The position numbers and the translations under genes were made by a program. DNA of 64,000 nucleotides. Origin: Segatella copri. GTDB taxonomy: Bacteria > Bacteroidota > Bacteroidia > Bacteroidales > Bacteroidaceae. The DNA lies in contig NZ_CATKVU010000006.1 in NCBI RefSeq assembly GCF_949820605.1, forward strand, positions 2,367,001 to 2,431,000, written 5' to 3'. The notes beneath the pieces are model-generated. The model was not told where the DNA came from. It saw only the letters and a program-made list of their open reading frames with translations, and did not search any database. Below, piece by piece: positions 1-64,000 of the stretch. The stretch's first letter is position 1, and every line of letters begins with the position of its first letter.

Positions 1-1
1 G

Positions 2-1096
2 CAGGACAATGGTGGTGAGGCTGCTACATGGTACGGTCAGTGTATGACAATGGATCCTAAGAATCCTCAGGGATATATCAGCTATTCTAACGTCTACCGT
101 AAAATTGACCCACAGGCTAGTGCGGAAGCTTTGAACAAACTGAGAGAAATCAACCCTAACTACCCTATCGAGGCAGAAGCAGGTCACAACTTCTTCAGCG
201 CTGGCAACTACGAGAAGGCTTATGAGTATTTCTCAAAGGCTAAGCCAAACACACTTGAAGAGTATACTCAGTACGAATATGCTTTCACAGCTTATATCGT
301 TGGAAAGAAGGAAGAAAGTTTGAGCCTTTGCGAAAGTGGTATCCAGAAATTCCCTAAAGATGCAGCTATGCAGGTTTTGGCTATGCGCGCCGCTGTTGAC
401 GTAAAGAACTTTGAATCTGCTCTCCAGCATGCAAACATCGTAATGAACACCGATTCTATCAAGAAGAATGCCAGTATCGTAGCTTATTATGGTTTGGCTT
501 TGGCTGGCAACAAGCAGTATAATGAGGCTATAGCTCAGTACCAGAAGGCATTGGAGATGAAGGCTGATGATCCTAAGCCATTGCAGTATATCTCTGAAGC
601 TTACAAGGAGCTGGGCGATGAAGACAAGGCTTTAGAGTACAACCAGCAGTATATGGACAAGAATCCAAATGCTGCTCCTACAGACTTCATGAAGCTTGCT
701 GAAATCTATATAAACAAGGCTAAGAAAGATCCAGCTAAGAAGGTTGAGAATATCGACAAGGCTATCGGCGTATACGCTAAGTTAGCAGAGAAGTATCCTA
801 CATTGAAGCCATTTGCTAAGCTTCAGGAGGGTAACACTGCTTTCCAGAACGAGTTGGACGACAAGGCTATTGCTGCTTACAAAGAAGTAATCAATGAGTT
901 GGAAGCAAAGCAGTGTGATGAGGATGAACTCAGCTACCTGAAGACATCTTACCAGTATATGGGCTTCATCTATACCTACGACAAACAGGACTTCAACACA
1001 GCTAAGCCATACTGGGATAAGCTTCTGAAGCTTGATCCACAGAACAAGTTGGCTAACGATGCTTACGAGAAGGCAGGTCTCAAGCCAGGTGAATAA
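2..1096 (+). CDS. TPR-repeat protein, 5' end outside the window
   Basis: The reading frame is open to the left edge of the window (14 sense codons precede the first ATG at 44), so the gene is truncated by the window and not complete at 44. The visible 364 residues are almost entirely helical tetratricopeptide repeats: recurring pairs such as NYEKAYEYFSKAKP, QYNEAIAQYQKALEMKADDP, DEDKALEYNQQYMDKNP and AKPYWDKLLKLDP. TPR arrays are protein-interaction scaffolds; in Bacteroidota such proteins are often periplasmic. No enzymatic motif is visible. Signal peptide and N-terminal domain cannot be judged because they lie upstream. The gene ends 25 bp before an IS1182-family element whose end forms a terminator-like hairpin. 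TPR nature is confident; the specific role is unknown. Confidence 0.85.
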   Translation, partial: QDNGGEAATWYGQCMTMDPKNPQGYISYSNVYRKIDPQASAEALNKLREINPNYPIEAEAGHNFFSAGNYEKAYEYFSKAKPNTLEEYTQYEYAFTAYIVGKKEESLSLCESGIQKFPKDAAMQVLAMRAAVDVKNFESALQHANIVMNTDSIKKNASIVAYYGLALAGNKQYNEAIAQYQKALEMKADDPKPLQYISEAYKELGDEDKALEYNQQYMDKNPNAAPTDFMKLAEIYINKAKKDPAKKVENIDKAIGVYAKLAEKYPTLKPFAKLQEGNTAFQNELDDKAIAAYKEVINELEAKQCDEDELSYLKTSYQYMGFIYTYDKQDFNTAKPYWDKLLKLDPQNKLANDAYEKAGLKPGE

Positions 1097-1121
1097 GCAT
1101 AACATTAACTACAACATATTG

Positions 1122-1156
1122 AGGGTGTGTCATAAGTCTGTGACGCACCCTTTTTT
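1122..1156 (+). terminator. IS end acting as terminator-like hairpin
   Basis: The stem GGGTGTGTCA/TGACGCACCC (one G-T pair), with a short loop and six T, lies 26 bp after the TPR stop codon. It is the left inverted repeat of the IS1182-family element and probably now terminates the TPR gene. Confidence 0.55.
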
Positions 1157-1323
1157 GTGTGTGTTTCTATATATTCTAGTTGAATCGTAGTCTTTCTTCA
1201 CAAAGGGAATCTTATTATATTGTATAGAAACTTTACTTTTCTTGTTTTATCGATAACAAAACAGCCCCAAAGCTCACAAAAGGGCATAGTTATCCCTGAC
1301 GATAAAAAAAACAAAATTGAGTT

Positions 1324-2880
1324 TTATCGTTTTATCCCCAAATATTTCTTCAAATTGAATCCTATACCGAACAACCCTATGTCCATGTAAACTTTGTCCT
1401 TTCCGAAATGCCTGAATCGCTTATAATGCATATCTGCCTTCATCTGCCCAAATACAGCTTCCGGCTCTATCGGTCGCTGGCTTCTGTGTTTCAAGCCCTC
1501 TTGAGACGTTAGTAGCAGGAAGGCTTCCTTTTTATATGCATTCAGTTTATGGTTGACATATATGGTTCTGTTGCCTTTGGATTTCTTGCAGAGACTTCCA
1601 AGCGGACATCCATCACATCGTTGTGCTCTATATAATGTAATGACAGACACATAGCCGGAGTCACTTTTCGTTTGCCGTTGTCCACAAGGTTCCATGTGTT
1701 GTCCCATGGGGCAGACATAATAGTCATCATCCCTGTTGTAGTAGAAGTTCGCTTGGTTGAAGGCATCCTCCTTGAAAGGCTTATGCTGTTCCTTGTGAAA
1801 CCAGTTGTACTTTACATAACCCATCATCTCTTCCATCTCTAGGTACTCGTAGTTCTCCTCCGAGCCATACCCTGAGTCTGCGGTGACGCTCTTGGATTGC
1901 TTTCCATATCTTTTCTTGTACTTATCCAAAAAAGGCTTGAAGGTCAGGGTGTCTGTTGGATTGGGATAAAGGGCGAAATTCGTCCAATATTGATTCTCTG
2001 TCGCAATTTGAAGGTTATAGGCAGGCTTTGTCTGCCCATTGTTCATGGCATCTTCCTTGAGGCGCATGAAGGTCGCATCGGGATCAGTCTTGGAGTAACT
2101 GTTTCTCTCACCCAGTATATCCAGTGATTTTTCATACTCGCGCAGTTTGTCCGAGGCTTTGAACAAGTGATCTATCTGAGTATTTAGCTTTTGCTTCTCT
2201 CTTCCTGTAAGTTTTGCCTTAGGAAGGTTCTTAGCTTGCCTCTCACACAAACGTGCACTTCTCTCTACATCCCTGGCGGAAGTGGCTGGCTCGCTGTCTT
2301 CTTCCCTAATGTCACTCCCGCCATTCAGGCGAATTTGTTCTTTTATCTGAGCCAATGCAGCAGAGGTCTTTTCCAAGAGCTTAGCCCTGTTCTTTTCCAC
2401 GGTCTTCTTCCATACAAACGTGTACTTGTTTGCTTTCGACTCTATCTTAGTGCCATCAACACATTGTTCCTCCAGACTAATCACGCCCTTTTCAACCAAT
2501 ATGGAGACGACCGCATCAAAATAGAAGTCGATGCATTTAATCATATGATGGGATCTAAAGCGGTTGATTGTTGCGAAAGATAATTGCTTACCTCCACAAA
2601 TCCACATATAGCGAACATCGTATTTAAGTGCGTCCGCTATGCCACGACAGGAATAAATGCCATTGATATAGGCAAAAACAACTAAACTTAGAAGCATCTT
2701 CGGACTGTAAGGAGGAGCACCAATCCCATCATAGGTATCCATGAGAGGGTTGATGTCCATACTGCGAACAATACGATCCACCATACGAACTTTGCTGTCT
2801 TTTGGCACATAATCATCGAAAGAGTTAGGAAAAAAGCTCAATTCGTGCCGAGTTTCAGATTTTATTTGTATCTTTGCCAT
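1324..2880 (-). CDS. IS1182-family transposase
   Basis: A DDE transposase that moves the surrounding element by cutting and joining at its terminal repeats. Family signatures: an N-terminal helical DNA-binding region, CVDGTKIESKANKYTFVWKK carrying the first catalytic Asp, VTADSGYGSEENY carrying the second Asp, and RPIEPEAVFGQMKADMHYKR carrying the catalytic Glu, with a Cys-rich stretch (CPMGQHMEPCG ... CDGCPLGSLC) before the last block, as usual in this family. The start is placed at MAKIQIK (2880). The frame extends to 2928, but a good promoter (TTTG at 2926-2929, 19-bp spacer, TATCTTTG at 2899-2906) lies between the two starts, so 2928 would be upstream of the transcript. Length, 518 aa, is normal. 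No frameshift is seen. Confidence 0.92.
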   Translation of the reverse strand: MAKIQIKSETRHELSFFPNSFDDYVPKDSKVRMVDRIVRSMDINPLMDTYDGIGAPPYSPKMLLSLVVFAYINGIYSCRGIADALKYDVRYMWICGGKQLSFATINRFRSHHMIKCIDFYFDAVVSILVEKGVISLEEQCVDGTKIESKANKYTFVWKKTVEKNRAKLLEKTSAALAQIKEQIRLNGGSDIREEDSEPATSARDVERSARLCERQAKNLPKAKLTGREKQKLNTQIDHLFKASDKLREYEKSLDILGERNSYSKTDPDATFMRLKEDAMNNGQTKPAYNLQIATENQYWTNFALYPNPTDTLTFKPFLDKYKKRYGKQSKSVTADSGYGSEENYEYLEMEEMMGYVKYNWFHKEQHKPFKEDAFNQANFYYNRDDDYYVCPMGQHMEPCGQRQTKSDSGYVSVITLYRAQRCDGCPLGSLCKKSKGNRTIYVNHKLNAYKKEAFLLLTSQEGLKHRSQRPIEPEAVFGQMKADMHYKRFRHFGKDKVYMDIGLFGIGFNLKKYLGIKR

Positions 2881-3122
2881 ACTTAAAGAAGTTTTCTGCA
2901 AAGATACAAATCTTTTGCGGAAAGGCAAAGCCCGAGCTTGTGAAAGTTTGGGCTTTGTTGTAAATAAAAATGTTTTTTAAAGATTTCGTATCTGTGAAAA
3001 GGCAAAAAATAAAAAGGGGTGCGTCACAGACTTATGACACACCCTCTTTTCGTTTCTATGATTTATACTATGAGTTAAAAAGATAAAAAGGTAAACAAAT
3101 CTATAAACAACGGAAAACGAAA

Positions 3123-3153
3123 AGAGCGATTCCCAAGGGAACCGCTCTCTATG
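3123..3153 (-). terminator. Intrinsic terminator of the ferredoxin gene
   Basis: On the minus strand AGAGCGGTTCCC-TTG-GGAATCGCTCT is followed by TTTTCGTTTT, 34 bp after the ferredoxin stop codon. Confidence 0.75.
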
Positions 3154-3186
3154 TTTTATGTAACTAAAAGTATCTATCCTTAAAGA

Positions 3187-3354
3187 TTAAGGAAGACTGA
3201 TTGCCTCGTTAGGGCAAACATCAGCACAAGTACCACACTCTGTGCAGAGGTCTGGGTTGATAGAATACTTATCGCCCTCAGAGATTGCACCTGATGGGCA
3301 CTCATCAATACATGTACCGCAAGCGATACAATCGTCACCAATTACGTATGCCAT
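3187..3354 (-). CDS. Small 2[4Fe-4S] ferredoxin
   Basis: A 55-residue protein, too short for ordinary ORF filters. It has two complete cluster-binding motifs: CIACGTCIDECP (residues 9-20) and CTECGTCADVCP (residues 37-48), each CxxCxxCxxxCP. This is the normal length and layout of clostridial-type bacterial ferredoxins, which carry low-potential electrons in the cytoplasm, for example to or from pyruvate:ferredoxin oxidoreductase. The ATG at 3354 begins MAYVIGDDC, a typical ferredoxin start. A TATCTTTG -7 box lies at 3452-3459, implying a leader of about 90 nt, and two AGGTA dyads flank it. A good terminator follows. The electron partner cannot be read from the neighbourhood. Confidence 0.95.
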   Translation of the reverse strand: MAYVIGDDCIACGTCIDECPSGAISEGDKYSINPDLCTECGTCADVCPNEAISLP

Positions 3355-3425
3355 AATTATTAATGTTTAAATGTTTATAATGTTTTTGTATAATATGCTT
3401 GTAATTTGTCTTACTTCATAACATC

Positions 3426-3492
3426 AGGTATATTACCTAATAATTATGGTGCAAAGATAATAATAATTTCTGAAATACCTACAATTAGGTAT
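3426..3492 (-). promoter_or_regulatory. Ferredoxin promoter flanked by two AGGTA dyads
   Basis: The -7 box TATCTTTG (minus strand, 3452-3459) sits between a perfect dyad AGGTA-TAT-TACCT (3426-3438) and a second dyad ATACCT-ACAATT-AGGTAT (3475-3492). The same half-site on both sides of a promoter is a typical repressor arrangement; the regulator is unknown. Confidence 0.45.
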
Positions 3493-3577
3493 AAGAATTT
3501 TCAAGAATTAGATTAATTTATACATAATCGAAATAAAACGGAAAGCAATATGAAGAGGAATATTCCGTTATAAATAT

Positions 3578-4324
3578 ATGAAACAGAAACTATTGACATT
3601 CATCATAAGCCTTGCCATCACAATCCAGGCTGGCGCACAGGAAAGAACGGTAGAAAACCGTCCTTATACCGATTTGCGCCCATTCCACTTCGGTGTATTA
3701 GTAGGTACCCACTTCCAGGATATAGAATTCCAGAATGCAGGACCGGTGACTTATCTTGATGCTGACGGCATTGAGCAGCAAAGCTGTGTAACAGTAGACC
3801 AGGACAGATGGGATCCTGGATTTACAGTAGGTGTACTAGGAGAATTCCGCCTCAACACCCACTTCCAGCTACGCATAGCACCAGCCATGTATTTCGGTAC
3901 CCGACATCTCTCCTTCTACAACATGCTGGAAAAAGATGGAGCCGGTAATCCGATCCAACAGAAACAGGAGATGAAGACGGCTTACATTTCCAGTGCCCTC
4001 GACCTGATATTTGCAGCACAGAGATTCAACAATCACCGTCCCTATATCATGGCAGGAATCAACCCGATGATAAATCTGAACAGCAAGAACGAAGATTATA
4101 TCAAACTGAAGAAAACAGATTTGTACCTGGAGTTGGGATTGGGGTGTGATTTCTATCTGCCTTATTTCAAACTTCGCCCAGAACTGAAGTTTATGTATGG
4201 AATAACAGATACATACGATAAGAATCACATCAAAAATATAAAAGACAAGAGTACACTCCCATATACACTATCAGCTAAGTCAGCACATAGCAAAATGATA
4301 GCACTTACATTCTATTTCGAATAA
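3578..4324 (+). CDS. porT: PorT-family outer-membrane beta-barrel protein
   Basis: 248 residues with a cleavable signal peptide (MKQKLLTFIISLAITIQAGAQ) followed by alternating amphipathic strands and a C-terminal aromatic strand (MIALTFYFE), as in small 8-stranded outer-membrane barrels. The pattern RPFHFGVLVGTHFQDIEFQN near the mature N-terminus and GVLGEFRLNTHFQLRIAPAM match what I remember of the PorT/outer-membrane-beta-barrel family. PorT of Porphyromonas gingivalis is needed for type IX secretion; that function is inferred here by family only. It is divergent from the ferredoxin gene and single, followed by a bidirectional terminator. Alternative: a generic porin-like barrel unrelated to secretion. 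Confidence 0.68.
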   Translation: MKQKLLTFIISLAITIQAGAQERTVENRPYTDLRPFHFGVLVGTHFQDIEFQNAGPVTYLDADGIEQQSCVTVDQDRWDPGFTVGVLGEFRLNTHFQLRIAPAMYFGTRHLSFYNMLEKDGAGNPIQQKQEMKTAYISSALDLIFAAQRFNNHRPYIMAGINPMINLNSKNEDYIKLKKTDLYLELGLGCDFYLPYFKLRPELKFMYGITDTYDKNHIKNIKDKSTLPYTLSAKSAHSKMIALTFYFE

Positions 4325-4348
4325 TCGAACAATATCACATAAGATAAA

Positions 4349-4384
4349 GAGGCAGACTCCCCACAGCGAGAGTCTGCCTCTTCT
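4349..4384. terminator. Bidirectional terminator between porT-like gene and GH43
   Basis: A perfect 10-bp stem GAGGCAGACT/AGTCTGCCTC with a 12-nt loop lies between two convergent genes; T-rich sequence follows on the plus strand and TTTATCTT on the minus strand. Confidence 0.75.
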
Positions 4385-4406
4385 AATTTATAAAGAACAG
4401 ATATCT

Positions 4407-6551
4407 TTACTCAACAACTTCCCATGTAAAAACACATCCGTTCTTCATGCCGGCATCAGCACCTTGGTAATCTGCAGAATAAGGACTTCCATCCACAGGA
4501 TTCTTACCCACATAACGCTGAGTCTTCAGAGAAAGCAGCATGCAGCGGTTATAAAGCATATCCTGCCATACAAACTCCTCTGCCTTGGAAGAGTCGGAAG
4601 TCAGACGAACATCACCAGATAAACCAGCACCAGCAATATAAACATATCGTCCGTCAGCCGTCTTCAAAGCAATCTTTCCCTTACCTCTATCCTCCACAAC
4701 AAACTTCACCTGATTTCTCATGTCCTTTCGGTTACTAGAACTATGCATCAACCCATGTCCGGTAGCATCCATCAGACTGCCATCAGCGAGATTAGAGAAT
4801 CTTATGGTCTTTCCGATAGGCAAATTAGCTGTTCTGTCAGCCATCGGCTCCTCTACCATGAAATCATCGAAATCAGCCACACCGCCATTCAATTCCTTCT
4901 TGTTGAAAGCATAAAGTGCCACACGTACACCCTGGAAGGTCTTCAACTGATAAGGTGAAAGCATCTGCTCACCGATATTCTCCCAGTTCTTACCATCCAG
5001 AGAGTAGGAATATTGCAACTGGCTCTTGTCATAATCACCCCAAAGGCGCAACCATACTACCTTGCTTTTAGCCAAAGGCTTCCACACTTCCTTGTTGGTA
5101 TTCTGATCATAACATCTCAAGTTCAACCCCTTATCCGTCTTGACAACGCCCAATGAAGCGTATGGCGTATTGATGGCACCCAAACCAGCCTCATCACCTA
5201 CCTTCAAGCGGGAAGCATCCAACTTTACAGATGTATAAGATACCGGCCCGATGGCACGCTGCGTCAATGTATTCTTTGCCCAAAGCAGTTGCTTGGCAGG
5301 CATGGAATGCAAACGGAGCCATCCTTTTCGTTCCTTATTCAGCGACCACATCTTGTCATTCGGATTATGATTCCATTGCCAAACCGGTTTAAAAGTTTTA
5401 CCCGAGAAATCATCACATCTGTCGTATGGAGCCTGAGGCGCTTTTACCGCATCATTCGGTTTGAACCAGGTACGAGGCGAGCGTCCCAGGTTCTTCTCCA
5501 ATCCGAAGTAAGGCCAGCCGTCAACCCAAGTGATAGGCGACAGACACACCGTTCTTCCCACGGCATTGAAGTCCTGCATCGAAACACCCCACCATTTTCC
5601 GTCCGGAGCCTGCACGATGCCACCCTGATGAATGGTAGCACATCCCAGGTTCAGACCATTAGGCTTGTTGTTCTGGAATTTGAAACCATCTTCCGGCAAA
5701 GGCCGACCAATTCCCATGTTACCTACGCTCCATCCAGCAGCATAACCATACGATTCGCGTTCACTAATTACGCAAGTTTCATAAGGTCCCCAAATGCTCT
5801 TGCTTCGGGCACACTGCATGCGGCCCATCGGTGAATAATCTGCAGAGAGGATATAGTACATACCATTGATTTTATAAACATGATGTCCCTCACCCATCGC
5901 ATTGCCTTCCGGAATCACCACCTTACTGCTGCCCTCTACCGGACCACTCAAATCGGGTTTCAACTCCGTAACGGTCACGTTGCCATACTTGTGCACGGCA
6001 TAAATCTTGCCATCCTCATCGAAGAGCACAGAGAGGTCATAGATATCGCCATTAACTTTATGATGCGTCCAAGGACCCTTGGCACTGTCCGAGATATACA
6101 CCTGCAATCCATGCCCGTTGATATTGGAGAAGATATAGAACTTGCCGTTATGATATCGAATGGCAGGCGCCCAGATACCCTGTCCGTAAGCCTCCTTACC
6201 GTTTCTGAGATTGAAATCATCAGAATCATCGAATCGGTCGAAGCAATAGGAAGAGAACTCCCAATTTACGAGATCCTTGGAATGGAGCACCACCAATCCC
6301 GGCACACTGTGCATCGTAGTACCTGCCAGATAGTAATCCTCCCCTACTCTGATAATATCAGGATCAGAAAACTCATCATAAAACAAAGGGTTTGTAAAGG
6401 TACCATTACCATTATCAGCCGACCAAGACTTCCCTTTCAAAGTCTGTGTCAGAACATTCTTGGCTGCAGATTTTTTCTGCGCCGCTGCTCCCAAAGAACC
6501 GCTCAAAAAAGCGATGCAACAGGTTGCAAATAATAATTTCTTCATTCTCAT
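4407..6551 (-). CDS. Secreted GH43 beta-xylosidase/arabinofuranosidase (GH43_12-like)
   Basis: A five-bladed propeller glycosidase predicted to release arabinose or xylose from (arabino)xylan. The signal peptide MRMKKLLFATCCIAFLSGSLGAAAQ starts at 6551; the longer frame to 6611 starts upstream of a TACTTTTG box at 6589-6596 and is rejected. Catalytic residues: Asp in FSDPDIIR (about residue 63), Asp in YDLSVLFDEDGK and Glu in MGEGHHVYK. The signature TTMHSVPG after the first blade resembles module 2 of the double GH43 upstream. A beta-sandwich (about 390-580) and a lectin-like tail (about 590-714) follow. It lies 113 bp after the GH95 gene with its own weak promoter, and the seven-member operator found elsewhere is not visible here. 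Precise specificity is uncertain. Confidence 0.88.
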   Translation of the reverse strand: MRMKKLLFATCCIAFLSGSLGAAAQKKSAAKNVLTQTLKGKSWSADNGNGTFTNPLFYDEFSDPDIIRVGEDYYLAGTTMHSVPGLVVLHSKDLVNWEFSSYCFDRFDDSDDFNLRNGKEAYGQGIWAPAIRYHNGKFYIFSNINGHGLQVYISDSAKGPWTHHKVNGDIYDLSVLFDEDGKIYAVHKYGNVTVTELKPDLSGPVEGSSKVVIPEGNAMGEGHHVYKINGMYYILSADYSPMGRMQCARSKSIWGPYETCVISERESYGYAAGWSVGNMGIGRPLPEDGFKFQNNKPNGLNLGCATIHQGGIVQAPDGKWWGVSMQDFNAVGRTVCLSPITWVDGWPYFGLEKNLGRSPRTWFKPNDAVKAPQAPYDRCDDFSGKTFKPVWQWNHNPNDKMWSLNKERKGWLRLHSMPAKQLLWAKNTLTQRAIGPVSYTSVKLDASRLKVGDEAGLGAINTPYASLGVVKTDKGLNLRCYDQNTNKEVWKPLAKSKVVWLRLWGDYDKSQLQYSYSLDGKNWENIGEQMLSPYQLKTFQGVRVALYAFNKKELNGGVADFDDFMVEEPMADRTANLPIGKTIRFSNLADGSLMDATGHGLMHSSSNRKDMRNQVKFVVEDRGKGKIALKTADGRYVYIAGAGLSGDVRLTSDSSKAEEFVWQDMLYNRCMLLSLKTQRYVGKNPVDGSPYSADYQGADAGMKNGCVFTWEVVE

Positions 6552-6663
6552 TGATAGGTCTAAAAGATTATTATAAAAAATATTGCCACAAAAGTACGAA
6601 TAATTATCCAACCAGAGGTGGACAAAATGATACTTTTATGGCAACAAATGTGATTTTAGGACA

Positions 6664-9084
6664 TTATTTAATCAGATAAGTCTTTCCTGGTTCTGTTTCC
6701 AAGTCATATTCATATACGTCAGGAATAGGAACCTTCACTCCTTCTGCTATCCGATGCTGTTCCATTACAGGTTTCACTTCTGCAGATGCAAAAAGGATAT
6801 TGGGACATGTTCCTTCTGCCTTCTTCAGCTTTTTCGCCTTCAGCGGTACGTATGAACGGAGACGCAGGATGCCTCCGATGGTGGAACGAATCTTCGCCTT
6901 CATCAGTCTGCCATTCTTCCAGTCCATATCCACCACAAAGCCGCCACGGGCACGAAGTCCCTTTACGCTTCCTTCTTTCCAGGCATCAGGCAAGGCTGGC
7001 AAGAGATGCACAGCTCCATCATGACTTTGCAAGAGCATCTCTGCGATACCGGCAGTAACACCAAAGTTACCATCTATCTGGAATGGCGGATGGGCATCGA
7101 AGAGATTCGGATAGGTTCTGCCATCAGGATATTCCTTTGCCTGCGCATCAGATGGCAACAGACGAAGCATATTGCTGATGATTCTGAAAGCATGATTGCC
7201 ATCGAGCATGCGTGCCCAGAAGTTCGTCTTCCAACCCAGACTCCAGCCCGTAGCCTGGTCGCCACGATGCTTCAGAGTGGTGGCTGCGGCATGGAACAGT
7301 TCCGGATGAGAGAAAGGAGAAATCTGATTGGATGGATACAATCCATAGAGATGCGAGATATGGCGATGCTCATTCTTCGGATCATCCGCATCCACAAGCC
7401 ACTCCTGCAACTGTCCGTACTTTCCTATCTGCATCGGCGGAATCTGCGAAACCAACTGCTGTATATCCTTGCGCTCAGCCTCATCAACACCCAATATTTC
7501 AGAAGCCTTCACGGCACTGGTTAAGGCATCGAAGGCTATCTGGTTATCCATTGTACATCCCGCCGTTACGGCAGTTCTTTTACCCTTAGGTCCCTGTTCC
7601 GGACTCACCGACGGCACGGTTACCTTCCATTCGGTGCCCGGCAACTTCTGCATATAGTCAAGATAGAACTCAGCAGCACCTTTTATTACCGGATACCACT
7701 GCTTGAGGAAAGCCTTGTCGCCCGTATAGAGATAATGCTGCCAGAGATGGGTAGTGAGCCAGGCACCGCCGTTCGGGAACATGCCCCACTGCGCACCATC
7801 CACCGGACCTGCTATGCGCCAGATATCGGTGTTATGATGTGCCATCCAGCCACGACAACCATACATTTCCCTAGCCGTCTGTGCTCCCGTTACGCTCAAA
7901 TCCTTAATCAGCGAATACAGAGGCTCCGTGGTGTTACCGAGATTCGTTACCTCGGCAGGCCAGTAGTTCATCTCCGTATTGATGTTGATGGTATATTTAC
8001 TGTCCCAAGGCGCATTTTTGCTGTTGTTCCAAACACCCTGCAAGTTTGCAGCCTGTCCACCAGGCTGGGAAGAGGAGATGAGCAGATAGCGACCATAGTT
8101 ATACATCAGTGCCACCATCGCCATATCCTTGCTGCCTGCAAATTTCTCCAGGCGCTGGTTGGTAGGCAACGAAGCATTGATATCGGTTGGCAAAATCAGA
8201 GAGGAAGTAGCAAACTGCTTCTGGTAAGCCTCCACATGGCGTTTCTCCAACTGTGCATAGCTCATCAGTTTCACCTTATTTATATAGTCAGCATTGCGTT
8301 GGGCAGCATTGTCCGACACATTGTGATAGTTCACAAAATTAGTGGCAGCACTCACGATGATGGTTGCCTCGGTGCCATCCGTCCTTACATCTGCCACACA
8401 TTCGGCAGTGAGAGCCGCCTTGATGCCTTCCTGGTCTTGTCCCTTCACCTTCAGCATAACCCCTGAAGGCATTTTCTGAGTCTGATGTTCAAAAGGCGAA
8501 TCCAGGGTAACATCGATATTCAAAGCCCCCTTTCTACTCGCCTTGATGTGGCAAACGATGACGCCATCAGCCAGCGAAGCAAAGGTAGTACGGGTATATC
8601 TTACGCCATCCATCACGAAAGAAGTCGTGGCAATCGCCCTCTTCAAATCCAGGTTGCGCACAAACTGCTCAGCCTTTCCCCGGTTCTTCATGGTGATATG
8701 CAGATTTGCCATCGGCAGGAAGCGCATGCCATGAGGTCCGGGGATGAAGGTCTGATTGATGAGAGCAGCCGCCTCCTCTTCCCTACCATTGAAGATAAGT
8801 TCCCTCACCTTTGGCAGGTTCTCCAGAGATTTCTTGCTATTGTTGTTATGAGGACCGCCACTCCAGAAAGTCTCCTCATTCAACTGGATATTCTCATCCG
8901 TGGTTCCGCCATACACCATACCTCCCAAGTGAGAATTTCCTATAGGTAAAGCCTCCAACCAATGTTGGGCTGGGGCGTTATACCAAAGCAGAGTACTATT
9001 ATCAGAACTGCTAGCCTTAGCCATCATCTTTACCGGAAGAAGGAACGCCAAAGCCATAGTTCCCACTATGATTCTATTTCTCAC
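6664..9084 (-). CDS. Secreted GH95 glycosidase, probably alpha-L-galactosidase or alpha-L-fucosidase
   Basis: A GH95 (alpha/alpha)6-barrel enzyme of about 805 residues, full length. Family marks: [27 protein letters not shown] at the N-terminus, [18 protein letters not shown], the NIN-type asparagines in [23 protein letters not shown] and QIDGNFG near the catalytic Glu and Asp. GH95 members in Bacteroides ovatus xylan loci act as alpha-L-galactosidases on decorated corn xylan, so that specificity is more likely here than mucin fucose. Start: a GTG at 9084 gives a good signal peptide ([24 protein letters not shown]) and overlaps the upstream GH43 stop by 11 bp; an ATG at 9120 (47-bp overlap) and one at 9057 are alternatives. 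It is translationally coupled to the double GH43. Confidence 0.9.
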
Positions 9085-12025
9085 TACTATTCTGTTTTTG
9101 ATACTCAAAACTATCCACATCTATATATCCTCCGGTAGCCTTTGTCGCATAGTTATAGATGGCAATACGGGTGCCCATGAAGAAGCGGCGATAATCATAT
9201 TGCATCTTGAAATCCTTGATGGCAGGAATCCAAGTCTTGCCGTCTATACTATATAATAAGGTGGCGAGATCCTGATGAAGACGGAAATCGCAACTCATCT
9301 TCAGATAGATGATGCTTGATTTCGTTGCCTTATCCTGCTTCAGATTCAAAGGCTGGCGATACACCTCCTCACGCTTCACATCGGTCACAGCCTTTTCCTT
9401 TTCAGTCAAAGCTACACTCTCCTTGGTACCCACCACAAAGAGTTTCTTGCCTTCCTTTACAATAGAGAGCAAAGCTGCATCACCCTGGAAGGCTGACAGA
9501 CCAGCCACATCGCCATCTTTCATCTTGCTCACATCCATCTTGATGATTCCCTCGCAGGTTGGTCCTTCGGTACGGGTACTGATGGTATTAGGAGCCAGGA
9601 AGATGTTAGGAACAATACGGGATGTCTTCAGGCGGAGCCAGCCCTTGCGCTCTGTGAGCGACCAGGCATTATCCACAGGATTGTGGTTCCACTGCCACTG
9701 CAATTCCAGTTTATCCTTCGAGAAATCATCACTATACACGAGTCCCTTACCGTCATATCCCAATACAGGCTTCTGTATCTCGGCAGGAATATTGCCCTTC
9801 TCATCGGTCAGCATAGGCCATCCGTCCTTCCAGGTACATGGCTCCAGCGTGAGCACTCTGCCCACACCACCACGGTCTTGGAATACGATGCCATACCAGT
9901 TGCCATCCTTATCATCTACAATCGTACCTTGTCCCACGCCGTTGAATCCGGCAAACTCCGTTTCCAGAATCACCTTTTTTTCGTAAGGACCCGTTATCTT
10001 ATCAGCACGATAACAAACCTCACGACGAGGATGTCCCTGTGGCCACGAAATCATCAGGAGATAATACTTGCCGTTGTACTTGATCATGCGGGAGCCTTCG
10101 AGCAAACCCGTTTCATCAGCATCACGCTCAAAGAGTTTACGATGGCTGCCCGGCACCACTTCCGTAAGGTCTGCATTCAGCTGCACCATCTCTCCCGTTC
10201 CATAAACCACGTATGCCTTATCGTCGTCATCGAAGAAGAGAGCGGCATCATGGAAATGCTGCAAACGGCTGTGGATAGTCCATTTGCCCTCGATATCATC
10301 GGCTGTACAGATATAAGTCTCTCCACCGGGATTATCATTCGGAGCAAAGAGCGCATAGAACTTGCCACGATGATACTGCAGCGAAGTGGCCCACTGACCA
10401 CGACCATACACCGTACCCTCCTTCATGTCATACTTAGGCGAATCGGTAAGTTTAGGGAAGATATAGTTCACGGTTTCCCAGTTCACCAGATCCTTCGATT
10501 TCATGATAGGCGCACCCGGCATCAGATGCATGGTGGTGCTTACCATATAGAAGCTGTCACCCACACGGATTACATCCACATCAGGCACATCAGCCCAAAC
10601 CACAGGATTGGCGAAATTCTTCTCAAACTTCCACCAGTCGAAATTGAAGAGTTTGCTCCCCTTCAATCCCTTGAACACGAAGTATATATCATGCTTTCCT
10701 GTCACTTTCTTTAGCATTTGTGCCGAGAAAGTCTTCCACTTTTCCCAGCCACCCGTCTTGGTAACATCAAGTTTAGCTATCAGTTCGCCATCTTCCTTAT
10801 CGAGATGAACCTCCAGCGAACCTCCAAGCGAAGAGCACGCTGCAGAGATGGCAAATGCATCCGGACTCTCATTTCCGAAATCCACCTCGCGTACCTTGAT
10901 ATAATCGCCTGTATGAATTTCAGAGATATAAACACCCGTATCATCGGTCTGCTCCGACTTCACTCCCTTAGAGAAAGCGATGGTTTCAGCCTCCTGACGC
11001 TTGTAAGGATTGAGGGTTGCGATAGGAGCCACTCCTTCCTGGGTATGATGGATGATTGGGAAGGTGCCGTCGGCATTATATTTGAATTCTTCCACAGCCA
11101 CACTGCGTCCGAATCCGCCACCCAGTTTACTCGTATGATAGAAGAAATAAGACTTGCCCTTGAAGTCGGTCACACCGCAATGGTTAGTAAAGGAACCCGT
11201 ATCTTCCAATGGCATGATTTCACCCATATACTTCCATGGTCCGAAAGGCTTCTTACTCATGGAATAAGCAATGTGCTCAGGCACTCCACCTGCAGCATAG
11301 AGCATATAATAGTTCTTGCCACGCTTCATGAGCCAAGGTCCCTCTGTGTAGCAATCCTTATATTTTCGGGTAGAATCACGCTTCTCCACGTCAGGCGAAC
11401 CGAATCCCTCCTCAGTCATCACGATTCTGCCCACTTCACGCTTTTCATCAACAGCTGCCTTAGCATCTATACCCCCCTTGAAGCTGATCATATCTTTATT
11501 CAGTTTGGCATAGTAAAGATGCGGATTACCCCAATAGAGATAAGCCTGACCATCCTCATCCATCCAGACGGTAGGGTCGATATTGTCCCAACTTCCATTA
11601 TCGAAAAGCGGTTTGCCCAGCGCATCCTTGAACGGACCGGTAGGAGAATCTGCCACAGCTACGCCGATAGCCATTCCGCCCGTCAGTTTAGAGTGCGCAC
11701 AGATATACCAGTAATACTTACCATTACGTTCGATGGTCTGTGCTGCCCAGGCACGGTCGTCTGCCCAGGAAAAAGAACTGAGGTCGAGCGGAGAACCATG
11801 GTCTGTCCAGTTCACCATATCCTTGGTGGAATACACACGCCATTCGTTCATCCAGAAGAAGTCGGCCTTATCTTCATCATGACCGGTATATACATAGAGA
11901 CGGTCTCCAACAACCAGAGGTGCTGGGTCGGTAGTTAACTGTGTTTGCACGATAGGATTCTGCGCATTCATCGTTGCGCTCATACTGATGCACAAAGCCG
12001 AAGCAATCAAAAACTTATTGTTCAT
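9074..12025 (-). CDS. Double GH43 enzyme: GH43 - CBM6-like - GH43 - beta-sandwich
   Basis: A 983-residue secreted fusion (signal [22 protein letters not shown]). Module 1 (about 24-345) has Asp33 in TTDPAPL, Asp150 in DNIDPTVW and Glu228 in CYTEGPW, and resembles GH43_29. A CBM6-like sandwich (about 346-470) ends in [11 protein letters not shown]. Module 2 (about 472-790) resembles GH43_12, with Asp482 or 484 in VPDVDVIRV, Asp593 in HFHDAAL and Glu643 in LLEGSRM, then a C-terminal sandwich (about 800-983). GH43_29/GH43_12 fusions in Bacteroidota remove arabinose from singly and doubly substituted xylose, so this is probably the main debranching enzyme. It leads an operon with GH95 and has the shared operator at 12061-12114. 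Confidence 0.9.
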
Positions 12026-12060
12026 TGTTTATCTAAAATTATTAGTTTCTATTATTGAGT

Positions 12061-12114
12061 GCAAAGGTAGCAATAAAACAGACATTTTACTTTGCTGTAT
12101 GTTACAAATACTTT
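12061..12114 (-). promoter_or_regulatory. Xylan operator/promoter A (double GH43)
   Basis: Read on the minus strand: AAAGTATTTGTAAC, 7 nt, AAAGTA, 18 nt, TACCTTTGC. This is one of seven sites with identical spacing. No TTTG -33 box is present at the normal position; the second AAAGTA half-site replaces it, as expected of an activator-dependent promoter. Confidence 0.8.
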
Positions 12115-12143
12115 AGCCAAACAACCATAATGTAAGAAAAAAA

Positions 12144-12176
12144 CGGTGCATTTCAAAAGAAACACACCGTTTTTAC
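12144..12176. terminator. Terminator hairpin upstream of operator A
   Basis: The imperfect stem CGGTGCATTTC/GAAACACACCG has T/A runs on both sides and can work in either direction. It insulates the xylan genes from the upstream DUF5723 operon. Confidence 0.6.
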
Positions 12177-12200
12177 ATCTTTACCTATAAGTTTTGCCCG

Positions 12201-12238
12201 AAATAAACGAGGGTACTTCTTGTCGAAACACCCTCGTT
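12201..12238 (-). terminator. Terminator of the DUF5723 gene
   Basis: The stem AACGAGGGT/ACCCTCGTT (12206-12214 and 12230-12238) is followed on the minus strand by TTATTTC, 75 bp after the stop codon. Confidence 0.6.
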
Positions 12239-12312
12239 AACAGGATTTTGCATGAATTCTTGTTTAAAGAACACGGCTGCAAAGGTAGGAGTTGGTTCAG
12301 GGCGTATGGGAG

Positions 12313-13725
12313 TTACCAGGTAACACTCATACCCAATGCGATGCTGGCATTGGAACTGAGAGGAATAAACTCTTTGCTGGTCTTGCCCAAGATGTGATCC
12401 ATACCGATGAAGAAGTTGTAACCCTTTGGATGGATATTCAGAACATAACCCATACTTGTAGCAAAACTGCTGACAGCAAAGTTGATACCACCATCCAACC
12501 ACTTCAATGGTTTCCAGTTGGCACTGAGTCTACCCTCGCTCCAGGTATAATCACCATTGATGTGGGTGCTGCTCAGCAAACCGAAGGACAACTTGTCGTA
12601 TGCTGGCAAACCGTACTCTGCGCCAAAGTTGAGCGTAGCAGCCAGAGCGGTAGTACGACTACCCTGGTCGCCCAAATCCTTCAGGTTGATGAAGTCGGTA
12701 ATCTGGTCGCCATAGTCATCCATCTTGTCATCGATGGTAGAACCGCTGTTTTCTCTTACCGCAGTATCATGGAAGCCATTGAACTCGAAGCTCTCAGCTC
12801 TGTTCACAGCCTTCATATTGTTGCTCCAGTTGATGAAGCCCAAATCGAGAACAGAAGCACTCAGGGTCAGGTTATCGTTCAACTTATAGACACCACCGAG
12901 GTCGAGCGCCATACCGAAACCGCCCAATCCTGCTCCATCAACATCTACATCATCTATCTTTTCGTACTCCCCCTTCTCCGGGTTGTTATATTTATCTCTT
13001 GAAGTCTTATAAGTAAAGCCCTTCATAGAAACCTGGGCATTCGCCTTGCCGGAAACAATCCACTTGTCTGTACCAGAGAGGTCAGCACGCAGGTTTTCCA
13101 GACGAACATCACCGTCAGCCACACCGAAGAGGAACTTCAATTTAGCACCGATGCGGAGTTTCTTGTTAATCTGATGAGAGTGACCCAATGCCAATTCAGC
13201 ATAAGAGCGAGCCATCATGCTCACATCACCAATCTCATAATTCTGGTTACCCGTGTTCTTGGCAAATTCAAACAACTCATAAGGCAGGGAAGCACCGAAA
13301 GATGCCTTGGCCTTCACCTCGATGGTATTATAACCGCCAAAGCCCTTGAAACCGGCAGAAAGTATGGAGATGCCCACATCACCCTGTATGCGGTTGTTGC
13401 TCTTGCTGAAGCCTTTCAGCGCCTCATCGGCAGAGATATAAGGATTCATGAAGGAAGTCATCTTCTTGGCACCCGCCTCCTGTCCGTACATCGGATTGTT
13501 CAGTACAATATCCTGGTAGCCGAAGTTGCCCTGCAGGTTGACATTTATATTACCCAAAGCAGGGATGGTGATATAGTTCTGCTTGTTCTCAAAAGCCGGG
13601 TTCATATCGTGACGGAACTTGTAGTCGTCAGTAAAGTAAGCGGAATTGAGCGTCTGAGCCATTGCGGTGCCACCCATCATGAGCAGAGAGGCAACCAAGA
13701 CATGCTTATATATTTTATTCATCAT
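12313..13725 (-). CDS. DUF5723-type outer-membrane beta-barrel protein
   Basis: 470 residues with the signal peptide MMNKIYKHVLVASLLMMGGTAMAQ and a long series of alternating strands ending in an aromatic residue (SNASIALGMSVTW), the usual outer-membrane insertion signal. The opening LNSAYFTDDYKFRHDMNPAF and the strand pattern fit the DUF5723 family of Bacteroidota, related in fold to PorV/FadL-like barrels. No function is established for the family that I can state. It is the second gene of a two-gene operon with the lipoprotein 48 bp upstream, which suggests an envelope complex. It shows no link to xylan genes in motif or promoter. Confidence 0.72.
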   Translation of the reverse strand: MMNKIYKHVLVASLLMMGGTAMAQTLNSAYFTDDYKFRHDMNPAFENKQNYITIPALGNINVNLQGNFGYQDIVLNNPMYGQEAGAKKMTSFMNPYISADEALKGFSKSNNRIQGDVGISILSAGFKGFGGYNTIEVKAKASFGASLPYELFEFAKNTGNQNYEIGDVSMMARSYAELALGHSHQINKKLRIGAKLKFLFGVADGDVRLENLRADLSGTDKWIVSGKANAQVSMKGFTYKTSRDKYNNPEKGEYEKIDDVDVDGAGLGGFGMALDLGGVYKLNDNLTLSASVLDLGFINWSNNMKAVNRAESFEFNGFHDTAVRENSGSTIDDKMDDYGDQITDFINLKDLGDQGSRTTALAATLNFGAEYGLPAYDKLSFGLLSSTHINGDYTWSEGRLSANWKPLKWLDGGINFAVSSFATSMGYVLNIHPKGYNFFIGMDHILGKTSKEFIPLSSNASIALGMSVTW

Positions 13726-13773
13726 TTTCTTTGTCTTTTATGTGTGTTATTATTCTGTTACTACTCTCTGTCA

Positions 13774-15552
13774 TTAATTGAAGTTACCAATCACCTTACC
13801 CACGAGTTTCACCTTGATGTTTTCCAACTTCAGGGTATGCTTCTCAGAGTTGAGGTTGATACCGGTCACGGTAGTTCCATCATGGCTTGCCTTACCTTTT
13901 ACCTTATAAGAGAGTCCGTCGAGTTTCTGCAATCCGCCCTTTACTTTTTCACGGAGTTCTATTTCCAGCGGAGAGTTCACGGCTGTCACGCCATCAGCAG
14001 ATGCTTTCACAGTACCCTTCTTGACATTCACTTCTATCAGGTTACTGATATCAGTACCTTCCAGTCCGAGTGGAGTTGCCTCTACGATGAGGGTAGCAGG
14101 AACCAGGTTCTGCGCATCGGCTGTCAGCCGAACATAAGTTCCTTCAGACAATTCCAGATCATCCAGATCATCATTCCATCCGTCGAAATCATCAGCATAT
14201 TCGATGACTGCATCCTCGGCAAATGCCAATGGTGCATAAATCTCGTAGCTTGGAACAACATGGTAATAGCGGCCGAACTCGATGGTCATTTCCTGACTGA
14301 GATCAGCCTTTGTCTTTACATCGGTAATCTGTACGTGGTCTGGAATATGCTGGTTGATAAGTGTAGCCAGGTTGCTCACCTCATATACATTGGCAGCACC
14401 ATACTGAGCAGTCAGTTCTTCTGTATTATGGCGGCAGATACAGATCTTGGTCACTGGCACAACAGTAGTCTTGCAGATATTCATCTCAGGGAGTTGCACG
14501 GTAGCCAAGTTCTGACCGTTCTTGGTAGAAATCACCTTAGCACTCACCTTTGCCGCCGCATCCATATCATTTTTGATAGAAAGAATAATCTGAGGATTAT
14601 CCAAGTCAGCTCTTACACCATCTTCTGAAAGGAAGTCAGGAACGCCCGTCACAGATACATCACCCAAGCTTGAGATATTGATTTCTGGGTCGAAAATACC
14701 GGTAGCAGACTTCAAGGTAATATCATTGACTGTCACGTTGGCACCGATAGACAGTGCAGATGTAGGAACACCCGTTACATTAGCCTCAATACCGAGATCG
14801 AAATAACCATCCATCTTGATAGAGCCATTATTGCCGATGACAACCTTACCATAAGCATCCTGATTTGCGAAATCCAGTTTTTTAGCTTTGATGGTGAGTT
14901 GAAGATTGCGGCTTGTTGAAACATTCTCCACGGTAATCTTCGAGCCGTTGACCATAGGAACGCCATTGCCATTACCATTGACAGATGAAATCTGCAGATA
15001 GCCAGGAAGAGTGAGGGTAGCCTTATTAATCTTGTTGATAGCAGAAGAAAGACCACCAAGAGTGAGATTAATCTTCAGTTCGATTTCGCCAGCCACCTCA
15101 GCACTTTTCAGGCTCTTCACAGCAGCATCCGTACCATTATATTTAAACATCAACTCCTTAGGAGAGACAAAACTGAGATGACTACCGGCTGCACGGGTAC
15201 CCTTGGCAGCAGAATTGGCATTTAAGGTTAGCGTATTAGAATAAGAATTACCCCTCAGAACAATAGGAGAAATCATTGGTGAAGCAGATGATGCCTCAGA
15301 ACCTGTCAATTGGAACAGATAATCACCATTTGCGGCAATCTTCACACTACCACCCTCTTCCAGTTCCAGAATATCAGACAGAGGTATGTTCATGGTAGAA
15401 CTGGCAGGTATTTCCAATTCGCCACTACCAAATCCCATCGTAGCATCAATCTGGTCAAAATCATAATCGTCATTTGTACACCCAGTTACCGAGAAACCCA
15501 ACGTCAATAAAGACGCAAGTAACAGACTTGCTTTCATTTGCTTTTTCTTCAT
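13774..15552 (-). CDS. Large lipoprotein of unknown function
   Basis: 592 residues. A lipoprotein signal MKKKQMKASLLLASLLTLGFSVTGC (lipid-modified Cys at 25) is followed by an acidic stretch (TNDDYDFDQID), then repeated beta-sandwich-like segments: ELEIPASSTMNIPLSDIL, IELKINLTLGG, LTLPGYLQISSVNG. The sequence is Ser/Asn-rich, beta-rich and has no catalytic motif. I do not recognise a named domain. It is promoted by a TATATTTG box at 15625-15632 with a leader of about 70 nt and is co-transcribed with the DUF5723 barrel, so the two probably work together at the outer membrane. Confidence 0.7.
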   Translation of the reverse strand: MKKKQMKASLLLASLLTLGFSVTGCTNDDYDFDQIDATMGFGSGELEIPASSTMNIPLSDILELEEGGSVKIAANGDYLFQLTGSEASSASPMISPIVLRGNSYSNTLTLNANSAAKGTRAAGSHLSFVSPKELMFKYNGTDAAVKSLKSAEVAGEIELKINLTLGGLSSAINKINKATLTLPGYLQISSVNGNGNGVPMVNGSKITVENVSTSRNLQLTIKAKKLDFANQDAYGKVVIGNNGSIKMDGYFDLGIEANVTGVPTSALSIGANVTVNDITLKSATGIFDPEINISSLGDVSVTGVPDFLSEDGVRADLDNPQIILSIKNDMDAAAKVSAKVISTKNGQNLATVQLPEMNICKTTVVPVTKICICRHNTEELTAQYGAANVYEVSNLATLINQHIPDHVQITDVKTKADLSQEMTIEFGRYYHVVPSYEIYAPLAFAEDAVIEYADDFDGWNDDLDDLELSEGTYVRLTADAQNLVPATLIVEATPLGLEGTDISNLIEVNVKKGTVKASADGVTAVNSPLEIELREKVKGGLQKLDGLSYKVKGKASHDGTTVTGINLNSEKHTLKLENIKVKLVGKVIGNFN

Positions 15553-15825
15553 AGTTTATGAATATTTGATAATTATATAACTTTACCCTCTTAAAGAGAA
15601 CTTACATAAATTAAAATATATTTGCAAATATAGCATTTTTTTATTAATAAACATGTAAAATAATCAGAAATATTCGCTCAATTCCTCAATTTATACACAA
15701 GACACCGTTATTTTACGAATATTTCCACCTCAAAAGTCTGTTGACCACACATCATGATTCTTCAATAATCTCACTCCACAGGATGGCGTCCCAGCAGATT
15801 TGCAATCCTCCAACAAGAAAAAAAC

Positions 15826-15948
15826 ACACGGACAAATTGAATTTGTCCGGATTGTTTGTCTGAGCGTTTATAACTACCCAATAATCAGATAATTATGTAA
15901 CATCGGACAATTTGTCCGGACAAATTCAATTTGTCCGTGTTATTTTTT
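15826..15948. repeat. Cluster of three GGACAAATT palindromes
   Basis: The palindromes are CGGACAAATT-G-AATTTGTCCG (15829-15849), CGGACAA-T-TTGTCCG (15904-15918) and a copy of the first (15917-15937). The outer copies form a 26-bp inverted repeat (15826-15851, 15915-15940) with T runs outside on both strands, so the cluster may be a bidirectional terminator or a small non-autonomous element. The rest of 15553-16110 is AT-rich with no gene seen. Confidence 0.6.
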
Positions 15949-16164
15949 TAGCATGAAATCATAAAGAAATACAAGGATTCCCATCTGGTAAGCGATGAGT
16001 TCCCAAATAGAAAACGCAGACTTCAGCCCCAAGAAACGGTGAGCTTTAGAGGAGAAAGCTATGAGTTAGGATTCGTTAACATAAAGCTCTAAAGCAGCCG
16101 CATAAGAGAAAAATCAAATTTGCTTCTCTAAGTATTTTATCGCTACAACCTTACATATATTCGC

Positions 16165-16223
16165 AAATTGCACTGAGTAGAGTGCAATTTTTAACGTAAA
16201 TTGCACTCTACTCAGTGCAATTT
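16165..16223. repeat. Perfect 26-bp inverted repeat upstream of a lone promoter
   Basis: Arms 16165-16190 and 16198-16223 are perfect inverted repeats with a 7-nt spacer; each arm also has an internal dyad TTGCACT-GAGTAG-AGTGCAA. The right arm ends 13 bp before a TATATTTGC box and covers the -33 region. Confidence 0.8.
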
Positions 16224-16236
16224 CGTATTTAATTCG

Positions 16237-16334
16237 TATATTTGCACCCATAAAGAGCAATATGGATGCTCTATTGATAGATAATCCTTTATTATAGAAA
16301 AGATGACCCCGCATTTTGCAAGGCCATCTTTTCT
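16237..16334 (+). ncRNA. Putative short transcript with an 11-codon ORF
   Basis: A plus-strand -7 box TATATTTG (16237-16244) is followed by a mini-ORF at 16262-16297 encoding MDALLIDNPLL and then a perfect 10-bp hairpin AGAAAAGATG/CATCTTTTCT (16296-16334). No longer plus-strand gene follows; the next gene is convergent. It could be a small RNA, a leader orphaned from its gene, or a remnant. No strong T tail follows the hairpin, so the end is uncertain. Confidence 0.35.
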
Positions 16335-16392
16335 GTTGCTACTCCCCAAACTTCCACCAATCCAGGAAGAAGAGGTTCTGCTACCAAGGGAA

Positions 16393-17955
16393 CTATTTTG
16401 CCCAATCCAATACAATCGTCTTATCTTCATCAATCATAAAGTTCATACCAATCTTTTCCACGGTTTTGCCTTTTAGGGCAAAAGCATCAGCATAATGCTT
16501 GTTGTTGATTTGGTCAAGAGACTCTTGTGCCGACTTATTAAATTTCAGTTCTATCACATAGATGGTATCCTTTGTTTCCATCGTAATGTCTGTTCTTCCC
16601 CGGAAAGTATGCTGTTCCACCAATATACGGAAATTCATAAGCAGGGCAAAGATGATATACATTGTCTGCTGATAATGCCCCTCATAATCGGTATTATCGC
16701 AATAAGGTACCATCTCCCAGAACGTTTTCAATAGCTGAAGAGCACCGTCCATGTTACCCTTATTGATAAGAGCAGACATCTTGGCCACGGTCGTATTGCA
16801 CATTGCAGACTTTGCCGCCAAATAATGCGGCAACATACTGCGATACAAACCTATCCTCACTTCTTTGTTAGGCAGAGCCAAAGTATAGAGTTCCGTTTCC
16901 GGATCATAATTCTTGATAGTGATATAACCACTCTGATAAAGCAAAGGCATGATAGTAGTCATCGTCTCAGTGGCTGCATCGAAATCATCCTTTGATGCAT
17001 CCATCTGTTCACCCAGGTCAATCGGTGTAAAGTCATATTTCCGCATCATATTAAGGAGATAAGTAGGAGTGCCTGAGCCAAACCAATAGGAATCAACCTT
17101 TCGCTTTGAAAAGCAAGTGAGCAAGCTATATGGATTGAATATGTCAGAAGAAGGCCAAGCGAAATGATAGCCATCATAATTTTCCTTCAACTTTTCCAAA
17201 GTTTTATCATACGACAAGCCCAACACATCTGCCATCTGCTGAATATCTTCATGCATTTCTGTTACAAGTTCCTCCTTGGTAATGCCGCAAATGCCAGCAT
17301 ATTCTGTATCCATACTCACATTTGTGATATTATTGAGTTCACTGAAGATACTAAGTTGCGAGAACTTGGTGATGCCTGTCAAGAAGACGAAACGCAGCAT
17401 TCGGTCGCTATCCTTTAGGGGACTATAGAAATTGCGCATCACCTCCCTTAAGACGCCCAAGCTGGTATCCTCGTGCACCACATCAAGCAAAGGAGCATCG
17501 TATTCATCGATGAGCACAACAACCTTCTGCCCAGTCTGTTCATATACTGTTTTTATTAAATTAAGCATACGGACATTCGGGTCAGGAGAATCATTGACGA
17601 TGCCAAATTTTTCTTCATTTACATTCAATATATACAAGAGATAGCGCACCAATTGGTCCTTCTCCATGTGCTTTCCACCTGCCAAACTAAAATGAAGCAC
17701 AGGATATTTCGTCCACTCCTTCTCCAGTTTTTCAATAGCAAGTCCCTTAAAGAGTTCCTTCTTTCCCTCGAAGTAACTCTCAAAAGTCGAAACCAAAAGA
17801 GATTTGCCAAAACGACGTGGACGACTCAAGAAGAAATACTTTCCACTCGTATGAGTCATACGATAGATGTACTCCGTCTTATCTACATAGAGAAAGTCCG
17901 CCTCTCGAATCTCAGAGAAGGTCTGCATGCCTATTGGATATAACTTCGTTGCCAT
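16393..17955 (-). CDS. DUF1703-type AAA-ATPase with C-terminal PD-(D/E)XK nuclease-like domain
   Basis: 520 residues, cytoplasmic, normal length for a family that is greatly expanded in Bacteroidota. The N-terminal ATPase domain (about 5-210) has Walker A SRPRRFGKSLL and Walker B VVVLIDEYDAPLL. The C-terminal domain (about 400-515) has the nuclease-fold pattern GRTDITMETKDTIYVIELKFNKSAQESLDQI. The role is unknown; selfish-element or defence-related functions have been suspected. The promoter TATCTTTG (17984-17991) starts transcription just inside the terminator of the preceding gene. Not part of the xylan system as far as I can see. Confidence 0.85.
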   Translation of the reverse strand: MATKLYPIGMQTFSEIREADFLYVDKTEYIYRMTHTSGKYFFLSRPRRFGKSLLVSTFESYFEGKKELFKGLAIEKLEKEWTKYPVLHFSLAGGKHMEKDQLVRYLLYILNVNEEKFGIVNDSPDPNVRMLNLIKTVYEQTGQKVVVLIDEYDAPLLDVVHEDTSLGVLREVMRNFYSPLKDSDRMLRFVFLTGITKFSQLSIFSELNNITNVSMDTEYAGICGITKEELVTEMHEDIQQMADVLGLSYDKTLEKLKENYDGYHFAWPSSDIFNPYSLLTCFSKRKVDSYWFGSGTPTYLLNMMRKYDFTPIDLGEQMDASKDDFDAATETMTTIMPLLYQSGYITIKNYDPETELYTLALPNKEVRIGLYRSMLPHYLAAKSAMCNTTVAKMSALINKGNMDGALQLLKTFWEMVPYCDNTDYEGHYQQTMYIIFALLMNFRILVEQHTFRGRTDITMETKDTIYVIELKFNKSAQESLDQINNKHYADAFALKGKTVEKIGMNFMIDEDKTIVLDWAK

Positions 17956-17996
17956 ATTATCAACAATTTACTATTTACGTTGGCAAAGATAAGCAA

Positions 17997-18029
17997 AAAT
18001 CCCGAAACCGCCAAGCGATTTCGGGATTT
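17997..18029 (-). terminator. Terminator of the TlpA-like gene, overlapping the next promoter
   Basis: A perfect 11-bp stem AAATCCCGAAA/TTTCGGGATTT with an 11-nt loop. On the minus strand the loop holds CTTGG, which lies 19 bp before the TATCTTTG box of the ATPase gene and may serve as its -33 element. Confidence 0.8.
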
Positions 18030-18085
18030 ATTATGTATTCAACTGTGCACCCAATACCTTGAAGGGGATTTTATCAGTATTCTTA

Positions 18086-20482
18086 CTATCTGTTCAGTTC
18101 CTTGATGATTTTCTCCAGATTGTCAAGCTGGCGGGCATCCACTTTCACATCTACCAGATTTCCTCCCTTGTCGAAGAGGCGATAGGATGGGAAGGAGTGA
18201 ATGTTGAGATAATTCTCGATGGCACTCTGCTGAGCCGCTGGCAAATTGTAGTGGACGATATTGTCGCCAACCAGATTATTCCGTTTGATGAGATTTTTCC
18301 ATGACTCTTCAGGACTATTGCTTACCATATAAAGATATACCACATCGTATGGCGCCAAGCGTTCGAACTCTTCCTTCGAATGGGCAAGAGCCATCTTGCA
18401 AGGGGCACACCAGATTCCCCAGACATCCAGCAATACAAGCTTTCCCTTATAAGGCTCCAATATATGGCGAAGAAGTTTCTCACCATCGCTCATATCCTGC
18501 GGAGCTGTCTTGATACTGGCAGTAATGTCACTGTTCTGCAAAGACAGGTACTTACGGTGTTCTGCCAATACTTTCTCCCTGAGAACTTCAGAACTGATAC
18601 TATGTTCTACCAGGTCAAGCCCATAACTATTGAGTGGCATAGCTAGTCTTTCCAACACATGAAGAATAGCCTTGGAGATGATGACATTTTTCTGCCGCTG
18701 GCTGCACCCCATGCTATCAGCTATATGCAGGGCATAATAAACATCGAGGAGAGGAGTCTCATCCTTAAGCATCTTGGCAATATCTTCTCTTCCAATGATA
18801 GCAGTAGCGCGCTTGGCAAGGGCTGAGTTGGAAAAAGCATTTCCTATTTTCTCCTGCTCCTTGGCATCTGTCGTCTGATATTGCTTGATAGTCATGCTAT
18901 CCAGATTCTTAGCCCATTGTTCCACCGTAGCAATTTCAGAATTTGTTATCGCAATATCCCCCTGAGCCTTGTGCTTTCTCAACAGTTCCGGATAATAATT
19001 GGTGAACAAGAATCCATAGGTCTTCCCCATGGGTGTACTGTACTTTAATCTTGCTTCCTGGTCGATGAGATCTTTTGTCAACATATTATAGTCACGAAAC
19101 TGAGTATAAGGCTGCGGAATCTCCTTCCATATTTTTTCCACTTGGCTCACATATTCCTGAGGGAAAACATTGTCTTTCACGTGATATGCTCCTTGCAAGA
19201 TATCCGTAGCATAAATGCAGAGAAGGTATTGAGCCGCATACTCCTGATAACATCTGGAAATAGATGCCGATTTTTCTATCTGTTTCCGTAAGTTCCCTTC
19301 AGCCTCCTTATATCTGGATTCAAGAATCTGCATCATCTCCTGGGCTGGAACCTTATTCTCAGACTTACCTGCATAGCCTGCGTTAATCATTGGGATAGGA
19401 TGCGCCAGCAGTTCGTTTTGCAAGCGACAGTTCTTACCCATGAAGATAGCATGTCCAACCTTGAAGTCATAAAGCAGATAATAGGTCTCACCCGGCTCCA
19501 ATACCGTGTTGACATAAGTATGTTTCCAGTCCATGAAAACCTCGGTAGAGTTGATGAGGGGTACTTTGATCTCAAATCTGCCAAGTGAATCGAGCTTGCT
19601 ATAATTACTCACTTCCTTGAATGTACAGAAAAGATCCTCATACTTCACACAATACTCCTGCCCTCTATCCCAAAGTTCCTTAGGCATATTTCTGAGCCAT
19701 CCCACAACAATAGCCGTATCGGGCTTGTTATGAGTATCCTTCAGACTTGTGGTCTCATCTTTCTGCGGATAATCCGGAAGGGTGGAAGTGGTAATGAGCG
19801 AATATTCGGCTTTCTTGCCGTTGATGCTCATCGTGCGCTTGCCATGTTGAGGTTTGTCGATGTTGACAGCCAGGTCGCTCTTGCCATCGGTAAGGATGAA
19901 AGAGTACTTATCGCCCTTCTGATTTTTCTGCTTGTATTGCCAGTAACGGCAGTCGTAGATGGCGAAATCATCGTAGAATCCTATCTCCCAATCGCCGGTC
20001 GCATCGTTTCGCCAAAGCGAGGAGAAGAGCTGTTTGATGCGGGTATCGATACTCTCGATGCCAAATATCTTGAAGTTCTCTTTGCCGTCACCTTCCAGGA
20101 AGTCAAACTTTCGGGTCTTCTTGGGGAGCGGTGCGAAATGGAAGACCACATCCTCCTTGCCTGAACTAAGCATATAGTGTTCTTCGTCAAGTTTCAGTCC
20201 ATCACAGCTCTTGACGAGATATTTCTTGCCATCAGCAAGAAGATAGGTTTCCTTCACAAACTTTACCCAATAGTGTGGGCGAAAAGTGATGTGCATGAAC
20301 ACTCGTGTTTCATCATCTGCGAATTCCACACGATAGATGTTGAGCTGAGATTGAAAAGGATCATTAAATAGCTGGTTCGATTCAGCTATCGGCTGTTCCC
20401 AGACAATAGGTTTCTTGCCATTCCCTGCCCAGCAAGTGCAGAGCCAGATGGCTGCGATAAGTACACAAAGGATTCTTTTCAT
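18086..20482 (-). CDS. Secreted TlpA-like thioredoxin-fold protein with large N-terminal region
   Basis: 798 residues with the signal peptide MKRILCVLIAAIWLCTCWAG. The last 150 residues form a TlpA/ResA-like thioredoxin domain with the redox motif WCAPC at about 691-695 and a cis-Pro motif HSFPSYRLF near 765. The preceding 640 residues are a beta-rich segment (about 25-230) and a long helical segment typical of the large TlpA-family periplasmic proteins of Bacteroidota. The likely role is disulfide exchange in the periplasm; the substrate is unknown. It starts 62 bp after the GH3 stop codon with no clear promoter or terminator between, so it may be read from the GH3 promoter. Confidence 0.8.
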   Translation of the reverse strand: MKRILCVLIAAIWLCTCWAGNGKKPIVWEQPIAESNQLFNDPFQSQLNIYRVEFADDETRVFMHITFRPHYWVKFVKETYLLADGKKYLVKSCDGLKLDEEHYMLSSGKEDVVFHFAPLPKKTRKFDFLEGDGKENFKIFGIESIDTRIKQLFSSLWRNDATGDWEIGFYDDFAIYDCRYWQYKQKNQKGDKYSFILTDGKSDLAVNIDKPQHGKRTMSINGKKAEYSLITTSTLPDYPQKDETTSLKDTHNKPDTAIVVGWLRNMPKELWDRGQEYCVKYEDLFCTFKEVSNYSKLDSLGRFEIKVPLINSTEVFMDWKHTYVNTVLEPGETYYLLYDFKVGHAIFMGKNCRLQNELLAHPIPMINAGYAGKSENKVPAQEMMQILESRYKEAEGNLRKQIEKSASISRCYQEYAAQYLLCIYATDILQGAYHVKDNVFPQEYVSQVEKIWKEIPQPYTQFRDYNMLTKDLIDQEARLKYSTPMGKTYGFLFTNYYPELLRKHKAQGDIAITNSEIATVEQWAKNLDSMTIKQYQTTDAKEQEKIGNAFSNSALAKRATAIIGREDIAKMLKDETPLLDVYYALHIADSMGCSQRQKNVIISKAILHVLERLAMPLNSYGLDLVEHSISSEVLREKVLAEHRKYLSLQNSDITASIKTAPQDMSDGEKLLRHILEPYKGKLVLLDVWGIWCAPCKMALAHSKEEFERLAPYDVVYLYMVSNSPEESWKNLIKRNNLVGDNIVHYNLPAAQQSAIENYLNIHSFPSYRLFDKGGNLVDVKVDARQLDNLEKIIKELNR

Positions 20483-20544
20483 AATTCGATTATTTTATTG
20501 GATTGATACTATTGAAAGCAGTATATATTAAAGTATACCGTTAC

Positions 20545-23151
20545 TTAATATTCAATAGAAACATCCAGTTTCTTCAAATCCTTATCAGCCGAACTGCTGC
20601 CGTAATAAACCTCATACTTTCCTGCCTTGGCACGGACGGTATTGGTTGCAGCATCGAAGAGTTCGAAGTTTCTGCTATCCAGCGTAATGACAGCCTCAGC
20701 AGTCTTTCCTGCCTTCACCTCCACTCTCTCGAAAGCCTTCAAGCTCTTCAATGGTCCTTCGGTATCGGCAGGATCCTTCACATATACCTGCACAATCTCG
20801 GTTCCATCTTTCTTTCCTACATTGCTTACCGGTACCTTCAGCGTTATCTTCTCACCCTTCTTCAGGATAGAGTTGGAAAGTGTAGCATCGCCAATACGGA
20901 AAGAAGTGTAGCTTAAACCATAACCGAATGGGAAGAGCGCATCGTTCATATAACGATAGGTTCTGCCCTTCATGCTGTAATCCTTGAAATCAGGCAACTG
21001 CTCTGAATTCTTATAGAACGTAATAGGCAACTTGCCGGCAGGATTGTACTCTCCGAAGAGTACACGAGCCACAGCCTCACCACCTTCCTGACCAGGATAC
21101 CAGGCCTGGAGAATGGCATCGCAACTCTCTGTCTCTGGAGTCAAGGCGATAGCCGAACCCGAACAGTTGACAAAGACAACCTTCTTGCCCGCCTCCTTCA
21201 AAGCCTTCAGGAAATTGCGCTGAACCTTAGGCAATTCGATGTTGGTGCGGTCACCACCCTTGAAGCCAGAAATCTCGATAGGCATTTCCTCACCTTCCAA
21301 CTGTGGAGAGATGCCACCTACGAAGACTACAGTCTCGCAATCCTTCAACTGCTTGAGCGAAGCCTGATAGTCGATAGGATTCTCATGACCGATATTGATC
21401 TTCATATCCGCATTATAGGTTGGCATTTCCGCATATCGTATTTCTATCTGATACTCCTTGCCTTTCACGCCCTCAAACTCGATGCGGGATTCTGCTGTGC
21501 GCCAATCGCTCTTCTCTGACTTTTTCTCACCATTCAGATAAACCTCATAATGACCGCAGGCAGCCACATCGAGCAATACCTTGGCGTTCTGCTTAGGACG
21601 GAATACGGTTTCATACTTGGCAGAAAAGCCCGTCAACTTCACATTGGGTGCAAACGAATGCTGACCATAGGTAGTTACCTGCACAGGATTCTTTTCCTGG
21701 GTGATGGTAACAGGCTTACCATTCATTTCACGATTGTTCCAGAAAGTGCCCTTAAAGCCCATCTTGCCATCCATGCTGCACTGGTCGAAGTAAGAATCCA
21801 ATGTCTGGTCGTTCACCAGGTCGCACCCTTTAAAGGTGACGACCTGTTTTTTCTTCAAACGACTCTTGATACCATCCAGGATGGTAATTGTCTGTCGTGG
21901 AGTACCATTATAGTTTCCCCACATCATCGGTTCGTTATCCACATTTGGTCCGATGAAAGCAATCTTCTTTACCTTTTTATCGAGAGGCAATACCTCATTC
22001 TTGTTTTGGAGCAGCGTCATGGTCTGCAGAGCCATATCGAGCGAGAGCTGGCGATGCGCCTTGCTGCAAAGCACAGATACAGGAATCTTCGACCATGATA
22101 CTATCTTGTTGTCATCCATCTCACCCAAGTCGAAACGACCTTCGAGCAGACGAATCACATGCTTATCAACTTCTTCTTCAGTCAAGGCACCATACTTCAC
22201 AGCCTCAGGCACCGATTTATATATATAATTAAATCCACATTCTACATCGGTTCCAGCCAATACACCCTTAGCTGCTGCATTTCTGGCATTGCTCGAAACC
22301 TTATGATTCTCCCAGAAATCAGTAACAGCACCACAGTCGGAAACTACCAGGTACTTGAATCCCCACTCATTCCTGAGAATCTGCTGCAAAAGGCGGGTGT
22401 TGCCGCAGCATGGTTCATCATCCCAACGCTGATAGGCACACATCACCTCACGCACCTTTGCATCCTGCACCAGTGATTTGAAGGCAGGCATATAAGTTTC
22501 CCAAAGGTCGCGCGGTGTAACATCGGTAATATTGTCTGTATGGCGAGCCCATTCTGGTCCGCTATGAATTGCATAGTGCTTGGCACAAGCCCAGAGTTTG
22601 CGGTATTTCGTATCTTCAGGTCCCTGCAATCCGCGCACCACGGCACATCCCATCCTACTGGTAAGATAAGGATCCTCGCCATAGGTTTCCTGTCCACGTC
22701 CCCAGCGAGGATCACGGAAGATATTCACGTTTGGAGTCCAGACAGAGAGGGCATGGAAACGGGTTACATCTCCTCCCTTCTGCTGCAGTTCATTCCATTT
22801 GGCACGCATCTCATCAGATGTTGCATCAAAGACTCTATACACCATTCTGTCGTTAAACGAAGCTGCCATTCCGATAGGTTCCGGAAAGACGGTTACATCT
22901 CCCATGTTCGCCACACCATGCAGCGCCTCGCTCCACCACTGGAATCTCTTGATTCCCAATCGCGGAATAGCCGGCGAATCATCCAGCATCAGAGAAGCTT
23001 TCTCTTCCAAAGTGAGACGACCACATAAATCTACCGCTCTCTCATGAGCCGAGAGAGCAGGATTCTGATAAGGCAACTGCTGAGCTGAGGCATTGCCGGA
23101 AGACATAGTTATCACAAACATCAAAGCTGCGTATATAACATTCTTGTTCAT
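20545..23151 (-). CDS. GH3 beta-xylosidase
   Basis: 868 residues with a signal peptide ending near ASAQ. It hydrolyses terminal beta-1,4-xylose from xylo-oligosaccharides, probably in the periplasm. Domains in order: GH3 N-terminal barrel (about 40-330) with nucleophile Asp272 in VVSDCGAV and substrate motifs RDPRWGRGQETYGEDP and KHYAIHSGPE; a C-terminal sandwich split by a PA14-like insertion (about 460-600); and a fibronectin III-like end (about 770-868). The WWSEALHGVA and RDPRWGRGQETYGEDP pattern is that of plant-type beta-xylosidases, also known from Prevotella Xyl3 enzymes. It has its own shared operator (23198-23251). The downstream TlpA-like gene may be in the same transcript. Confidence 0.9.
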   Translation of the reverse strand: MNKNVIYAALMFVITMSSGNASAQQLPYQNPALSAHERAVDLCGRLTLEEKASLMLDDSPAIPRLGIKRFQWWSEALHGVANMGDVTVFPEPIGMAASFNDRMVYRVFDATSDEMRAKWNELQQKGGDVTRFHALSVWTPNVNIFRDPRWGRGQETYGEDPYLTSRMGCAVVRGLQGPEDTKYRKLWACAKHYAIHSGPEWARHTDNITDVTPRDLWETYMPAFKSLVQDAKVREVMCAYQRWDDEPCCGNTRLLQQILRNEWGFKYLVVSDCGAVTDFWENHKVSSNARNAAAKGVLAGTDVECGFNYIYKSVPEAVKYGALTEEEVDKHVIRLLEGRFDLGEMDDNKIVSWSKIPVSVLCSKAHRQLSLDMALQTMTLLQNKNEVLPLDKKVKKIAFIGPNVDNEPMMWGNYNGTPRQTITILDGIKSRLKKKQVVTFKGCDLVNDQTLDSYFDQCSMDGKMGFKGTFWNNREMNGKPVTITQEKNPVQVTTYGQHSFAPNVKLTGFSAKYETVFRPKQNAKVLLDVAACGHYEVYLNGEKKSEKSDWRTAESRIEFEGVKGKEYQIEIRYAEMPTYNADMKINIGHENPIDYQASLKQLKDCETVVFVGGISPQLEGEEMPIEISGFKGGDRTNIELPKVQRNFLKALKEAGKKVVFVNCSGSAIALTPETESCDAILQAWYPGQEGGEAVARVLFGEYNPAGKLPITFYKNSEQLPDFKDYSMKGRTYRYMNDALFPFGYGLSYTSFRIGDATLSNSILKKGEKITLKVPVSNVGKKDGTEIVQVYVKDPADTEGPLKSLKAFERVEVKAGKTAEAVITLDSRNFELFDAATNTVRAKAGKYEVYYGSSSADKDLKKLDVSIEY

Positions 23152-23197
23152 TGTAATTACTATTAAGCTATTAGTATATTAAATTGTTATTTGCGCT

Positions 23198-23251
23198 GCA
23201 AAGATAAACAAAAAAGCAGAATACTACTTTATCACAAGTATCAAATACTTT
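23198..23251 (-). promoter_or_regulatory. Xylan operator/promoter B (GH3)
   Basis: Minus strand: AAAGTATTTGATAC, 7 nt, AAAGTA, 18 nt, TATCTTTGC. Same spacing as the other six sites. Confidence 0.82.
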
Positions 23252-23265
23252 ATATGATGTAACAC

Positions 23266-25769
23266 TTACAGCTGTATCTTTACAGCCTTTCCGTCATATT
23301 CCACACTCTTGTTTGCCTGCATAGGCTGATCGCCCGCTCCACTATTGGCATCCACCAGTACGATGTGGAATCTGCGATGTTGGAGCATTCCCTTATAGAT
23401 GCCCTTGCGTGGAGCGATGTTCAGGGTTCTGTCTGCTTCATTCCAAACAAACTGGATTTCAGAGAATTTTCCCTTCTCATAGTTGTAGTTGTCGCCCTCA
23501 TCCTCATAGAGTGTAAACGAACCGTCTGCACCTGGATAAACACGGATTTCCAACTCATCCCAAGGTTTCTCAGAACTATACTGAACTTCAGGACCGAATG
23601 GCAGGATGGTACCAGCCTTGATGAACACAGGCATGATGTCGATAGGACAAAGGCGCTGGATATCCTGACCGCCCTCATACTGGGCATTGCTCCAGAAATC
23701 ATACCATTTATTACCCTTTGGCAAGTAAACATTCACAGGCGCAGCTGCCTTCCTTACATCAGGATAGATGGTATGGCCCTTCTTCTCCTTATCCTTCCAG
23801 GTGTATAAAGGATCGGTTACCGGCTTCACCAGGATGTTGCGGCCGAAGAGATACTCATCGTTCAGACGGGAAGCCTTCTTGTCTGCCGCATAATCCATTA
23901 CCAGGGCACGCATCATGCTTCCGCTATTCTGTACACAGTCGCCAGCCGTACTGTAGATATAAGGCAAAAGTCGATAGCGCAGCTTGATGGCCTTAATCAT
24001 AGCATCATAAGCCCAGTCGCCCTGCTTTCCGAATTCATACAGTTCGCTTACCATCGGCGAAGAACAGTGGTTGCGCATCAATGGCATGAAGGTTCCCCAC
24101 TGCATCCAGCGGGTCTGCAATTCCTGAATGGCTGGATTCTTTGGATTCTGTTCAAACTCCCAGTAGAAGAAACCACCCAGGTCGGTGTTCCAGAATGGGA
24201 TACCGCAGAGCGAGAAGTTCAAGCCCGATGGAATCTGATTCTTCATCTCGTTCCAGGAAGCCAGCACATCACCGCTCCAGCAAATGGTGCCATAATGCTG
24301 AATACCGAGACTGCCGCTTCGGGTCATCTGGAGCGAACGCTTTGTGTCGCCCTTCATCGCTCTCTGGTGCTCATAGATGCTCTTGTTGTGCAACAATGGG
24401 AAGGCGTTCTTCACGCCCAACCATGAACCATCGAAGGTCTGATAGTTCTCATCGCCCGGCTTCTCAAAATGGTCTGGCTCCGTAGAATCGGTCCACCAGG
24501 CATCAAAACCCATCTGGTAGAGATGAGTAAGATACTTCCAGTAGAGGTTGCGAGCCTTCGGATTGAAGACATCGTATGGCATCACACCACTGTTTCTTGG
24601 CCACGTTTCAAAAGGAAGGAGGGCATTCATCTTCTTCAGTTCACGATACTGCTCTGTCCAAGGACCGAAACTAGCCCAGATGGAAATCATCAGATGGGCA
24701 TCGTTCTGGTGAACATACTTCACCATCTCTTCCGGACTCTTCAGGCGGGGTTCTCCCTGTGCCTTCATCTGCTTCATATCGGCAGGAAGATACTTGGCAT
24801 AGGCTGGGTCGCCCACCTTATTAATATAATATGGGTTCTGGAACTTCATCGCATTCCAGTTGGAGTCGCATCCCCAATACTGCCAGTCCTGCACAATGGC
24901 ATCAGTAGGAATCTTCAGTTCGTGATACTTGTCCAACACGCCAGCCAGTTCATCGCTGGTCTTATAGCGCTCACGGCATTGCCAGAAGCCCATCGCCCAT
25001 TTCGGGAACATTGTAGCCTGTCCGGTGAGTTCACGAATGCTGGCGATGACTCCATCCTGCGTACCATCCTTGTACATGAAATAGTAGTCGGCGCAGGTTC
25101 CCACTTCACTGGTAAAGGAAGTGCATGATGGCTGGTTGCTATTTTTCCTGCATTGTCCCAGTAAAGACCATAGCCCTTCTCACTGGTGAAATAAGGGATG
25201 GCAATGTAAGTGTTATGATTCCAGAGTTCAATATTCTGGCGGCCACGCTGATTCATATAAACATCACGCAACTGTCCCAGACCATAGATTGCCTCGTCAT
25301 CAGCAAGGCGGAAGTCCTGCTCTATGCGGTACTTGCCCTTATTGGCCTCATCCTTGCGAGCTTCCAGACGGGTCTTCGTATCGGTAAGCAGCAGTTTTCC
25401 ATCCTTCGAAAGGAAGCGGATTTCGCCAGTCTGCTGGTTCAGTTCGACGCAAATGAATTTAGATTTAACATTTACAACATCTCCATTTTCCTGTATCTGA
25501 ACATCCTTCAGCTGCTGAGGCTTCAAGATGACAGAATAGCTTTTCTTCTGAACAAGAGCACCAAGTCCGGCATCAGATTTCAAGATGCGGACGATGGATG
25601 GAGAATAGAATTCGATGGTTACATTCTGCTGAGCCACCTGACGGGTGATAGACTTGGCAGCCACACCTTTCTGGGTGCCTGCCACCTTTACGCTCTTGGC
25701 GCTGAGTTCACTTGGAACACCAACGGCAGCGATGCCCAAAATGGCAATGAAAGATAAATTCTTTAGCAT
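23266..25769 (-). pseudogene. GH31 alpha-xylosidase, broken by a single-base frameshift
   Basis: The two halves of one GH31 gene are in different frames. The N-terminal part (25769 to about 25147) has a signal peptide and runs to YGLYWDNAGK. The C-terminal part (from about 25141 to 23266) continues SNQPSCTSFTSEVGTCADYYF through the catalytic region with nucleophile Asp in WWTDSTEPD and acid/base region ICWSGDVLASW. Adding one base to the A5/T5 run at 25142-25146 joins them into about 834 residues of normal GH31 length. GH31 enzymes of xylan loci remove alpha-xylose. The mutation may be real, phase-variable or a sequencing error. Without correction the protein stops before the active site; an internal ATG at 25104 could start a 612-aa fragment without a signal peptide. 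Confidence 0.88.
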
Positions 25770-25917
25770 ACTTCTGTTTATTTTATTAGAGGGTTTATGA
25801 TTTGTACAGTTCCAAATATATAAGATAGTATTTCGACTGCAAAAGACTGCATCAAATCCATAGAAAGACAGGGATAATACGATTGGAACGCTTCTCGATT
25901 GTCAAATCATCATGAAT

Positions 25918-27408
25918 TTATTGTTGTCTGAAATTCCATTTAGAATTATCGCTGTTGAAATCGAAGGGAGCCAAGCCTGGGGTACAATCGCCGAGTGAAA
26001 CCAATGCCAGTTTCTCTTCAGTGCCTGACACTGCCTTCGGCATGATGCGATAGGTGCCATCGGTGAGCTGCTCGATGCGCCAAAGCTGGGCATCTTCACC
26101 CGTAAATTCAGGTTTGGCGATGACATCATGCTGAGCAGTTGCGGTAAGATAGCGAGTAGTGCCTTCTATGCAGATTTTATAATAAGGACCACCCAGATAA
26201 CCACCCTTTCCGGCAAGCATGATACTCCACTTCTGATGAGGACGGAACATATAATCGTTCATTCTCACCTTTACCTCGCCCTTAGGCCATTCTGCCTCTA
26301 CCTCCTTCAAGGTCTGAGGTTCGATATTCTTCAGAGGCTTGGTTGGCTTGATCCAGAAAGGTTCGATATCACGTTGCATTCTCACGAAATCTACGGCAAT
26401 CTCCAGGGCATAGCCTCTTCGTTCCGATTCTATCTCGTAGGTTCCGGCATGAAATTCATCACCAGCCACAGGCCAGTCGTTCTTCCACAACAAAGGACGG
26501 ATAGCCAATACGCTTCGTCCTCCCTGTCTGAAATCAGACTCATAGTGGAACGACATCTTTTCTACACCCTCTTCCTCAATATAGCGTCCGAAGTGACCGG
26601 GACCCGTCTTCAGATTATTGGCAGCAATCACCATCTTTCCACCGCCCTGCAACATCTCTCTGCCCACATTATCTACGTATGGACCGGTTATCTTTCGCGA
26701 ACGTCCCACCACGATATTGTAGGTAGAATTAGGACCATCGCAACAGGTGCCATGAGTGCCGAGAAGATAATACCAGCCGTTGCGGTAAATCAAATCAGTA
26801 GCTTCGCAGTCGATGGCGATATTGACGGGTTCGTTGCCTTCCATCCGCTTACCTGTCTTCCGGTCGAGTTCTACCAGACGGATAAATCCGAAATAGGTAC
26901 CATAGCTGAGCCAGAGTCTGCCGGTAGTAGGGTCGAGCAACAAGCCCGCATCAATGGCATCACAGTCTTCATCATCCAATGAAGAAGCTACCACCACTGG
27001 TTCAGTATATTTGAAATCAGGCGATTTCGGATCGAGCGTTTTGTTCCACATCGTCAGGACATCACCGCGATGACTGCCCCCCAATCCACCACCCGTAGCA
27101 CTGTAGGCTACAAGATAACGGTCGCCAATCTTCAACACATCAGGAGCCGCTCCTCTGCCGGGACGAACAGCACCACCCTGCCAGGTCCAGCCATCCTCCG
27201 ACCAGATTCCACCTTCACCCGTTCCAAAGGTATAATACTTTCCATCACACAGGGCAATAGTAGAAGGATCATGAATGAAAGGTTCGCCCACCTGGGCTTC
27301 TGCCTCGTAAGCAGAGGAAGACAACAAGGCAACCAAAGCTGCGGCATAAAGTTTCTGCTGAGCAGCAACCGGGCTAAAATATCTGAAAAATATATTGTTC
27401 TGTTTCAT
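25918..27408 (-). CDS. Secreted GH43 enzyme, arabinan/arabinoxylan type
   Basis: 496 residues from the ATG at 27408 (signal MKQNNIFFRYFSPVAAQQKLYAAALVALLSSSAYEAEA); a GTG at 27429 is possible but overlaps the previous stop. Propeller domain (about 40-330): catalytic Asp in FIHDPSTI, Asp in CDAIDAGLLLDP, Glu in DCEATDLIYRNGWYYLLGTHG. This loop pattern resembles endo-arabinanase-like subfamilies, so the enzyme may cut alpha-linked arabinose. The last 110 residues, with DAQLWRIEQLTDGTYRI, resemble a ricin-type carbohydrate-binding fold. It is coupled to the 234-aa gene upstream (20-bp gap) in the susCD operon. Confidence 0.85.
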   Translation of the reverse strand: MKQNNIFFRYFSPVAAQQKLYAAALVALLSSSAYEAEAQVGEPFIHDPSTIALCDGKYYTFGTGEGGIWSEDGWTWQGGAVRPGRGAAPDVLKIGDRYLVAYSATGGGLGGSHRGDVLTMWNKTLDPKSPDFKYTEPVVVASSLDDEDCDAIDAGLLLDPTTGRLWLSYGTYFGFIRLVELDRKTGKRMEGNEPVNIAIDCEATDLIYRNGWYYLLGTHGTCCDGPNSTYNIVVGRSRKITGPYVDNVGREMLQGGGKMVIAANNLKTGPGHFGRYIEEEGVEKMSFHYESDFRQGGRSVLAIRPLLWKNDWPVAGDEFHAGTYEIESERRGYALEIAVDFVRMQRDIEPFWIKPTKPLKNIEPQTLKEVEAEWPKGEVKVRMNDYMFRPHQKWSIMLAGKGGYLGGPYYKICIEGTTRYLTATAQHDVIAKPEFTGEDAQLWRIEQLTDGTYRIMPKAVSGTEEKLALVSLGDCTPGLAPFDFNSDNSKWNFRQQ

Positions 27409-27428
27409 AACTTTCTTTATTGATTGCA

Positions 27429-28133
27429 CTACTTCACGTGAATAGACAGGTTTCTGACAGGCTTGCCCTGTCCGTCGATGAATCGGACACAGAAGTCGCT
27501 CATACCAGGACCATTGATTACCGCACCACGAAGGATATTCCTACCTTTCTTCAAGGTAAGCTTCTTAGAAACCACATCATCGCGAACCATTCTTCGGTCG
27601 CCTTCGAGCATCACCGCCTCCTCACCATTGAGCCACCACATGGACGCACCATTCGAGCCAACAGACAAGCGGACGTCTTTCATCTCCTCAGGGCAATCGA
27701 TAATGGTAACCGCCCAGAACAAGACACCATACTTGGGTTTCTTAAACGAAGTGGCGAAACGGAAGAGCTTCACATTAAACAGTTTACTGTCCAGCGCATG
27801 CCATTTCAGTTTTTCCTTGCCCACCTTCACGACGGCTCCATCCTTAGGAACTGTTTCCATCTGTTTAGGGAAATACTGCGTATGGAATATCTCCTTCAGA
27901 TAAGAATCAGTAAAAACGACATTGCTCTTGACCGGCATAGAGATGGGCTCCAGGAGCAACCATCTCTGAATAAAGCCAGCCGCATTAGGCATGACAGCCT
28001 GCTTCCCGACTGGTCCGAAATAAGGATTGATGTCTGCAGGTAAATTCCTATTTTGAGCATCCGCAGAGGAATGCCCAAAAAGGAATACACATAAACAAAA
28101 CAATCTAACTATTTTATTGAAAATGTTGTACAT
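27429..28133 (-). CDS. Secreted protein of unknown function in the xylan operon
   Basis: 234 residues with a signal peptide ending at about SSADAQ. I do not recognise a named family. Visible features: an N-terminal segment GFIQRWLLLEPI, and a C-terminal jelly-roll-like half with SVGSNGASMWWLNGEEAV and VSKKLTLKKGRNILRGAVIN. These resemble accessory beta-sandwich domains that display a small-ligand or sugar site in larger glycosidases and esterases. No catalytic triad or dyad is obvious. It lies 13 bp after the GH43-GH8 gene and just before a GH43, so a role in xylan binding or as an esterase/lyase accessory is likely but inferred. Confidence 0.7.
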   Translation of the reverse strand: MYNIFNKIVRLFCLCVFLFGHSSADAQNRNLPADINPYFGPVGKQAVMPNAAGFIQRWLLLEPISMPVKSNVVFTDSYLKEIFHTQYFPKQMETVPKDGAVVKVGKEKLKWHALDSKLFNVKLFRFATSFKKPKYGVLFWAVTIIDCPEEMKDVRLSVGSNGASMWWLNGEEAVMLEGDRRMVRDDVVSKKLTLKKGRNILRGAVINGPGMSDFCVRFIDGQGKPVRNLSIHVK

Positions 28134-28146
28134 AGACTATTCATTA

Positions 28147-30669
28147 TTATTGAGGTTCGATAATCTGATAACGGCCACTCAGATGCATGAAGGCGAAGAG
28201 ACGCAACAGTCCGTCGTAGTAGCCATCGAAGAAGCCTTCTTTATCTGGTTCATGCTTGGCATTCCAGAAATGACTGACGAATTCCCTGCCCTTCACATGA
28301 TTGCTGACCAATGAAGCCGCAGCCGAAGTGGCAACAAAACCGATGGAATGGCGGAGTGCCTTAGGAGCCGTACCTGCCGGCAGAATATCTTCTACCATCG
28401 TTCCATCTACATTATACTGGTCCAGGAAAGAATCAATGCCCTTACTATACAGGAAGTTCTGCAGCGTATTGGCATATTTCTGCTGCCACTCCTTATCCTT
28501 GCAAGCCCAGGAATAATCGAGTGCTATGTTCATTGGAACACGCCATGAGTCATAACGGAATGCATCACCCAGCAACTGACCGGTCTTCATCAGACTGCCA
28601 TCATAGTTGCAATAGTCTGGGTTCAAGCCCGTCTTCTCATTGATACACTTATGCAGGAACTCACGGCTTTTCTCAGCACACTCCTTCCAGAACTGGGACC
28701 GTCCGTCGTTAGCCCATTTCGCCCAAACCTCGTAAAAGGCAGGGAGATGGTAAGAAGGGTCGGTAAACTTCCCGCCCCAATGATCGGGCGTAAAGGTGAT
28801 GAGCTGATGTTCGAGATTGATGAGCGGAGCTGTGCGGTCCATTCCCGCCTTCTGCATGCTGCAATCCAGAATATGCTGCGCTTCCTTCAGATAGTTGATG
28901 CCTGTATCATTGCCCCATCGGTTGGATGCAAAGATGAGCGAAGTTACGAAATAGAGTTCACCATCCGATGCGGCACCCTGCGCATTTCTCGTTCCATCAG
29001 TCTTGCAGCTCCATGCGAAATAGCCCTTATAAGGTCCTTCCTGATGCTGCATGTATTTCTTGCTCCATCGCCAGAGACGGTCGAAGATGTCCTTCTTGTC
29101 AAACTGCACGGCAGCCATCATTCCATACGACATGCCTTCGGTTCTCACATCATTGTTCTTTATATCGCTGACATATCCCATGGAATCGCCCACCTCGAAA
29201 TAGACCTTGTTCTTACCGTAGAATACATCATTGAACACTTCGTTCACCTTCCTGTCTATATCAGCCTGCTTATAGCCCATCTCGGCAAAGAGATTACGAT
29301 ACTGGTGAGTTTCGAAAGCTCCCTTTTCCCAAGGCAACGCATCGAAGCCCAGCCAGTCTACCTCTACGTCGGCACCACTCTGCAAGGATACATGGAGAGC
29401 ATGAACGCCCAGAGGAGCATGAAGCACCTGGGCACGGATATTCTTCCAGGCTGCCGACTTCGGAATCTTCACCTTAGCAATGATATTACCCTTCTTGCCA
29501 TCGGCTCTGACTACGAGCACACCGCCCTTTGAAGACTTGGCACGAACAGTGATTTCTTCCACCTTCTCATTACCGAAATCCACCTTATTATATATAAGGG
29601 CAGTATTCGATTTAGAAAAGAGAGTCTCCCATCCGGCGAAACAATTGTTTTTATCCAGATATTCAATACCAATACCCTTGCCTTGCAGCGCAGAATAGCG
29701 GTCAATCTGAATACGCGAACGAGCGTTCGTCAATCCCACACCTCTTAGCGTAGGTATCACCTTCTGTATCGTTCCGTCAGGATTGAAGTTCAGAGAGTCG
29801 ATTCGCACCGAGCGGTTCTTGTCGAACTTTGGCGAATAATCATTATGATGATAGAAGAGATACCACTGTCCCTGATATTCCACGATGCTGTGATGATTGG
29901 TCCAGCACTTCGTTGGCGACTCATCCATGATGATACCCTTGAATGTGAAAGGTCCCATCGGATGGTCAGCCATGGCATAAGCCAGCGTTTCGGTTCCATC
30001 CTTTTCACGTACCCAAGGGAAGGTGAAATAATACTTGCCGTTACGCTCGAAGGCAAATGGTCCTTCCTTGAATCCTTCAGGCAACCCCTCTACCAGTTTG
30101 GGTTCCGAGGCAAGTTCCGTCATGTTTGGTTTCAGCTTAGCCATGTGCAATCCTGCTCCAGCCCAGTAGATATAAGCCTGTCCGTCCTTATCTATCAGCA
30201 CACAAGGATCTATGCCGTGCACACCCTCTATGGGTTTCCACATCGGCATAAACGGTCCTTCAGGCTGGTCAGCAACCGCCACACCTATTCCGAATCCCTT
30301 CTCCTCCCCTTTCGGAGCGGCAGGGAAATAGAAATAATATTTTCCGTCTTTCTCTACACAGTCAGGAGCCCACATCGTATAACTGCCGTCCTGTACCCAA
30401 GGTACTTTGTCTTGCGAAACGATGACTCCATGATCCTGCCACTCCGTAAGATTAGTGGAAGAGAAAACGTGATAATCTGCCATACAGAACCATTCCTTCA
30501 GTTTCTCGATAGGACTCGGAATATCATGAGAAGGATAAAGATATACCTTCCCGTTGAATACGCGAGCCGTAGGATCAGCAGAATACTGTCCGCTGATAAT
30601 CGGGTTCTGAGCCGAAACTCCTGTCGATAACGCCAGCATCAAGGCACACATCCATGTTTTCATACGCAA
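28147..30669 (-). CDS. GH43 - CBM6-like - GH8 fusion (debranching plus exo-oligoxylanase)
   Basis: 840 residues, signal MRMKTWMCALMLALSTGVSAQ. GH43 module (about 22-315): Asp32 in QYSADPTARV, Asp154 in HGIDPCVL, Glu202 in FKEGPFAFE, resembling GH43_1. A CBM6-like domain (about 320-445) ends in VEVDWLGFDALPW. The GH8 module (about 450-830) has Glu511 in VRTEGMSYGMM and Asp569 in AASDGELYF, the pattern of reducing-end xylose-releasing exo-oligoxylanases. One polypeptide could thus both debranch and shorten imported xylo-oligosaccharides from the reducing end. Third gene of the susCD operon, after an attenuator-like hairpin. Confidence 0.92.
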   Translation of the reverse strand: MRMKTWMCALMLALSTGVSAQNPIISGQYSADPTARVFNGKVYLYPSHDIPSPIEKLKEWFCMADYHVFSSTNLTEWQDHGVIVSQDKVPWVQDGSYTMWAPDCVEKDGKYYFYFPAAPKGEEKGFGIGVAVADQPEGPFMPMWKPIEGVHGIDPCVLIDKDGQAYIYWAGAGLHMAKLKPNMTELASEPKLVEGLPEGFKEGPFAFERNGKYYFTFPWVREKDGTETLAYAMADHPMGPFTFKGIIMDESPTKCWTNHHSIVEYQGQWYLFYHHNDYSPKFDKNRSVRIDSLNFNPDGTIQKVIPTLRGVGLTNARSRIQIDRYSALQGKGIGIEYLDKNNCFAGWETLFSKSNTALIYNKVDFGNEKVEEITVRAKSSKGGVLVVRADGKKGNIIAKVKIPKSAAWKNIRAQVLHAPLGVHALHVSLQSGADVEVDWLGFDALPWEKGAFETHQYRNLFAEMGYKQADIDRKVNEVFNDVFYGKNKVYFEVGDSMGYVSDIKNNDVRTEGMSYGMMAAVQFDKKDIFDRLWRWSKKYMQHQEGPYKGYFAWSCKTDGTRNAQGAASDGELYFVTSLIFASNRWGNDTGINYLKEAQHILDCSMQKAGMDRTAPLINLEHQLITFTPDHWGGKFTDPSYHLPAFYEVWAKWANDGRSQFWKECAEKSREFLHKCINEKTGLNPDYCNYDGSLMKTGQLLGDAFRYDSWRVPMNIALDYSWACKDKEWQQKYANTLQNFLYSKGIDSFLDQYNVDGTMVEDILPAGTAPKALRHSIGFVATSAAASLVSNHVKGREFVSHFWNAKHEPDKEGFFDGYYDGLLRLFAFMHLSGRYQIIEPQ

Positions 30670-30684
30670 ATTCCTTTAAAGAAG

Positions 30685-30717
30685 AAAAAAGGGAGTGCTT
30701 TTTTTCAAAACACCCCC
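30685..30717 (-). terminator. Attenuator-like terminator after susD
   Basis: On the minus strand GGGGGTG/CACTCCC (one G-T pair) is followed by TTTTTTCTTC, 64 bp after the SusD stop and 22 bp before the next start. Partial termination here would keep transporter transcripts above enzyme transcripts. Confidence 0.65.
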
Positions 30718-30781
30718 TAATTGTCAAACAATCTATAGTTCTTTAAACTTAAAACACTATATTAACAAAACAACTTCATGA

Positions 30782-32578
30782 TTACCAACCAGGATTCTGC
30801 TTCAGGTTAGGATTCTTATCCAACACGGTCTGTGGATAAGGGAAGAACTCATGCTTGCCCTCCTTGAAACCTACCTTGAAATTAGTCTCAGGAGTGTTGG
30901 TCGTATAGAAACGGCTGTTTGCTTCTGATCCATGTTCCCAAGTTACATCCTGGTCGTCTGCCTTTGGAGCTCTGAAAACCTTATCAAACAAATGTGGCAC
31001 GACTGTACCAGCCTTAGTCAAACGCTCAATGGCCTTCGTATCATTCCATCGCATGATATCGAACCAACGACAGCCTTCAAGCCAAAGTTCATATGACTTT
31101 TCTTTCTTCAACACATCCATATCAACAGTTTCACTGACTGTCTTTGAACCGGCGCGCTCCTGAATCATATTGATATATCTCTTAGCTTCAGCCTGATCGC
31201 CTGTCTGAAGACAAGCCTCTGCATAATTGAGCAAAACCTCAGCGTAACGCATGACAAGATAATTATTCAAGCGAATGTTATCACCATATTTCTTGCCTTG
31301 AGTATCAGAAGCTCTCATTATTTGCTTGAACGCCAACCAGGTAGAGTTGCCGTAGAGTCCCTGAACAGGGTCATTGATGCCAATCTTGTCACTGGTTTTC
31401 TTCTGCTCGTCAGTCATTTTATCGATTTCATCCTTGCCGTAAGGCATATGATAAACCGCATCATCAATATGCTTTAAAGTAGCCTTCAAGCGATAAGAGT
31501 GATCACCATCATTTTTATAGAACTCGTCACCAAACCACTGAGGCACGCCAAGGCCACCCCAGCCATCAACGCCGCCACAATAAACCTTGTTAGGAGAAAC
31601 AACAAAGTGATCAGCACGCCAATCCCAATAGTTGGTCTCCATCCAGCTAGAACGCTGAATCATACCACCCCAATTGGTCTTACCTGTATTATACTCGAAG
31701 TTGACCTCAAATACCTTCTCCTCGTTGGCATCACCCTCGATATGGAAGTTGTCGGCATATTTCTCACCAGGAACAAGATCATACTTTTCCGAGTCTATAA
31801 CCTTTTTAAGGGCAGTTTTAGCCTCTTCATATTTACCGGCGAAGAGGTAAGCCTTACCAGCCAGAGCATATGCAAAGCCCTTGGTTACCTTCACTGCTCC
31901 ATCCTTGTCATCCTTACTTTTACGCTCATCCAAATCGTTGGCAGCATTCTCACATTCCTGCGCAATCCACTCTATCAACTGTTGGTGATTCATAGGATGC
32001 TCAGGATCCTTATCACAATTAAAAGGCTGTGCAGAAGGATCCAGAGCTTGAGTTACCAATGGTGGAGTACCCCAAAGATTAGCCAACAGGAAATAATCAT
32101 AAGCACGAAGCACACGAGCCTCTGCGGCGCAACGTTTCTGCACAGCGGTAGTACCCTTGGCAAAGTGATCGAGTACAAGGTTACAGGTATATACAGAGTG
32201 ATAGAGGCCTGTGTACATATGCTTTGGCACTTCAGCCTCAGCATCATAATAGAACTGATTGAGCATGATACCAAACGTATTATCACCAGAGTTGGCACCT
32301 GCTGCCAACACATCGTCTCCACACTCATTGAGTATCAGTTTCAATGGAGTATAAATACTTGGGCCACCACCATCGTGGTTACGTCCCACCACATTACACA
32401 TAAAGCCTTCGTATGCAGCAACGAGGGCTGCCTCTGCATCAGCATCGGTCTTATAGAAGTTCTCGGTATATATTACACCCTTCTGCTCAATATCAAGCTG
32501 ATCCTCACAAGATGTCGTGAGCGTCATTGTTCCTGTGGCAGCAAGAGCCAATATTGTTGAAAATAATATTTTCTTCAT
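30782..32578 (-). CDS. SusD-like surface glycan-binding lipoprotein
   Basis: 598 residues. The lipoprotein signal MKKILFSTILALAATGTMTLTTSC is followed by EDQLDIEQKGVIYTENFYKTDADAEAALVAAYEG, the classical RagB/SusD N-terminus with TPR-like helices, and the C-terminal SusD motif SYELWLEGCRWFDIMRWNDTKAIERL and LKQNPGW. It acts as the lid of the SusC transporter at the cell surface and binds the incoming glycan. The gene is 19 bp after its SusC partner. Full length. Confidence 0.94.
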   Translation of the reverse strand: MKKILFSTILALAATGTMTLTTSCEDQLDIEQKGVIYTENFYKTDADAEAALVAAYEGFMCNVVGRNHDGGGPSIYTPLKLILNECGDDVLAAGANSGDNTFGIMLNQFYYDAEAEVPKHMYTGLYHSVYTCNLVLDHFAKGTTAVQKRCAAEARVLRAYDYFLLANLWGTPPLVTQALDPSAQPFNCDKDPEHPMNHQQLIEWIAQECENAANDLDERKSKDDKDGAVKVTKGFAYALAGKAYLFAGKYEEAKTALKKVIDSEKYDLVPGEKYADNFHIEGDANEEKVFEVNFEYNTGKTNWGGMIQRSSWMETNYWDWRADHFVVSPNKVYCGGVDGWGGLGVPQWFGDEFYKNDGDHSYRLKATLKHIDDAVYHMPYGKDEIDKMTDEQKKTSDKIGINDPVQGLYGNSTWLAFKQIMRASDTQGKKYGDNIRLNNYLVMRYAEVLLNYAEACLQTGDQAEAKRYINMIQERAGSKTVSETVDMDVLKKEKSYELWLEGCRWFDIMRWNDTKAIERLTKAGTVVPHLFDKVFRAPKADDQDVTWEHGSEANSRFYTTNTPETNFKVGFKEGKHEFFPYPQTVLDKNPNLKQNPGW

Positions 32579-32597
32579 TGTTTTTGAATATTAAAGG

Positions 32598-35500
32598 TTA
32601 GAATGTTACATTGATACCAAATACCACCTTCTTGGAAGTTGGATAAGTACCATTATCAAAACCACGAGATGCGCCACTATTCATAGAAGCGGTCTCCGGA
32701 TCAGCACCAGGATACTTGGTGATGGTGAAGAAATCATCCAGTGAGCAATATACACGAAGATTGCTGATACCTGCCACGCTAGAGATAGCCTTTGGCAATG
32801 TATAGCCCAACTGAATCTGCTTGATCTTGAAATACGAGCCACTGAACACAGCTGCATCAGAACTGAAGAACTTCCAGTCTGTAGCAACCTTTTTCATATC
32901 AGGATATTTAGCATTGGTGCGGTCTGCTCTCCAAGAATCCTTCCAGTAGGTATCAATTCCATTGATCAACGGACGGTCTGCAGAAACCATCAAGTTGTAA
33001 ATCTTGTTGCCAGCAGAGCCTGTTCCAAATACGGTGAGGTCAAAGCCCTTATATTCTGCATTAAGAGTAATACCATAAGTAAACTTAGGAATACCTGAGC
33101 CCAAATCCTGCTTATCTTCATCGGTTGGAGCTGAAGTTGTTTCGCCATTCTTATTATAATAGAGAGCGCTACCATCTTCGGCTACACCTGCATACTTGTA
33201 ACCACGGAAATACCATACCTGATGGCCAGCCTCGAATGTAGGCTTAAGCTGGTTATTGAATCCATCGATACCTACTTCGGTCAAACGGCTTACAAGGTTA
33301 GAAACCTCCTTCACCTCATTCTTCAGAGTTGAACCATTTACGGTCACACTATACTTAAAGTCCTTGATGTGATCTCTCCAACCCAACTCGAAATCAAGAC
33401 CAGAGTTAAGTACCTTACCTGTATTAACAACTCTCGTGTTTACACCAATCTCTGGAATAGGAGTGATTTCAATCAAGAGGTCCTTGGTTGTCTTACGATA
33501 CCAGTCTAAGCCCAAAGTCAAACGGTCGTTAAGGAATCGCGCATCAAGGCCAAGGTCAACCTGCTCTGAAGTTTCCCACTTCAAGTCTGGGTTAGCAAGT
33601 CCAGAAGGCTTAGAACCTAAAGTCAGCTTACCATCACCGATAGAAGGATTATACTGATAGAAACTCTGATTAAGAGCTATGGTAGAAGCATAACGATAAT
33701 CGCTCAAGATATTGACGTTACCATTCTGACCCCAAGAACCACGAAGTTTCAAGAAAGAAATGGCATCACGGCTTATATTGTCCTTGAAGAACTTCTCATT
33801 GCTGATAGCCCATCCTGCTGAAACTGATGGGAAATTACCCCAACGTGCCTTCTTTGAAAGTTTTGATGTATCGAAAGCATCACGACGGAAGTTAACCTGC
33901 ATGAAGTAACGGTTGTCATAGCTGTAAGATACACGGCCAAAGTAAGATAACTCTGTGGCATCTGAAGGAGCGTTACCTACATTCTTGGTTGCATCAGCCA
34001 ACAAGTAGTTGATGTAATGGAAGTTTGGCTCATAAGATGTGAGTATGTTACCTCCTGTAGAACTGATGGAACTGTTATCCCAATGATTCTTGGTAAACGA
34101 CATACCTGCCATGGCACCAATAGTGTGCTTGCCGATTGTTGTCAAATAGTTGGCAAAGTTCTCCCACTGATAGTACAAACCATTATTGGTATTCGCTTCA
34201 ATGGTATAGTTTTCACTATGTGCCATAGATGTTAACCAATATGGAGTCTCGTAGTTATGATAGTTACTCTGAGTGATACGATAACCTAAGCGAGAAGTAA
34301 ATGTAAAGCCCTTGAATGGCTTGATATTGGCAGCAACGGTACCACGTACATTGATACCAGAATTCCATGTATCATGGCGGTCGCGCTGATAGAGAGGGTT
34401 ACCAGTAGCATCTTCTACATATTTAGAAGTACCATAGTAGTCATTGTTATGGCTTGGATCTCTTGGAACTGGGCCACCGGCTTCTACCTTTGCCTTCATG
34501 CCAGGAGCCAAATCCTCCACATTACTGATATAAGCTGGAGTCAAAGGATCGATAGAAACCACAGAGTTCAGCAATGAACCATAACCCTTAGTCACACCTT
34601 TGGTCTTCCACTTTTCAAAAGATGTATTAGTAGTCACGTTCAACCACTTATAGATATCATAGTCTGCATTAATCTGACCCGTGAAACGCTTATAAGTATC
34701 CTTGCTACCCTTAACGATACCATCATTGTTCAGGATATTCAGGCTGGCGAGGAAACGGCCCTTACCGTTACTTGCCTGCAAGGTGAGACTATGCTGGTGA
34801 GCCAAGGAATTCTCAAACACCTCGTCATACCAGTTGGTGTTCTGACCATTATAATTGTTCTTCTTCAGAAGATCATCGTTCAAGTCGCCCAAATACTTAT
34901 GATACTCAATATACTCAGGAGCATCAAAGATTTCAGCCCTCTTTCCCAACGACTGGATGGTGAACTTGCTGCTGTAAGAAATCTGAGCCTTACCGCCATT
35001 GGCAGCACCCGTCTTGGTAGTAATGATAACGACACCATTACCCGCCTGCGCACCATAGATGGCAGCAGAAGCGGCATCCTTCAATACCTCCATGCTCTCG
35101 ATCATAGATGGATCCAGGTACTGGATGTTATCCACCTTCAGACCATCGACGATGAGCAACGGACCGATATTACCACTATTGGAAGAATAACCACGGATAC
35201 GGATATCGGCAGCCTCACCCGGACCACCCGAGTTGATAATCTGCACACCGGCAGCCTTACCCTGGAGGGCAGCACCGGCATCGGTAGCTGACAAACCCTT
35301 GATGTCATCGCTCTTGATAGATGCAACGGCACCAGTCAGGTCGCTCTTCTTCTGAACGCCATAACCGATGACAACGACATCATTAAGAACTTTAGAATCA
35401 TCCTTCAAGGTAATGGAAAGTGTTTTACCAGCCTGAGCTTTCACGGTCTTAGGTTCCATACCCACATAGGTAATAGTCAATGTTGCATCAGGAGCAGCAT

Positions 35501-35699
35501 CAACGCTAAACTTACCATCCAAGTCGGTAACAACACCCAGCTTGCTACCATCTACTTTAACAGTAGCACCAATGACAGGTTCTCCACTTGGATCAGTCAC
35601 TATACCTTTCACTATGCTCTGAGCCGAAACTCCCAAAGGAAGCAAACAGAGCAGGAATAGCAAAACAAACGGCTTTTCAATCATTTTTAAATTCTTCAT
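32598..35699 (-). CDS. SusC-like TonB-dependent outer-membrane transporter
   Basis: 1033 residues. Signal (ending GVSAQ), carboxypeptidase-like regulatory domain (about 28-100: IVKGIVTDPSGEPVIGATVKVDG), TonB-box region VVVIGYG, plug domain (about 110-240, with IRIRGYSSNSGNIGPLLIVDG and ITTKTGAANGG), then a 22-stranded barrel ending GINVTF. It imports oligosaccharides bound by the SusD partner, powered by TonB. First gene of a minus-strand operon: susC, susD, GH43-GH8, 234-aa protein, GH43, GH31. Promoter and operator at 35808-35861; leader of about 100 nt. Confidence 0.95.
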   Translation of the reverse strand: MKNLKMIEKPFVLLFLLCLLPLGVSAQSIVKGIVTDPSGEPVIGATVKVDGSKLGVVTDLDGKFSVDAAPDATLTITYVGMEPKTVKAQAGKTLSITLKDDSKVLNDVVVIGYGVQKKSDLTGAVASIKSDDIKGLSATDAGAALQGKAAGVQIINSGGPGEAADIRIRGYSSNSGNIGPLLIVDGLKVDNIQYLDPSMIESMEVLKDAASAAIYGAQAGNGVVIITTKTGAANGGKAQISYSSKFTIQSLGKRAEIFDAPEYIEYHKYLGDLNDDLLKKNNYNGQNTNWYDEVFENSLAHQHSLTLQASNGKGRFLASLNILNNDGIVKGSKDTYKRFTGQINADYDIYKWLNVTTNTSFEKWKTKGVTKGYGSLLNSVVSIDPLTPAYISNVEDLAPGMKAKVEAGGPVPRDPSHNNDYYGTSKYVEDATGNPLYQRDRHDTWNSGINVRGTVAANIKPFKGFTFTSRLGYRITQSNYHNYETPYWLTSMAHSENYTIEANTNNGLYYQWENFANYLTTIGKHTIGAMAGMSFTKNHWDNSSISSTGGNILTSYEPNFHYINYLLADATKNVGNAPSDATELSYFGRVSYSYDNRYFMQVNFRRDAFDTSKLSKKARWGNFPSVSAGWAISNEKFFKDNISRDAISFLKLRGSWGQNGNVNILSDYRYASTIALNQSFYQYNPSIGDGKLTLGSKPSGLANPDLKWETSEQVDLGLDARFLNDRLTLGLDWYRKTTKDLLIEITPIPEIGVNTRVVNTGKVLNSGLDFELGWRDHIKDFKYSVTVNGSTLKNEVKEVSNLVSRLTEVGIDGFNNQLKPTFEAGHQVWYFRGYKYAGVAEDGSALYYNKNGETTSAPTDEDKQDLGSGIPKFTYGITLNAEYKGFDLTVFGTGSAGNKIYNLMVSADRPLINGIDTYWKDSWRADRTNAKYPDMKKVATDWKFFSSDAAVFSGSYFKIKQIQLGYTLPKAISSVAGISNLRVYCSLDDFFTITKYPGADPETASMNSGASRGFDNGTYPTSKKVVFGINVTF

Positions 35700-35807
35700 C
35701 TTAAAAATAGATTAATAGTTTTACTTACTAGTCAGTTGTTTAATATTACATTATTATATATACATCCTAAATTCTCTAAAATTTCATTAAGGATGCTGAA
35801 ACATGTC

Positions 35808-35861
35808 GCAAAAATAGATAAAAACATTAAAACGCATTTTATCTCAAGTAACAAATACTTT
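35808..35861 (-). promoter_or_regulatory. Xylan operator/promoter C (susC at 35.7 kb)
   Basis: Minus strand: AAAGTATTTGTTAC, 7 nt, AAAATG, 18 nt, TATTTTTGC. Just upstream a further ATTTGTGATAAAG partial copy is present. It is back to back with operator CE. Confidence 0.82.
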
Positions 35862-35951
35862 ATCACAAATAACATCTACCCAAAAAGAGACAAAATGAAA
35901 CATATTCTGAGACCTGAGAAAAAAGAATCACCTTATTATATAACAAAGGGA

Positions 35952-36005
35952 AAAGTTATTGATATATGAGACAAAGCACGTATGGAAATCTTTTCATAAC
36001 TTTGC
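35952..36005 (+). promoter_or_regulatory. Xylan operator/promoter CE (esterase)
   Basis: Plus strand: AAAGTTATTGATAT, 7 nt, AAAGCA, 18 nt, TAACTTTGC. Weaker match (10 of 14 and 5 of 6) but identical spacing; it faces away from operator C. Confidence 0.65.
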
Positions 36006-36053
36006 AAACAGAACAGAAGATGAAAATCAATCTAATAATTTAATTAAATATAA

Positions 36054-37967
<1,914 letters not shown>

Positions 37968-38022
37968 ACAAACTATCTCGGGACTTGCACCCGTTAGACA
38001 ATGCTCGTGCCGAGCATACCAT

Positions 38023-38068
38023 AAAAAAACTCCTGAAGTTGTTTGAAACAAACTTCAGGAGTTTTTTT
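38023..38068. terminator. Strong bidirectional terminator
   Basis: AAAAAAACTCCTGAAGTT and its near-perfect complement are separated by a short loop; A and T runs flank the stem on both sides. It closes the esterase transcript and the opposing RepB/DUF4248 transcript. Confidence 0.85.
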
Positions 38069-38149
38069 ATTCAACATTCAACATTCAACATTCAACATTC
38101 AACATTCAACATTCAACATTCAACATTCAACATTCAACATTCAACATTC
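38069..38149. repeat. Tandem 7-bp repeat (ATTCAAC)11
   Basis: Eleven perfect copies of ATTCAAC plus ATTC, immediately after the stem of the terminator and 4 bp from the DUF4248 stop codon. A degenerate stretch of the same repeat lies at 41869-41888 on the other side of the cassette. Confidence 0.95.
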
Positions 38150-38152
38150 TCT

Positions 38153-38377
38153 TTATGCCCCCGGCTCGCCCAGATATTCGAAGATGGTGGATACCTGGCG
38201 GGGAGGGAAATACTGGCTACGATTCTGGTAGCCTAGGCGCTGCAGCTCGTTCCAGAGAGGCTCGCAACGCTTGATCCAGTCCATGATATGACGGCGCGCT
38301 GTCGCCCCGTCGGTTGTATCGGGAAAATAGAGCAGACCGAGTTCGGTCTTGCTGTACATACGTTGGGGATAATTCAT
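38153..38377 (-). CDS. DUF4248 family protein
   Basis: A 74-residue cytoplasmic protein with the pattern YSKTELGLLYFPDTTDGATARRHIMDWI, a winged-helix-like small protein of the DUF4248 family as I remember it. Such proteins are found in Bacteroidota next to HU-like proteins, smalltalk peptides and T7-lysozyme-like amidases, exactly as here. Function unknown; DNA binding is plausible. It is 14 bp after the RepB-like gene and probably co-transcribed. Confidence 0.75.
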   Translation of the reverse strand: MNYPQRMYSKTELGLLYFPDTTDGATARRHIMDWIKRCEPLWNELQRLGYQNRSQYFPPRQVSTIFEYLGEPGA

Positions 38378-38391
38378 AAGCTTTATATTTT

Positions 38392-39513
38392 TTACAATCC
38401 TTCTACACCATGATCCTTAAAGAAACCTACCATGGCTGTGGTCATATAGCCACCCGTGTTCATCTTCTTGTTCGAACGCCTGCAGTTGGCTATGTAATAA
38501 TCCTTTCGCTGGAAGAAGTCCTCCAGGTCGCCAATCATATCTAACCTGAGATAGCCGCTCAACTGCTCAGCCTTCTTCTCGCTCACATCATAATTGCATT
38601 GCAGCCGGAGTTTCAGTTTGCTCCGCTGCCCTCTCAGTTCGCTGCTCACTTCTCCACCCTCTGCAGTTTCGCCTGAAGTGCGGCGGTCGTGCAGGGTAAA
38701 GGTGATGTGCTCGGGCAGGTGATGCTTCACTTTTTCACCCTCTTCCAGAAAGAAAGGCTTATAGGCAAGATACTGGTCGATGATGCGGTTACGGTAAAGG
38801 CGCTTGATATCTTTGCAGGCGGTTACCAGACATTTTCTGTCCAGTTCCGACCAGGTCTTGTAATAATCAGCCCTGCCATGCATCAGTTGCTGGAAGTGCG
38901 CCGTTTTGCAGATAGTGAATCCCTTTGCACCCCAGCAGTTCATGATGATATATAACTTGATGCTCGATGCACTGCGGCATTGCTTGATGGCATTGAGGTC
39001 GATATGGCTGACTCCCTTTTCATAACTGTAGAAAAACCGTATCACGTTGTTGTCGAAGCGGAATTTTACCATCCAGTTCTTGTGCCGGTCTTGGTATATC
39101 TCACTCTTAAACAGGCATGAAAATTTCCGGTATAATGTCCGCTCGGCCTGCTTAAACGGCAGCAGGATGGGCTGGGATTCTATACGCTTGATGGCATCGC
39201 GCAATTGCGGATAATGATGAGCACCATAAGGAAACTCCGACAGTTTCATGATGACATCGGTGTGGTCTGCAGCTCTCTGTTCTGCGGTGAAGCCATTAAA
39301 AGTTTGTGAAGTTGTGTGATAAGGCACTACATAGTCTTGAATAACTTTCTGGGCATGCCTGATAATCTGTAGAACGATTTTGAGTTCTACCACCGAATAG
39401 TTCTGGTAAGACAATCCCTGTACGCCAAGGATGGCTATCAGTTGTTTCTCTTGTTGATTTGTCTGAGGGAAGGCCTGCTGCCCGCCCGGAGGCTGTTGAT
39501 TAAATTGTTCCAT
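38392..39513 (-). CDS. RepB-like (Rep_3 superfamily) replication initiator protein
   Basis: 373 residues, no signal peptide. The Gln/Pro-rich N-terminus (MEQFNQQPPGGQQAFPQT) is followed by two winged-helix-like domains; SSIKLYIIMNCWGAKGFT, then SELDRKCLVTACKDIKRLYRN, resembles the SxxLYxxL...LR segment of Rep_3 initiators such as RepB/RepE. A basic tail with RRSNKKMNTGG ends the protein. Supporting context: a 22-bp iteron array (40229-40426) lies upstream and one inverted iteron core lies in the gene's own leader, the normal layout for an iteron-type initiator with autoregulation. The fold assignment is from pattern only; a different DNA-binding role is possible. Confidence 0.55.
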   Translation of the reverse strand: MEQFNQQPPGGQQAFPQTNQQEKQLIAILGVQGLSYQNYSVVELKIVLQIIRHAQKVIQDYVVPYHTTSQTFNGFTAEQRAADHTDVIMKLSEFPYGAHHYPQLRDAIKRIESQPILLPFKQAERTLYRKFSCLFKSEIYQDRHKNWMVKFRFDNNVIRFFYSYEKGVSHIDLNAIKQCRSASSIKLYIIMNCWGAKGFTICKTAHFQQLMHGRADYYKTWSELDRKCLVTACKDIKRLYRNRIIDQYLAYKPFFLEEGEKVKHHLPEHITFTLHDRRTSGETAEGGEVSSELRGQRSKLKLRLQCNYDVSEKKAEQLSGYLRLDMIGDLEDFFQRKDYYIANCRRSNKKMNTGGYMTTAMVGFFKDHGVEGL

Positions 39514-39660
39514 TTCCGTTTTCTGTTAAAATCGTTAGAGGCCTACCGATTGGGGCAAGTCTTGGTTATAGTTTATTGAAAACCGGCATGGAATTGGAGT
39601 AAGGAAACAAACAAGATAAATGAACAATCACAAAGGAAAGTTTTCCCATCATCGCTCTTG

Positions 39661-39862
39661 CTTCCAAAAGTCCTTACTTCGCATCCATGCCGATAAATTT
39701 TTATCAAATTTATCAGGCATAGAATGCCCTGTAAGGATTACCTTTTGGTCACTCACCTTTCGGGATGGGAAGTCCTACTCAATGAGCTATGTTCTAATCC
39801 TTAACCGAAAGCAATTCCCGGTGTCCTTCATCGGGAGGAGAATCGCATTCTCCGCGCTTTCA
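39661..39862 (-). promoter_or_regulatory. Structured 5' leader of the RepB-like gene with alternative stems
   Basis: Transcription should begin near 39862 and passes these stems: GAAAGC/GCTTTC (39861-39856 with 39812-39807) enclosing the hairpins GGAGAAT-GCG-ATTCTCC (39853-39837) and CCCG/CGGG; TAAGGATTA/TAATCCTTA (39803-39795 with 39740-39732); and a 14-bp hairpin ATGCC-GATAAATTT (39720-39687). The segment 39731-39737 can instead pair with 39677-39671 (GTAAGGA/TCCTTAC), excluding the second stem. I do not recognise a known riboswitch class. Confidence 0.5.
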
Positions 39863-39867
39863 TGATG

Positions 39868-39899
39868 CAAAAGTAATATTTATTTCAGACTTATGCAAA
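39868..39899 (-). promoter_or_regulatory. Promoter of the RepB-like gene
   Basis: A consensus Bacteroidota promoter on the minus strand: TTTG (39896-39899), 20-bp spacer, TACTTTTG (39868-39875). Confidence 0.8.
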
Positions 39900-40116
39900 T
39901 TTTTTGAAGAGAAAAATGCATTTTAATGGCTGATTTGTTGAAAAAAAAAGTTCTTTCCTCCCGTATTACGTATAGTGTAATTGATGTAAATGTATATATA
40001 TAATATACTTGGTATAGTATAGGAAAGAAAATTTCTCATCTAACTGCTTAATATTCAATGTCTTGCATTTTTAAGATTCGCCAAGATAGTCATTCGGGCA
40101 TATCAGAAAATACATG

Positions 40117-40160
40117 ATTGGCCCTGATGGTACCTATTATTGGCCCTCATGGTACCCTCT
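40117..40160. repeat. Pair of 22-bp direct repeats
   Basis: ATTGGCCCTGATGGTACC at 40117 is repeated with one change at 40139, exactly 22 bp apart, the same period as the larger array downstream. Each contains the palindrome GGTACC. Confidence 0.75.
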
Positions 40161-40228
40161 GAAAGACTAAATTGCTCTGGTAGTCATTGCCCACCCAAAT
40201 GAGGTGAAAAAATGATGTACTTCCGTTT

Positions 40229-40426
40229 ACCAACTGAAGCGGCTGCGTCGGGTTAAGGATATGGCTGCACTGGGTTACGCAGACGTCTGGACAAGGTTAA
40301 GGATTCGACTGCATCGGGTTAAGGATTCGACAACGTAGGCTAACGGAGTCGTATCCGTCGATTTATCGAGACGTCTTGACTCGCTGACAGAACCATCTGG
40401 AGTAGCTGACTGAACCATATCAGTAT
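40229..40426. repeat. 22-bp iteron array, probable replication origin or initiator-binding region
   Basis: About nine units in 22-bp register (40229, 40251, 40273, 40295, 40317, 40339, 40361, 40383, 40405). The core GGTTAAGGAT is exact at 40251, 40295 and 40317, GGTTACGCAG stands at 40273, and the last two units share GCTGAC-GAACCAT. Period and size fit iterons of Rep_3-type origins. The reading frame is not kept, so the array is non-coding. The remainder of 39900-40600 is AT-rich with no gene seen. Confidence 0.7.
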
Positions 40427-40530
40427 TCTGCTGCATACGCTTGCGTGCAAAAGTATACATAATTGAGCCAAATAGTGCACAACTGGTACTTATCGTACCA
40501 AAGTGGACAACTAGGGCTCCGCCGATGTTG

Positions 40531-40538
40531 TATCTTTG
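40531..40538 (+). promoter_or_regulatory. Promoter -7 box of the HU-like gene
   Basis: TATCTTTG 66 bp before the ATG, with no TTTG at -33. A dyad GGTAC-TTATC-GTACC (40485-40499) and direct copies AGTGCACAACT/AGTGGACAACT lie just upstream and may be operators. Confidence 0.5.
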
Positions 40539-40603
40539 TATCAGCATTCGGGAAGAGACCGGTGCACAATATTATTATTCACAATTTTAAAATTTTATGT
40601 ATT

Positions 40604-41188
40604 ATGGCAATTAATTACAGTTTAGTAAAGCTTGCGTCAAAATTTGGTGACAAAGCAGGAGTTCCTAAGTTCTACGCACGTGCTCAGATGAACGAGTCTA
40701 TTTCGCTCAAGAAGTTTGCGAAGTTGATCGCTATGCAGACCACTGTATCCTATGCGGATGTAACAGCCGTTCTGGTCAGTATGCAGGAGAACATGATCAT
40801 CGAGTTGCAGCGAGGCAACCAGATTGATTTCGGCGAGTTGGGCAAGTTCCGCCTCCAGCTTACCAGTGAGGGTGCGGCAACCGCAGCCGAATTTAAGAGC
40901 GACATCAACATCAAGGGTGTGAACATCCAGTTTATCCCGGGCAGCGATCTTGCCAACATCTTCGTAGGTATGGAGTTTGAGCAGGTTGCATCACGTGCCG
41001 TACAGAAGGCTGCCCTCAAGGCTGAGAAGGAGGGTGCCAAGACTCTCGACATTGAGGAGGCTAAGAAAAAGCCTGCCAAGGACAATGCTTCTTCAGGCGG
41101 CGATACCACGGGTGGCAACACCTCAGGCGAGCAGACCGGCGGCACGGGTAGCACTGGCAACGGTGACACAGGAGACGGATTAGAATAA
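40604..41188 (+). CDS. HU-like DNA-binding protein with low-complexity tail
   Basis: 194 residues from the ATG at 40604 (the frame extends upstream to 40463 but passes through the promoter). The HU/IHF-like core (about 1-125) has MAINYSLVKLASKFGDKAG, the pattern of the variant HU family of Bacteroidota, and GELGKFRLQLTSEGAAT. A Lys/Ala-rich stretch and a Gly/Thr/Ser tail (GGNTSGEQTGGTGSTGNG) follow. It probably bends or packages DNA; beside iterons it may help open the origin. First gene of an operon with smalltalk and amidase genes. Confidence 0.88.
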   Translation: MAINYSLVKLASKFGDKAGVPKFYARAQMNESISLKKFAKLIAMQTTVSYADVTAVLVSMQENMIIELQRGNQIDFGELGKFRLQLTSEGAATAAEFKSDINIKGVNIQFIPGSDLANIFVGMEFEQVASRAVQKAALKAEKEGAKTLDIEEAKKKPAKDNASSGGDTTGGNTSGEQTGGTGSTGNGDTGDGLE

Positions 41189-41213
41189 TTAACCTCTTAA
41201 AACAGAATAGATT

Positions 41214-41318
41214 ATGACAGAAAAGAACAAGCAGAAATGGAATGAGATTCTCAAGTTTGCAGTAACCGTACTGACAGCTCTCCTCGGGGCGTTGGGCGTT
41301 TCGGCAGGTGGACTTTAG
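41214..41318 (+). CDS. Smalltalk family small protein
   Basis: 34 residues: MTEKNKQKWNEILKF followed by one hydrophobic helix (AVTVLTALLGALGVSAGGL). This charged head plus membrane-type helix is the signature of the smalltalk proteins that sit between HU-like and amidase genes in Bacteroidota. Its position here, 25 bp after HU and 9 bp before the amidase, fits. A holin-like role with the amidase is an attractive guess; no function is established. Confidence 0.85.
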   Translation: MTEKNKQKWNEILKFAVTVLTALLGALGVSAGGL

Positions 41319-41327
41319 AAGGAGCCT

Positions 41328-41756
41328 ATGAGAGACATCAATATGATAGTGGTGCATTGCAGCGGCAGCCGCTGCGATCACCGTTATACGATGAAGATGC
41401 TGCGCTACGACCATGTTCATAACAACGGCTGGACTGACATCGGCTACCATTTCTACATCACGCTGGATGGAGTGGTTCATGCCTGTCGCCCGGTAGAGCG
41501 TATGGGCTCTCATGCCCTCGGTTACAATGCGCACAGCATAGGCATCTGTTACGAGGGTGGTCTTTCGCCATCGGGCTGCATCAGCGACACCCGCACTCCT
41601 AAGCAGAAGGAGGCGATGAAGCATCTTATCCTGGATCTTCACCACCGTTTTCCGGGCATCCGCACCATCCTGGGTCATCGCGATTTGCCTGGCGTTCAGA
41701 AAGCCTGTCCGTGTTTTGATGCCACGAAGCTCCAGTACCTTCTGGATGCTTCCTGA
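41328..41756 (+). CDS. N-acetylmuramoyl-L-alanine amidase, T7-lysozyme type
   Basis: 142 residues, no signal peptide. Amidase_2 fold with zinc ligands: His in MIVVHCSGS, His near DIGYHFYI, and ILGHRDLPGVQKACPCFDA carrying the His and Cys ligands. It cleaves the amide bond between MurNAc and the peptide stem. The lack of an export signal and the smalltalk peptide just upstream suggest phage-style release or a domesticated endolysin. Normal length for the T7-lysozyme family. Followed by a strong terminator. Confidence 0.92.
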   Translation: MRDINMIVVHCSGSRCDHRYTMKMLRYDHVHNNGWTDIGYHFYITLDGVVHACRPVERMGSHALGYNAHSIGICYEGGLSPSGCISDTRTPKQKEAMKHLILDLHHRFPGIRTILGHRDLPGVQKACPCFDATKLQYLLDAS

Positions 41757-41817
41757 TTCTCTTCCATTAAGAGGGTTTTTCAAGAGCAGAATCCCTCCGA
41801 TTTTATTTAACAAGTTA

Positions 41818-41850
41818 GGGCGCATCCAATCCGGATGCGCCCTTTTTCTT
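41818..41850 (+). terminator. Terminator of the HU-smalltalk-amidase operon
   Basis: A perfect 10-bp stem GGGCGCATCC/GGATGCGCCC with a 5-nt loop and TTTTTCTTT tail. Confidence 0.92.
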
Positions 41851-41888
41851 TGTCGTCATATTTCTTTCATTCAACACTCAACATTCAC

Positions 41889-41936
41889 CAAGTCTATACG
41901 CCACCTGTTCATCGTGGTATATAGACCCTTGTCGTT
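41889..41936. repeat. Hairpin repeat, copy 1 (direct repeat with 43000-43046)
   Basis: A stem-loop of the form GTCTATA..CCAC-loop-GTGG..TATAGAC, followed by CCTTGTC. Near-identical to the copy at 43000 and in the same orientation; the two copies flank a 1.1-kb two-gene module. Confidence 0.75.
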
Positions 41937-41974
41937 TCCTGTGATCAGATATATACTGTTAACCTAATTATGTT

Positions 41975-42502
41975 TTAATGACGAGAGAATAGTTTTTTTA
42001 CTGCAACAGTAACTCTTTTGGCTAAATCATCACAATCAGAACAACTGTTCTTATTAATCAGAATATACAAAGACTCATTTTCTATTGCATAATGCTTGAA
42101 TAATCTTTCAGATACCACAGACGTAGTGAATTTCTTATATACACGAAATCGTCTTGTCGCCATTCCTAATTCATCATTTTCATCTTCTGCACCAACAAAG
42201 AAGAATGAGGCTTTGCTATCTCTTTTCAATACATCAAGCATAATATGGAACAATGTATAGAAAATGATTCTTGGCTCAAAAGTGTTAGTACGAAGACTAA
42301 ATTTCAATTTACTATTCATATTGGCCTTATCAAAGAACTTCACGCAATAAGCATGTTCCTGATAACGCTCAACTCTTACAATATAAGAATGATGAGATTT
42401 AGCTGACTTGAATCTATATTGCAAAGTTTCAATCAGCCATTCATCTGCACTATCCCTGTCTATCATTTGAAAGACGAAGGGATAACCTTCACTTTCTTCC
42501 AT
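41975..42502 (-). CDS. Hypothetical protein (175 aa)
   Basis: Cytoplasmic, mixed alpha/beta, no signal peptide and no motif I recognise. The middle contains RIIFYTLFHIMLDVLKRDSKASFFFVGAEDENDE and ends in a Cys pair (SCSDCDDLAKR) and a basic tail (KKLFSRH). The FFFVG...E and RRFRVYKKF pattern could suggest a small fold like an acetyltransferase or a toxin, but that is not supported further. It starts 7 bp after the 67-aa gene and is surely co-transcribed with it. Confidence 0.65.
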   Translation of the reverse strand: MEESEGYPFVFQMIDRDSADEWLIETLQYRFKSAKSHHSYIVRVERYQEHAYCVKFFDKANMNSKLKFSLRTNTFEPRIIFYTLFHIMLDVLKRDSKASFFFVGAEDENDELGMATRRFRVYKKFTTSVVSERLFKHYAIENESLYILINKNSCSDCDDLAKRVTVAVKKLFSRH

Positions 42503-42509
42503 ATTAATT

Positions 42510-42713
42510 TCAAATTAACTGTTTGTAGACAGGGATGCGGATTTTGTCTAATTGTTCTGCTGTCAGAGCCTTGACATCATCGTTAACCGTAAAATACACA
42601 GTAGGATATCGGTACTTACCATTAGGCATAAGTACCTTCGTTACCTGCTTGATAATCTCAACTCCATCAAGCGTAACTATCTTAGTCTCTGTTTTATCTA
42701 CTATCTTTCCCAT
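42510..42713 (-). CDS. Hypothetical small protein (67 aa)
   Basis: MGKIVDKTETKIVTLDGVEI opens a basic and acidic beta-rich protein ending in IRIPVYKQLI. The ATG at 42713 is preferred to 42761; the promoter (TTTG 42832-42835, 20 bp, TATCTTTG 42804-42811) allows either, but the residues before MGKIV are not conserved in type. With the 175-aa gene it forms a compact pair, an arrangement seen in toxin-antitoxin and other small mobile modules; no sequence motif proves this. Confidence 0.6.
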   Translation of the reverse strand: MGKIVDKTETKIVTLDGVEIIKQVTKVLMPNGKYRYPTVYFTVNDDVKALTAEQLDKIRIPVYKQLI

Positions 42714-42788
42714 AAGCAGAATTTTTGTTATTTGATTTATTGATAATGCAAACAGGCACAATGAAAATTTGTTCTCAAATTACCGAGT

Positions 42789-42835
42789 GCAGCATTTCTG
42801 CTGCAAAGATACACTGTTTATTTGTAACTACCAAA
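42789..42835 (-). promoter_or_regulatory. Promoter of the two-gene module with 5' hairpin
   Basis: TTTG (42832-42835), 20-bp spacer, TATCTTTG (42804-42811). The transcript starts in or next to a perfect hairpin GCAGCA-GAAA-TGCTGC (42789-42804) with a GNRA-type loop. Confidence 0.7.
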
Positions 42836-42961
42836 TTATTCGTGAAGAAAACAACATAAAACACATAAATTCCGACTCTGTCAGCATCCGTATCATATCC
42901 CCAAAGGGTTGTAAACGGCATTGTTACCGCCTGCATGCCATCCGCCATATCATAAATACAG

Positions 42962-43046
42962 AATAGCGGAGATGTAGATTACGAAAATCTCCATATAATC
43001 AAGGGTCTATACACCACTTGTCATCGTGGCATATAGACCCTTGTCC
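42962..43046. repeat. AATAGCGGAGAT element plus hairpin repeat copy 2
   Basis: 42962-42999 starts AATAGCGGAGAT and folds GGAGAT/ATCTCC; it resembles 43602-43639. It is followed directly by the hairpin repeat copy at 43000-43046 (GGGTCTATA ... TATAGACCC). Confidence 0.65.
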
Positions 43047-43100
43047 TGTCACATAAGAAACGCAATCTCTTACTTTTTCATAAACTTTTCACTGAAATCT

Positions 43101-43132
43101 CTTGCAGATATGAAAATAAAACCGTAACTTTG
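43101..43132 (+). promoter_or_regulatory. Promoter of the Rpn-family remnant
   Basis: CTTG (43101-43104), 20-bp spacer, TAACTTTG (43125-43132). This places the transcript start after the earlier possible TTG start at 43130. Confidence 0.6.
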
Positions 43133-43159
43133 CGGCATGGATTTTTAAAACAGATGGTT

Positions 43160-43594
43160 ATGAAGTACTTAGATCCCAAGGCAGACCTTACGTTCAAGAA
43201 GATATTCGGCAATCATCCCGATCGATTGAAAAAACTTCTGAATAGCCTTCAGTCACTCAATGAAGATGAACTGATACAACAGCAACAATATCTGCCGACA
43301 ACAGAAGAACTGGAGATTTCCGGCTTTACTGATGCCGAACTCCGTGCCTATGATAAATTCTGGGATTCGGTAAGTGTTGAAAGAACCCTTCTGGATGACA
43401 GATATCAGAAAGGAATGGAAGAAGGCATGGAGAAAGGTATGGAAAAAGGTATGGAGAAAGGTAGAGCAGAAGGCAAGCATGAGGCCAACACAGAAACAGC
43501 ACAACGATTGCTGGCAATGGGACTTTCTGCCGAACAGGTTTCCAAAGCTACCCAGCTACCTTTGGAAATCATTAAGAATCTGAGCAATACATAA
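43160..43594 (+). pseudogene. Rpn-family (PD-(D/E)XK) nuclease remnant with internal deletion
   Basis: 144 residues. The first 38 or so (MKYLDPKADLTFKKIFGNHPDRLKKLLNSL) match the start of Rpn/PDDEXK-transposase-family proteins, and the last 85 (ELRAYDKFWDSVSVERTLLDD, then repeated MEKG units and a helical tail) match their end. The central nuclease core with the catalytic D-ExK residues is missing; normal members are about twice as long. The frame is open across the join, so it is an in-frame internal deletion and may still make a short protein. The MEKGMEKGMEKG stretch is a tandem repeat prone to slippage. Confidence 0.75.
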
Positions 43595-43601
43595 AAAATA
43601 T

Positions 43602-43678
43602 AATAGCGGAGATATTGATGACAAATATCACCATAATAAATCCCAGAACCGCTTGGAAGAGCGATCCTGGGATTTTTT
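43602..43678 (+). terminator. AATAGCGGAGAT element and terminator
   Basis: The element at 43602-43639 repeats that at 42962. A strong hairpin AATCCCAG ... CTGGGATT (43639-43673) with TTTTTT follows, ending the Rpn remnant transcript. Confidence 0.8.
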
Positions 43679-43741
43679 ATACCATTTGTTTAATATTTAT
43701 ATTATATAGATTCTACATCATCGTTCACATTATTATATATA

Positions 43742-44778
43742 ACCCGTTGGCGGAATTAATTTAGCGCATACTTAACCCTGCCAATCGGTCTGTTGTTTAC
43801 ATAATTAATATATTGCAAGACTGTAAATGCGCTGATTTTCCCAATGATTCGGGTAAACAGTCCTGGTGTTTGCTTAGCATAGTTTCGGAAGAGCATGAAG
43901 TGATCACAAAGTTGAGAGAAATTTGTCTCGATTCTCTTCCTCGCCTTAGCATAAGGCTTAAATGTTGGTCGCCAATTCTTCATGTTCAAGCGATATGGAA
44001 CTTCCAACTTGATGCCTACAGAAGAAAACAAGTCTTGCTGTAGTTCCGCACTGAGGTAAGCACGATCGCCAAGGATGCAACAGTCATGGAATTGAAACTT
44101 TACATCTTTAAGAAAATGAATGTCATGAACATTAGCTGGACTCAGGTCATACGAGTGGATAACTCCACTTAACCCACAGACAGCGTGGAGCTTATACCCA
44201 AAGTAGTATATCTTCTGAGTAGCGCAATAGCCAAATGCAGGAGAGTTTGTTACGTCTGTTCCTTTCATCTTGCAACGCAAGCCTCTGGACAAGCGACACA
44301 CCTCTATTGGTTTGGAATCTATGCAGAAATATTCTTCTGCGCCATCCATCTTTGACGCTATGCGCTTACGAATCTTCTCACATAGTTCCGCAGTGAACTT
44401 TCGCCTGTCATTGAACTGGCGTCGAGAAATCAGATTTGGCATATCTGCCTTATACTCCTTCAGCCTATCGAACAAGTTGTTTTCACTGTCGATGCTAAGA
44501 TGCTCGGCTGTCAAGCTCAAAGCAACAACTTCGAGGTCTGAAAAACGTGGTACGACTCCAGGGCGAGGAATATTTCCTAGCTCATTAACTAAATTTTTGG
44601 AGAAATCCTTGCATATCTCAAGAATTTTTACGAAATTTGCATACAAGTTGTGCATAGCGTGAAATATATAACTTTATAATTGGACACTACAAAGTTACTA
44701 AAAATCAACGAGATGCACAACTTTTTCTCCATAAAAATATACTAATTTTCAGGCGGTTTTTTAATTCCGCCAACAGGT
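43742..44778 (-). mobile_element. IS982-family insertion sequence with 7-bp target duplication
   Basis: 1037 bp. Ends: ACCCGTTGGCGGAATTA at 43742 and the complement of ACCTGTTGGCGGAATTA ending at 44778 (one mismatch). Both sides carry ATATATA (43735-43741 and 44779-44785), which fits the 6-9 bp duplications of this family. It contains one intact transposase gene. Confidence 0.88.
43756..44655 (-). CDS. IS982-family transposase
   Basis: 299 residues, the usual length. DDE residues: Asp in YFCIDSKPIEVC, Asp in ILGDRAYLSAEL and Glu in ARKRIETNFSQL. The N-terminus has MHNLYANFVKILEICKDFSK and LEVVALSLTAE, typical of the family. It reads from near the right end of the element to 14 bp from the left end. 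No frameshift. Confidence 0.93.
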   Translation of the reverse strand: MHNLYANFVKILEICKDFSKNLVNELGNIPRPGVVPRFSDLEVVALSLTAEHLSIDSENNLFDRLKEYKADMPNLISRRQFNDRRKFTAELCEKIRKRIASKMDGAEEYFCIDSKPIEVCRLSRGLRCKMKGTDVTNSPAFGYCATQKIYYFGYKLHAVCGLSGVIHSYDLSPANVHDIHFLKDVKFQFHDCCILGDRAYLSAELQQDLFSSVGIKLEVPYRLNMKNWRPTFKPYAKARKRIETNFSQLCDHFMLFRNYAKQTPGLFTRIIGKISAFTVLQYINYVNNRPIGRVKYALN

Positions 44779-44818
44779 ATATATAGTACGATGCGAGCAT
44801 TGTAAAACGTCTCATCTA

Positions 44819-45877
44819 TTACTTGATAACCATCTTTTTACCATTCTTGATGACAACGCCCTTATAGTTCTTACCTACCTGCTGACCAGCGAGGTTGAAG
44901 CACTTGCCATCCTTAGCAACCTTCAGATTCTCTACCTTAGAAATACCGGTAGCTGTAGTAGTTACACGCTTGATACTTTTGATTTTTACAGTTTGGGCTT
45001 TAGAGTCTGTATTCTGTAGGAACACACTGACAACTTTGGTTGCCTTATCTGTTTTAGCCAAGACATTTTCCTTAGAAATCACGCAAGAAGCTTTGCTGGA
45101 TCCAGGCTCTACTGGGAAATAAAGAGCTATCTTAGCGTCCCATGTAACAGTTTCATCCTTTACATCAGTATTACAACCAAGATTAAGACCAGCAGTTGTA
45201 GGTTCTTCAAACTCTACAATATACTCCTGTTTTGAATCAGAATTAACGTCAAAAGTAGCCAAAGTTCCGTTTTCATCTGTAGAAACAGTAATCAAACTAT
45301 ACTGACCCGGAAATACGATAATAGGATCAGCATAAGCAGCCTTACCTACGACAGACTTATTCCATCCAAAGGAAATACTAAAGGGCACTTCTTCTAGAGT
45401 GTCATCGTTCTTGATAAGATAAACCTTCTTCAGACTAACCTCAACTCCTGGGGCTAATCCCTGAAGATCGAGTAAATCTATATTCTTTCCCTTAAAAGTT
45501 TCATTAAATGTAACTACCATCTCACCATCACCTGAAAGACCTGCATACTGAACGGGGTCACACTTGTATGAAGTAGAATAATCAGCCGCTTTCACACCAA
45601 CAATGATATTCACACCTTCTTTACCAACAGCCTGGAAATCGGAAAAGACAACCTTCAATCCCTTGTATTCATCCCCAGAAATAGATTTTTTTCCGCCGAG
45701 CAAATTAATGGCACCATACTTTTGGGTACATGTGAAAAGTTCAGGGAGACTAGAACCATCATGAGTTTTGATAGTTGCATTTGTACCCGCACCACCAAAA
45801 AATAAGTTCTGCGCTGTCTGAGCGTTAGCACCAACTGCCATCAATGCGGCAGCAATCAAAGTAAATAACTTTTTCAT
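44819..45877 (-). CDS. Secreted protein of unknown function with Prevotella-type C-terminal domain, in the xylan regulon
   Basis: 352 residues, signal MKKLFTLIAAALMAVGANAQ. The middle (about 25-290) is beta-rich with no catalytic motif, resembling two carbohydrate-binding-like sandwiches: FTCTQKYGAINLLGGKKS, LKVVFSDFQAVGKEGVN, LDLQGLAPGVEVSLKKVYL. The C-terminal 45 residues (GISKVENLKVAKDG, CFNLAGQQVGKNYKGVVI, NGKKMVIK) match the conserved tail found on many exported Prevotella proteins, probably a secretion or anchoring signal. The gene carries the shared operator D with the best half-site match. A xylan-binding surface protein is likely but unproven. IS982 sits just downstream. Confidence 0.72.
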   Translation of the reverse strand: MKKLFTLIAAALMAVGANAQTAQNLFFGGAGTNATIKTHDGSSLPELFTCTQKYGAINLLGGKKSISGDEYKGLKVVFSDFQAVGKEGVNIIVGVKAADYSTSYKCDPVQYAGLSGDGEMVVTFNETFKGKNIDLLDLQGLAPGVEVSLKKVYLIKNDDTLEEVPFSISFGWNKSVVGKAAYADPIIVFPGQYSLITVSTDENGTLATFDVNSDSKQEYIVEFEEPTTAGLNLGCNTDVKDETVTWDAKIALYFPVEPGSSKASCVISKENVLAKTDKATKVVSVFLQNTDSKAQTVKIKSIKRVTTTATGISKVENLKVAKDGKCFNLAGQQVGKNYKGVVIKNGKKMVIK

Positions 45878-45945
45878 AAGCTTTACAATTTGTTATTAAG
45901 TTAATAAATCCAGTTATAAAATTGAGAAGTTTCTCAAATCTGATG

Positions 45946-45999
45946 GCAAAAGTAACAGAAAAGGCTGAAAAAGACTTTGCGGGGTGTAACAAATACTTT
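45946..45999 (-). promoter_or_regulatory. Xylan operator/promoter D (352-aa secreted protein)
   Basis: Minus strand: AAAGTATTTGTTAC, 7 nt, AAAGTC, 18 nt, TACTTTTGC. The predicted transcript start is about 65 nt before the ATG. Confidence 0.82.
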
Positions 46000-46010
46000 G
46001 TGAGAAATAC

Positions 46011-46067
46011 CAAATAGGTTTGATAGCCAACATTATAACGAAAATGATACACCATCAAACCTATTTG
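46011..46067. repeat. 14-bp perfect inverted repeat
   Basis: CAAATAGGTTTGAT (46011-46024) and its complement (46054-46067) with a 29-nt spacer, directly upstream of operator D. Confidence 0.7.
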
Positions 46068-46096
46068 AAGAGGAAATCAGGAAAAGTCAAATAAAC

Positions 46097-46155
46097 AAAT
46101 ATTCCAGATTCCCCAAATGTTTTTACCCAAAATATTCCAGATTCCCCAAATGTTT
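46097..46155. repeat. Perfect 26-bp direct repeat
   Basis: The sequence beginning AAATATTCCAGATTCC at 46097-46122 is repeated exactly at 46130-46155 (33-bp period). No gene is seen in 45878-46339. Confidence 0.85.
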
Positions 46156-46230
46156 GGTCAAAACAGAGGAAATCTATACAGATGAGCCTAATACATCACA
46201 TCCTTCTCTGGGAAGCCAAATTAAAGATTT

Positions 46231-46289
46231 TGGCACGAAAACGCACTTTTTCTCGAAAAAAAAGTGAGAAAAAGTGCGTTTTCGTGCCA
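46231..46289. repeat. Perfect 24-bp inverted repeat upstream of ATPase promoter
   Basis: Arms 46231-46254 and 46266-46289 (TGGCACGAAAACGCACTT...) are perfect complements with an 11-nt A-rich loop. The right arm ends 18 bp before the TAATTTTG box at 46308-46315. Confidence 0.85.
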
Positions 46290-46339
46290 TTTTAAGGAAA
46301 AATATCGTAATTTTGCAGTCGAACCAAAACATTAGAAGT

Positions 46340-47782
46340 ATGAAAGCAGATTTAATAATCGGACGAGATAAAGAAAAGGCAGAGCTTCAACGTTGTATAG
46401 ACTCAGATCGCTCTGAACTTGTTATCGTTTATGGTAGAAGACGTGTCGGCAAGACTTATCTAGTAGATGAATTCTTTGGTCGGAAGTACGACTTCACTTT
46501 CGTTGGAGGACACAATCTCCCCCAACGCACCCAATTGCGCAGTTTTGCCAAAGCATTAAAACAAGCCATGGGCGAGACATCAGCTCGCAAATTATCAGAT
46601 TGGTTTGATGCCTTTGATGTTTTGGAAGAATATCTGTCATCCTTGCCAGAAGACCGCAAAAAGATAATCTTTGTAGACGAAATGCCTTGGATAGATTCCT
46701 TGCGTTCCGACTTCACTCCAGCATTTGAAAACTTTTGGAATGGATGGGCAGCCCGTCGTCGCGATATAGTTTTCATCGCTAGCGGTTCTGCCACATCATG
46801 GATGGTAGACAAGCTCATAGAAAACCAAGGAGGTCTGCATGCTCGCATCACTTGCCAGATATATTTACGCCCATTTACTTTGTATGAGACAGAACTATAC
46901 CTAAAATCGCGGGGATGCTCTTGGGATCGCTTCCAGATAGCCCAATGCTATATGTTCTTTGGAGGCATTCCTTTTTATCTGAGTTTAATAGATCCAAGTC
47001 TTAGCCTTGTACAGAATGTTGATGCCCTGTGCTTTAACAAGGGAGGGGCACTAAGACAAGAATTTGACGAATTATATGGAGCCTTATTTACTCATGCAGA
47101 CAATTACATCAAGGTGGTCAGGCTCTTGGCTAATCATAAAGGCGGCATGACAAATGCAGAAATTGCTAAAACAGCCAAACTGGACGGAAAGAAGTTGTGC
47201 CAGATATTAAAGAATCTGGAGAGATGTGACTTCATCATGAAGTTCAGATATTATGGCAAGAAGACGCAAAACCGCCTATATAAGTTGACAGACTTTTATA
47301 CCTTATTTTATTTAAAGTATATAGAGCCCAATATCGACTCCTTTGATGAGCAATGGTGGAGCAAGCATTATCTCTCTCACAGTGTTGAGGCATGGCAAGG
47401 TTTAACTTTCGAATTACTCTGTTTGTTCCATATCAGCCAAATACGCAAGGCATTGAATATTGGTGGCGTGGCTAGCGAGGCTTACATTTGGTTTGACAAA
47501 GCTGACAAAACCAAGAATCAGAGAGGAGCCCAAATAGATCTCATCATAGAGCGTGCCGACCGAGTCATCAACCTCTGCGAGATGAAATTTAGTCAAGCCC
47601 AATACAAAATTTCAGCAGATTATGAGATAAAGCTGCGCAATAGGATGGAATTATTCAGAGACCGAACCCATTGCACAAAATCATTGGTAAATACCTTTGT
47701 CACAACATTTGGTGTTGCCAATGGCATCCATTCAAGCATAGTAAATAGCGAAGTAACACTAGACAATCTCTTTCAAGAATGA
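46340..47782 (+). CDS. AAA-ATPase of the archaeal-type ATPase_2/DUF234 family
   Basis: 480 residues from the ATG at 46340 (25 nt after a TAATTTTG box; the longer frame from 46274 starts inside an inverted repeat). The N-terminal ATPase domain (about 5-230) has Walker A VYGRRRVGKTYL and Walker B KKIIFVDEMPW. A winged-helix segment (about 255-320: NAEIAKTAKLDGKKLCQILKNL) and a C-terminal DUF234 nuclease-like domain with AQIDLIIERADRVINLCEMKFS follow, giving the D-ExK pattern of restriction-like folds. The role is unknown; it is a member of a large family in gut Bacteroidota. It lies inside the xylan region but on the opposite strand and without the operator, so it looks like an insertion. Confidence 0.87.
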   Translation: MKADLIIGRDKEKAELQRCIDSDRSELVIVYGRRRVGKTYLVDEFFGRKYDFTFVGGHNLPQRTQLRSFAKALKQAMGETSARKLSDWFDAFDVLEEYLSSLPEDRKKIIFVDEMPWIDSLRSDFTPAFENFWNGWAARRRDIVFIASGSATSWMVDKLIENQGGLHARITCQIYLRPFTLYETELYLKSRGCSWDRFQIAQCYMFFGGIPFYLSLIDPSLSLVQNVDALCFNKGGALRQEFDELYGALFTHADNYIKVVRLLANHKGGMTNAEIAKTAKLDGKKLCQILKNLERCDFIMKFRYYGKKTQNRLYKLTDFYTLFYLKYIEPNIDSFDEQWWSKHYLSHSVEAWQGLTFELLCLFHISQIRKALNIGGVASEAYIWFDKADKTKNQRGAQIDLIIERADRVINLCEMKFSQAQYKISADYEIKLRNRMELFRDRTHCTKSLVNTFVTTFGVANGIHSSIVNSEVTLDNLFQE

Positions 47783-47814
47783 CACATAGGAGAAAGAGAA
47801 TATTTTCATCATTA

Positions 47815-47861
47815 AAAAAACGCAAAAAGGTTGACCGTGTCATCACAACACAGCCAACCTT
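47815..47861 (-). terminator. Terminator of the xus/xyn10 operon
   Basis: On the minus strand the stem AAGGTTGGC ... GTCAACCTT (47827-47861) is followed by TTTGCGTTTTTTT, 68 bp after the GH10 stop. Confidence 0.8.
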
Positions 47862-47928
47862 AACGACTAACATCTTTTTTCGGTTAATCTTTGTATGATA
47901 AACCTAAAACTAATGTCTTTTAGAGTAA

Positions 47929-50181
47929 TTACTTGGCTTCCTTCCAATATTCTGGAGCGCCAAGACCTGCTGCAAAGCCACCATAGGTGTGCTTGCGATA
48001 ATAATCCAAATCCCAGAGTCCAGTAGGCAAACCAGCACGCCAACCACTATTGGCAGGACTGTCAGTAGCACACCACTGGCAGATACCCCACTGCTGATTC
48101 TTAGGAACAATCTCAAGATACTTCTTGACGATAAACTCGTAGTAAGCACGCATTGCCTTGTGCTGTTCCTCGGTCATATCAGTAGTCTTTACTTGGATAT
48201 ATGGGGCTTTGCTGTTCTTATCCAAGTTCGGAACCTCCAAGCCCATATCCAACTCAGAAATACGAACCAACTTACCTGTACTAACCATCAGGTTGAGCAT
48301 GTTCACGTAAGCATCCTCTCTTTTTTTCTGCTCAACAGGATCCATGCAGCATGAAACGTGCATCTGACTGCCGATACCATCAATCTTGGTCACGCCATCA
48401 GCTTCCCAATCATGAATCCACTGCATCAAACTCCTCAACTTGCCATTGTCGTCCCAATCGCTCTCCAAGTTATAGTCATTGACGAAGAGCTTCAAATCCT
48501 CAGGGTTTCCACCAGCATCAGCAAAGCCCTTGCGAGCTGCAGCTACAGCAGTGCGAACATACTCAATGTCACCCAGGTAATCCTGCCAGTAGAAATTGTT
48601 CTTTGCATCGTCAGCTGAAACGTTGCCTCGTTTAGCAGACTGCAATTCGAACTTGCCATCTTTATCTTTATCTTCACCAGAAAGGGCCTCGTTCACAACG
48701 TCCCAAGCCTTCACCTTGCCCTCGGTAGCTTCCATCATGCCGTAAATCCACTTCTGCAAAACAGGAGTAAGTGCTTTCTTCTTTTCCTCATCAGTAAGAG
48801 GAATAGAATTGAGATTCTTGACCTGAAAAACCTTAACAGAATGTACATCCAAAGTAGCATCTGCAGTCTGTGGTTTCAAGATAATATCATAATTACCTCC
48901 AACAATATTAGACATCGGAAGTTTTACGGTATGACGACCAGCAGAAACAGGTACACTTTTAGTAATAGCCTGGTCACTTTTACCCCAACCATTCTGCATA
49001 GTCAATTCTACTCCACTAGCAGCCTTGGAAGAAGTCATATCCAAATAAACCACATAATTACCCTCTGAAAGATGATTTTCGCCACCTGGCATAACAAAGA
49101 ACTGAGACCAATCTCCTGTTGGAACAAAATGGATAGCACCATTAACAACAGGAGGTTTACAACCACCCATTACATAGAATGGGAAAGGTCCATCAGTATA
49201 GGTTCGCTCATGAACTAGTAGTTCAACCTCTTTAGCTGCGGCTGCAGAAGCCACCTTGATGGTACAGCCAGTCGTTTTCCAACCACGAGCCGACTCTTTT
49301 GCAAAGTCTCCATTTTCAATAAGATTCTCATCAGAACCAGCTTTCGTCAACTTAAAGTCATCGCAAGAAATGGTTCCTCCTACGTTACCGAACACAAACT
49401 GAAGCTTATCAATAGGGAAATTGGCTGTAAATTCCCACTTCAAAGTAGAATAATCCTTAGTGATGTCATAATCAGCCATATACTGAACATCATTACTACC
49501 ACCCCATTGGTTTTTATTATCACTTGCTTCCCAAATAGGCCAAGCAGCAAAAGTTCCACCATCCGAAGCCTTTACCTTAACGGTCATCACGTAACTTTGT
49601 CCCTTAACCAATGCCTTAGGCAAGGCATAACTAATCTGTTTATCCCATTTATTGGCACCAGGTTCGCCACAAGTAATCTGCAAGTACTTGTTTCCACCAT
49701 TTGGATCAGGTGGCAGTTCCTTATCCTTGATAAGATTTTTGAGGTACTTGTTAGGCTGCTGAGCATGCCAAGCCAAGGTATGGCCATAAACCGAAAGACC
49801 TGCATCTGTGGCATTCTTAACATATTCACTTACATTATCAAAATTCATGCGACCATCATCAGCAACACAAGAAGCCATCTTCATGGCGTTGCCGGCTACA
49901 GTCTCGTTGAAATTGCTACCAGCAAGACAATATACAAGTCCCTGCTTGTTGAATTCGGCTGCTTCGAGCGCAATGCCCAACTTAAAGTCGGGATTGCACT
50001 TGCCGGCAGCTTTCATATCTTCCACGTATTTCTTCAAAGGCTCGTAGTTATTCAGATACTGATAATCCTTCAAATTCTTGGTCATATCAGTTCTGTACTC
50101 CGAGAACTTGTCATCAGCACAAGAAGACAAAGCCAAGAGAGCCATCAAGCCTAAACCTAAATTAATATTTTTCAATTTCAT
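47929..50181 (-). CDS. xyn10C: GH10 endo-beta-1,4-xylanase lipoprotein with inserted carbohydrate-binding modules
   Basis: 750 residues from ATG 50181. Lipoprotein signal ending ALLALSSC (Cys21), so probably anchored on the cell surface. The GH10 barrel is split: residues 45-150 (with GHTLAWHAQQP) and 465-750, with a segment of about 300 residues between them holding two CBM4/22-like sandwiches (about 155-285 and 290-455). Acid/base Glu498 in WDVVNEAL and nucleophile Glu643 in VRISELDMG are present. The same split architecture is known in Prevotella bryantii Xyn10C and Bacteroides homologues. It cuts xylan into oligosaccharides for the SusCD pairs. Last gene of the xus operon. Confidence 0.95.
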   Translation of the reverse strand: MKLKNINLGLGLMALLALSSCADDKFSEYRTDMTKNLKDYQYLNNYEPLKKYVEDMKAAGKCNPDFKLGIALEAAEFNKQGLVYCLAGSNFNETVAGNAMKMASCVADDGRMNFDNVSEYVKNATDAGLSVYGHTLAWHAQQPNKYLKNLIKDKELPPDPNGGNKYLQITCGEPGANKWDKQISYALPKALVKGQSYVMTVKVKASDGGTFAAWPIWEASDNKNQWGGSNDVQYMADYDITKDYSTLKWEFTANFPIDKLQFVFGNVGGTISCDDFKLTKAGSDENLIENGDFAKESARGWKTTGCTIKVASAAAAKEVELLVHERTYTDGPFPFYVMGGCKPPVVNGAIHFVPTGDWSQFFVMPGGENHLSEGNYVVYLDMTSSKAASGVELTMQNGWGKSDQAITKSVPVSAGRHTVKLPMSNIVGGNYDIILKPQTADATLDVHSVKVFQVKNLNSIPLTDEEKKKALTPVLQKWIYGMMEATEGKVKAWDVVNEALSGEDKDKDGKFELQSAKRGNVSADDAKNNFYWQDYLGDIEYVRTAVAAARKGFADAGGNPEDLKLFVNDYNLESDWDDNGKLRSLMQWIHDWEADGVTKIDGIGSQMHVSCCMDPVEQKKREDAYVNMLNLMVSTGKLVRISELDMGLEVPNLDKNSKAPYIQVKTTDMTEEQHKAMRAYYEFIVKKYLEIVPKNQQWGICQWCATDSPANSGWRAGLPTGLWDLDYYRKHTYGGFAAGLGAPEYWKEAK

Positions 50182-50222
50182 AATAATCAAATTATTAGAA
50201 TGACACTTATCTATCAAGAATA

Positions 50223-51284
50223 TTACTTCTTGATATACTGAGGACTGAATTGAACAACACCATTGGTGTTACCACGAGTCTGGGCAACAAACTGATCGGA
50301 TGTTTCCAAAACAATGCCAGAACCGAAATCAACCTTGTAATTGAGAGTCAGGATGTCACGATCCTTGTTACCCCAAGCCAACTTTGCTCCCTTTTCTACA
50401 AACTTTCCTGAACCAGAAGCAGTCATGCCCTCTGTATCAGAAGTAACGGTACAATTACCATTATCATCGAACGTAAGTTTCAAGTTGCAAGTGACCTTTT
50501 TGCCGTCAGCTTTATTTACAGAGACTACGAAATTACATTCCTTCAAACTCTTGGTTGTAATTCGACTCACTTCATCCTTTTCAAGAGTTGCACCTTCACG
50601 CTTTACCTCATGAGTTTGTCCATTCTCTGTAATCTTGTCAGTTCCTCTACGGAAATAATAGCCATCCCATGGATTCATAAACTTAACGCAATAAAGGATA
50701 TAATCCTTAGGAGCAATTAACCAAGCTGAAGCATCAGTACGAACAGGAGTTGTACCTGCAACGGCAGGAGAACCCGAAAGAATAGAATCGGCTCCCACCA
50801 AATCCTTGATGCGAACTGGGATTACATATGTATTCTTTGCACAATCAGGGGCAGCAAAAAAAGCATCCTCCAACTTAACCTGAAGACGTCCCTGCATTTT
50901 CCCATTATACGCAACCGTCTTGGTAGGAATTGTATAATAATTGCTAGGCATTGGCTTTACAGGAGTGACTCCATCCTCAAAATACAGATTGTCACACAAT
51001 GAATTATCAACATCTACATTCAATGTGATGTTCTTTCCATTATATGCTCCACCCATTGTAGATACGATATACAATACATGATTGTTATCATCCGTATTAT
51101 CGCGATTCTCATCATTGCCTAAAACTACAGAACGTTCGATATACTGATAAGGATAATATACAGTAGTACCGCCCTCATAATCAGGAAATTCTTGGTTGCC
51201 ATTCTCACAAGAGTTAAAGCCAAAAGCCAAGATTCCCAATGCAGCCATGGACAAATATTTGCTTATCTTCATTGTTTTCATCAT
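50223..51284 (-). CDS. xusE: XusE-like surface glycan-binding lipoprotein (DUF1735/DUF5627-like)
   Basis: 353 residues. Lipoprotein signal ends LAFGFNSC. The N-terminal half has TTVYYPYQYIERSVVLGND and NITLNVDVDNSLC, the pattern of DUF1735 sandwiches, and the C-terminal half resembles the DUF5627 domain. It occupies the place of XusE of P. bryantii and of the unnamed surface protein of the B. ovatus XylS locus, between susD and GH10. It should bind xylan at the surface, without catalytic residues. It is 8 bp from the SusD gene upstream and about 40 bp from GH10. Confidence 0.85.
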   Translation of the reverse strand: MMKTMKISKYLSMAALGILAFGFNSCENGNQEFPDYEGGTTVYYPYQYIERSVVLGNDENRDNTDDNNHVLYIVSTMGGAYNGKNITLNVDVDNSLCDNLYFEDGVTPVKPMPSNYYTIPTKTVAYNGKMQGRLQVKLEDAFFAAPDCAKNTYVIPVRIKDLVGADSILSGSPAVAGTTPVRTDASAWLIAPKDYILYCVKFMNPWDGYYFRRGTDKITENGQTHEVKREGATLEKDEVSRITTKSLKECNFVVSVNKADGKKVTCNLKLTFDDNGNCTVTSDTEGMTASGSGKFVEKGAKLAWGNKDRDILTLNYKVDFGSGIVLETSDQFVAQTRGNTNGVVQFSPQYIKK

Positions 51285-51292
51285 TTTAAATA

Positions 51293-53110
51293 TTAGTCGT
51301 TATTTTTTACTTCCCAGCCCTTATTCTGCTGCAAGTTGCTCCACTTCAACATTTCGCTCTGTGGTATAGGACCGTAATACATGTAATCTTTATAGTTGCG
51401 ATCCTCAACCTTCATGACTTTGTATAATGGGGCACCAGCCTCTGAAGTGATTTCTATACCACGCACAGCCTCATTTAGAGGAGCTTTCCAACGGCGAAGG
51501 TCGCTAAAGCGCTTATTTTCAAAACAAAGTTCCAAACGACGCTCGTTGCGAATCAACTCACGCATTTTCTCTTTGCTACCAGCGCACTCATCCAAGTATG
51601 GATCCTCGCCAAACTCGCCAACCCCGGCACGCTCACGGATTGCCTTGATTACATCGTAAGCTGAGTAGTTGTGAGATCCCTTACCCTGTGGTCCCCAAGC
51701 CTCGTTGGCAGCCTCAGCGTAATCGAGGAATATCTCAGTATAGCGAATATACACAGGATAATGATACTGAGCATTCTTTGCATTAGGGTCAGGATTACAA
51801 TCCTCACGCAACAGCTTTTTCATGTAATAGCCTGTACGAGTAGAATTGGAAATCTTATTCAAACCATCATTGTTATTAGCCGTCGTAATGTCTGTATGAA
51901 TGGTCTTTCCCTTATAAGTACTACCATCATGAATGATATAAAGGTCAAGACGAGGATCTCGATTGCTGTAAGGATTCAACTTATCATACTCAGAACGAGC
52001 ATCGGTGATAGGATAACCATTTACAGCAGGGAATGCATCGACCAGATTCTGAGTTGGGTTGATTCTACCCTTACCATAAAGAGACGGAGGGAAATTATCA
52101 GCCTCTTGGTTCAGACCAAAATCATAATCTTCAGAACCATTGGTACGACTGCCACGCCAAAGAATTTCAGCAGGGCAAGCACCTGAGCCAAGCGCATCTA
52201 TTTCCTTGGTTTGCATAAACCAATTATTACCTGTAGCCGACAAACCATTCACACCATTGATACGATCAAGAACGGTAGCTGCATCGTCAGCAGCCTTAGC
52301 ATAATCCACGTTTGTACCTTCAGAGAAAGCAGGACTAGCTGCAAGCAAAGATACCTGTGAGCGAATAGCCTCAGCGATACGACCGCTGATACGACCACGC
52401 ATAATGGAACCAAACACACGGTTGTAGTCTCCTGCGGTCTTTACACCGATTTCCTTATACTTGGCAGGAACAGCGTTATCATCAGTCAAATCATTGTAAT
52501 CAAGAGGGAGAAGCTTGGCAGCCTCGTCCAAATCGCTATAGATTTGATCCAAGCACTCTTGGAATGTATTACGTGGCTTGTTGAAATCATCAGTAGAAGT
52601 CTCTGGTTCTGTCAAATTAGGAACACCAAGCAGTTTGCCATCGGCTGTCCATCCACCATGATTCATCAAAAGATAATACAAGTTGAGAGCTCTCAAAGCA
52701 TAAGCTTCACCTTTACGACTATCACAATACATCTTACGGGCATTCTCGTCCTTTGCCCAGTTTACCTTATCTACCTCCTGAAGGAAGATATTGAGATATT
52801 GGATACTAGCACGACCATTTGTCCATTTAGACATAGGATCGCTATTAGCAGTCCAAGAACCTGTAGCCATCTTGAGATAGCCATTTGTCAAGTCATTGCT
52901 TACAGCGTCATCTGTAGCAACATCAGTAACACTCTTCGTATTGTAAGGAAGCATGGCATAACCATATCCCAATAGTCCCTGAGCGTATGTTGGCTCATTG
53001 TAAATCTCATCCAAGCCACGGTTGTTTTCATCTGCAGGCTCGAAGAGATCTGAGCAAGAAGCCAAAGTAAGCGACATTGCTGCTAATATAAATATATTTT
53101 TTACTTTCAT
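51293..53110 (-). CDS. xusD: SusD-like lipoprotein (second of the xus operon)
   Basis: 605 residues, signal MKVKNIFILAAMSLTLASC (Cys19). SusD helices and the closing motif RNERRLELCFENKRFSDLRRWKAPLNEAVRGI followed by WSNLQQNKGWEVKN. It forms a transporter with the SusC-like protein encoded 22 bp upstream. Two SusD proteins in one xylan operon (XusB and XusD) are characteristic of this locus type; they probably prefer different oligosaccharide lengths or decorations. Confidence 0.92.
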   Translation of the reverse strand: MKVKNIFILAAMSLTLASCSDLFEPADENNRGLDEIYNEPTYAQGLLGYGYAMLPYNTKSVTDVATDDAVSNDLTNGYLKMATGSWTANSDPMSKWTNGRASIQYLNIFLQEVDKVNWAKDENARKMYCDSRKGEAYALRALNLYYLLMNHGGWTADGKLLGVPNLTEPETSTDDFNKPRNTFQECLDQIYSDLDEAAKLLPLDYNDLTDDNAVPAKYKEIGVKTAGDYNRVFGSIMRGRISGRIAEAIRSQVSLLAASPAFSEGTNVDYAKAADDAATVLDRINGVNGLSATGNNWFMQTKEIDALGSGACPAEILWRGSRTNGSEDYDFGLNQEADNFPPSLYGKGRINPTQNLVDAFPAVNGYPITDARSEYDKLNPYSNRDPRLDLYIIHDGSTYKGKTIHTDITTANNNDGLNKISNSTRTGYYMKKLLREDCNPDPNAKNAQYHYPVYIRYTEIFLDYAEAANEAWGPQGKGSHNYSAYDVIKAIRERAGVGEFGEDPYLDECAGSKEKMRELIRNERRLELCFENKRFSDLRRWKAPLNEAVRGIEITSEAGAPLYKVMKVEDRNYKDYMYYGPIPQSEMLKWSNLQQNKGWEVKNND

Positions 53111-53132
53111 TTCTTTCTACATTTTAAAATGA

Positions 53133-56015
53133 TTAGAATGTTGCCTTCACACCTATATTATAATAGCGTGTCTGAGGCGCAGACCCAACGTTCATCTCTA
53201 AGACTTCGCGCTCTCCTGAAATGGTAAGCAAGTTAGCTCCGCTTACGTATGCCGACAACCCCTTAAGCCATGTCTTTTGGAACAAAGTACTAGGCAAGTC
53301 GTAAGTTATCTGGACCTTAGCCAAGCGGAATGCATCTGTCTTGTACATCCAGAAGTCTGATGTCTGGAAGTTGTTGTTACCATCAAGAGATGTCAAACGA
53401 GGATAGGTTGCAGTCTCTTTTGTTTCCTCAGTCCATCGGTTACGAACTACAGCAGAATATTTGCTATCGCCCTTTACCCACCAATAAGAATTATTCTTGA
53501 CACCCCAAGCACCGAAGTTACCGGTACCAAGAGCGAAGAAGGTAAAGTTCTTCCACTTAGCTGTAAGATTGACACCAAGCGTGAATGGTGCTCCGTACCA
53601 ACCACCCTTACCCAAGAAGACTTGGTCGTATTGGTCAATTTTATTATCACCATTTACATCCACATACTTGATGTCACCAGGTTTAACTGTTCCACCAAAA
53701 TAGCTTTGGTCTGGAGAATTTTTGATTTCCTCCTCGCTTTGGAAGAGACCTGCGCTCTTGTAGCCCCAAATGCCATCAAGTGCCTTTCCTTGTCTGTTCT
53801 GATACTGCTCTACGTTGTTCTCATCTCGTTTGGTAGCCTTGGTTGTATAGTAAGTACCAGTCACACCAAGTGAGAGATCCACATCACCTACCTTCTTATT
53901 GAAGTTGGCTGCGAAATCAAATCCTACTCTACGATTATTGTTGTAATTCAGTACAGGCATAAACGAAGCCGCTGGATAACCAGTATTCAAATGAGATGGA
54001 TAGAATGTTGGCGAAGAGATAAGATAACCCTCCATCGAATTGATGAAGAAACTTGCATCCAATGTCACCAATTTTTGCCACAAGGATGTCTTGAAATTCA
54101 GAGACAACTCTTTGCGCTTGATAAAATCAAGGTCTTTGTTCTCACCTCTTTTTGAATAGGTGTATTTATCGCTAGCTCCATCATACCATCCATAGCCGTA
54201 ATCAGAAGTCCAAATACTCTGATAGAGATAGTAGCGTTTGTCACCATTTGCTATATCAATATCCTCATTGATAATACTACCTGATACACTAATCAGCATG
54301 TCATCTACCACCTTGGAATTCTTCAAGAAAGCCTCATTCTTGAGTCTCCAACCCAAAGAAAGTGATGGTGAGAGAGCCTCGCGATGACCTGGAGCCAACT
54401 GGGCAGAGTGGATGGCAGCTAATCCAAAATCTGCATAATATTTCTGGTCATAATTGTAAGAAGCATCGAATGCAAGATTGGCACTAGAGTTCTTATGATA
54501 CTGTCCAGACTTCGACTGCTGGAAGCCAGAAGCTATCAACATTGCCGACAGATTGTGAACCTTGTTGAAAGTATTGTTGTAGTTGAACTGACCAGAGAAA
54601 AACATGGTCTGGTTATCTGTACTTCCACTGATGTTCTGGTTGCCAGACTTTTTATCCTCACCTTCCTTCTTCAATGCGACAATCATATCCTTGCCATCAA
54701 TGTTAGCCCATGTTGGGATATAAACAGCATAGCTATTATCGAAAGAAGTATTATAAGAGGTAGCATAGTCGACTGCGAAATGAGTCTCGAAAGACAAGCC
54801 CTTCAACACCTTGTGCAAGTTGATATTGATACCCGTATCAAACTGGAATTGACGACTAGTAAATTTACTACTTCCTGCAGAATAGATGTCAGCAAAAACA
54901 TTGGAAGAGTTTGCCTGAGTACCAGCAAGAAAGTATTTGCCATCTACCAACTTCGCAACGCTCATCAAGTCCCAAGCAGCCTTAGCATTAGGGGCTATCA
55001 TATCTGTGGAGATAAGAGGAGCTGCATTCTGTGGAAAATTAGGACGCCAAGTAGCAGCAGCTTCCCAGTAATTACCCTTTGCAGAATGAGAATCATAGAA
55101 GGTTGCACTGGAGTTGACCCAAGCCTTAATATCATCAGTAATGTCTATATCCACATTACCACGAACGCTGAAGCGCTGGGTATTATTATTCTTAGCCTCA
55201 CCAAACTTGAAATAATCGCCCTGGCGATAATAGTTGATATTGCTATAGAAGTGAGCTCGCTTACCACCACCGCTGATTTCTGCAGTAGCCTCATAACGGC
55301 TGTTCATCTTTCTGAGATAATCAGAAGAATAGAAATCGAGATTAGGATAACGATAAGGGTTCAAACCTGCTCCATGATTATAGATATCCTCAGAAGAATA
55401 AAGCTCAGACAGACCATCATTACGACGAGCCTCGTTATAGAGAGTCATATACTCTGCACTGCTAAGATACTCAGGATAAGACTTTGCTACATTCAAACCT
55501 GCATTAGCCTGCACCTCGACCTTCAAGCCGTCATTATGACCACGCTTGGTGGTTATGACTACAGCACCCTTGGCAGCCTTGCTACCATAGAGCACCACAG
55601 CCTGCGCACCCTTGAGGAAAGAAATCTGTGCAATCTCACTTGGTTGAACGTTGTTAGCTTCACGAGGCACACCATCTACCAAGACGAGATAACCAGCGTT
55701 ATCGGCATCCATACCCCAGAGAGAATTGCCATTCCAACCACCTACATAACCTTGCATATTGTCGAGGCTATAAGTATGGTAGTTCTTCTTCATCAAGTTC
55801 TCTACATCGACTACAGACACACCGCCCAAGATATCATCCTTGGCTACCTTTCGGTAAGCCACCTGAACCATCTCCTTGTCGGCACTGGCTGTGTCGGATT
55901 CGCTTGTCTGTGCAGTCTTGGCATTGGCACCAAGAGGAGCCAAAGCCACGAGACTTGCTACAAAAAGCTTATAATTATATGATTTGAATCTTGAATTCAT
56001 ACTATCATTATTCAT
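53133..56015 (-). CDS. xusC: SusC-like TonB-dependent transporter lacking the N-terminal regulatory domain
   Basis: 960 residues, shorter than the other two SusC proteins (1033 and 1048). After the signal (ending LAPLGANAK) there is no carboxypeptidase-like domain: a 50-residue segment (TSESDTASADKEMVQVAYRK) leads directly into the plug (VVDVENLMKKN, YLVLVDGVPREANN, KAAKGAVVITTKRG). The barrel is complete and ends YNIGVKATF. Start at 56015 or 56000. It imports xylo-oligosaccharides with XusD. The missing domain is also a feature of some second SusC proteins in Bacteroidota xylan loci. Confidence 0.9.
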   Translation of the reverse strand: MNNDSMNSRFKSYNYKLFVASLVALAPLGANAKTAQTSESDTASADKEMVQVAYRKVAKDDILGGVSVVDVENLMKKNYHTYSLDNMQGYVGGWNGNSLWGMDADNAGYLVLVDGVPREANNVQPSEIAQISFLKGAQAVVLYGSKAAKGAVVITTKRGHNDGLKVEVQANAGLNVAKSYPEYLSSAEYMTLYNEARRNDGLSELYSSEDIYNHGAGLNPYRYPNLDFYSSDYLRKMNSRYEATAEISGGGKRAHFYSNINYYRQGDYFKFGEAKNNNTQRFSVRGNVDIDITDDIKAWVNSSATFYDSHSAKGNYWEAAATWRPNFPQNAAPLISTDMIAPNAKAAWDLMSVAKLVDGKYFLAGTQANSSNVFADIYSAGSSKFTSRQFQFDTGININLHKVLKGLSFETHFAVDYATSYNTSFDNSYAVYIPTWANIDGKDMIVALKKEGEDKKSGNQNISGSTDNQTMFFSGQFNYNNTFNKVHNLSAMLIASGFQQSKSGQYHKNSSANLAFDASYNYDQKYYADFGLAAIHSAQLAPGHREALSPSLSLGWRLKNEAFLKNSKVVDDMLISVSGSIINEDIDIANGDKRYYLYQSIWTSDYGYGWYDGASDKYTYSKRGENKDLDFIKRKELSLNFKTSLWQKLVTLDASFFINSMEGYLISSPTFYPSHLNTGYPAASFMPVLNYNNNRRVGFDFAANFNKKVGDVDLSLGVTGTYYTTKATKRDENNVEQYQNRQGKALDGIWGYKSAGLFQSEEEIKNSPDQSYFGGTVKPGDIKYVDVNGDNKIDQYDQVFLGKGGWYGAPFTLGVNLTAKWKNFTFFALGTGNFGAWGVKNNSYWWVKGDSKYSAVVRNRWTEETKETATYPRLTSLDGNNNFQTSDFWMYKTDAFRLAKVQITYDLPSTLFQKTWLKGLSAYVSGANLLTISGEREVLEMNVGSAPQTRYYNIGVKATF

Positions 56016-56044
56016 TTAGTATTACTAATTTATAATTTTAAACC

Positions 56045-58009
56045 TTACCAGCCTGGATTTTGTCTAAACTCTGAACTGATCTGAGTCTCCTTGATTGGCA
56101 ATGGGAACCAATAGTGCTTGGCATCGAAATTACGAGTCAATATCAACTTTCTACGATAATTGGCAACCTGAGCGTCCTTAGGATCATTCTTCGTATAGAA
56201 GTCTGCACTTTCCACACGGTCAAACTCCTGTGAGAATTTTTGATTATATGGTGCCTCTGTCAGAAGCAACCAACGCTGCAAGTCACAAAAACGGAATCCT
56301 TCGAAAGAAAGTTCTACCTCACGCTCACGACGGACCTCATCCATGAACTTATGGTTGTCTGCAACAAATTCTGGAGCAACATGACCTGCACCACAACGGT
56401 CGCGAAGTGTATTAATTGCATCTTCTGCGGTCTTGCCAAAGTTTGAAGACTTGCCAGAAGCACCACCGAATGCAGCACAAGCCTCTGCATACATCAAGTA
56501 TATGTCTGCAAGACGCATATATGGCAAATAGCAGTGTAAAGCTGAACCCCAATCGTAATCTTTATCCACTTCATTACAAGTATGAGGCACCAACTTCTGA
56601 ATGAAATAACCCGTACGGCTTGCATTTGCGACAGGGCGCATATTACCACCCGTATATAATTGGCAATACTGTAAATCTGCATACTGACCAGGTGTTCCGT
56701 TCAAATACTTAAAACCATCGAAGACGATATCGTGGTAGAAACGGGGATCACGATTTTTGAAAGGATGGGTAGGGTCGAAGCCAGACTTTGGATTGAGTAC
56801 ATACTTACCATTCTCAACCAAATAGATTGGCTCTCCGTTAGCCATTCCATAAGCCTCTACAAGGTTGGCCGTAGGTTGGTGAATGACATTATCATGAGCA
56901 ACTACTTTCTGTACCTTAGGGCCAAAGACCTTAGAGGTATTCCAGTTAGAGCCATTAAAATCAGCAGATGGACCACGGAAGATTGCTTCAACCGTTCCTG
57001 GCATTTTCCAGTTCTGCTTCTTGGTATAGAATATATCAGAAAAACAGCTATTGGCATCAGCAGATTTCTCATGATTGTAGATGTCTGAGTACTTAAACTC
57101 TGCCAATGCATATTGTGTCTGACCAGCTTCCACAAGAGAGAGCAGTTCACCAAAAGCCTCAGCTGCCTTCTTAGCATATTCTTGATCATAATCATAAGTC
57201 TTGCCATTCTTGCTGGCACCAGTCTGCGCACCATTCTTCATCAAAGGACTAGCAGCCCAAAGATAGGTTTTACCAAGATAACCAAGAGCCATGATCTTAT
57301 TGATGCGAAGATCATTCTTACCTTGTGTGGCTAAACCTGCAGAAGTCTTATCCCAATTAATAGGCAACAAATCGGCAGCCTTGCGGAAATCTGCTGCCGC
57401 TTTATCAGCGCATTCCTGAAAAGAAAGGCGTGGCAATCTCTGCTCGGCATTGTCACCGAGAAAAGTATCCACATAAGGCATACCACCAAAATACTGCATC
57501 ATTTCCTCATGCCACCATGCACGGAAGAAATAGAGCTGACCCTCTATCAGTTTTTTCTCTTCAGCACTTCCAGTCACAAACTTGTCGATATTCTGTAAAC
57601 CGAGATTACATTTTCTGATGCAATACCACGCATGGTTCCAAATACCGTGGTCGAACTTATTTGTGGAAGTAGAAGAACCATCACGCTTTAGCCAGTTACC
57701 AGTAGATTCCCATGCACGGAAGTTACCTAAATCAACCTGATGGGTCATTCTATTATCAGCCTCAGGATTGAAGATTTCATCATCACCCCAGTTCCATGAA
57801 GGACAATAGTTACATTTCTCTTTATCAGGGATACAGTTGTATATTTCCTCAACGAAACCTTGGAAATTACGGAAATTGGCAAAGGCATCGTCTGCAGAAA
57901 CTGTTGAGTCTGGCTCCTTGTCCAAGTAGTCTTGACAAGAACTCAGCGAAGTACCGAGAGCCAGCGAGACGCATCCCGTCAACAATAATGTCTTTATCTT
58001 ATTTTTCAT
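56045..58009 (-). CDS. xusB: SusD-like lipoprotein (first of the xus operon)
   Basis: 654 residues from ATG 58009, 20 bp after the XusA stop; lipobox SLSSC. SusD features: QDYLDKEPDSTVSADDAFANFRNFQGFVEEIYN, four TPR-like helical pairs, and the C-terminal EVELSFEGFRFCDLQRWLLL and SSEFRQNPGW. It binds xylan-derived oligosaccharides above the XusA pore. The frame upstream of 58009 overlaps xusA and is rejected. Confidence 0.92.
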   Translation of the reverse strand: MKNKIKTLLLTGCVSLALGTSLSSCQDYLDKEPDSTVSADDAFANFRNFQGFVEEIYNCIPDKEKCNYCPSWNWGDDEIFNPEADNRMTHQVDLGNFRAWESTGNWLKRDGSSTSTNKFDHGIWNHAWYCIRKCNLGLQNIDKFVTGSAEEKKLIEGQLYFFRAWWHEEMMQYFGGMPYVDTFLGDNAEQRLPRLSFQECADKAAADFRKAADLLPINWDKTSAGLATQGKNDLRINKIMALGYLGKTYLWAASPLMKNGAQTGASKNGKTYDYDQEYAKKAAEAFGELLSLVEAGQTQYALAEFKYSDIYNHEKSADANSCFSDIFYTKKQNWKMPGTVEAIFRGPSADFNGSNWNTSKVFGPKVQKVVAHDNVIHQPTANLVEAYGMANGEPIYLVENGKYVLNPKSGFDPTHPFKNRDPRFYHDIVFDGFKYLNGTPGQYADLQYCQLYTGGNMRPVANASRTGYFIQKLVPHTCNEVDKDYDWGSALHCYLPYMRLADIYLMYAEACAAFGGASGKSSNFGKTAEDAINTLRDRCGAGHVAPEFVADNHKFMDEVRREREVELSFEGFRFCDLQRWLLLTEAPYNQKFSQEFDRVESADFYTKNDPKDAQVANYRRKLILTRNFDAKHYWFPLPIKETQISSEFRQNPGW

Positions 58010-58028
58010 CTGAATATTTTTTTTATAA

Positions 58029-61000
58029 TTACAATGAGAATTTAACACCTAAGTTGAAGCGGCGAACCGTAGGGTATGCTCCCAACCAGCCACCACCACC
58101 GAGGTTTGCCTCACGGTCATCAGGCATACGAGTCCAGAGCCAGAGGTTATTACCATTCAAGTAAACCTTGAGGTAGTTTATGCCTAATGCCTTAATCCAG
58201 CCCTTGGTCCAGGTATAAGCAATCTCGACATTCTTCAAACGAATGTAAGAGCCATCATACATAAATTGTGTACCATAGGTGTAACTTGAAGCTGTGGCAC
58301 CCCAACGAGGGAGGATACATTCTGCATTGCCTTGATTCTTATTCCACCAAGTACCAGTATCATAAACATTATCAAGCATATTACCAAAGCTTGTCAATGA
58401 TACGTCACGGGTCACATCAGTTACTCCATAGAACTGAGCGAAAGCAGAGAACCCCTTCCATTCGAAACCAATAGTAGCATTATAGGTGTTCTGCGGACTA
58501 CTGCTATAACCTACAGGAGCCGAGTCCCTGCTATCAACAACACCATCACCATTGAAATCAACAATGTAATAGTCACCAACCAAACGGTGATTGTCATTGG
58601 AGTCGTGCGCCGGAGAACCTATCAAATCATCAATATTATTGATAAAGCCCTTATCTATATAAGAGTGATACTGATTCATGGCAAATCCTGCCTCCTTTTG
58701 ATAATTTGGAGTAAAGATGGCATCATCCTTCAAAATCACCTTATTCTTGGCATGGGTCATATTGAAATTACCCCAGAGTCGCAAGCCATTAGCAAACACC
58801 TTATTAAGTTTCAATTCCCACTCGTAACCACTGGTACGAACCTTACCTTTATTAATAGTAGGTGCTGTCGTTCCGAAATAAGAAGGAACAGAACGGTTGG
58901 CGCCGAAAATCAAGATGTCATTACGACGATCACAGAAGAAATCCAAAGAACCAGTAATCAAGCCTCCCAAGAAACCATAATCAATACCGAAGTTGGTTTT
59001 CTTAACTGTTTCCCATTTCACATTATCATTTCCAAGAGTGTTCTGTCGATACCATGTATAGATGCTCTCTGTATGGTCGAGATCCATCGTAGTCTTGCCG
59101 CCATACGCCCACTGACTCATATACAACCAGCGACGACTAGAATCAAATGGGTCACCTATGTTGTCATCACCAATCTCACCATAGGAAGCACGGAACTTCA
59201 ACATATCGATGATGTGCTTGTCACGAAGAGACTTCATGAAGTTTTCCTCAGTAATGGTCCATCCGATAGCACCTGAATTGAAGAAGGCAAAACGATTGTC
59301 CTTGCTGAACTTTTCTGATCCGTTATAGGCGCCATTATACTCGATGTTATAACGACCTGCATAGCTATAGGTAGCACGGAATGCCCAGTCCTCACGGTAA
59401 GTTGGCATCACACTACCACGTGCATTCTCCTGACGTGAGAACAAGCCCATGGCTGATACGTCATGCTGTCCAAACTTGCGAGCCCAGTTGAGCTGCAACT
59501 GATAGTAGAGGTTGCGAACAGTCTGGTTATTATCTACAGAACCACCTTCCGTTGACCAGTTCACACCTTGCTGCCAATCAAACTTATTATTTCCTTCAAG
59601 TTCTTTACCATAAGTAACCTGACCTGTTTCAGGATCAATATACTTAGTCTGGGCTTCATTATTCAAGTCATTGATACCTCGTCCTGTCTCAACAAAAACA
59701 TTATCCCAAGAGATAGTACCACGGAAATTCAAGCCTTTGGTTATGAAATCCAATTTTTGCTCAAGGGTAAAGTCTGTATTGATACGAGTGGTTGTAGCCT
59801 GTGCTGTACCACCGATAGCAAGATTCTGTGCAGAGTTACTTACATTGGAAGCAGCTGGATAGAATCCCCATGTGCCGTCAGAATATTGTGGCAAGAACAC
59901 ATCTGGGGCGATGTTATAAGCACCAGCCCACTGCTGACCAATCTGCCACTCACTATTGCTCATGTTACTCCAAGGAGCTTTTCTTACGCCATTGCTACCA
60001 GCCACATTTACCTTCAAAGTAGTGCTACTTGTGATGGCAAAGTCCAAGTTACTACGAACATTGATACGATTGTATCCATAGCCAGAGTTGTAATTACGAC
60101 CATTGTCATACTCACGGAAGAGGTCACCCTCATGCACGAAATCAGCAGAAGCGAAGTACTTAACGAATTTTGTACCACCACTCACGTTCACGTTGGCATT
60201 ATAGGACACAGCAGACTTTTTGAAAAGTGCATCCTGCCAATCCACATTGGCATAACGTTCACGCTGCTCCTGAGTAGTCTGGTTTCGATAGTTGTCTATA
60301 AAAGACTGAGGACGAAGATATGAAACACCTTCAGGATAAATGCCCAGTTCACGCTCTACCACTTGGTTGCGAAGCATCAACGCATCATAAGAGTCGTACT
60401 TATTAGGCAACTTAGAAGGAGCTTTCAACGTAGCATTGAAACCAACGTCAATCTTAGCCTTGCCTTCCTGACCACGCTTGGTGGTAACCAAGATGACACC
60501 ATTGGCTCCCTTCACACCATAGACTGCAGTAGCAGAAGCATCCTTCAGTACAGAGATGCTCTCCACAGAAGAGATGTCCACGCTGCTCAGAGGACGTTCA
60601 ATACCATCAACGAGAACGAGAGGGTCGGAATTATTCCATGAACTAGAACCACGGATGATAATCTGAGGTTCCTCCTCACCAGGCATACCATTGCCTTGGA
60701 TTGTAACAACTCCTGGGAGGTTACCTGTCAAGGCTGAACCAACGTCGCTGACACCAGCTGCACGCTCCAAAACCTCACCAGTGGTCTGGGTGATGGAACC
60801 TACGACAGATGCCTTCTTCTGCTGACCATAACCAACGACTACAACTTCGCCGATGGCATTGTCGTCTTCAAGAGTAAGTTTGAACTCTCTCTTCTTACCG
60901 ATCTTTACTTCCTTGGTCTTCATACCTACGTATGTAAATACGAGGGTAGAATTCTCTGAAGGAACACTGATACTGAAATTACCATCTAAGTCGGTGACCG

Positions 61001-61175
61001 CACCGACGCTGGCATTACCTTTTAGTTTTACAGTGGCACCTATCAGAGGCTCACCTGTACCGTCAACAAGATTACCCTTGACCTGGATATTCTGTGCCTG
61101 AGCATTCAGGCTGCAGAAAGCTCCCACCAAGCATAAGGCTGCTGTCCGTTTCATTGTTAACACTTGTTCAATCAT
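58029..61175 (-). CDS. xusA: SusC-like TonB-dependent transporter, first gene of the xus operon
   Basis: 1048 residues. Signal MKRTAALCLVGAFCSLNAQAQ (this ATG at 61154 is an alternative start), carboxypeptidase-like domain IQVKGNLVDGTGEPLIGATV, VVVVGYGQQKKAS TonB box region, plug with IIIRGSSSWNNSDPLVLVDG and VTTKRGQEGKAK, and a complete barrel ending RFNLGVKFSL. It imports xylo-oligosaccharides across the outer membrane. It heads a six-gene operon with the order of the P. bryantii xusA-xusE-xyn10C cluster. Shared operator E lies at 61242-61295. Confidence 0.94.
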   Translation of the reverse strand: MIEQVLTMKRTAALCLVGAFCSLNAQAQNIQVKGNLVDGTGEPLIGATVKLKGNASVGAVTDLDGNFSISVPSENSTLVFTYVGMKTKEVKIGKKREFKLTLEDDNAIGEVVVVGYGQQKKASVVGSITQTTGEVLERAAGVSDVGSALTGNLPGVVTIQGNGMPGEEEPQIIIRGSSSWNNSDPLVLVDGIERPLSSVDISSVESISVLKDASATAVYGVKGANGVILVTTKRGQEGKAKIDVGFNATLKAPSKLPNKYDSYDALMLRNQVVERELGIYPEGVSYLRPQSFIDNYRNQTTQEQRERYANVDWQDALFKKSAVSYNANVNVSGGTKFVKYFASADFVHEGDLFREYDNGRNYNSGYGYNRINVRSNLDFAITSSTTLKVNVAGSNGVRKAPWSNMSNSEWQIGQQWAGAYNIAPDVFLPQYSDGTWGFYPAASNVSNSAQNLAIGGTAQATTTRINTDFTLEQKLDFITKGLNFRGTISWDNVFVETGRGINDLNNEAQTKYIDPETGQVTYGKELEGNNKFDWQQGVNWSTEGGSVDNNQTVRNLYYQLQLNWARKFGQHDVSAMGLFSRQENARGSVMPTYREDWAFRATYSYAGRYNIEYNGAYNGSEKFSKDNRFAFFNSGAIGWTITEENFMKSLRDKHIIDMLKFRASYGEIGDDNIGDPFDSSRRWLYMSQWAYGGKTTMDLDHTESIYTWYRQNTLGNDNVKWETVKKTNFGIDYGFLGGLITGSLDFFCDRRNDILIFGANRSVPSYFGTTAPTINKGKVRTSGYEWELKLNKVFANGLRLWGNFNMTHAKNKVILKDDAIFTPNYQKEAGFAMNQYHSYIDKGFINNIDDLIGSPAHDSNDNHRLVGDYYIVDFNGDGVVDSRDSAPVGYSSSPQNTYNATIGFEWKGFSAFAQFYGVTDVTRDVSLTSFGNMLDNVYDTGTWWNKNQGNAECILPRWGATASSYTYGTQFMYDGSYIRLKNVEIAYTWTKGWIKALGINYLKVYLNGNNLWLWTRMPDDREANLGGGGWLGAYPTVRRFNLGVKFSL

Positions 61176-61241
61176 GTTCTATTCATTTTTGATTTATGCT
61201 TTAAAAATTTAGGCGTGCACTAAAACTGTTTATTCACGGCG

Positions 61242-61295
61242 GCAAAGGTATGGATTTCTTTCGAAACATACTTTGCGTGGTGTAACAGAAAGTTT
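61242..61295 (-). promoter_or_regulatory. Xylan operator/promoter E (xusA)
   Basis: Minus strand: AAACTTTCTGTTAC, 7 nt, AAAGTA, 18 nt, TACCTTTGC. It ends 1 bp before the GH5 stop codon, so the operator fills the intergenic space exactly. Confidence 0.82.
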
Positions 61296-61296
61296 A

Positions 61297-62697
61297 TCAT
61301 TTTAGAAAAACCTTGCGAGAACGTATTTTTCCATTACTTAACAGTTGTTTTATTATATAAACACCAGCAGTTGGCTTTTCTACCTCTTTTCCTTCTATAT
61401 TATAATATAAGGTGGAAACCACGTCTGCCTGGGTTTCTAATTGTTTAATTCCTGTTGTATTTTGTTTCAAATACCACTCTTTATACCAGTTCATACAGGC
61501 ATAGCCGCAACACTCTTCGAACAATCCGTGTTTCTTGGCATTCTGGAAACCAGGAATCACCTTGCCCGATTTAAGATATTCATCAATATCGTAATATTCC
61601 TGCGGATGGGTAAGGGTCATACCGATATTGCCAAAGTGGTCGTGAACTGCCTTCCATGCCAATCCCCATTTCGAGGTAGATGCTGTTGCCCAGCTTCCCA
61701 GGTTAGGTTGTGTCCACTGTCCCCACTCATTGTAGTGACCTTTATTTTTCTGGTCAGGATCTTCCGGACTCCAGTCTATCTCCGTTACCATGATAGGTTT
61801 CGTTTCCACCATCGGCACCTGACTTTTAAAGTTGCGGATGAAAGTATCGTGATTGCAATTCTTATCGGTCATATTTCCATACCATCCGGAATAAACATGT
61901 ACTGCATAAGAGAAGTTGTCCTCGCTATCGGTGATAGGATACTTGGCGTAATTCTGATATTGGCTCTGATAACCGGCACCCGGAACCCAGATGATTCCCT
62001 TGAAGCCCTGCTCGCGAATCTCGTTAATCACCGGCTGGAAGTAATCATGCAGTGCTTTATCCGAATTAGAGCCATCACCCAGATGAACCCTCACCGGCTC
62101 GTTGGCTAGTTCGATAGAGATAATACCCGAATTCTGCTGAATATACTCATCGGCAGCAAATGCTTTCCAGATACCCTTCAGATAGCGGTTGTACTTATCG
62201 TCTACTCTGATATCACCAGGACAGACACCCGGTGGACGTACGATGACGTAAAGTCCATGTGCTATAGCATCCTTGATGAGAGGAATATAGAGTTTCTGGA
62301 GATAGCGACGGTAGCGCGCCATGTTGAATGCCGAGATATCAGCCTCGTTTTCTGCTTTCTTTGCCGGATCGTTGGTCCAGCATGGATCCATGTGCAATCG
62401 GAACACGGTACAATAAGCACCCTGCTTCTTGTCGGTAATAGCCGAGAACAGCTTAGAGAAATATTCCAAGCAAGGCTTAATGTCGGCATCAGAATAATCA
62501 GCCTTCCACTGTTGCCATCTCCAACCGTTGAAGTAGCGGTTTGGCGTATCCATTACGCCATGCAAGACAACAGTCTTACCATTGGCATCCACCAGGTTCC
62601 TACCCTGCACACGGAGTGCCGGCAGATTATCTGCAGCCAGTCCCTCCATTGACAGCATAGCCATAGCGAGTGATATTAACAATTTCTTTCTGTTCAT
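61297..62697 (-). CDS. GH5 endo-xylanase-type enzyme with C-terminal sorting-like tail
   Basis: 466 residues from ATG 62697 (signal MNRKKLLISLAMAMLSMEGLAA). GH5 barrel: acid/base Glu200 in IELANEP, nucleophile Glu306 in VTEIDWSPE. The context and pattern (VVLHGVMDTPNRYFNGWRW, CTVFRLHMDPCW) suggest subfamily 21, known from Bacteroidota xylan loci as a xylanase. The last 40 residues (YYNIEGKEVEKPTAGVYIIKQ ... RSRKVFLK) look like a C-terminal secretion or anchoring tail. It has its own operator F and an unusually long leader of about 270 nt. Confidence 0.87.
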   Translation of the reverse strand: MNRKKLLISLAMAMLSMEGLAADNLPALRVQGRNLVDANGKTVVLHGVMDTPNRYFNGWRWQQWKADYSDADIKPCLEYFSKLFSAITDKKQGAYCTVFRLHMDPCWTNDPAKKAENEADISAFNMARYRRYLQKLYIPLIKDAIAHGLYVIVRPPGVCPGDIRVDDKYNRYLKGIWKAFAADEYIQQNSGIISIELANEPVRVHLGDGSNSDKALHDYFQPVINEIREQGFKGIIWVPGAGYQSQYQNYAKYPITDSEDNFSYAVHVYSGWYGNMTDKNCNHDTFIRNFKSQVPMVETKPIMVTEIDWSPEDPDQKNKGHYNEWGQWTQPNLGSWATASTSKWGLAWKAVHDHFGNIGMTLTHPQEYYDIDEYLKSGKVIPGFQNAKKHGLFEECCGYACMNWYKEWYLKQNTTGIKQLETQADVVSTLYYNIEGKEVEKPTAGVYIIKQLLSNGKIRSRKVFLK

Positions 62698-62803
62698 TGT
62701 TACGATTATTTTTAGATTTATCATTTATTGTCAGTCACCTTATTATATTATGAAGGATTGCCAGGTTCCAGTTTACAGAAAAGGATGCTGGTCTTTTAAA
62801 ATA

Positions 62804-62832
62804 GAATGGCGCGTAATCACTACGCACCATTC
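62804..62832 (-). promoter_or_regulatory. Stable hairpin in the GH5 leader
   Basis: GAATGG-GCGTA stem (11 bp, one C-A mismatch) with a 5-nt loop, followed on the minus strand by TATTTTAAAAG. It lies between operator F and the GH5 start and could act as an attenuator or stabilise the mRNA. The rest of the 270-nt leader shows no ORF of note. Confidence 0.45.
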
Positions 62833-62972
62833 CCGAAAACCAATTAATCATGATTCTATATAAAAACCATAATATCAAAATCTTTTAGAAATTCTAAACC
62901 TATTCTACAACCTATTATGTATAAACCTAACTAACCTAAATATTCTAAATATATACAACTTAAAAAACCGAT

Positions 62973-63026
62973 GCAAAGATACTCCTAATCTATCATATAT
63001 ACTTTATAATAAGTAACCAATAGTTT
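62973..63026 (-). promoter_or_regulatory. Xylan operator/promoter F (GH5)
   Basis: Minus strand: AAACTATTGGTTAC, 7 nt, AAAGTA, 18 nt, TATCTTTGC. Confidence 0.8.
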
Positions 63027-63175
63027 TTCTCTCGTATCACATGTAACCTTATCTTTACTCTATGTAACATTTTAACATCTTTTTAATACATTCTCGTAAA
63101 AAACATACCTTACCATGCATTATTCTCCCATTTATTTTGTATTTTTGCAAACGAATATAAAAAAGCCAAAAGACA

Positions 63176-64000
63176 ATGAAACCAAGAATCATGATGATTT
63201 CCATGAAATCAAACCTCAGAACAATGAGATACATCGGTCTTTTACTGATGTTTATCTTCTGTCTCACTGCGCAGAATATGATGGCGCAGCGAGGAAAACT
63301 TTTCAATTCAGACAACCAGCTTTCGAGCAACCTTGCCACTCAGGTGTTCCAGGATTCAAATGGTTTCATTTGGATTGCCACCCGTAACGGCTTGAATATC
63401 TATGATGGCTATAACTTTATGGTCATCAGAAAAACCTACGACAACAGTGACGGGCTCAACAGCAACTATATCAACAGTATAACACAGGATGAAAAGGGGC
63501 GTATTGTGCTGGGAACAAACAAGTCGCTGCTTATACTTAATGGTAAAAGATTCAGCAACGTACCTATGCTCGATTCAAGAAATAAGCCTATAAACACTTA
63601 CGTTACCCAGGTTAGCCGTTTGCACAATGGCGATATTGCTGTCGTTACCTCCGGTTACGGCATCATGACAAAAAAAATAGATGCAAACGCCTGTTACGCC
63701 ATGAAAGGAGAAGTGGAGAACCTGAAATTCATACATAAGATTCTGGAAGACAAACAAGAAAGGCTCTGGATTATCCTGGAAAACGGAAAGCTGTATCGGA
63801 AAGAAAAGAACGGCAAGCTTGTTTCACGCATCATGGGAACAGAGCAACTTAACACACAAGATATCAGGCAAGACGACAAGGGCAACATTTATCTTGCTAC
63901 CAAGAATGATGGTATTTACCTTCTCAAGGCAGGTTCAACCATCTTCACCAAGATAGCCGGCATAGGCAATCTTCCTATAGACAACATCTATATCAGCCGC
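63176..64000 (+). CDS. Hybrid two-component system regulator (HTCS), 3' part outside the window
   Basis: Open from ATG 63176 to the window end (275 codons). The N-terminus MKPRIMMISMKSNLRTMRYIG is followed by a hydrophobic segment and then Reg_prop beta-propeller units: LATQVFQDSNGFIWIATRNG, INSITQDEKGRIVLGTNKSL, IRQDDKGNIYLATKNDGIYL. This is the periplasmic sensor of an HTCS, a one-protein regulator that also carries histidine kinase, receiver and AraC-type domains (not visible here). A -7 box TATTTTTG lies at 63140-63147. Divergent from GH5 and next to xusA, it is in the place of the xylan regulators of P. bryantii and B. ovatus and is the best candidate to bind the seven operators. Confidence 0.9.
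   Translation, partial: MKPRIMMISMKSNLRTMRYIGLLLMFIFCLTAQNMMAQRGKLFNSDNQLSSNLATQVFQDSNGFIWIATRNGLNIYDGYNFMVIRKTYDNSDGLNSNYINSITQDEKGRIVLGTNKSLLILNGKRFSNVPMLDSRNKPINTYVTQVSRLHNGDIAVVTSGYGIMTKKIDANACYAMKGEVENLKFIHKILEDKQERLWIILENGKLYRKEKNGKLVSRIMGTEQLNTQDIRQDDKGNIYLATKNDGIYLLKAGSTIFTKIAGIGNLPIDNIYISR

Follow-up and report, generated by a model that had tools for sequence, protein, structure and literature searches.

Seven promoters in the window (the whole 64,000-nucleotide stretch of Segatella copri DNA analyzed here) carry the same 54-bp element, in which two direct half-sites stand at a fixed distance from a -7 box. We consider it likely that these elements are the operators and core promoters of genes controlled by the HTCS encoded from 63176, with the downstream subunit of the bound regulator in the -33 slot.

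A shared element before seven promoters

The element reads distal 14-mer-N7-AAAGTA-N18-TAnnTTTGC, with identical gaps throughout; six sites lie on the minus strand and one, 35952-36005, on the plus strand. The preliminary description of this DNA gave coordinates and gaps that are exact in all seven, including half-site starts separated by 21 bp and a fixed 18 bp between the proximal half-site and the -7 box, but its statement that all seven fit the pattern was a little too generous. Of the 27 specified bases, the sites in coordinate order mismatch 1, 1, 2, 5, 1, 3 and 2, the distal 14-mer being exact in two of the seven sites and the proximal AAAGTA in four.

Chance occurrence was ruled out by dinucleotide shuffles, since the window holds six matches at three or fewer mismatches and 100 shuffles hold none, and by leave-one-out matrix scores. 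A matrix built from the seven sites scores them at 38-46 bits, and every site, when held out, still takes a place between 4th and 7th in the window; the weakest of the seven, 35952, then scores 28.3 bits and ranks 7th. The next-best match in the window (18 bits) is a third repeat unit, AACCTATTTGGTAT, at 46007..46020 on the minus strand, 21 bp upstream of the 45946 site and scoring 18.0 bits in register; the same arrangement is found in a closed relative (G045). Further repeat units lie upstream of sites at 21-bp steps.

Recent duplication of one promoter could also leave such copies behind, and there is flanking similarity at some promoters (window 23162-23357 matches G045 2573-2769 at 83%). 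We find this explanation hardly credible, since the spacers differ among the sites while the pattern bases agree and, by eye, the spacers and flanks of most of the seven differ like those of unrelated promoters.

Predicted target genes

The genes previously assigned to the sites, a double GH43, GH3, SusC, CE6-CE1, xusA and GH5, were confirmed with the expected Pfam domains, as was the absence of annotation for the seventh. All sites and genes that follow are on the minus strand unless stated. The predicted operator-promoter at 12061..12114 (1 mismatch, 45.4 bits) comprises a distal half-site at 12101-12114, a proximal AAAGTA at 12088-12093 and a -7 box at 12061-12069; it precedes GH43-GH43, GH95 and GH43 genes (4407..12025, identified by Pfam domains) that probably form one operon. 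The site at 23198..23251 (1 mismatch, 45.9 bits) precedes a predicted target gene for a GH3 enzyme (20545..23151; PF00933 and PF01915). The site at 35808..35861 (2 mismatches, 42.6 bits) is the predicted operator-promoter of susC and the genes downstream, a putative operon of susC, susD, GH43-GH8, 234-aa, GH43, 284-aa and GH31 genes (23266..35699), and divergent from it on the plus strand is that of a CE6-CE1 esterase gene (site 35952..36005, 5 mismatches, 38.2 bits; gene 36057..37967, PF03629 and PF00756).

The predicted operator-promoter at 61242..61295 (3 mismatches, 43.2 bits) would serve an xusA-type SusC gene (58029..61175; plug and CarboxypepD domains) and the genes after it, which encode a SusD, a second SusC-like protein, another SusD, a DUF5627 protein and a GH10 enzyme (47929..58048; PF07980, PF07715, PF18620, PF00331) and, judging from their spacing, probably share its operon. 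The last site, at 62973..63026 (2 mismatches, 43.8 bits), lies in the region divergent from the HTCS gene and precedes the predicted GH5 target (61297..62724; PF00150). The distance from -7 box to start codon is 35-108 nt at six sites and 248 nt at GH5.

The site at 45946..45999 (1 mismatch, 46.0 bits) precedes the predicted target gene of a 352-aa secreted protein (44819..45877) with no Pfam domain and 639 homologues. Its AlphaFold model is beta-rich and of low confidence (pLDDT 68), and the PDB matches listed for it have TM < 0.25 on the query and are unusable. A resemblance to CBM15, a module that binds xylan (1gny; TM 0.42 on the target), may serve as a hint only.

The -7 box and the -33 slot

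All seven sites contain the -7 TAnnTTTG of the Bacteroidetes primary-sigma promoter. The distance to this box is equally rigid elsewhere: a 27-bp core matrix from which the promoter box was omitted gives 44 hits in held-out loci, the HTCS neighborhoods of 20 relatives, and in all 14 hits with a -7 box (TAnnTTTG) between 8 and 30 bp away it stands at exactly 18 bp. The reported absence of a TTTG -33 box was borne out for six window sites by a computed check, which was limited to 250 nt and so excluded the GH5 site, and for that site by eye. The slot is occupied by TTG in none of 12 motif promoters and in 17 of 34 others (Fisher p = 0.0015, an optimistic value because several of the 12 are orthologous pairs); for TTTG the counts are 0/12 and 7/34. 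The TTG of the other promoters peaks at columns 23-24 (16/34), within columns 22-27 of the proximal half-site. The earlier proposal that the activator covers the -33 region is thus consistent with the overlap, and since the proximal half-site lies exactly in the TTG slot, 18 bp before the -7 box, the bound subunit probably replaces the -33 contact.

Rigid spacing and a missing -33 box would also be expected if the repeats were the core promoter for a specialized sigma factor, acting without a separate activator. This we judge very improbable: the -7 box is an ordinary primary-sigma box, the upstream repeat units at 21-bp steps fit an activator better, and at some HTCS start codons a core site is present with no box 18 bp away.

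The HTCS as candidate regulator

The proposed regulator is represented in the window by its N-terminal 275 codons (63176..64000, plus strand; signal and sensor propeller, PF07494 Reg_prop), an open ORF that ends with the window before its DNA-binding domain. The G045 orthologue, 96% identical over the window residues, has HisKA, HATPase, receiver and AraC-type HTH domains and carries NHIP where the S/CHIP receiver motif of Gao et al. was looked for. That this HTCS binds the sites, as first proposed, is a prediction supported by the presence of sites near its orthologues, many of them divergent from the HTCS gene, and by the co-occurrence of the motif and its DNA-binding domain. Gene and motif are found in the same locus and are conserved together in relatives. 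Of 48 genomes with the motif, 44 encode a close relative of this domain (E < 1e-33, a cut chosen after two score groups had been seen), as do 139 of 350 without the motif, a comparison weakened by the confounding effect of shared ancestry; the counts of 183/398 and 44/48 genomes were tallied by hand from the result tables. In vitro binding to PUL promoters has been reported for receiver-plus-DBD fragments from two other HTCSs (PMC11253607).

Another HTCS or AraC-type protein of the same genome could instead own the sites. G045 has 16 matches to the HTCS DNA-binding domain, of which nine fall in open frames of at least 948 aa, and in S. copri DSM18205 a second xylan PUL is accompanied by an HTCS of its own. 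We nevertheless regard a different owner as unlikely, given that the motif adjoins orthologues of the 63176 HTCS in many genomes, and that a genome-wide search of G045 with a loosened pattern gave no match near the nearest paralogue, which is 43% identical in the DNA-binding domain. Binding by the 63176 HTCS, with its subunit in place of the -33 contact, is the reading that we infer.

A motif common to the second xylan PUL was also sought; no such repeats were seen by eye at the listed -7 boxes in the 60 kb around the paralogous HTCS.

Conservation in relatives

Of 20 held-out HTCS neighborhoods, 15 contain sites that score 16 bits or more, 20 sites altogether; the remaining five hold none of 16 bits, and neither Markov-randomized nor reversed sequence yielded one. 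In 11 of the 20 a site occupies the stretch divergent from the HTCS gene. Matches had been obtained in 165 genomes, the best-scoring of which supplied most of these neighborhoods; five (G056, G031, G074, G049, G063) were picked for existing motif matches elsewhere in the genome. Across four orthologous promoter pairs, pattern bases are identical at 95 of 108 positions and other bases at 40 of 108.

Genome-level pattern searches covered G001, G045 and genus samples. The loosened pattern has 10 sites in the whole G045 genome, nine in the xylan region and one before a GH115 gene, so that all ten precede xylan-type genes or unannotated genes of the xylan cluster and the motif does not stand before many unrelated genes. 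Elsewhere in the genus, 24 of 33 examined sites, some of them non-independent because they come from close relatives, precede SusC, GH, esterase or CBM genes (one CBM match, at L096, scores below the Pfam cut-off), and the other nine stand before genes that lack a PUL-type domain or before no gene at all. The 33 are those with loci examined among 52 genus sites outside G045 and G001, 19 being left out; they include one left unscanned (L089, its ORF cut at 65 aa) and one without an ORF (L084).

Expression and the size of the regulon

Published expression data bear on how many of the promoters respond. The gene order of S. copri DSM18205 matches that of G045, in which the counterparts of GH5_21 and of the GH43 gene NQ544_00015 carry good sites. 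In DSM18205, GH5_21 and the HTCS gene are reported to be constitutive and NQ544_00015 is not significantly induced; the report on GH5_21, whose promoter is among the seven, speaks against a simple regulon. On a polysaccharide mixture, in the same study, the tbdt gene NQ544_13820 is strongly up and NQ544_13830 is not, two genes that we place in one operon. Our literature searches found no transcript-start data for Segatella.

It is thus a serious possibility, if not the outcome we expect, that the element is bound by the HTCS while the working regulon is smaller than seven promoters, with GH5 and perhaps others weakly used or overridden. This would be a variant of the favored explanation and is compatible with it. 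The 248-nt GH5 leader points the same way as the expression reports; retention of the GH5 site with intact spacing in G045, S. copri iA622 and G001 argues against it.

Comparison with known systems

In class II activation, AraC binds direct half-sites 21 bp apart at araI1-I2, the promoter-proximal one being weaker and overlapping the upstream promoter element. The Segatella sites share this layout and differ in that the whole -33 slot lies under the proximal half-site and conserved bases continue towards the -7 box. PhoB, a response regulator, binds direct repeats at pho boxes that replace the -35 box at a fixed distance from the -10; it is an OmpR-type winged helix on 11-bp repeats, whereas an AraC-type domain and 21 bp apply here.

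The closest precedent lies in Bacteroides, where Ravcheev et al. 2013 (PMC3878776) predicted 21-bp direct-repeat operators for 16 HTCSs. Those of B. thetaiotaomicron likewise have two conserved direct sites, on average 21 bp apart, before PUL genes, and a dimer on one DNA face, two turns apart, was proposed; they belong to other regulators, have other sequences and come from Bacteroides rather than Segatella. Here too, two direct half-sites about 21 bp apart stand before genes for a single glycan pathway, with an HTCS in the locus, so the Segatella sites are a further example and not a new kind. Unlike the present analysis, section 8 of that paper gives no xylan HTCS motif and does not mention a -7 distance or the -33 region. 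SusR operators, described in the same paper, are also direct repeats before glycan genes in Bacteroidetes, but their centers are 67 or 77 bp apart, a spacing that the present sites do not share. One DSM18205 xylan PUL has been called exactly syntenic with a PUL of Prevotella bryantii B14 (XynR / xylan cluster), and the available portions of PMC12125979, PMC10766802, PMC12596196, PMC4942465 and PMC8631079 give no operator for this xylan HTCS.

Proposed mechanism and implications

By analogy with the literature on other HTCSs, from which sensing, phosphorylation and DNA binding are carried over, sensing of a periplasmic xylo-oligosaccharide would lead to phosphorylation of the receiver domain. 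The AraC-type DNA-binding domains would then occupy both direct half-sites, which start 21 bp apart and share one helix face, with the distal half-site AAAGTATTTGTTAC presumably strong and the proximal AAAGTA partial. The bound downstream subunit would probably replace the -33 contact and recruit the primary sigma factor at TAnnTTTGC; with the activator absent, the -7 box would stand alone and the promoter would be expected to be weak.

New here are the Segatella xylan motif, its rigid spacing and the missing -33 box; literature searches found no HTCS operator for Segatella copri and its kin. For the xylan HTCS of these common fiber degraders, the result supplies a concrete, testable operator together with a list of targets, and with it a simple sequence rule by which HTCS targets can be sought, unannotated ones like the 352-aa protein included. 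Both the constant 18 bp and the lack of a -33 box suggest that the HTCS activates by replacing the -33 contact. More tentatively, HTCS promoters across the Bacteroidetes might form a general class without a -33 box, in which the downstream HTCS subunit replaces it and its distance to the -7 box never varies; if so, HTCS targets and operators could be read from sequence alone across the phylum. In the HTCS gene's own promoter, the same half-site placed past the -7 box would give self-repression.

The putative operator and its promoters

The seven proposed operator sites (12061-12114, 23198-23251, 35808-35861, 35952-36005, 45946-45999, 61242-61295 and 62973-63026) lie at the coordinates, and have the gaps, reported in the preliminary description: a distal half-site, seven bases, a proximal AAAGTA, 18 bases and a -7 box, TAnnTTTGC. 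The accompanying statement that all fit one pattern holds for six of them, with one to three mismatches, while 35952-36005 (plus strand) has five. Shuffling the window 100 times gave no match, compared with the six real sites at one to three mismatches. A matrix built from the seven sites scores them at 38-46 bits and the next match in the window at 18 bits; the latter, at 45967, adds a third unit to the 45946 site, 21 bp further upstream. Relatives, too, have extra units at 21-bp steps. When each site was left out of the matrix in turn, it remained among the window's top seven.

The distance to the promoter box is fixed. Matches to the 27-bp direct-repeat core were scored without the box, and TAnnTTTG was then sought 8-30 bp downstream. 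It was present in 22 of 41 core matches from the window and three relatives (G045, G001 and iA622), a set that includes the training sites, and in 14 of 44 from held-out loci, and every one of these boxes (22/22 and 14/14) is at 18 bp. Core matches lacking a box number 19 and 30, close to the reversed control (23 and 30). In four orthologous promoter pairs, 95 of 108 pattern bases are identical, compared with 40 of 108 other bases.

We also compared 46 TAnnTTTGC promoters from the window and stretches of G045, which divide into those with 1-5 core mismatches (n = 12) and those with 9-18 (n = 34). TTG occupies the -33 slot in none of the 12 motif promoters versus 17 of the 34 others (p = 0.0015, which is optimistic because the 12 include several orthologous promoters from the window and G045), in agreement with the earlier observation that a TTTG -33 box is missing. 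In 16 of the 17, TTG is at columns 23-24; the proximal AAAGTA spans columns 22-27 and therefore sits on the -33 slot.

Other arrangements occur in relatives. Between the HTCS and GH43 genes of G045 (L026:14790-14892, minus strand), an array of three or more repeat units, spaced at 21 bp, ends at a distance from the -7 box that differs by 1 bp from the usual one. The HTCS genes of loci L109, L111, L113, L114 and L118 (start codons at 9557, 8531, 8508, 9082 and 5273, respectively) have their own -7 box, with TTTGG upstream, and a copy of the operator core between that box and the ATG, e.g. AAAGTATTTGTAAC; the HTCS start region of L116 is similar. This copy, absent at the window's HTCS, could possibly mediate self-repression.

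Genes behind the sites

The gene assignments proposed for six sites (GH43-GH43, GH3, SusC, CE6-CE1 esterase, xusA-type SusC and GH5) were confirmed, and same-strand neighbours add SusD, GH10, GH43, GH8, GH31 and GH95 genes. The remaining site precedes the gene for a 352-aa protein (44819-45877) without a Pfam domain, which is likely a xylan-response protein, since a putative operator precedes its gene. This secreted protein has 639 homologues, its C-terminal tail is conserved, and a low-confidence model predicts a beta-rich fold.

An HTCS gene, recognizable by its propeller repeats, begins at 63176 and is truncated where the window ends. Over the shared stretch it is 96% identical to its G045 orthologue, which has the full set of domains: propeller, HisKA, HATPase, receiver and AraC-type HTH. 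The receiver domain of this orthologue (L026:14931-19037) carries NHIP, in contrast to the S/CHIP reported by Gao et al. to be conserved in most HTCS receivers. In S. copri iA622 the orthologue (L024:10001-14097; N-terminal identity 80%) is divided between two ORFs, of 397 and 905 aa, through either a real break or an assembly error.

Distribution of the motif

Genome-wide searches were made in G045, a single contig of 3,325,514 bases in which the xylan region spans the start of the record. With up to three mismatches there are seven matches, all inside the xylan region (reversed control, 0); loosening the pattern raises the count to ten, with nine sites in that region and the other, upstream of a GH115 gene, at 1,960,431 (none in the control). 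The motif is thus not found before many unrelated genes in G045. The core alone gives nine matches, all in the xylan region (control, 2). G001 has two full-pattern matches, four matrix matches in two stretches, and three core-only matches, one on another contig (C2:76669; control, 1); by N-terminal sequence the downstream genes resemble SusC, xusA and GH5, and Pfam identifies a GH43.

Across the genus, 61 matches were found in 48 of 398 genomes (control, 0), and none in 59 sampled genomes of other families. Gene context was obtained for 33 of the 52 sites outside G045 and G001: SusC-type genes (12), GH3, GH5, GH10, GH43 or alpha-L-arabinofuranosidase genes (7), esterase genes (4), a protein weakly matching a CBM (1), proteins without a Pfam match or too short for the scan (5), no ORF (1), and YbjQ (384 nt away), a histidine kinase and a Wzi-like protein (3).

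Association with the adjacent HTCS

A 16-site matrix was applied to 20 HTCS neighbourhoods from genomes outside the training set. It found 20 sites scoring 16 bits or more, spread over 15 loci; five neighbourhoods have none at this threshold. Five Markov-randomised versions of each, and the reversed sequence, gave no sites. In 11 loci a site is located in the HTCS gene's divergent region and oriented away from that gene, as is the window's GH5 site; L106 and G001 have a further site after the HTCS. The HTCS DNA-binding domain is matched (E < 1e-33) in 44 of 48 genomes with the motif versus 139 of 350 without (Fisher p = 2e-12), a co-occurrence inflated by shared ancestry. G045 has 16 matches to this domain, nine in open frames of at least 948 aa. 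Around the nearest paralogue (43% identity), such repeats were seen neither with the loosened pattern nor on inspection of the promoters.

Expression and promoter rearrangement

In the expression study of S. copri DSM18205 (PMC11784079), the strongest xylan-induced PUL is NQ544_13805-13865, the HTCS and GH5_21 genes are constitutive, and of the GH43 genes NQ544_00015 is not significant and NQ544_00020 moderately up. The gene order of G045 fits DSM18205; genes 3, 4 and 5 of its record are GH43, GH43 and GH95, the last two identified by alignment to window genes. Numbered from the GH43-HTCS-GH5 start, its first two SusC genes correspond to 13820 and 13830, the tbdt genes of that study. On this mapping, sites would precede 13820, 13850 and 13860, and the array with the 1-bp shift in spacing would precede 13805. 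Between them these would cover the induced PUL, with the GH5 and 00015 sites as exceptions. On a polysaccharide mixture, 13820 rose 50- to 300-fold with others and 13830 did not (PMC11784079), a poor fit to a single operon. The GH5, 00015 and 13830 results tell against a simple one-site-one-response rule.

G045 lacks the susC-susD pair of the 35808-type site (L028:6740-6793, 7175-9688; window 30782-35861) and retains the site, the next gene found being GH43-GH8, 381 nt away; this is natural promoter rewiring. Elsewhere, an AAA ATPase gene in the window (46274-47782) takes the position of a lipoprotein-like gene in G045 (L027:14402-15920), which has its own putative operator at 3299402; no counterpart of that site was found at the AAA ATPase position.

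A model for activation

These promoters are most economically explained by class II-like activation, with AraC and PhoB as comparison systems; the downstream HTCS subunit would occupy the -33 slot. That it would also replace the -33 contact goes a step beyond sitting on the slot.

An HTCS direct-repeat operator is of a kind already known from three sources: the predicted operators of 16 HTCSs in B. thetaiotaomicron, direct repeats with an average spacing of 21 bp and dimers predicted on one DNA face two turns apart (Ravcheev et al. 2013, PMC3878776), binding of BT4124 and BT4663 receiver-plus-DBD fragments to PUL promoters (Gao et al. 2024, PMC11253607), and the -7 TAnnTTTG, -33 TTTG consensus as cited in PMC7366714. 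Our literature search, with subscription papers, RegPrecise and supplements outside its scope, found neither the xylan HTCS motif of these sites, nor an operator for any Segatella HTCS, nor an invariant spacing to the -7 box combined with the absence of a -33 element. In a subgroup of HTCS neighbourhoods (L104, L105 and L107), AAACTCTATGAGAC replaces AAAGTATTTGTTAC with every spacing unchanged, an opportunity to map the residues of the DNA-binding domain that set the recognized sequence.
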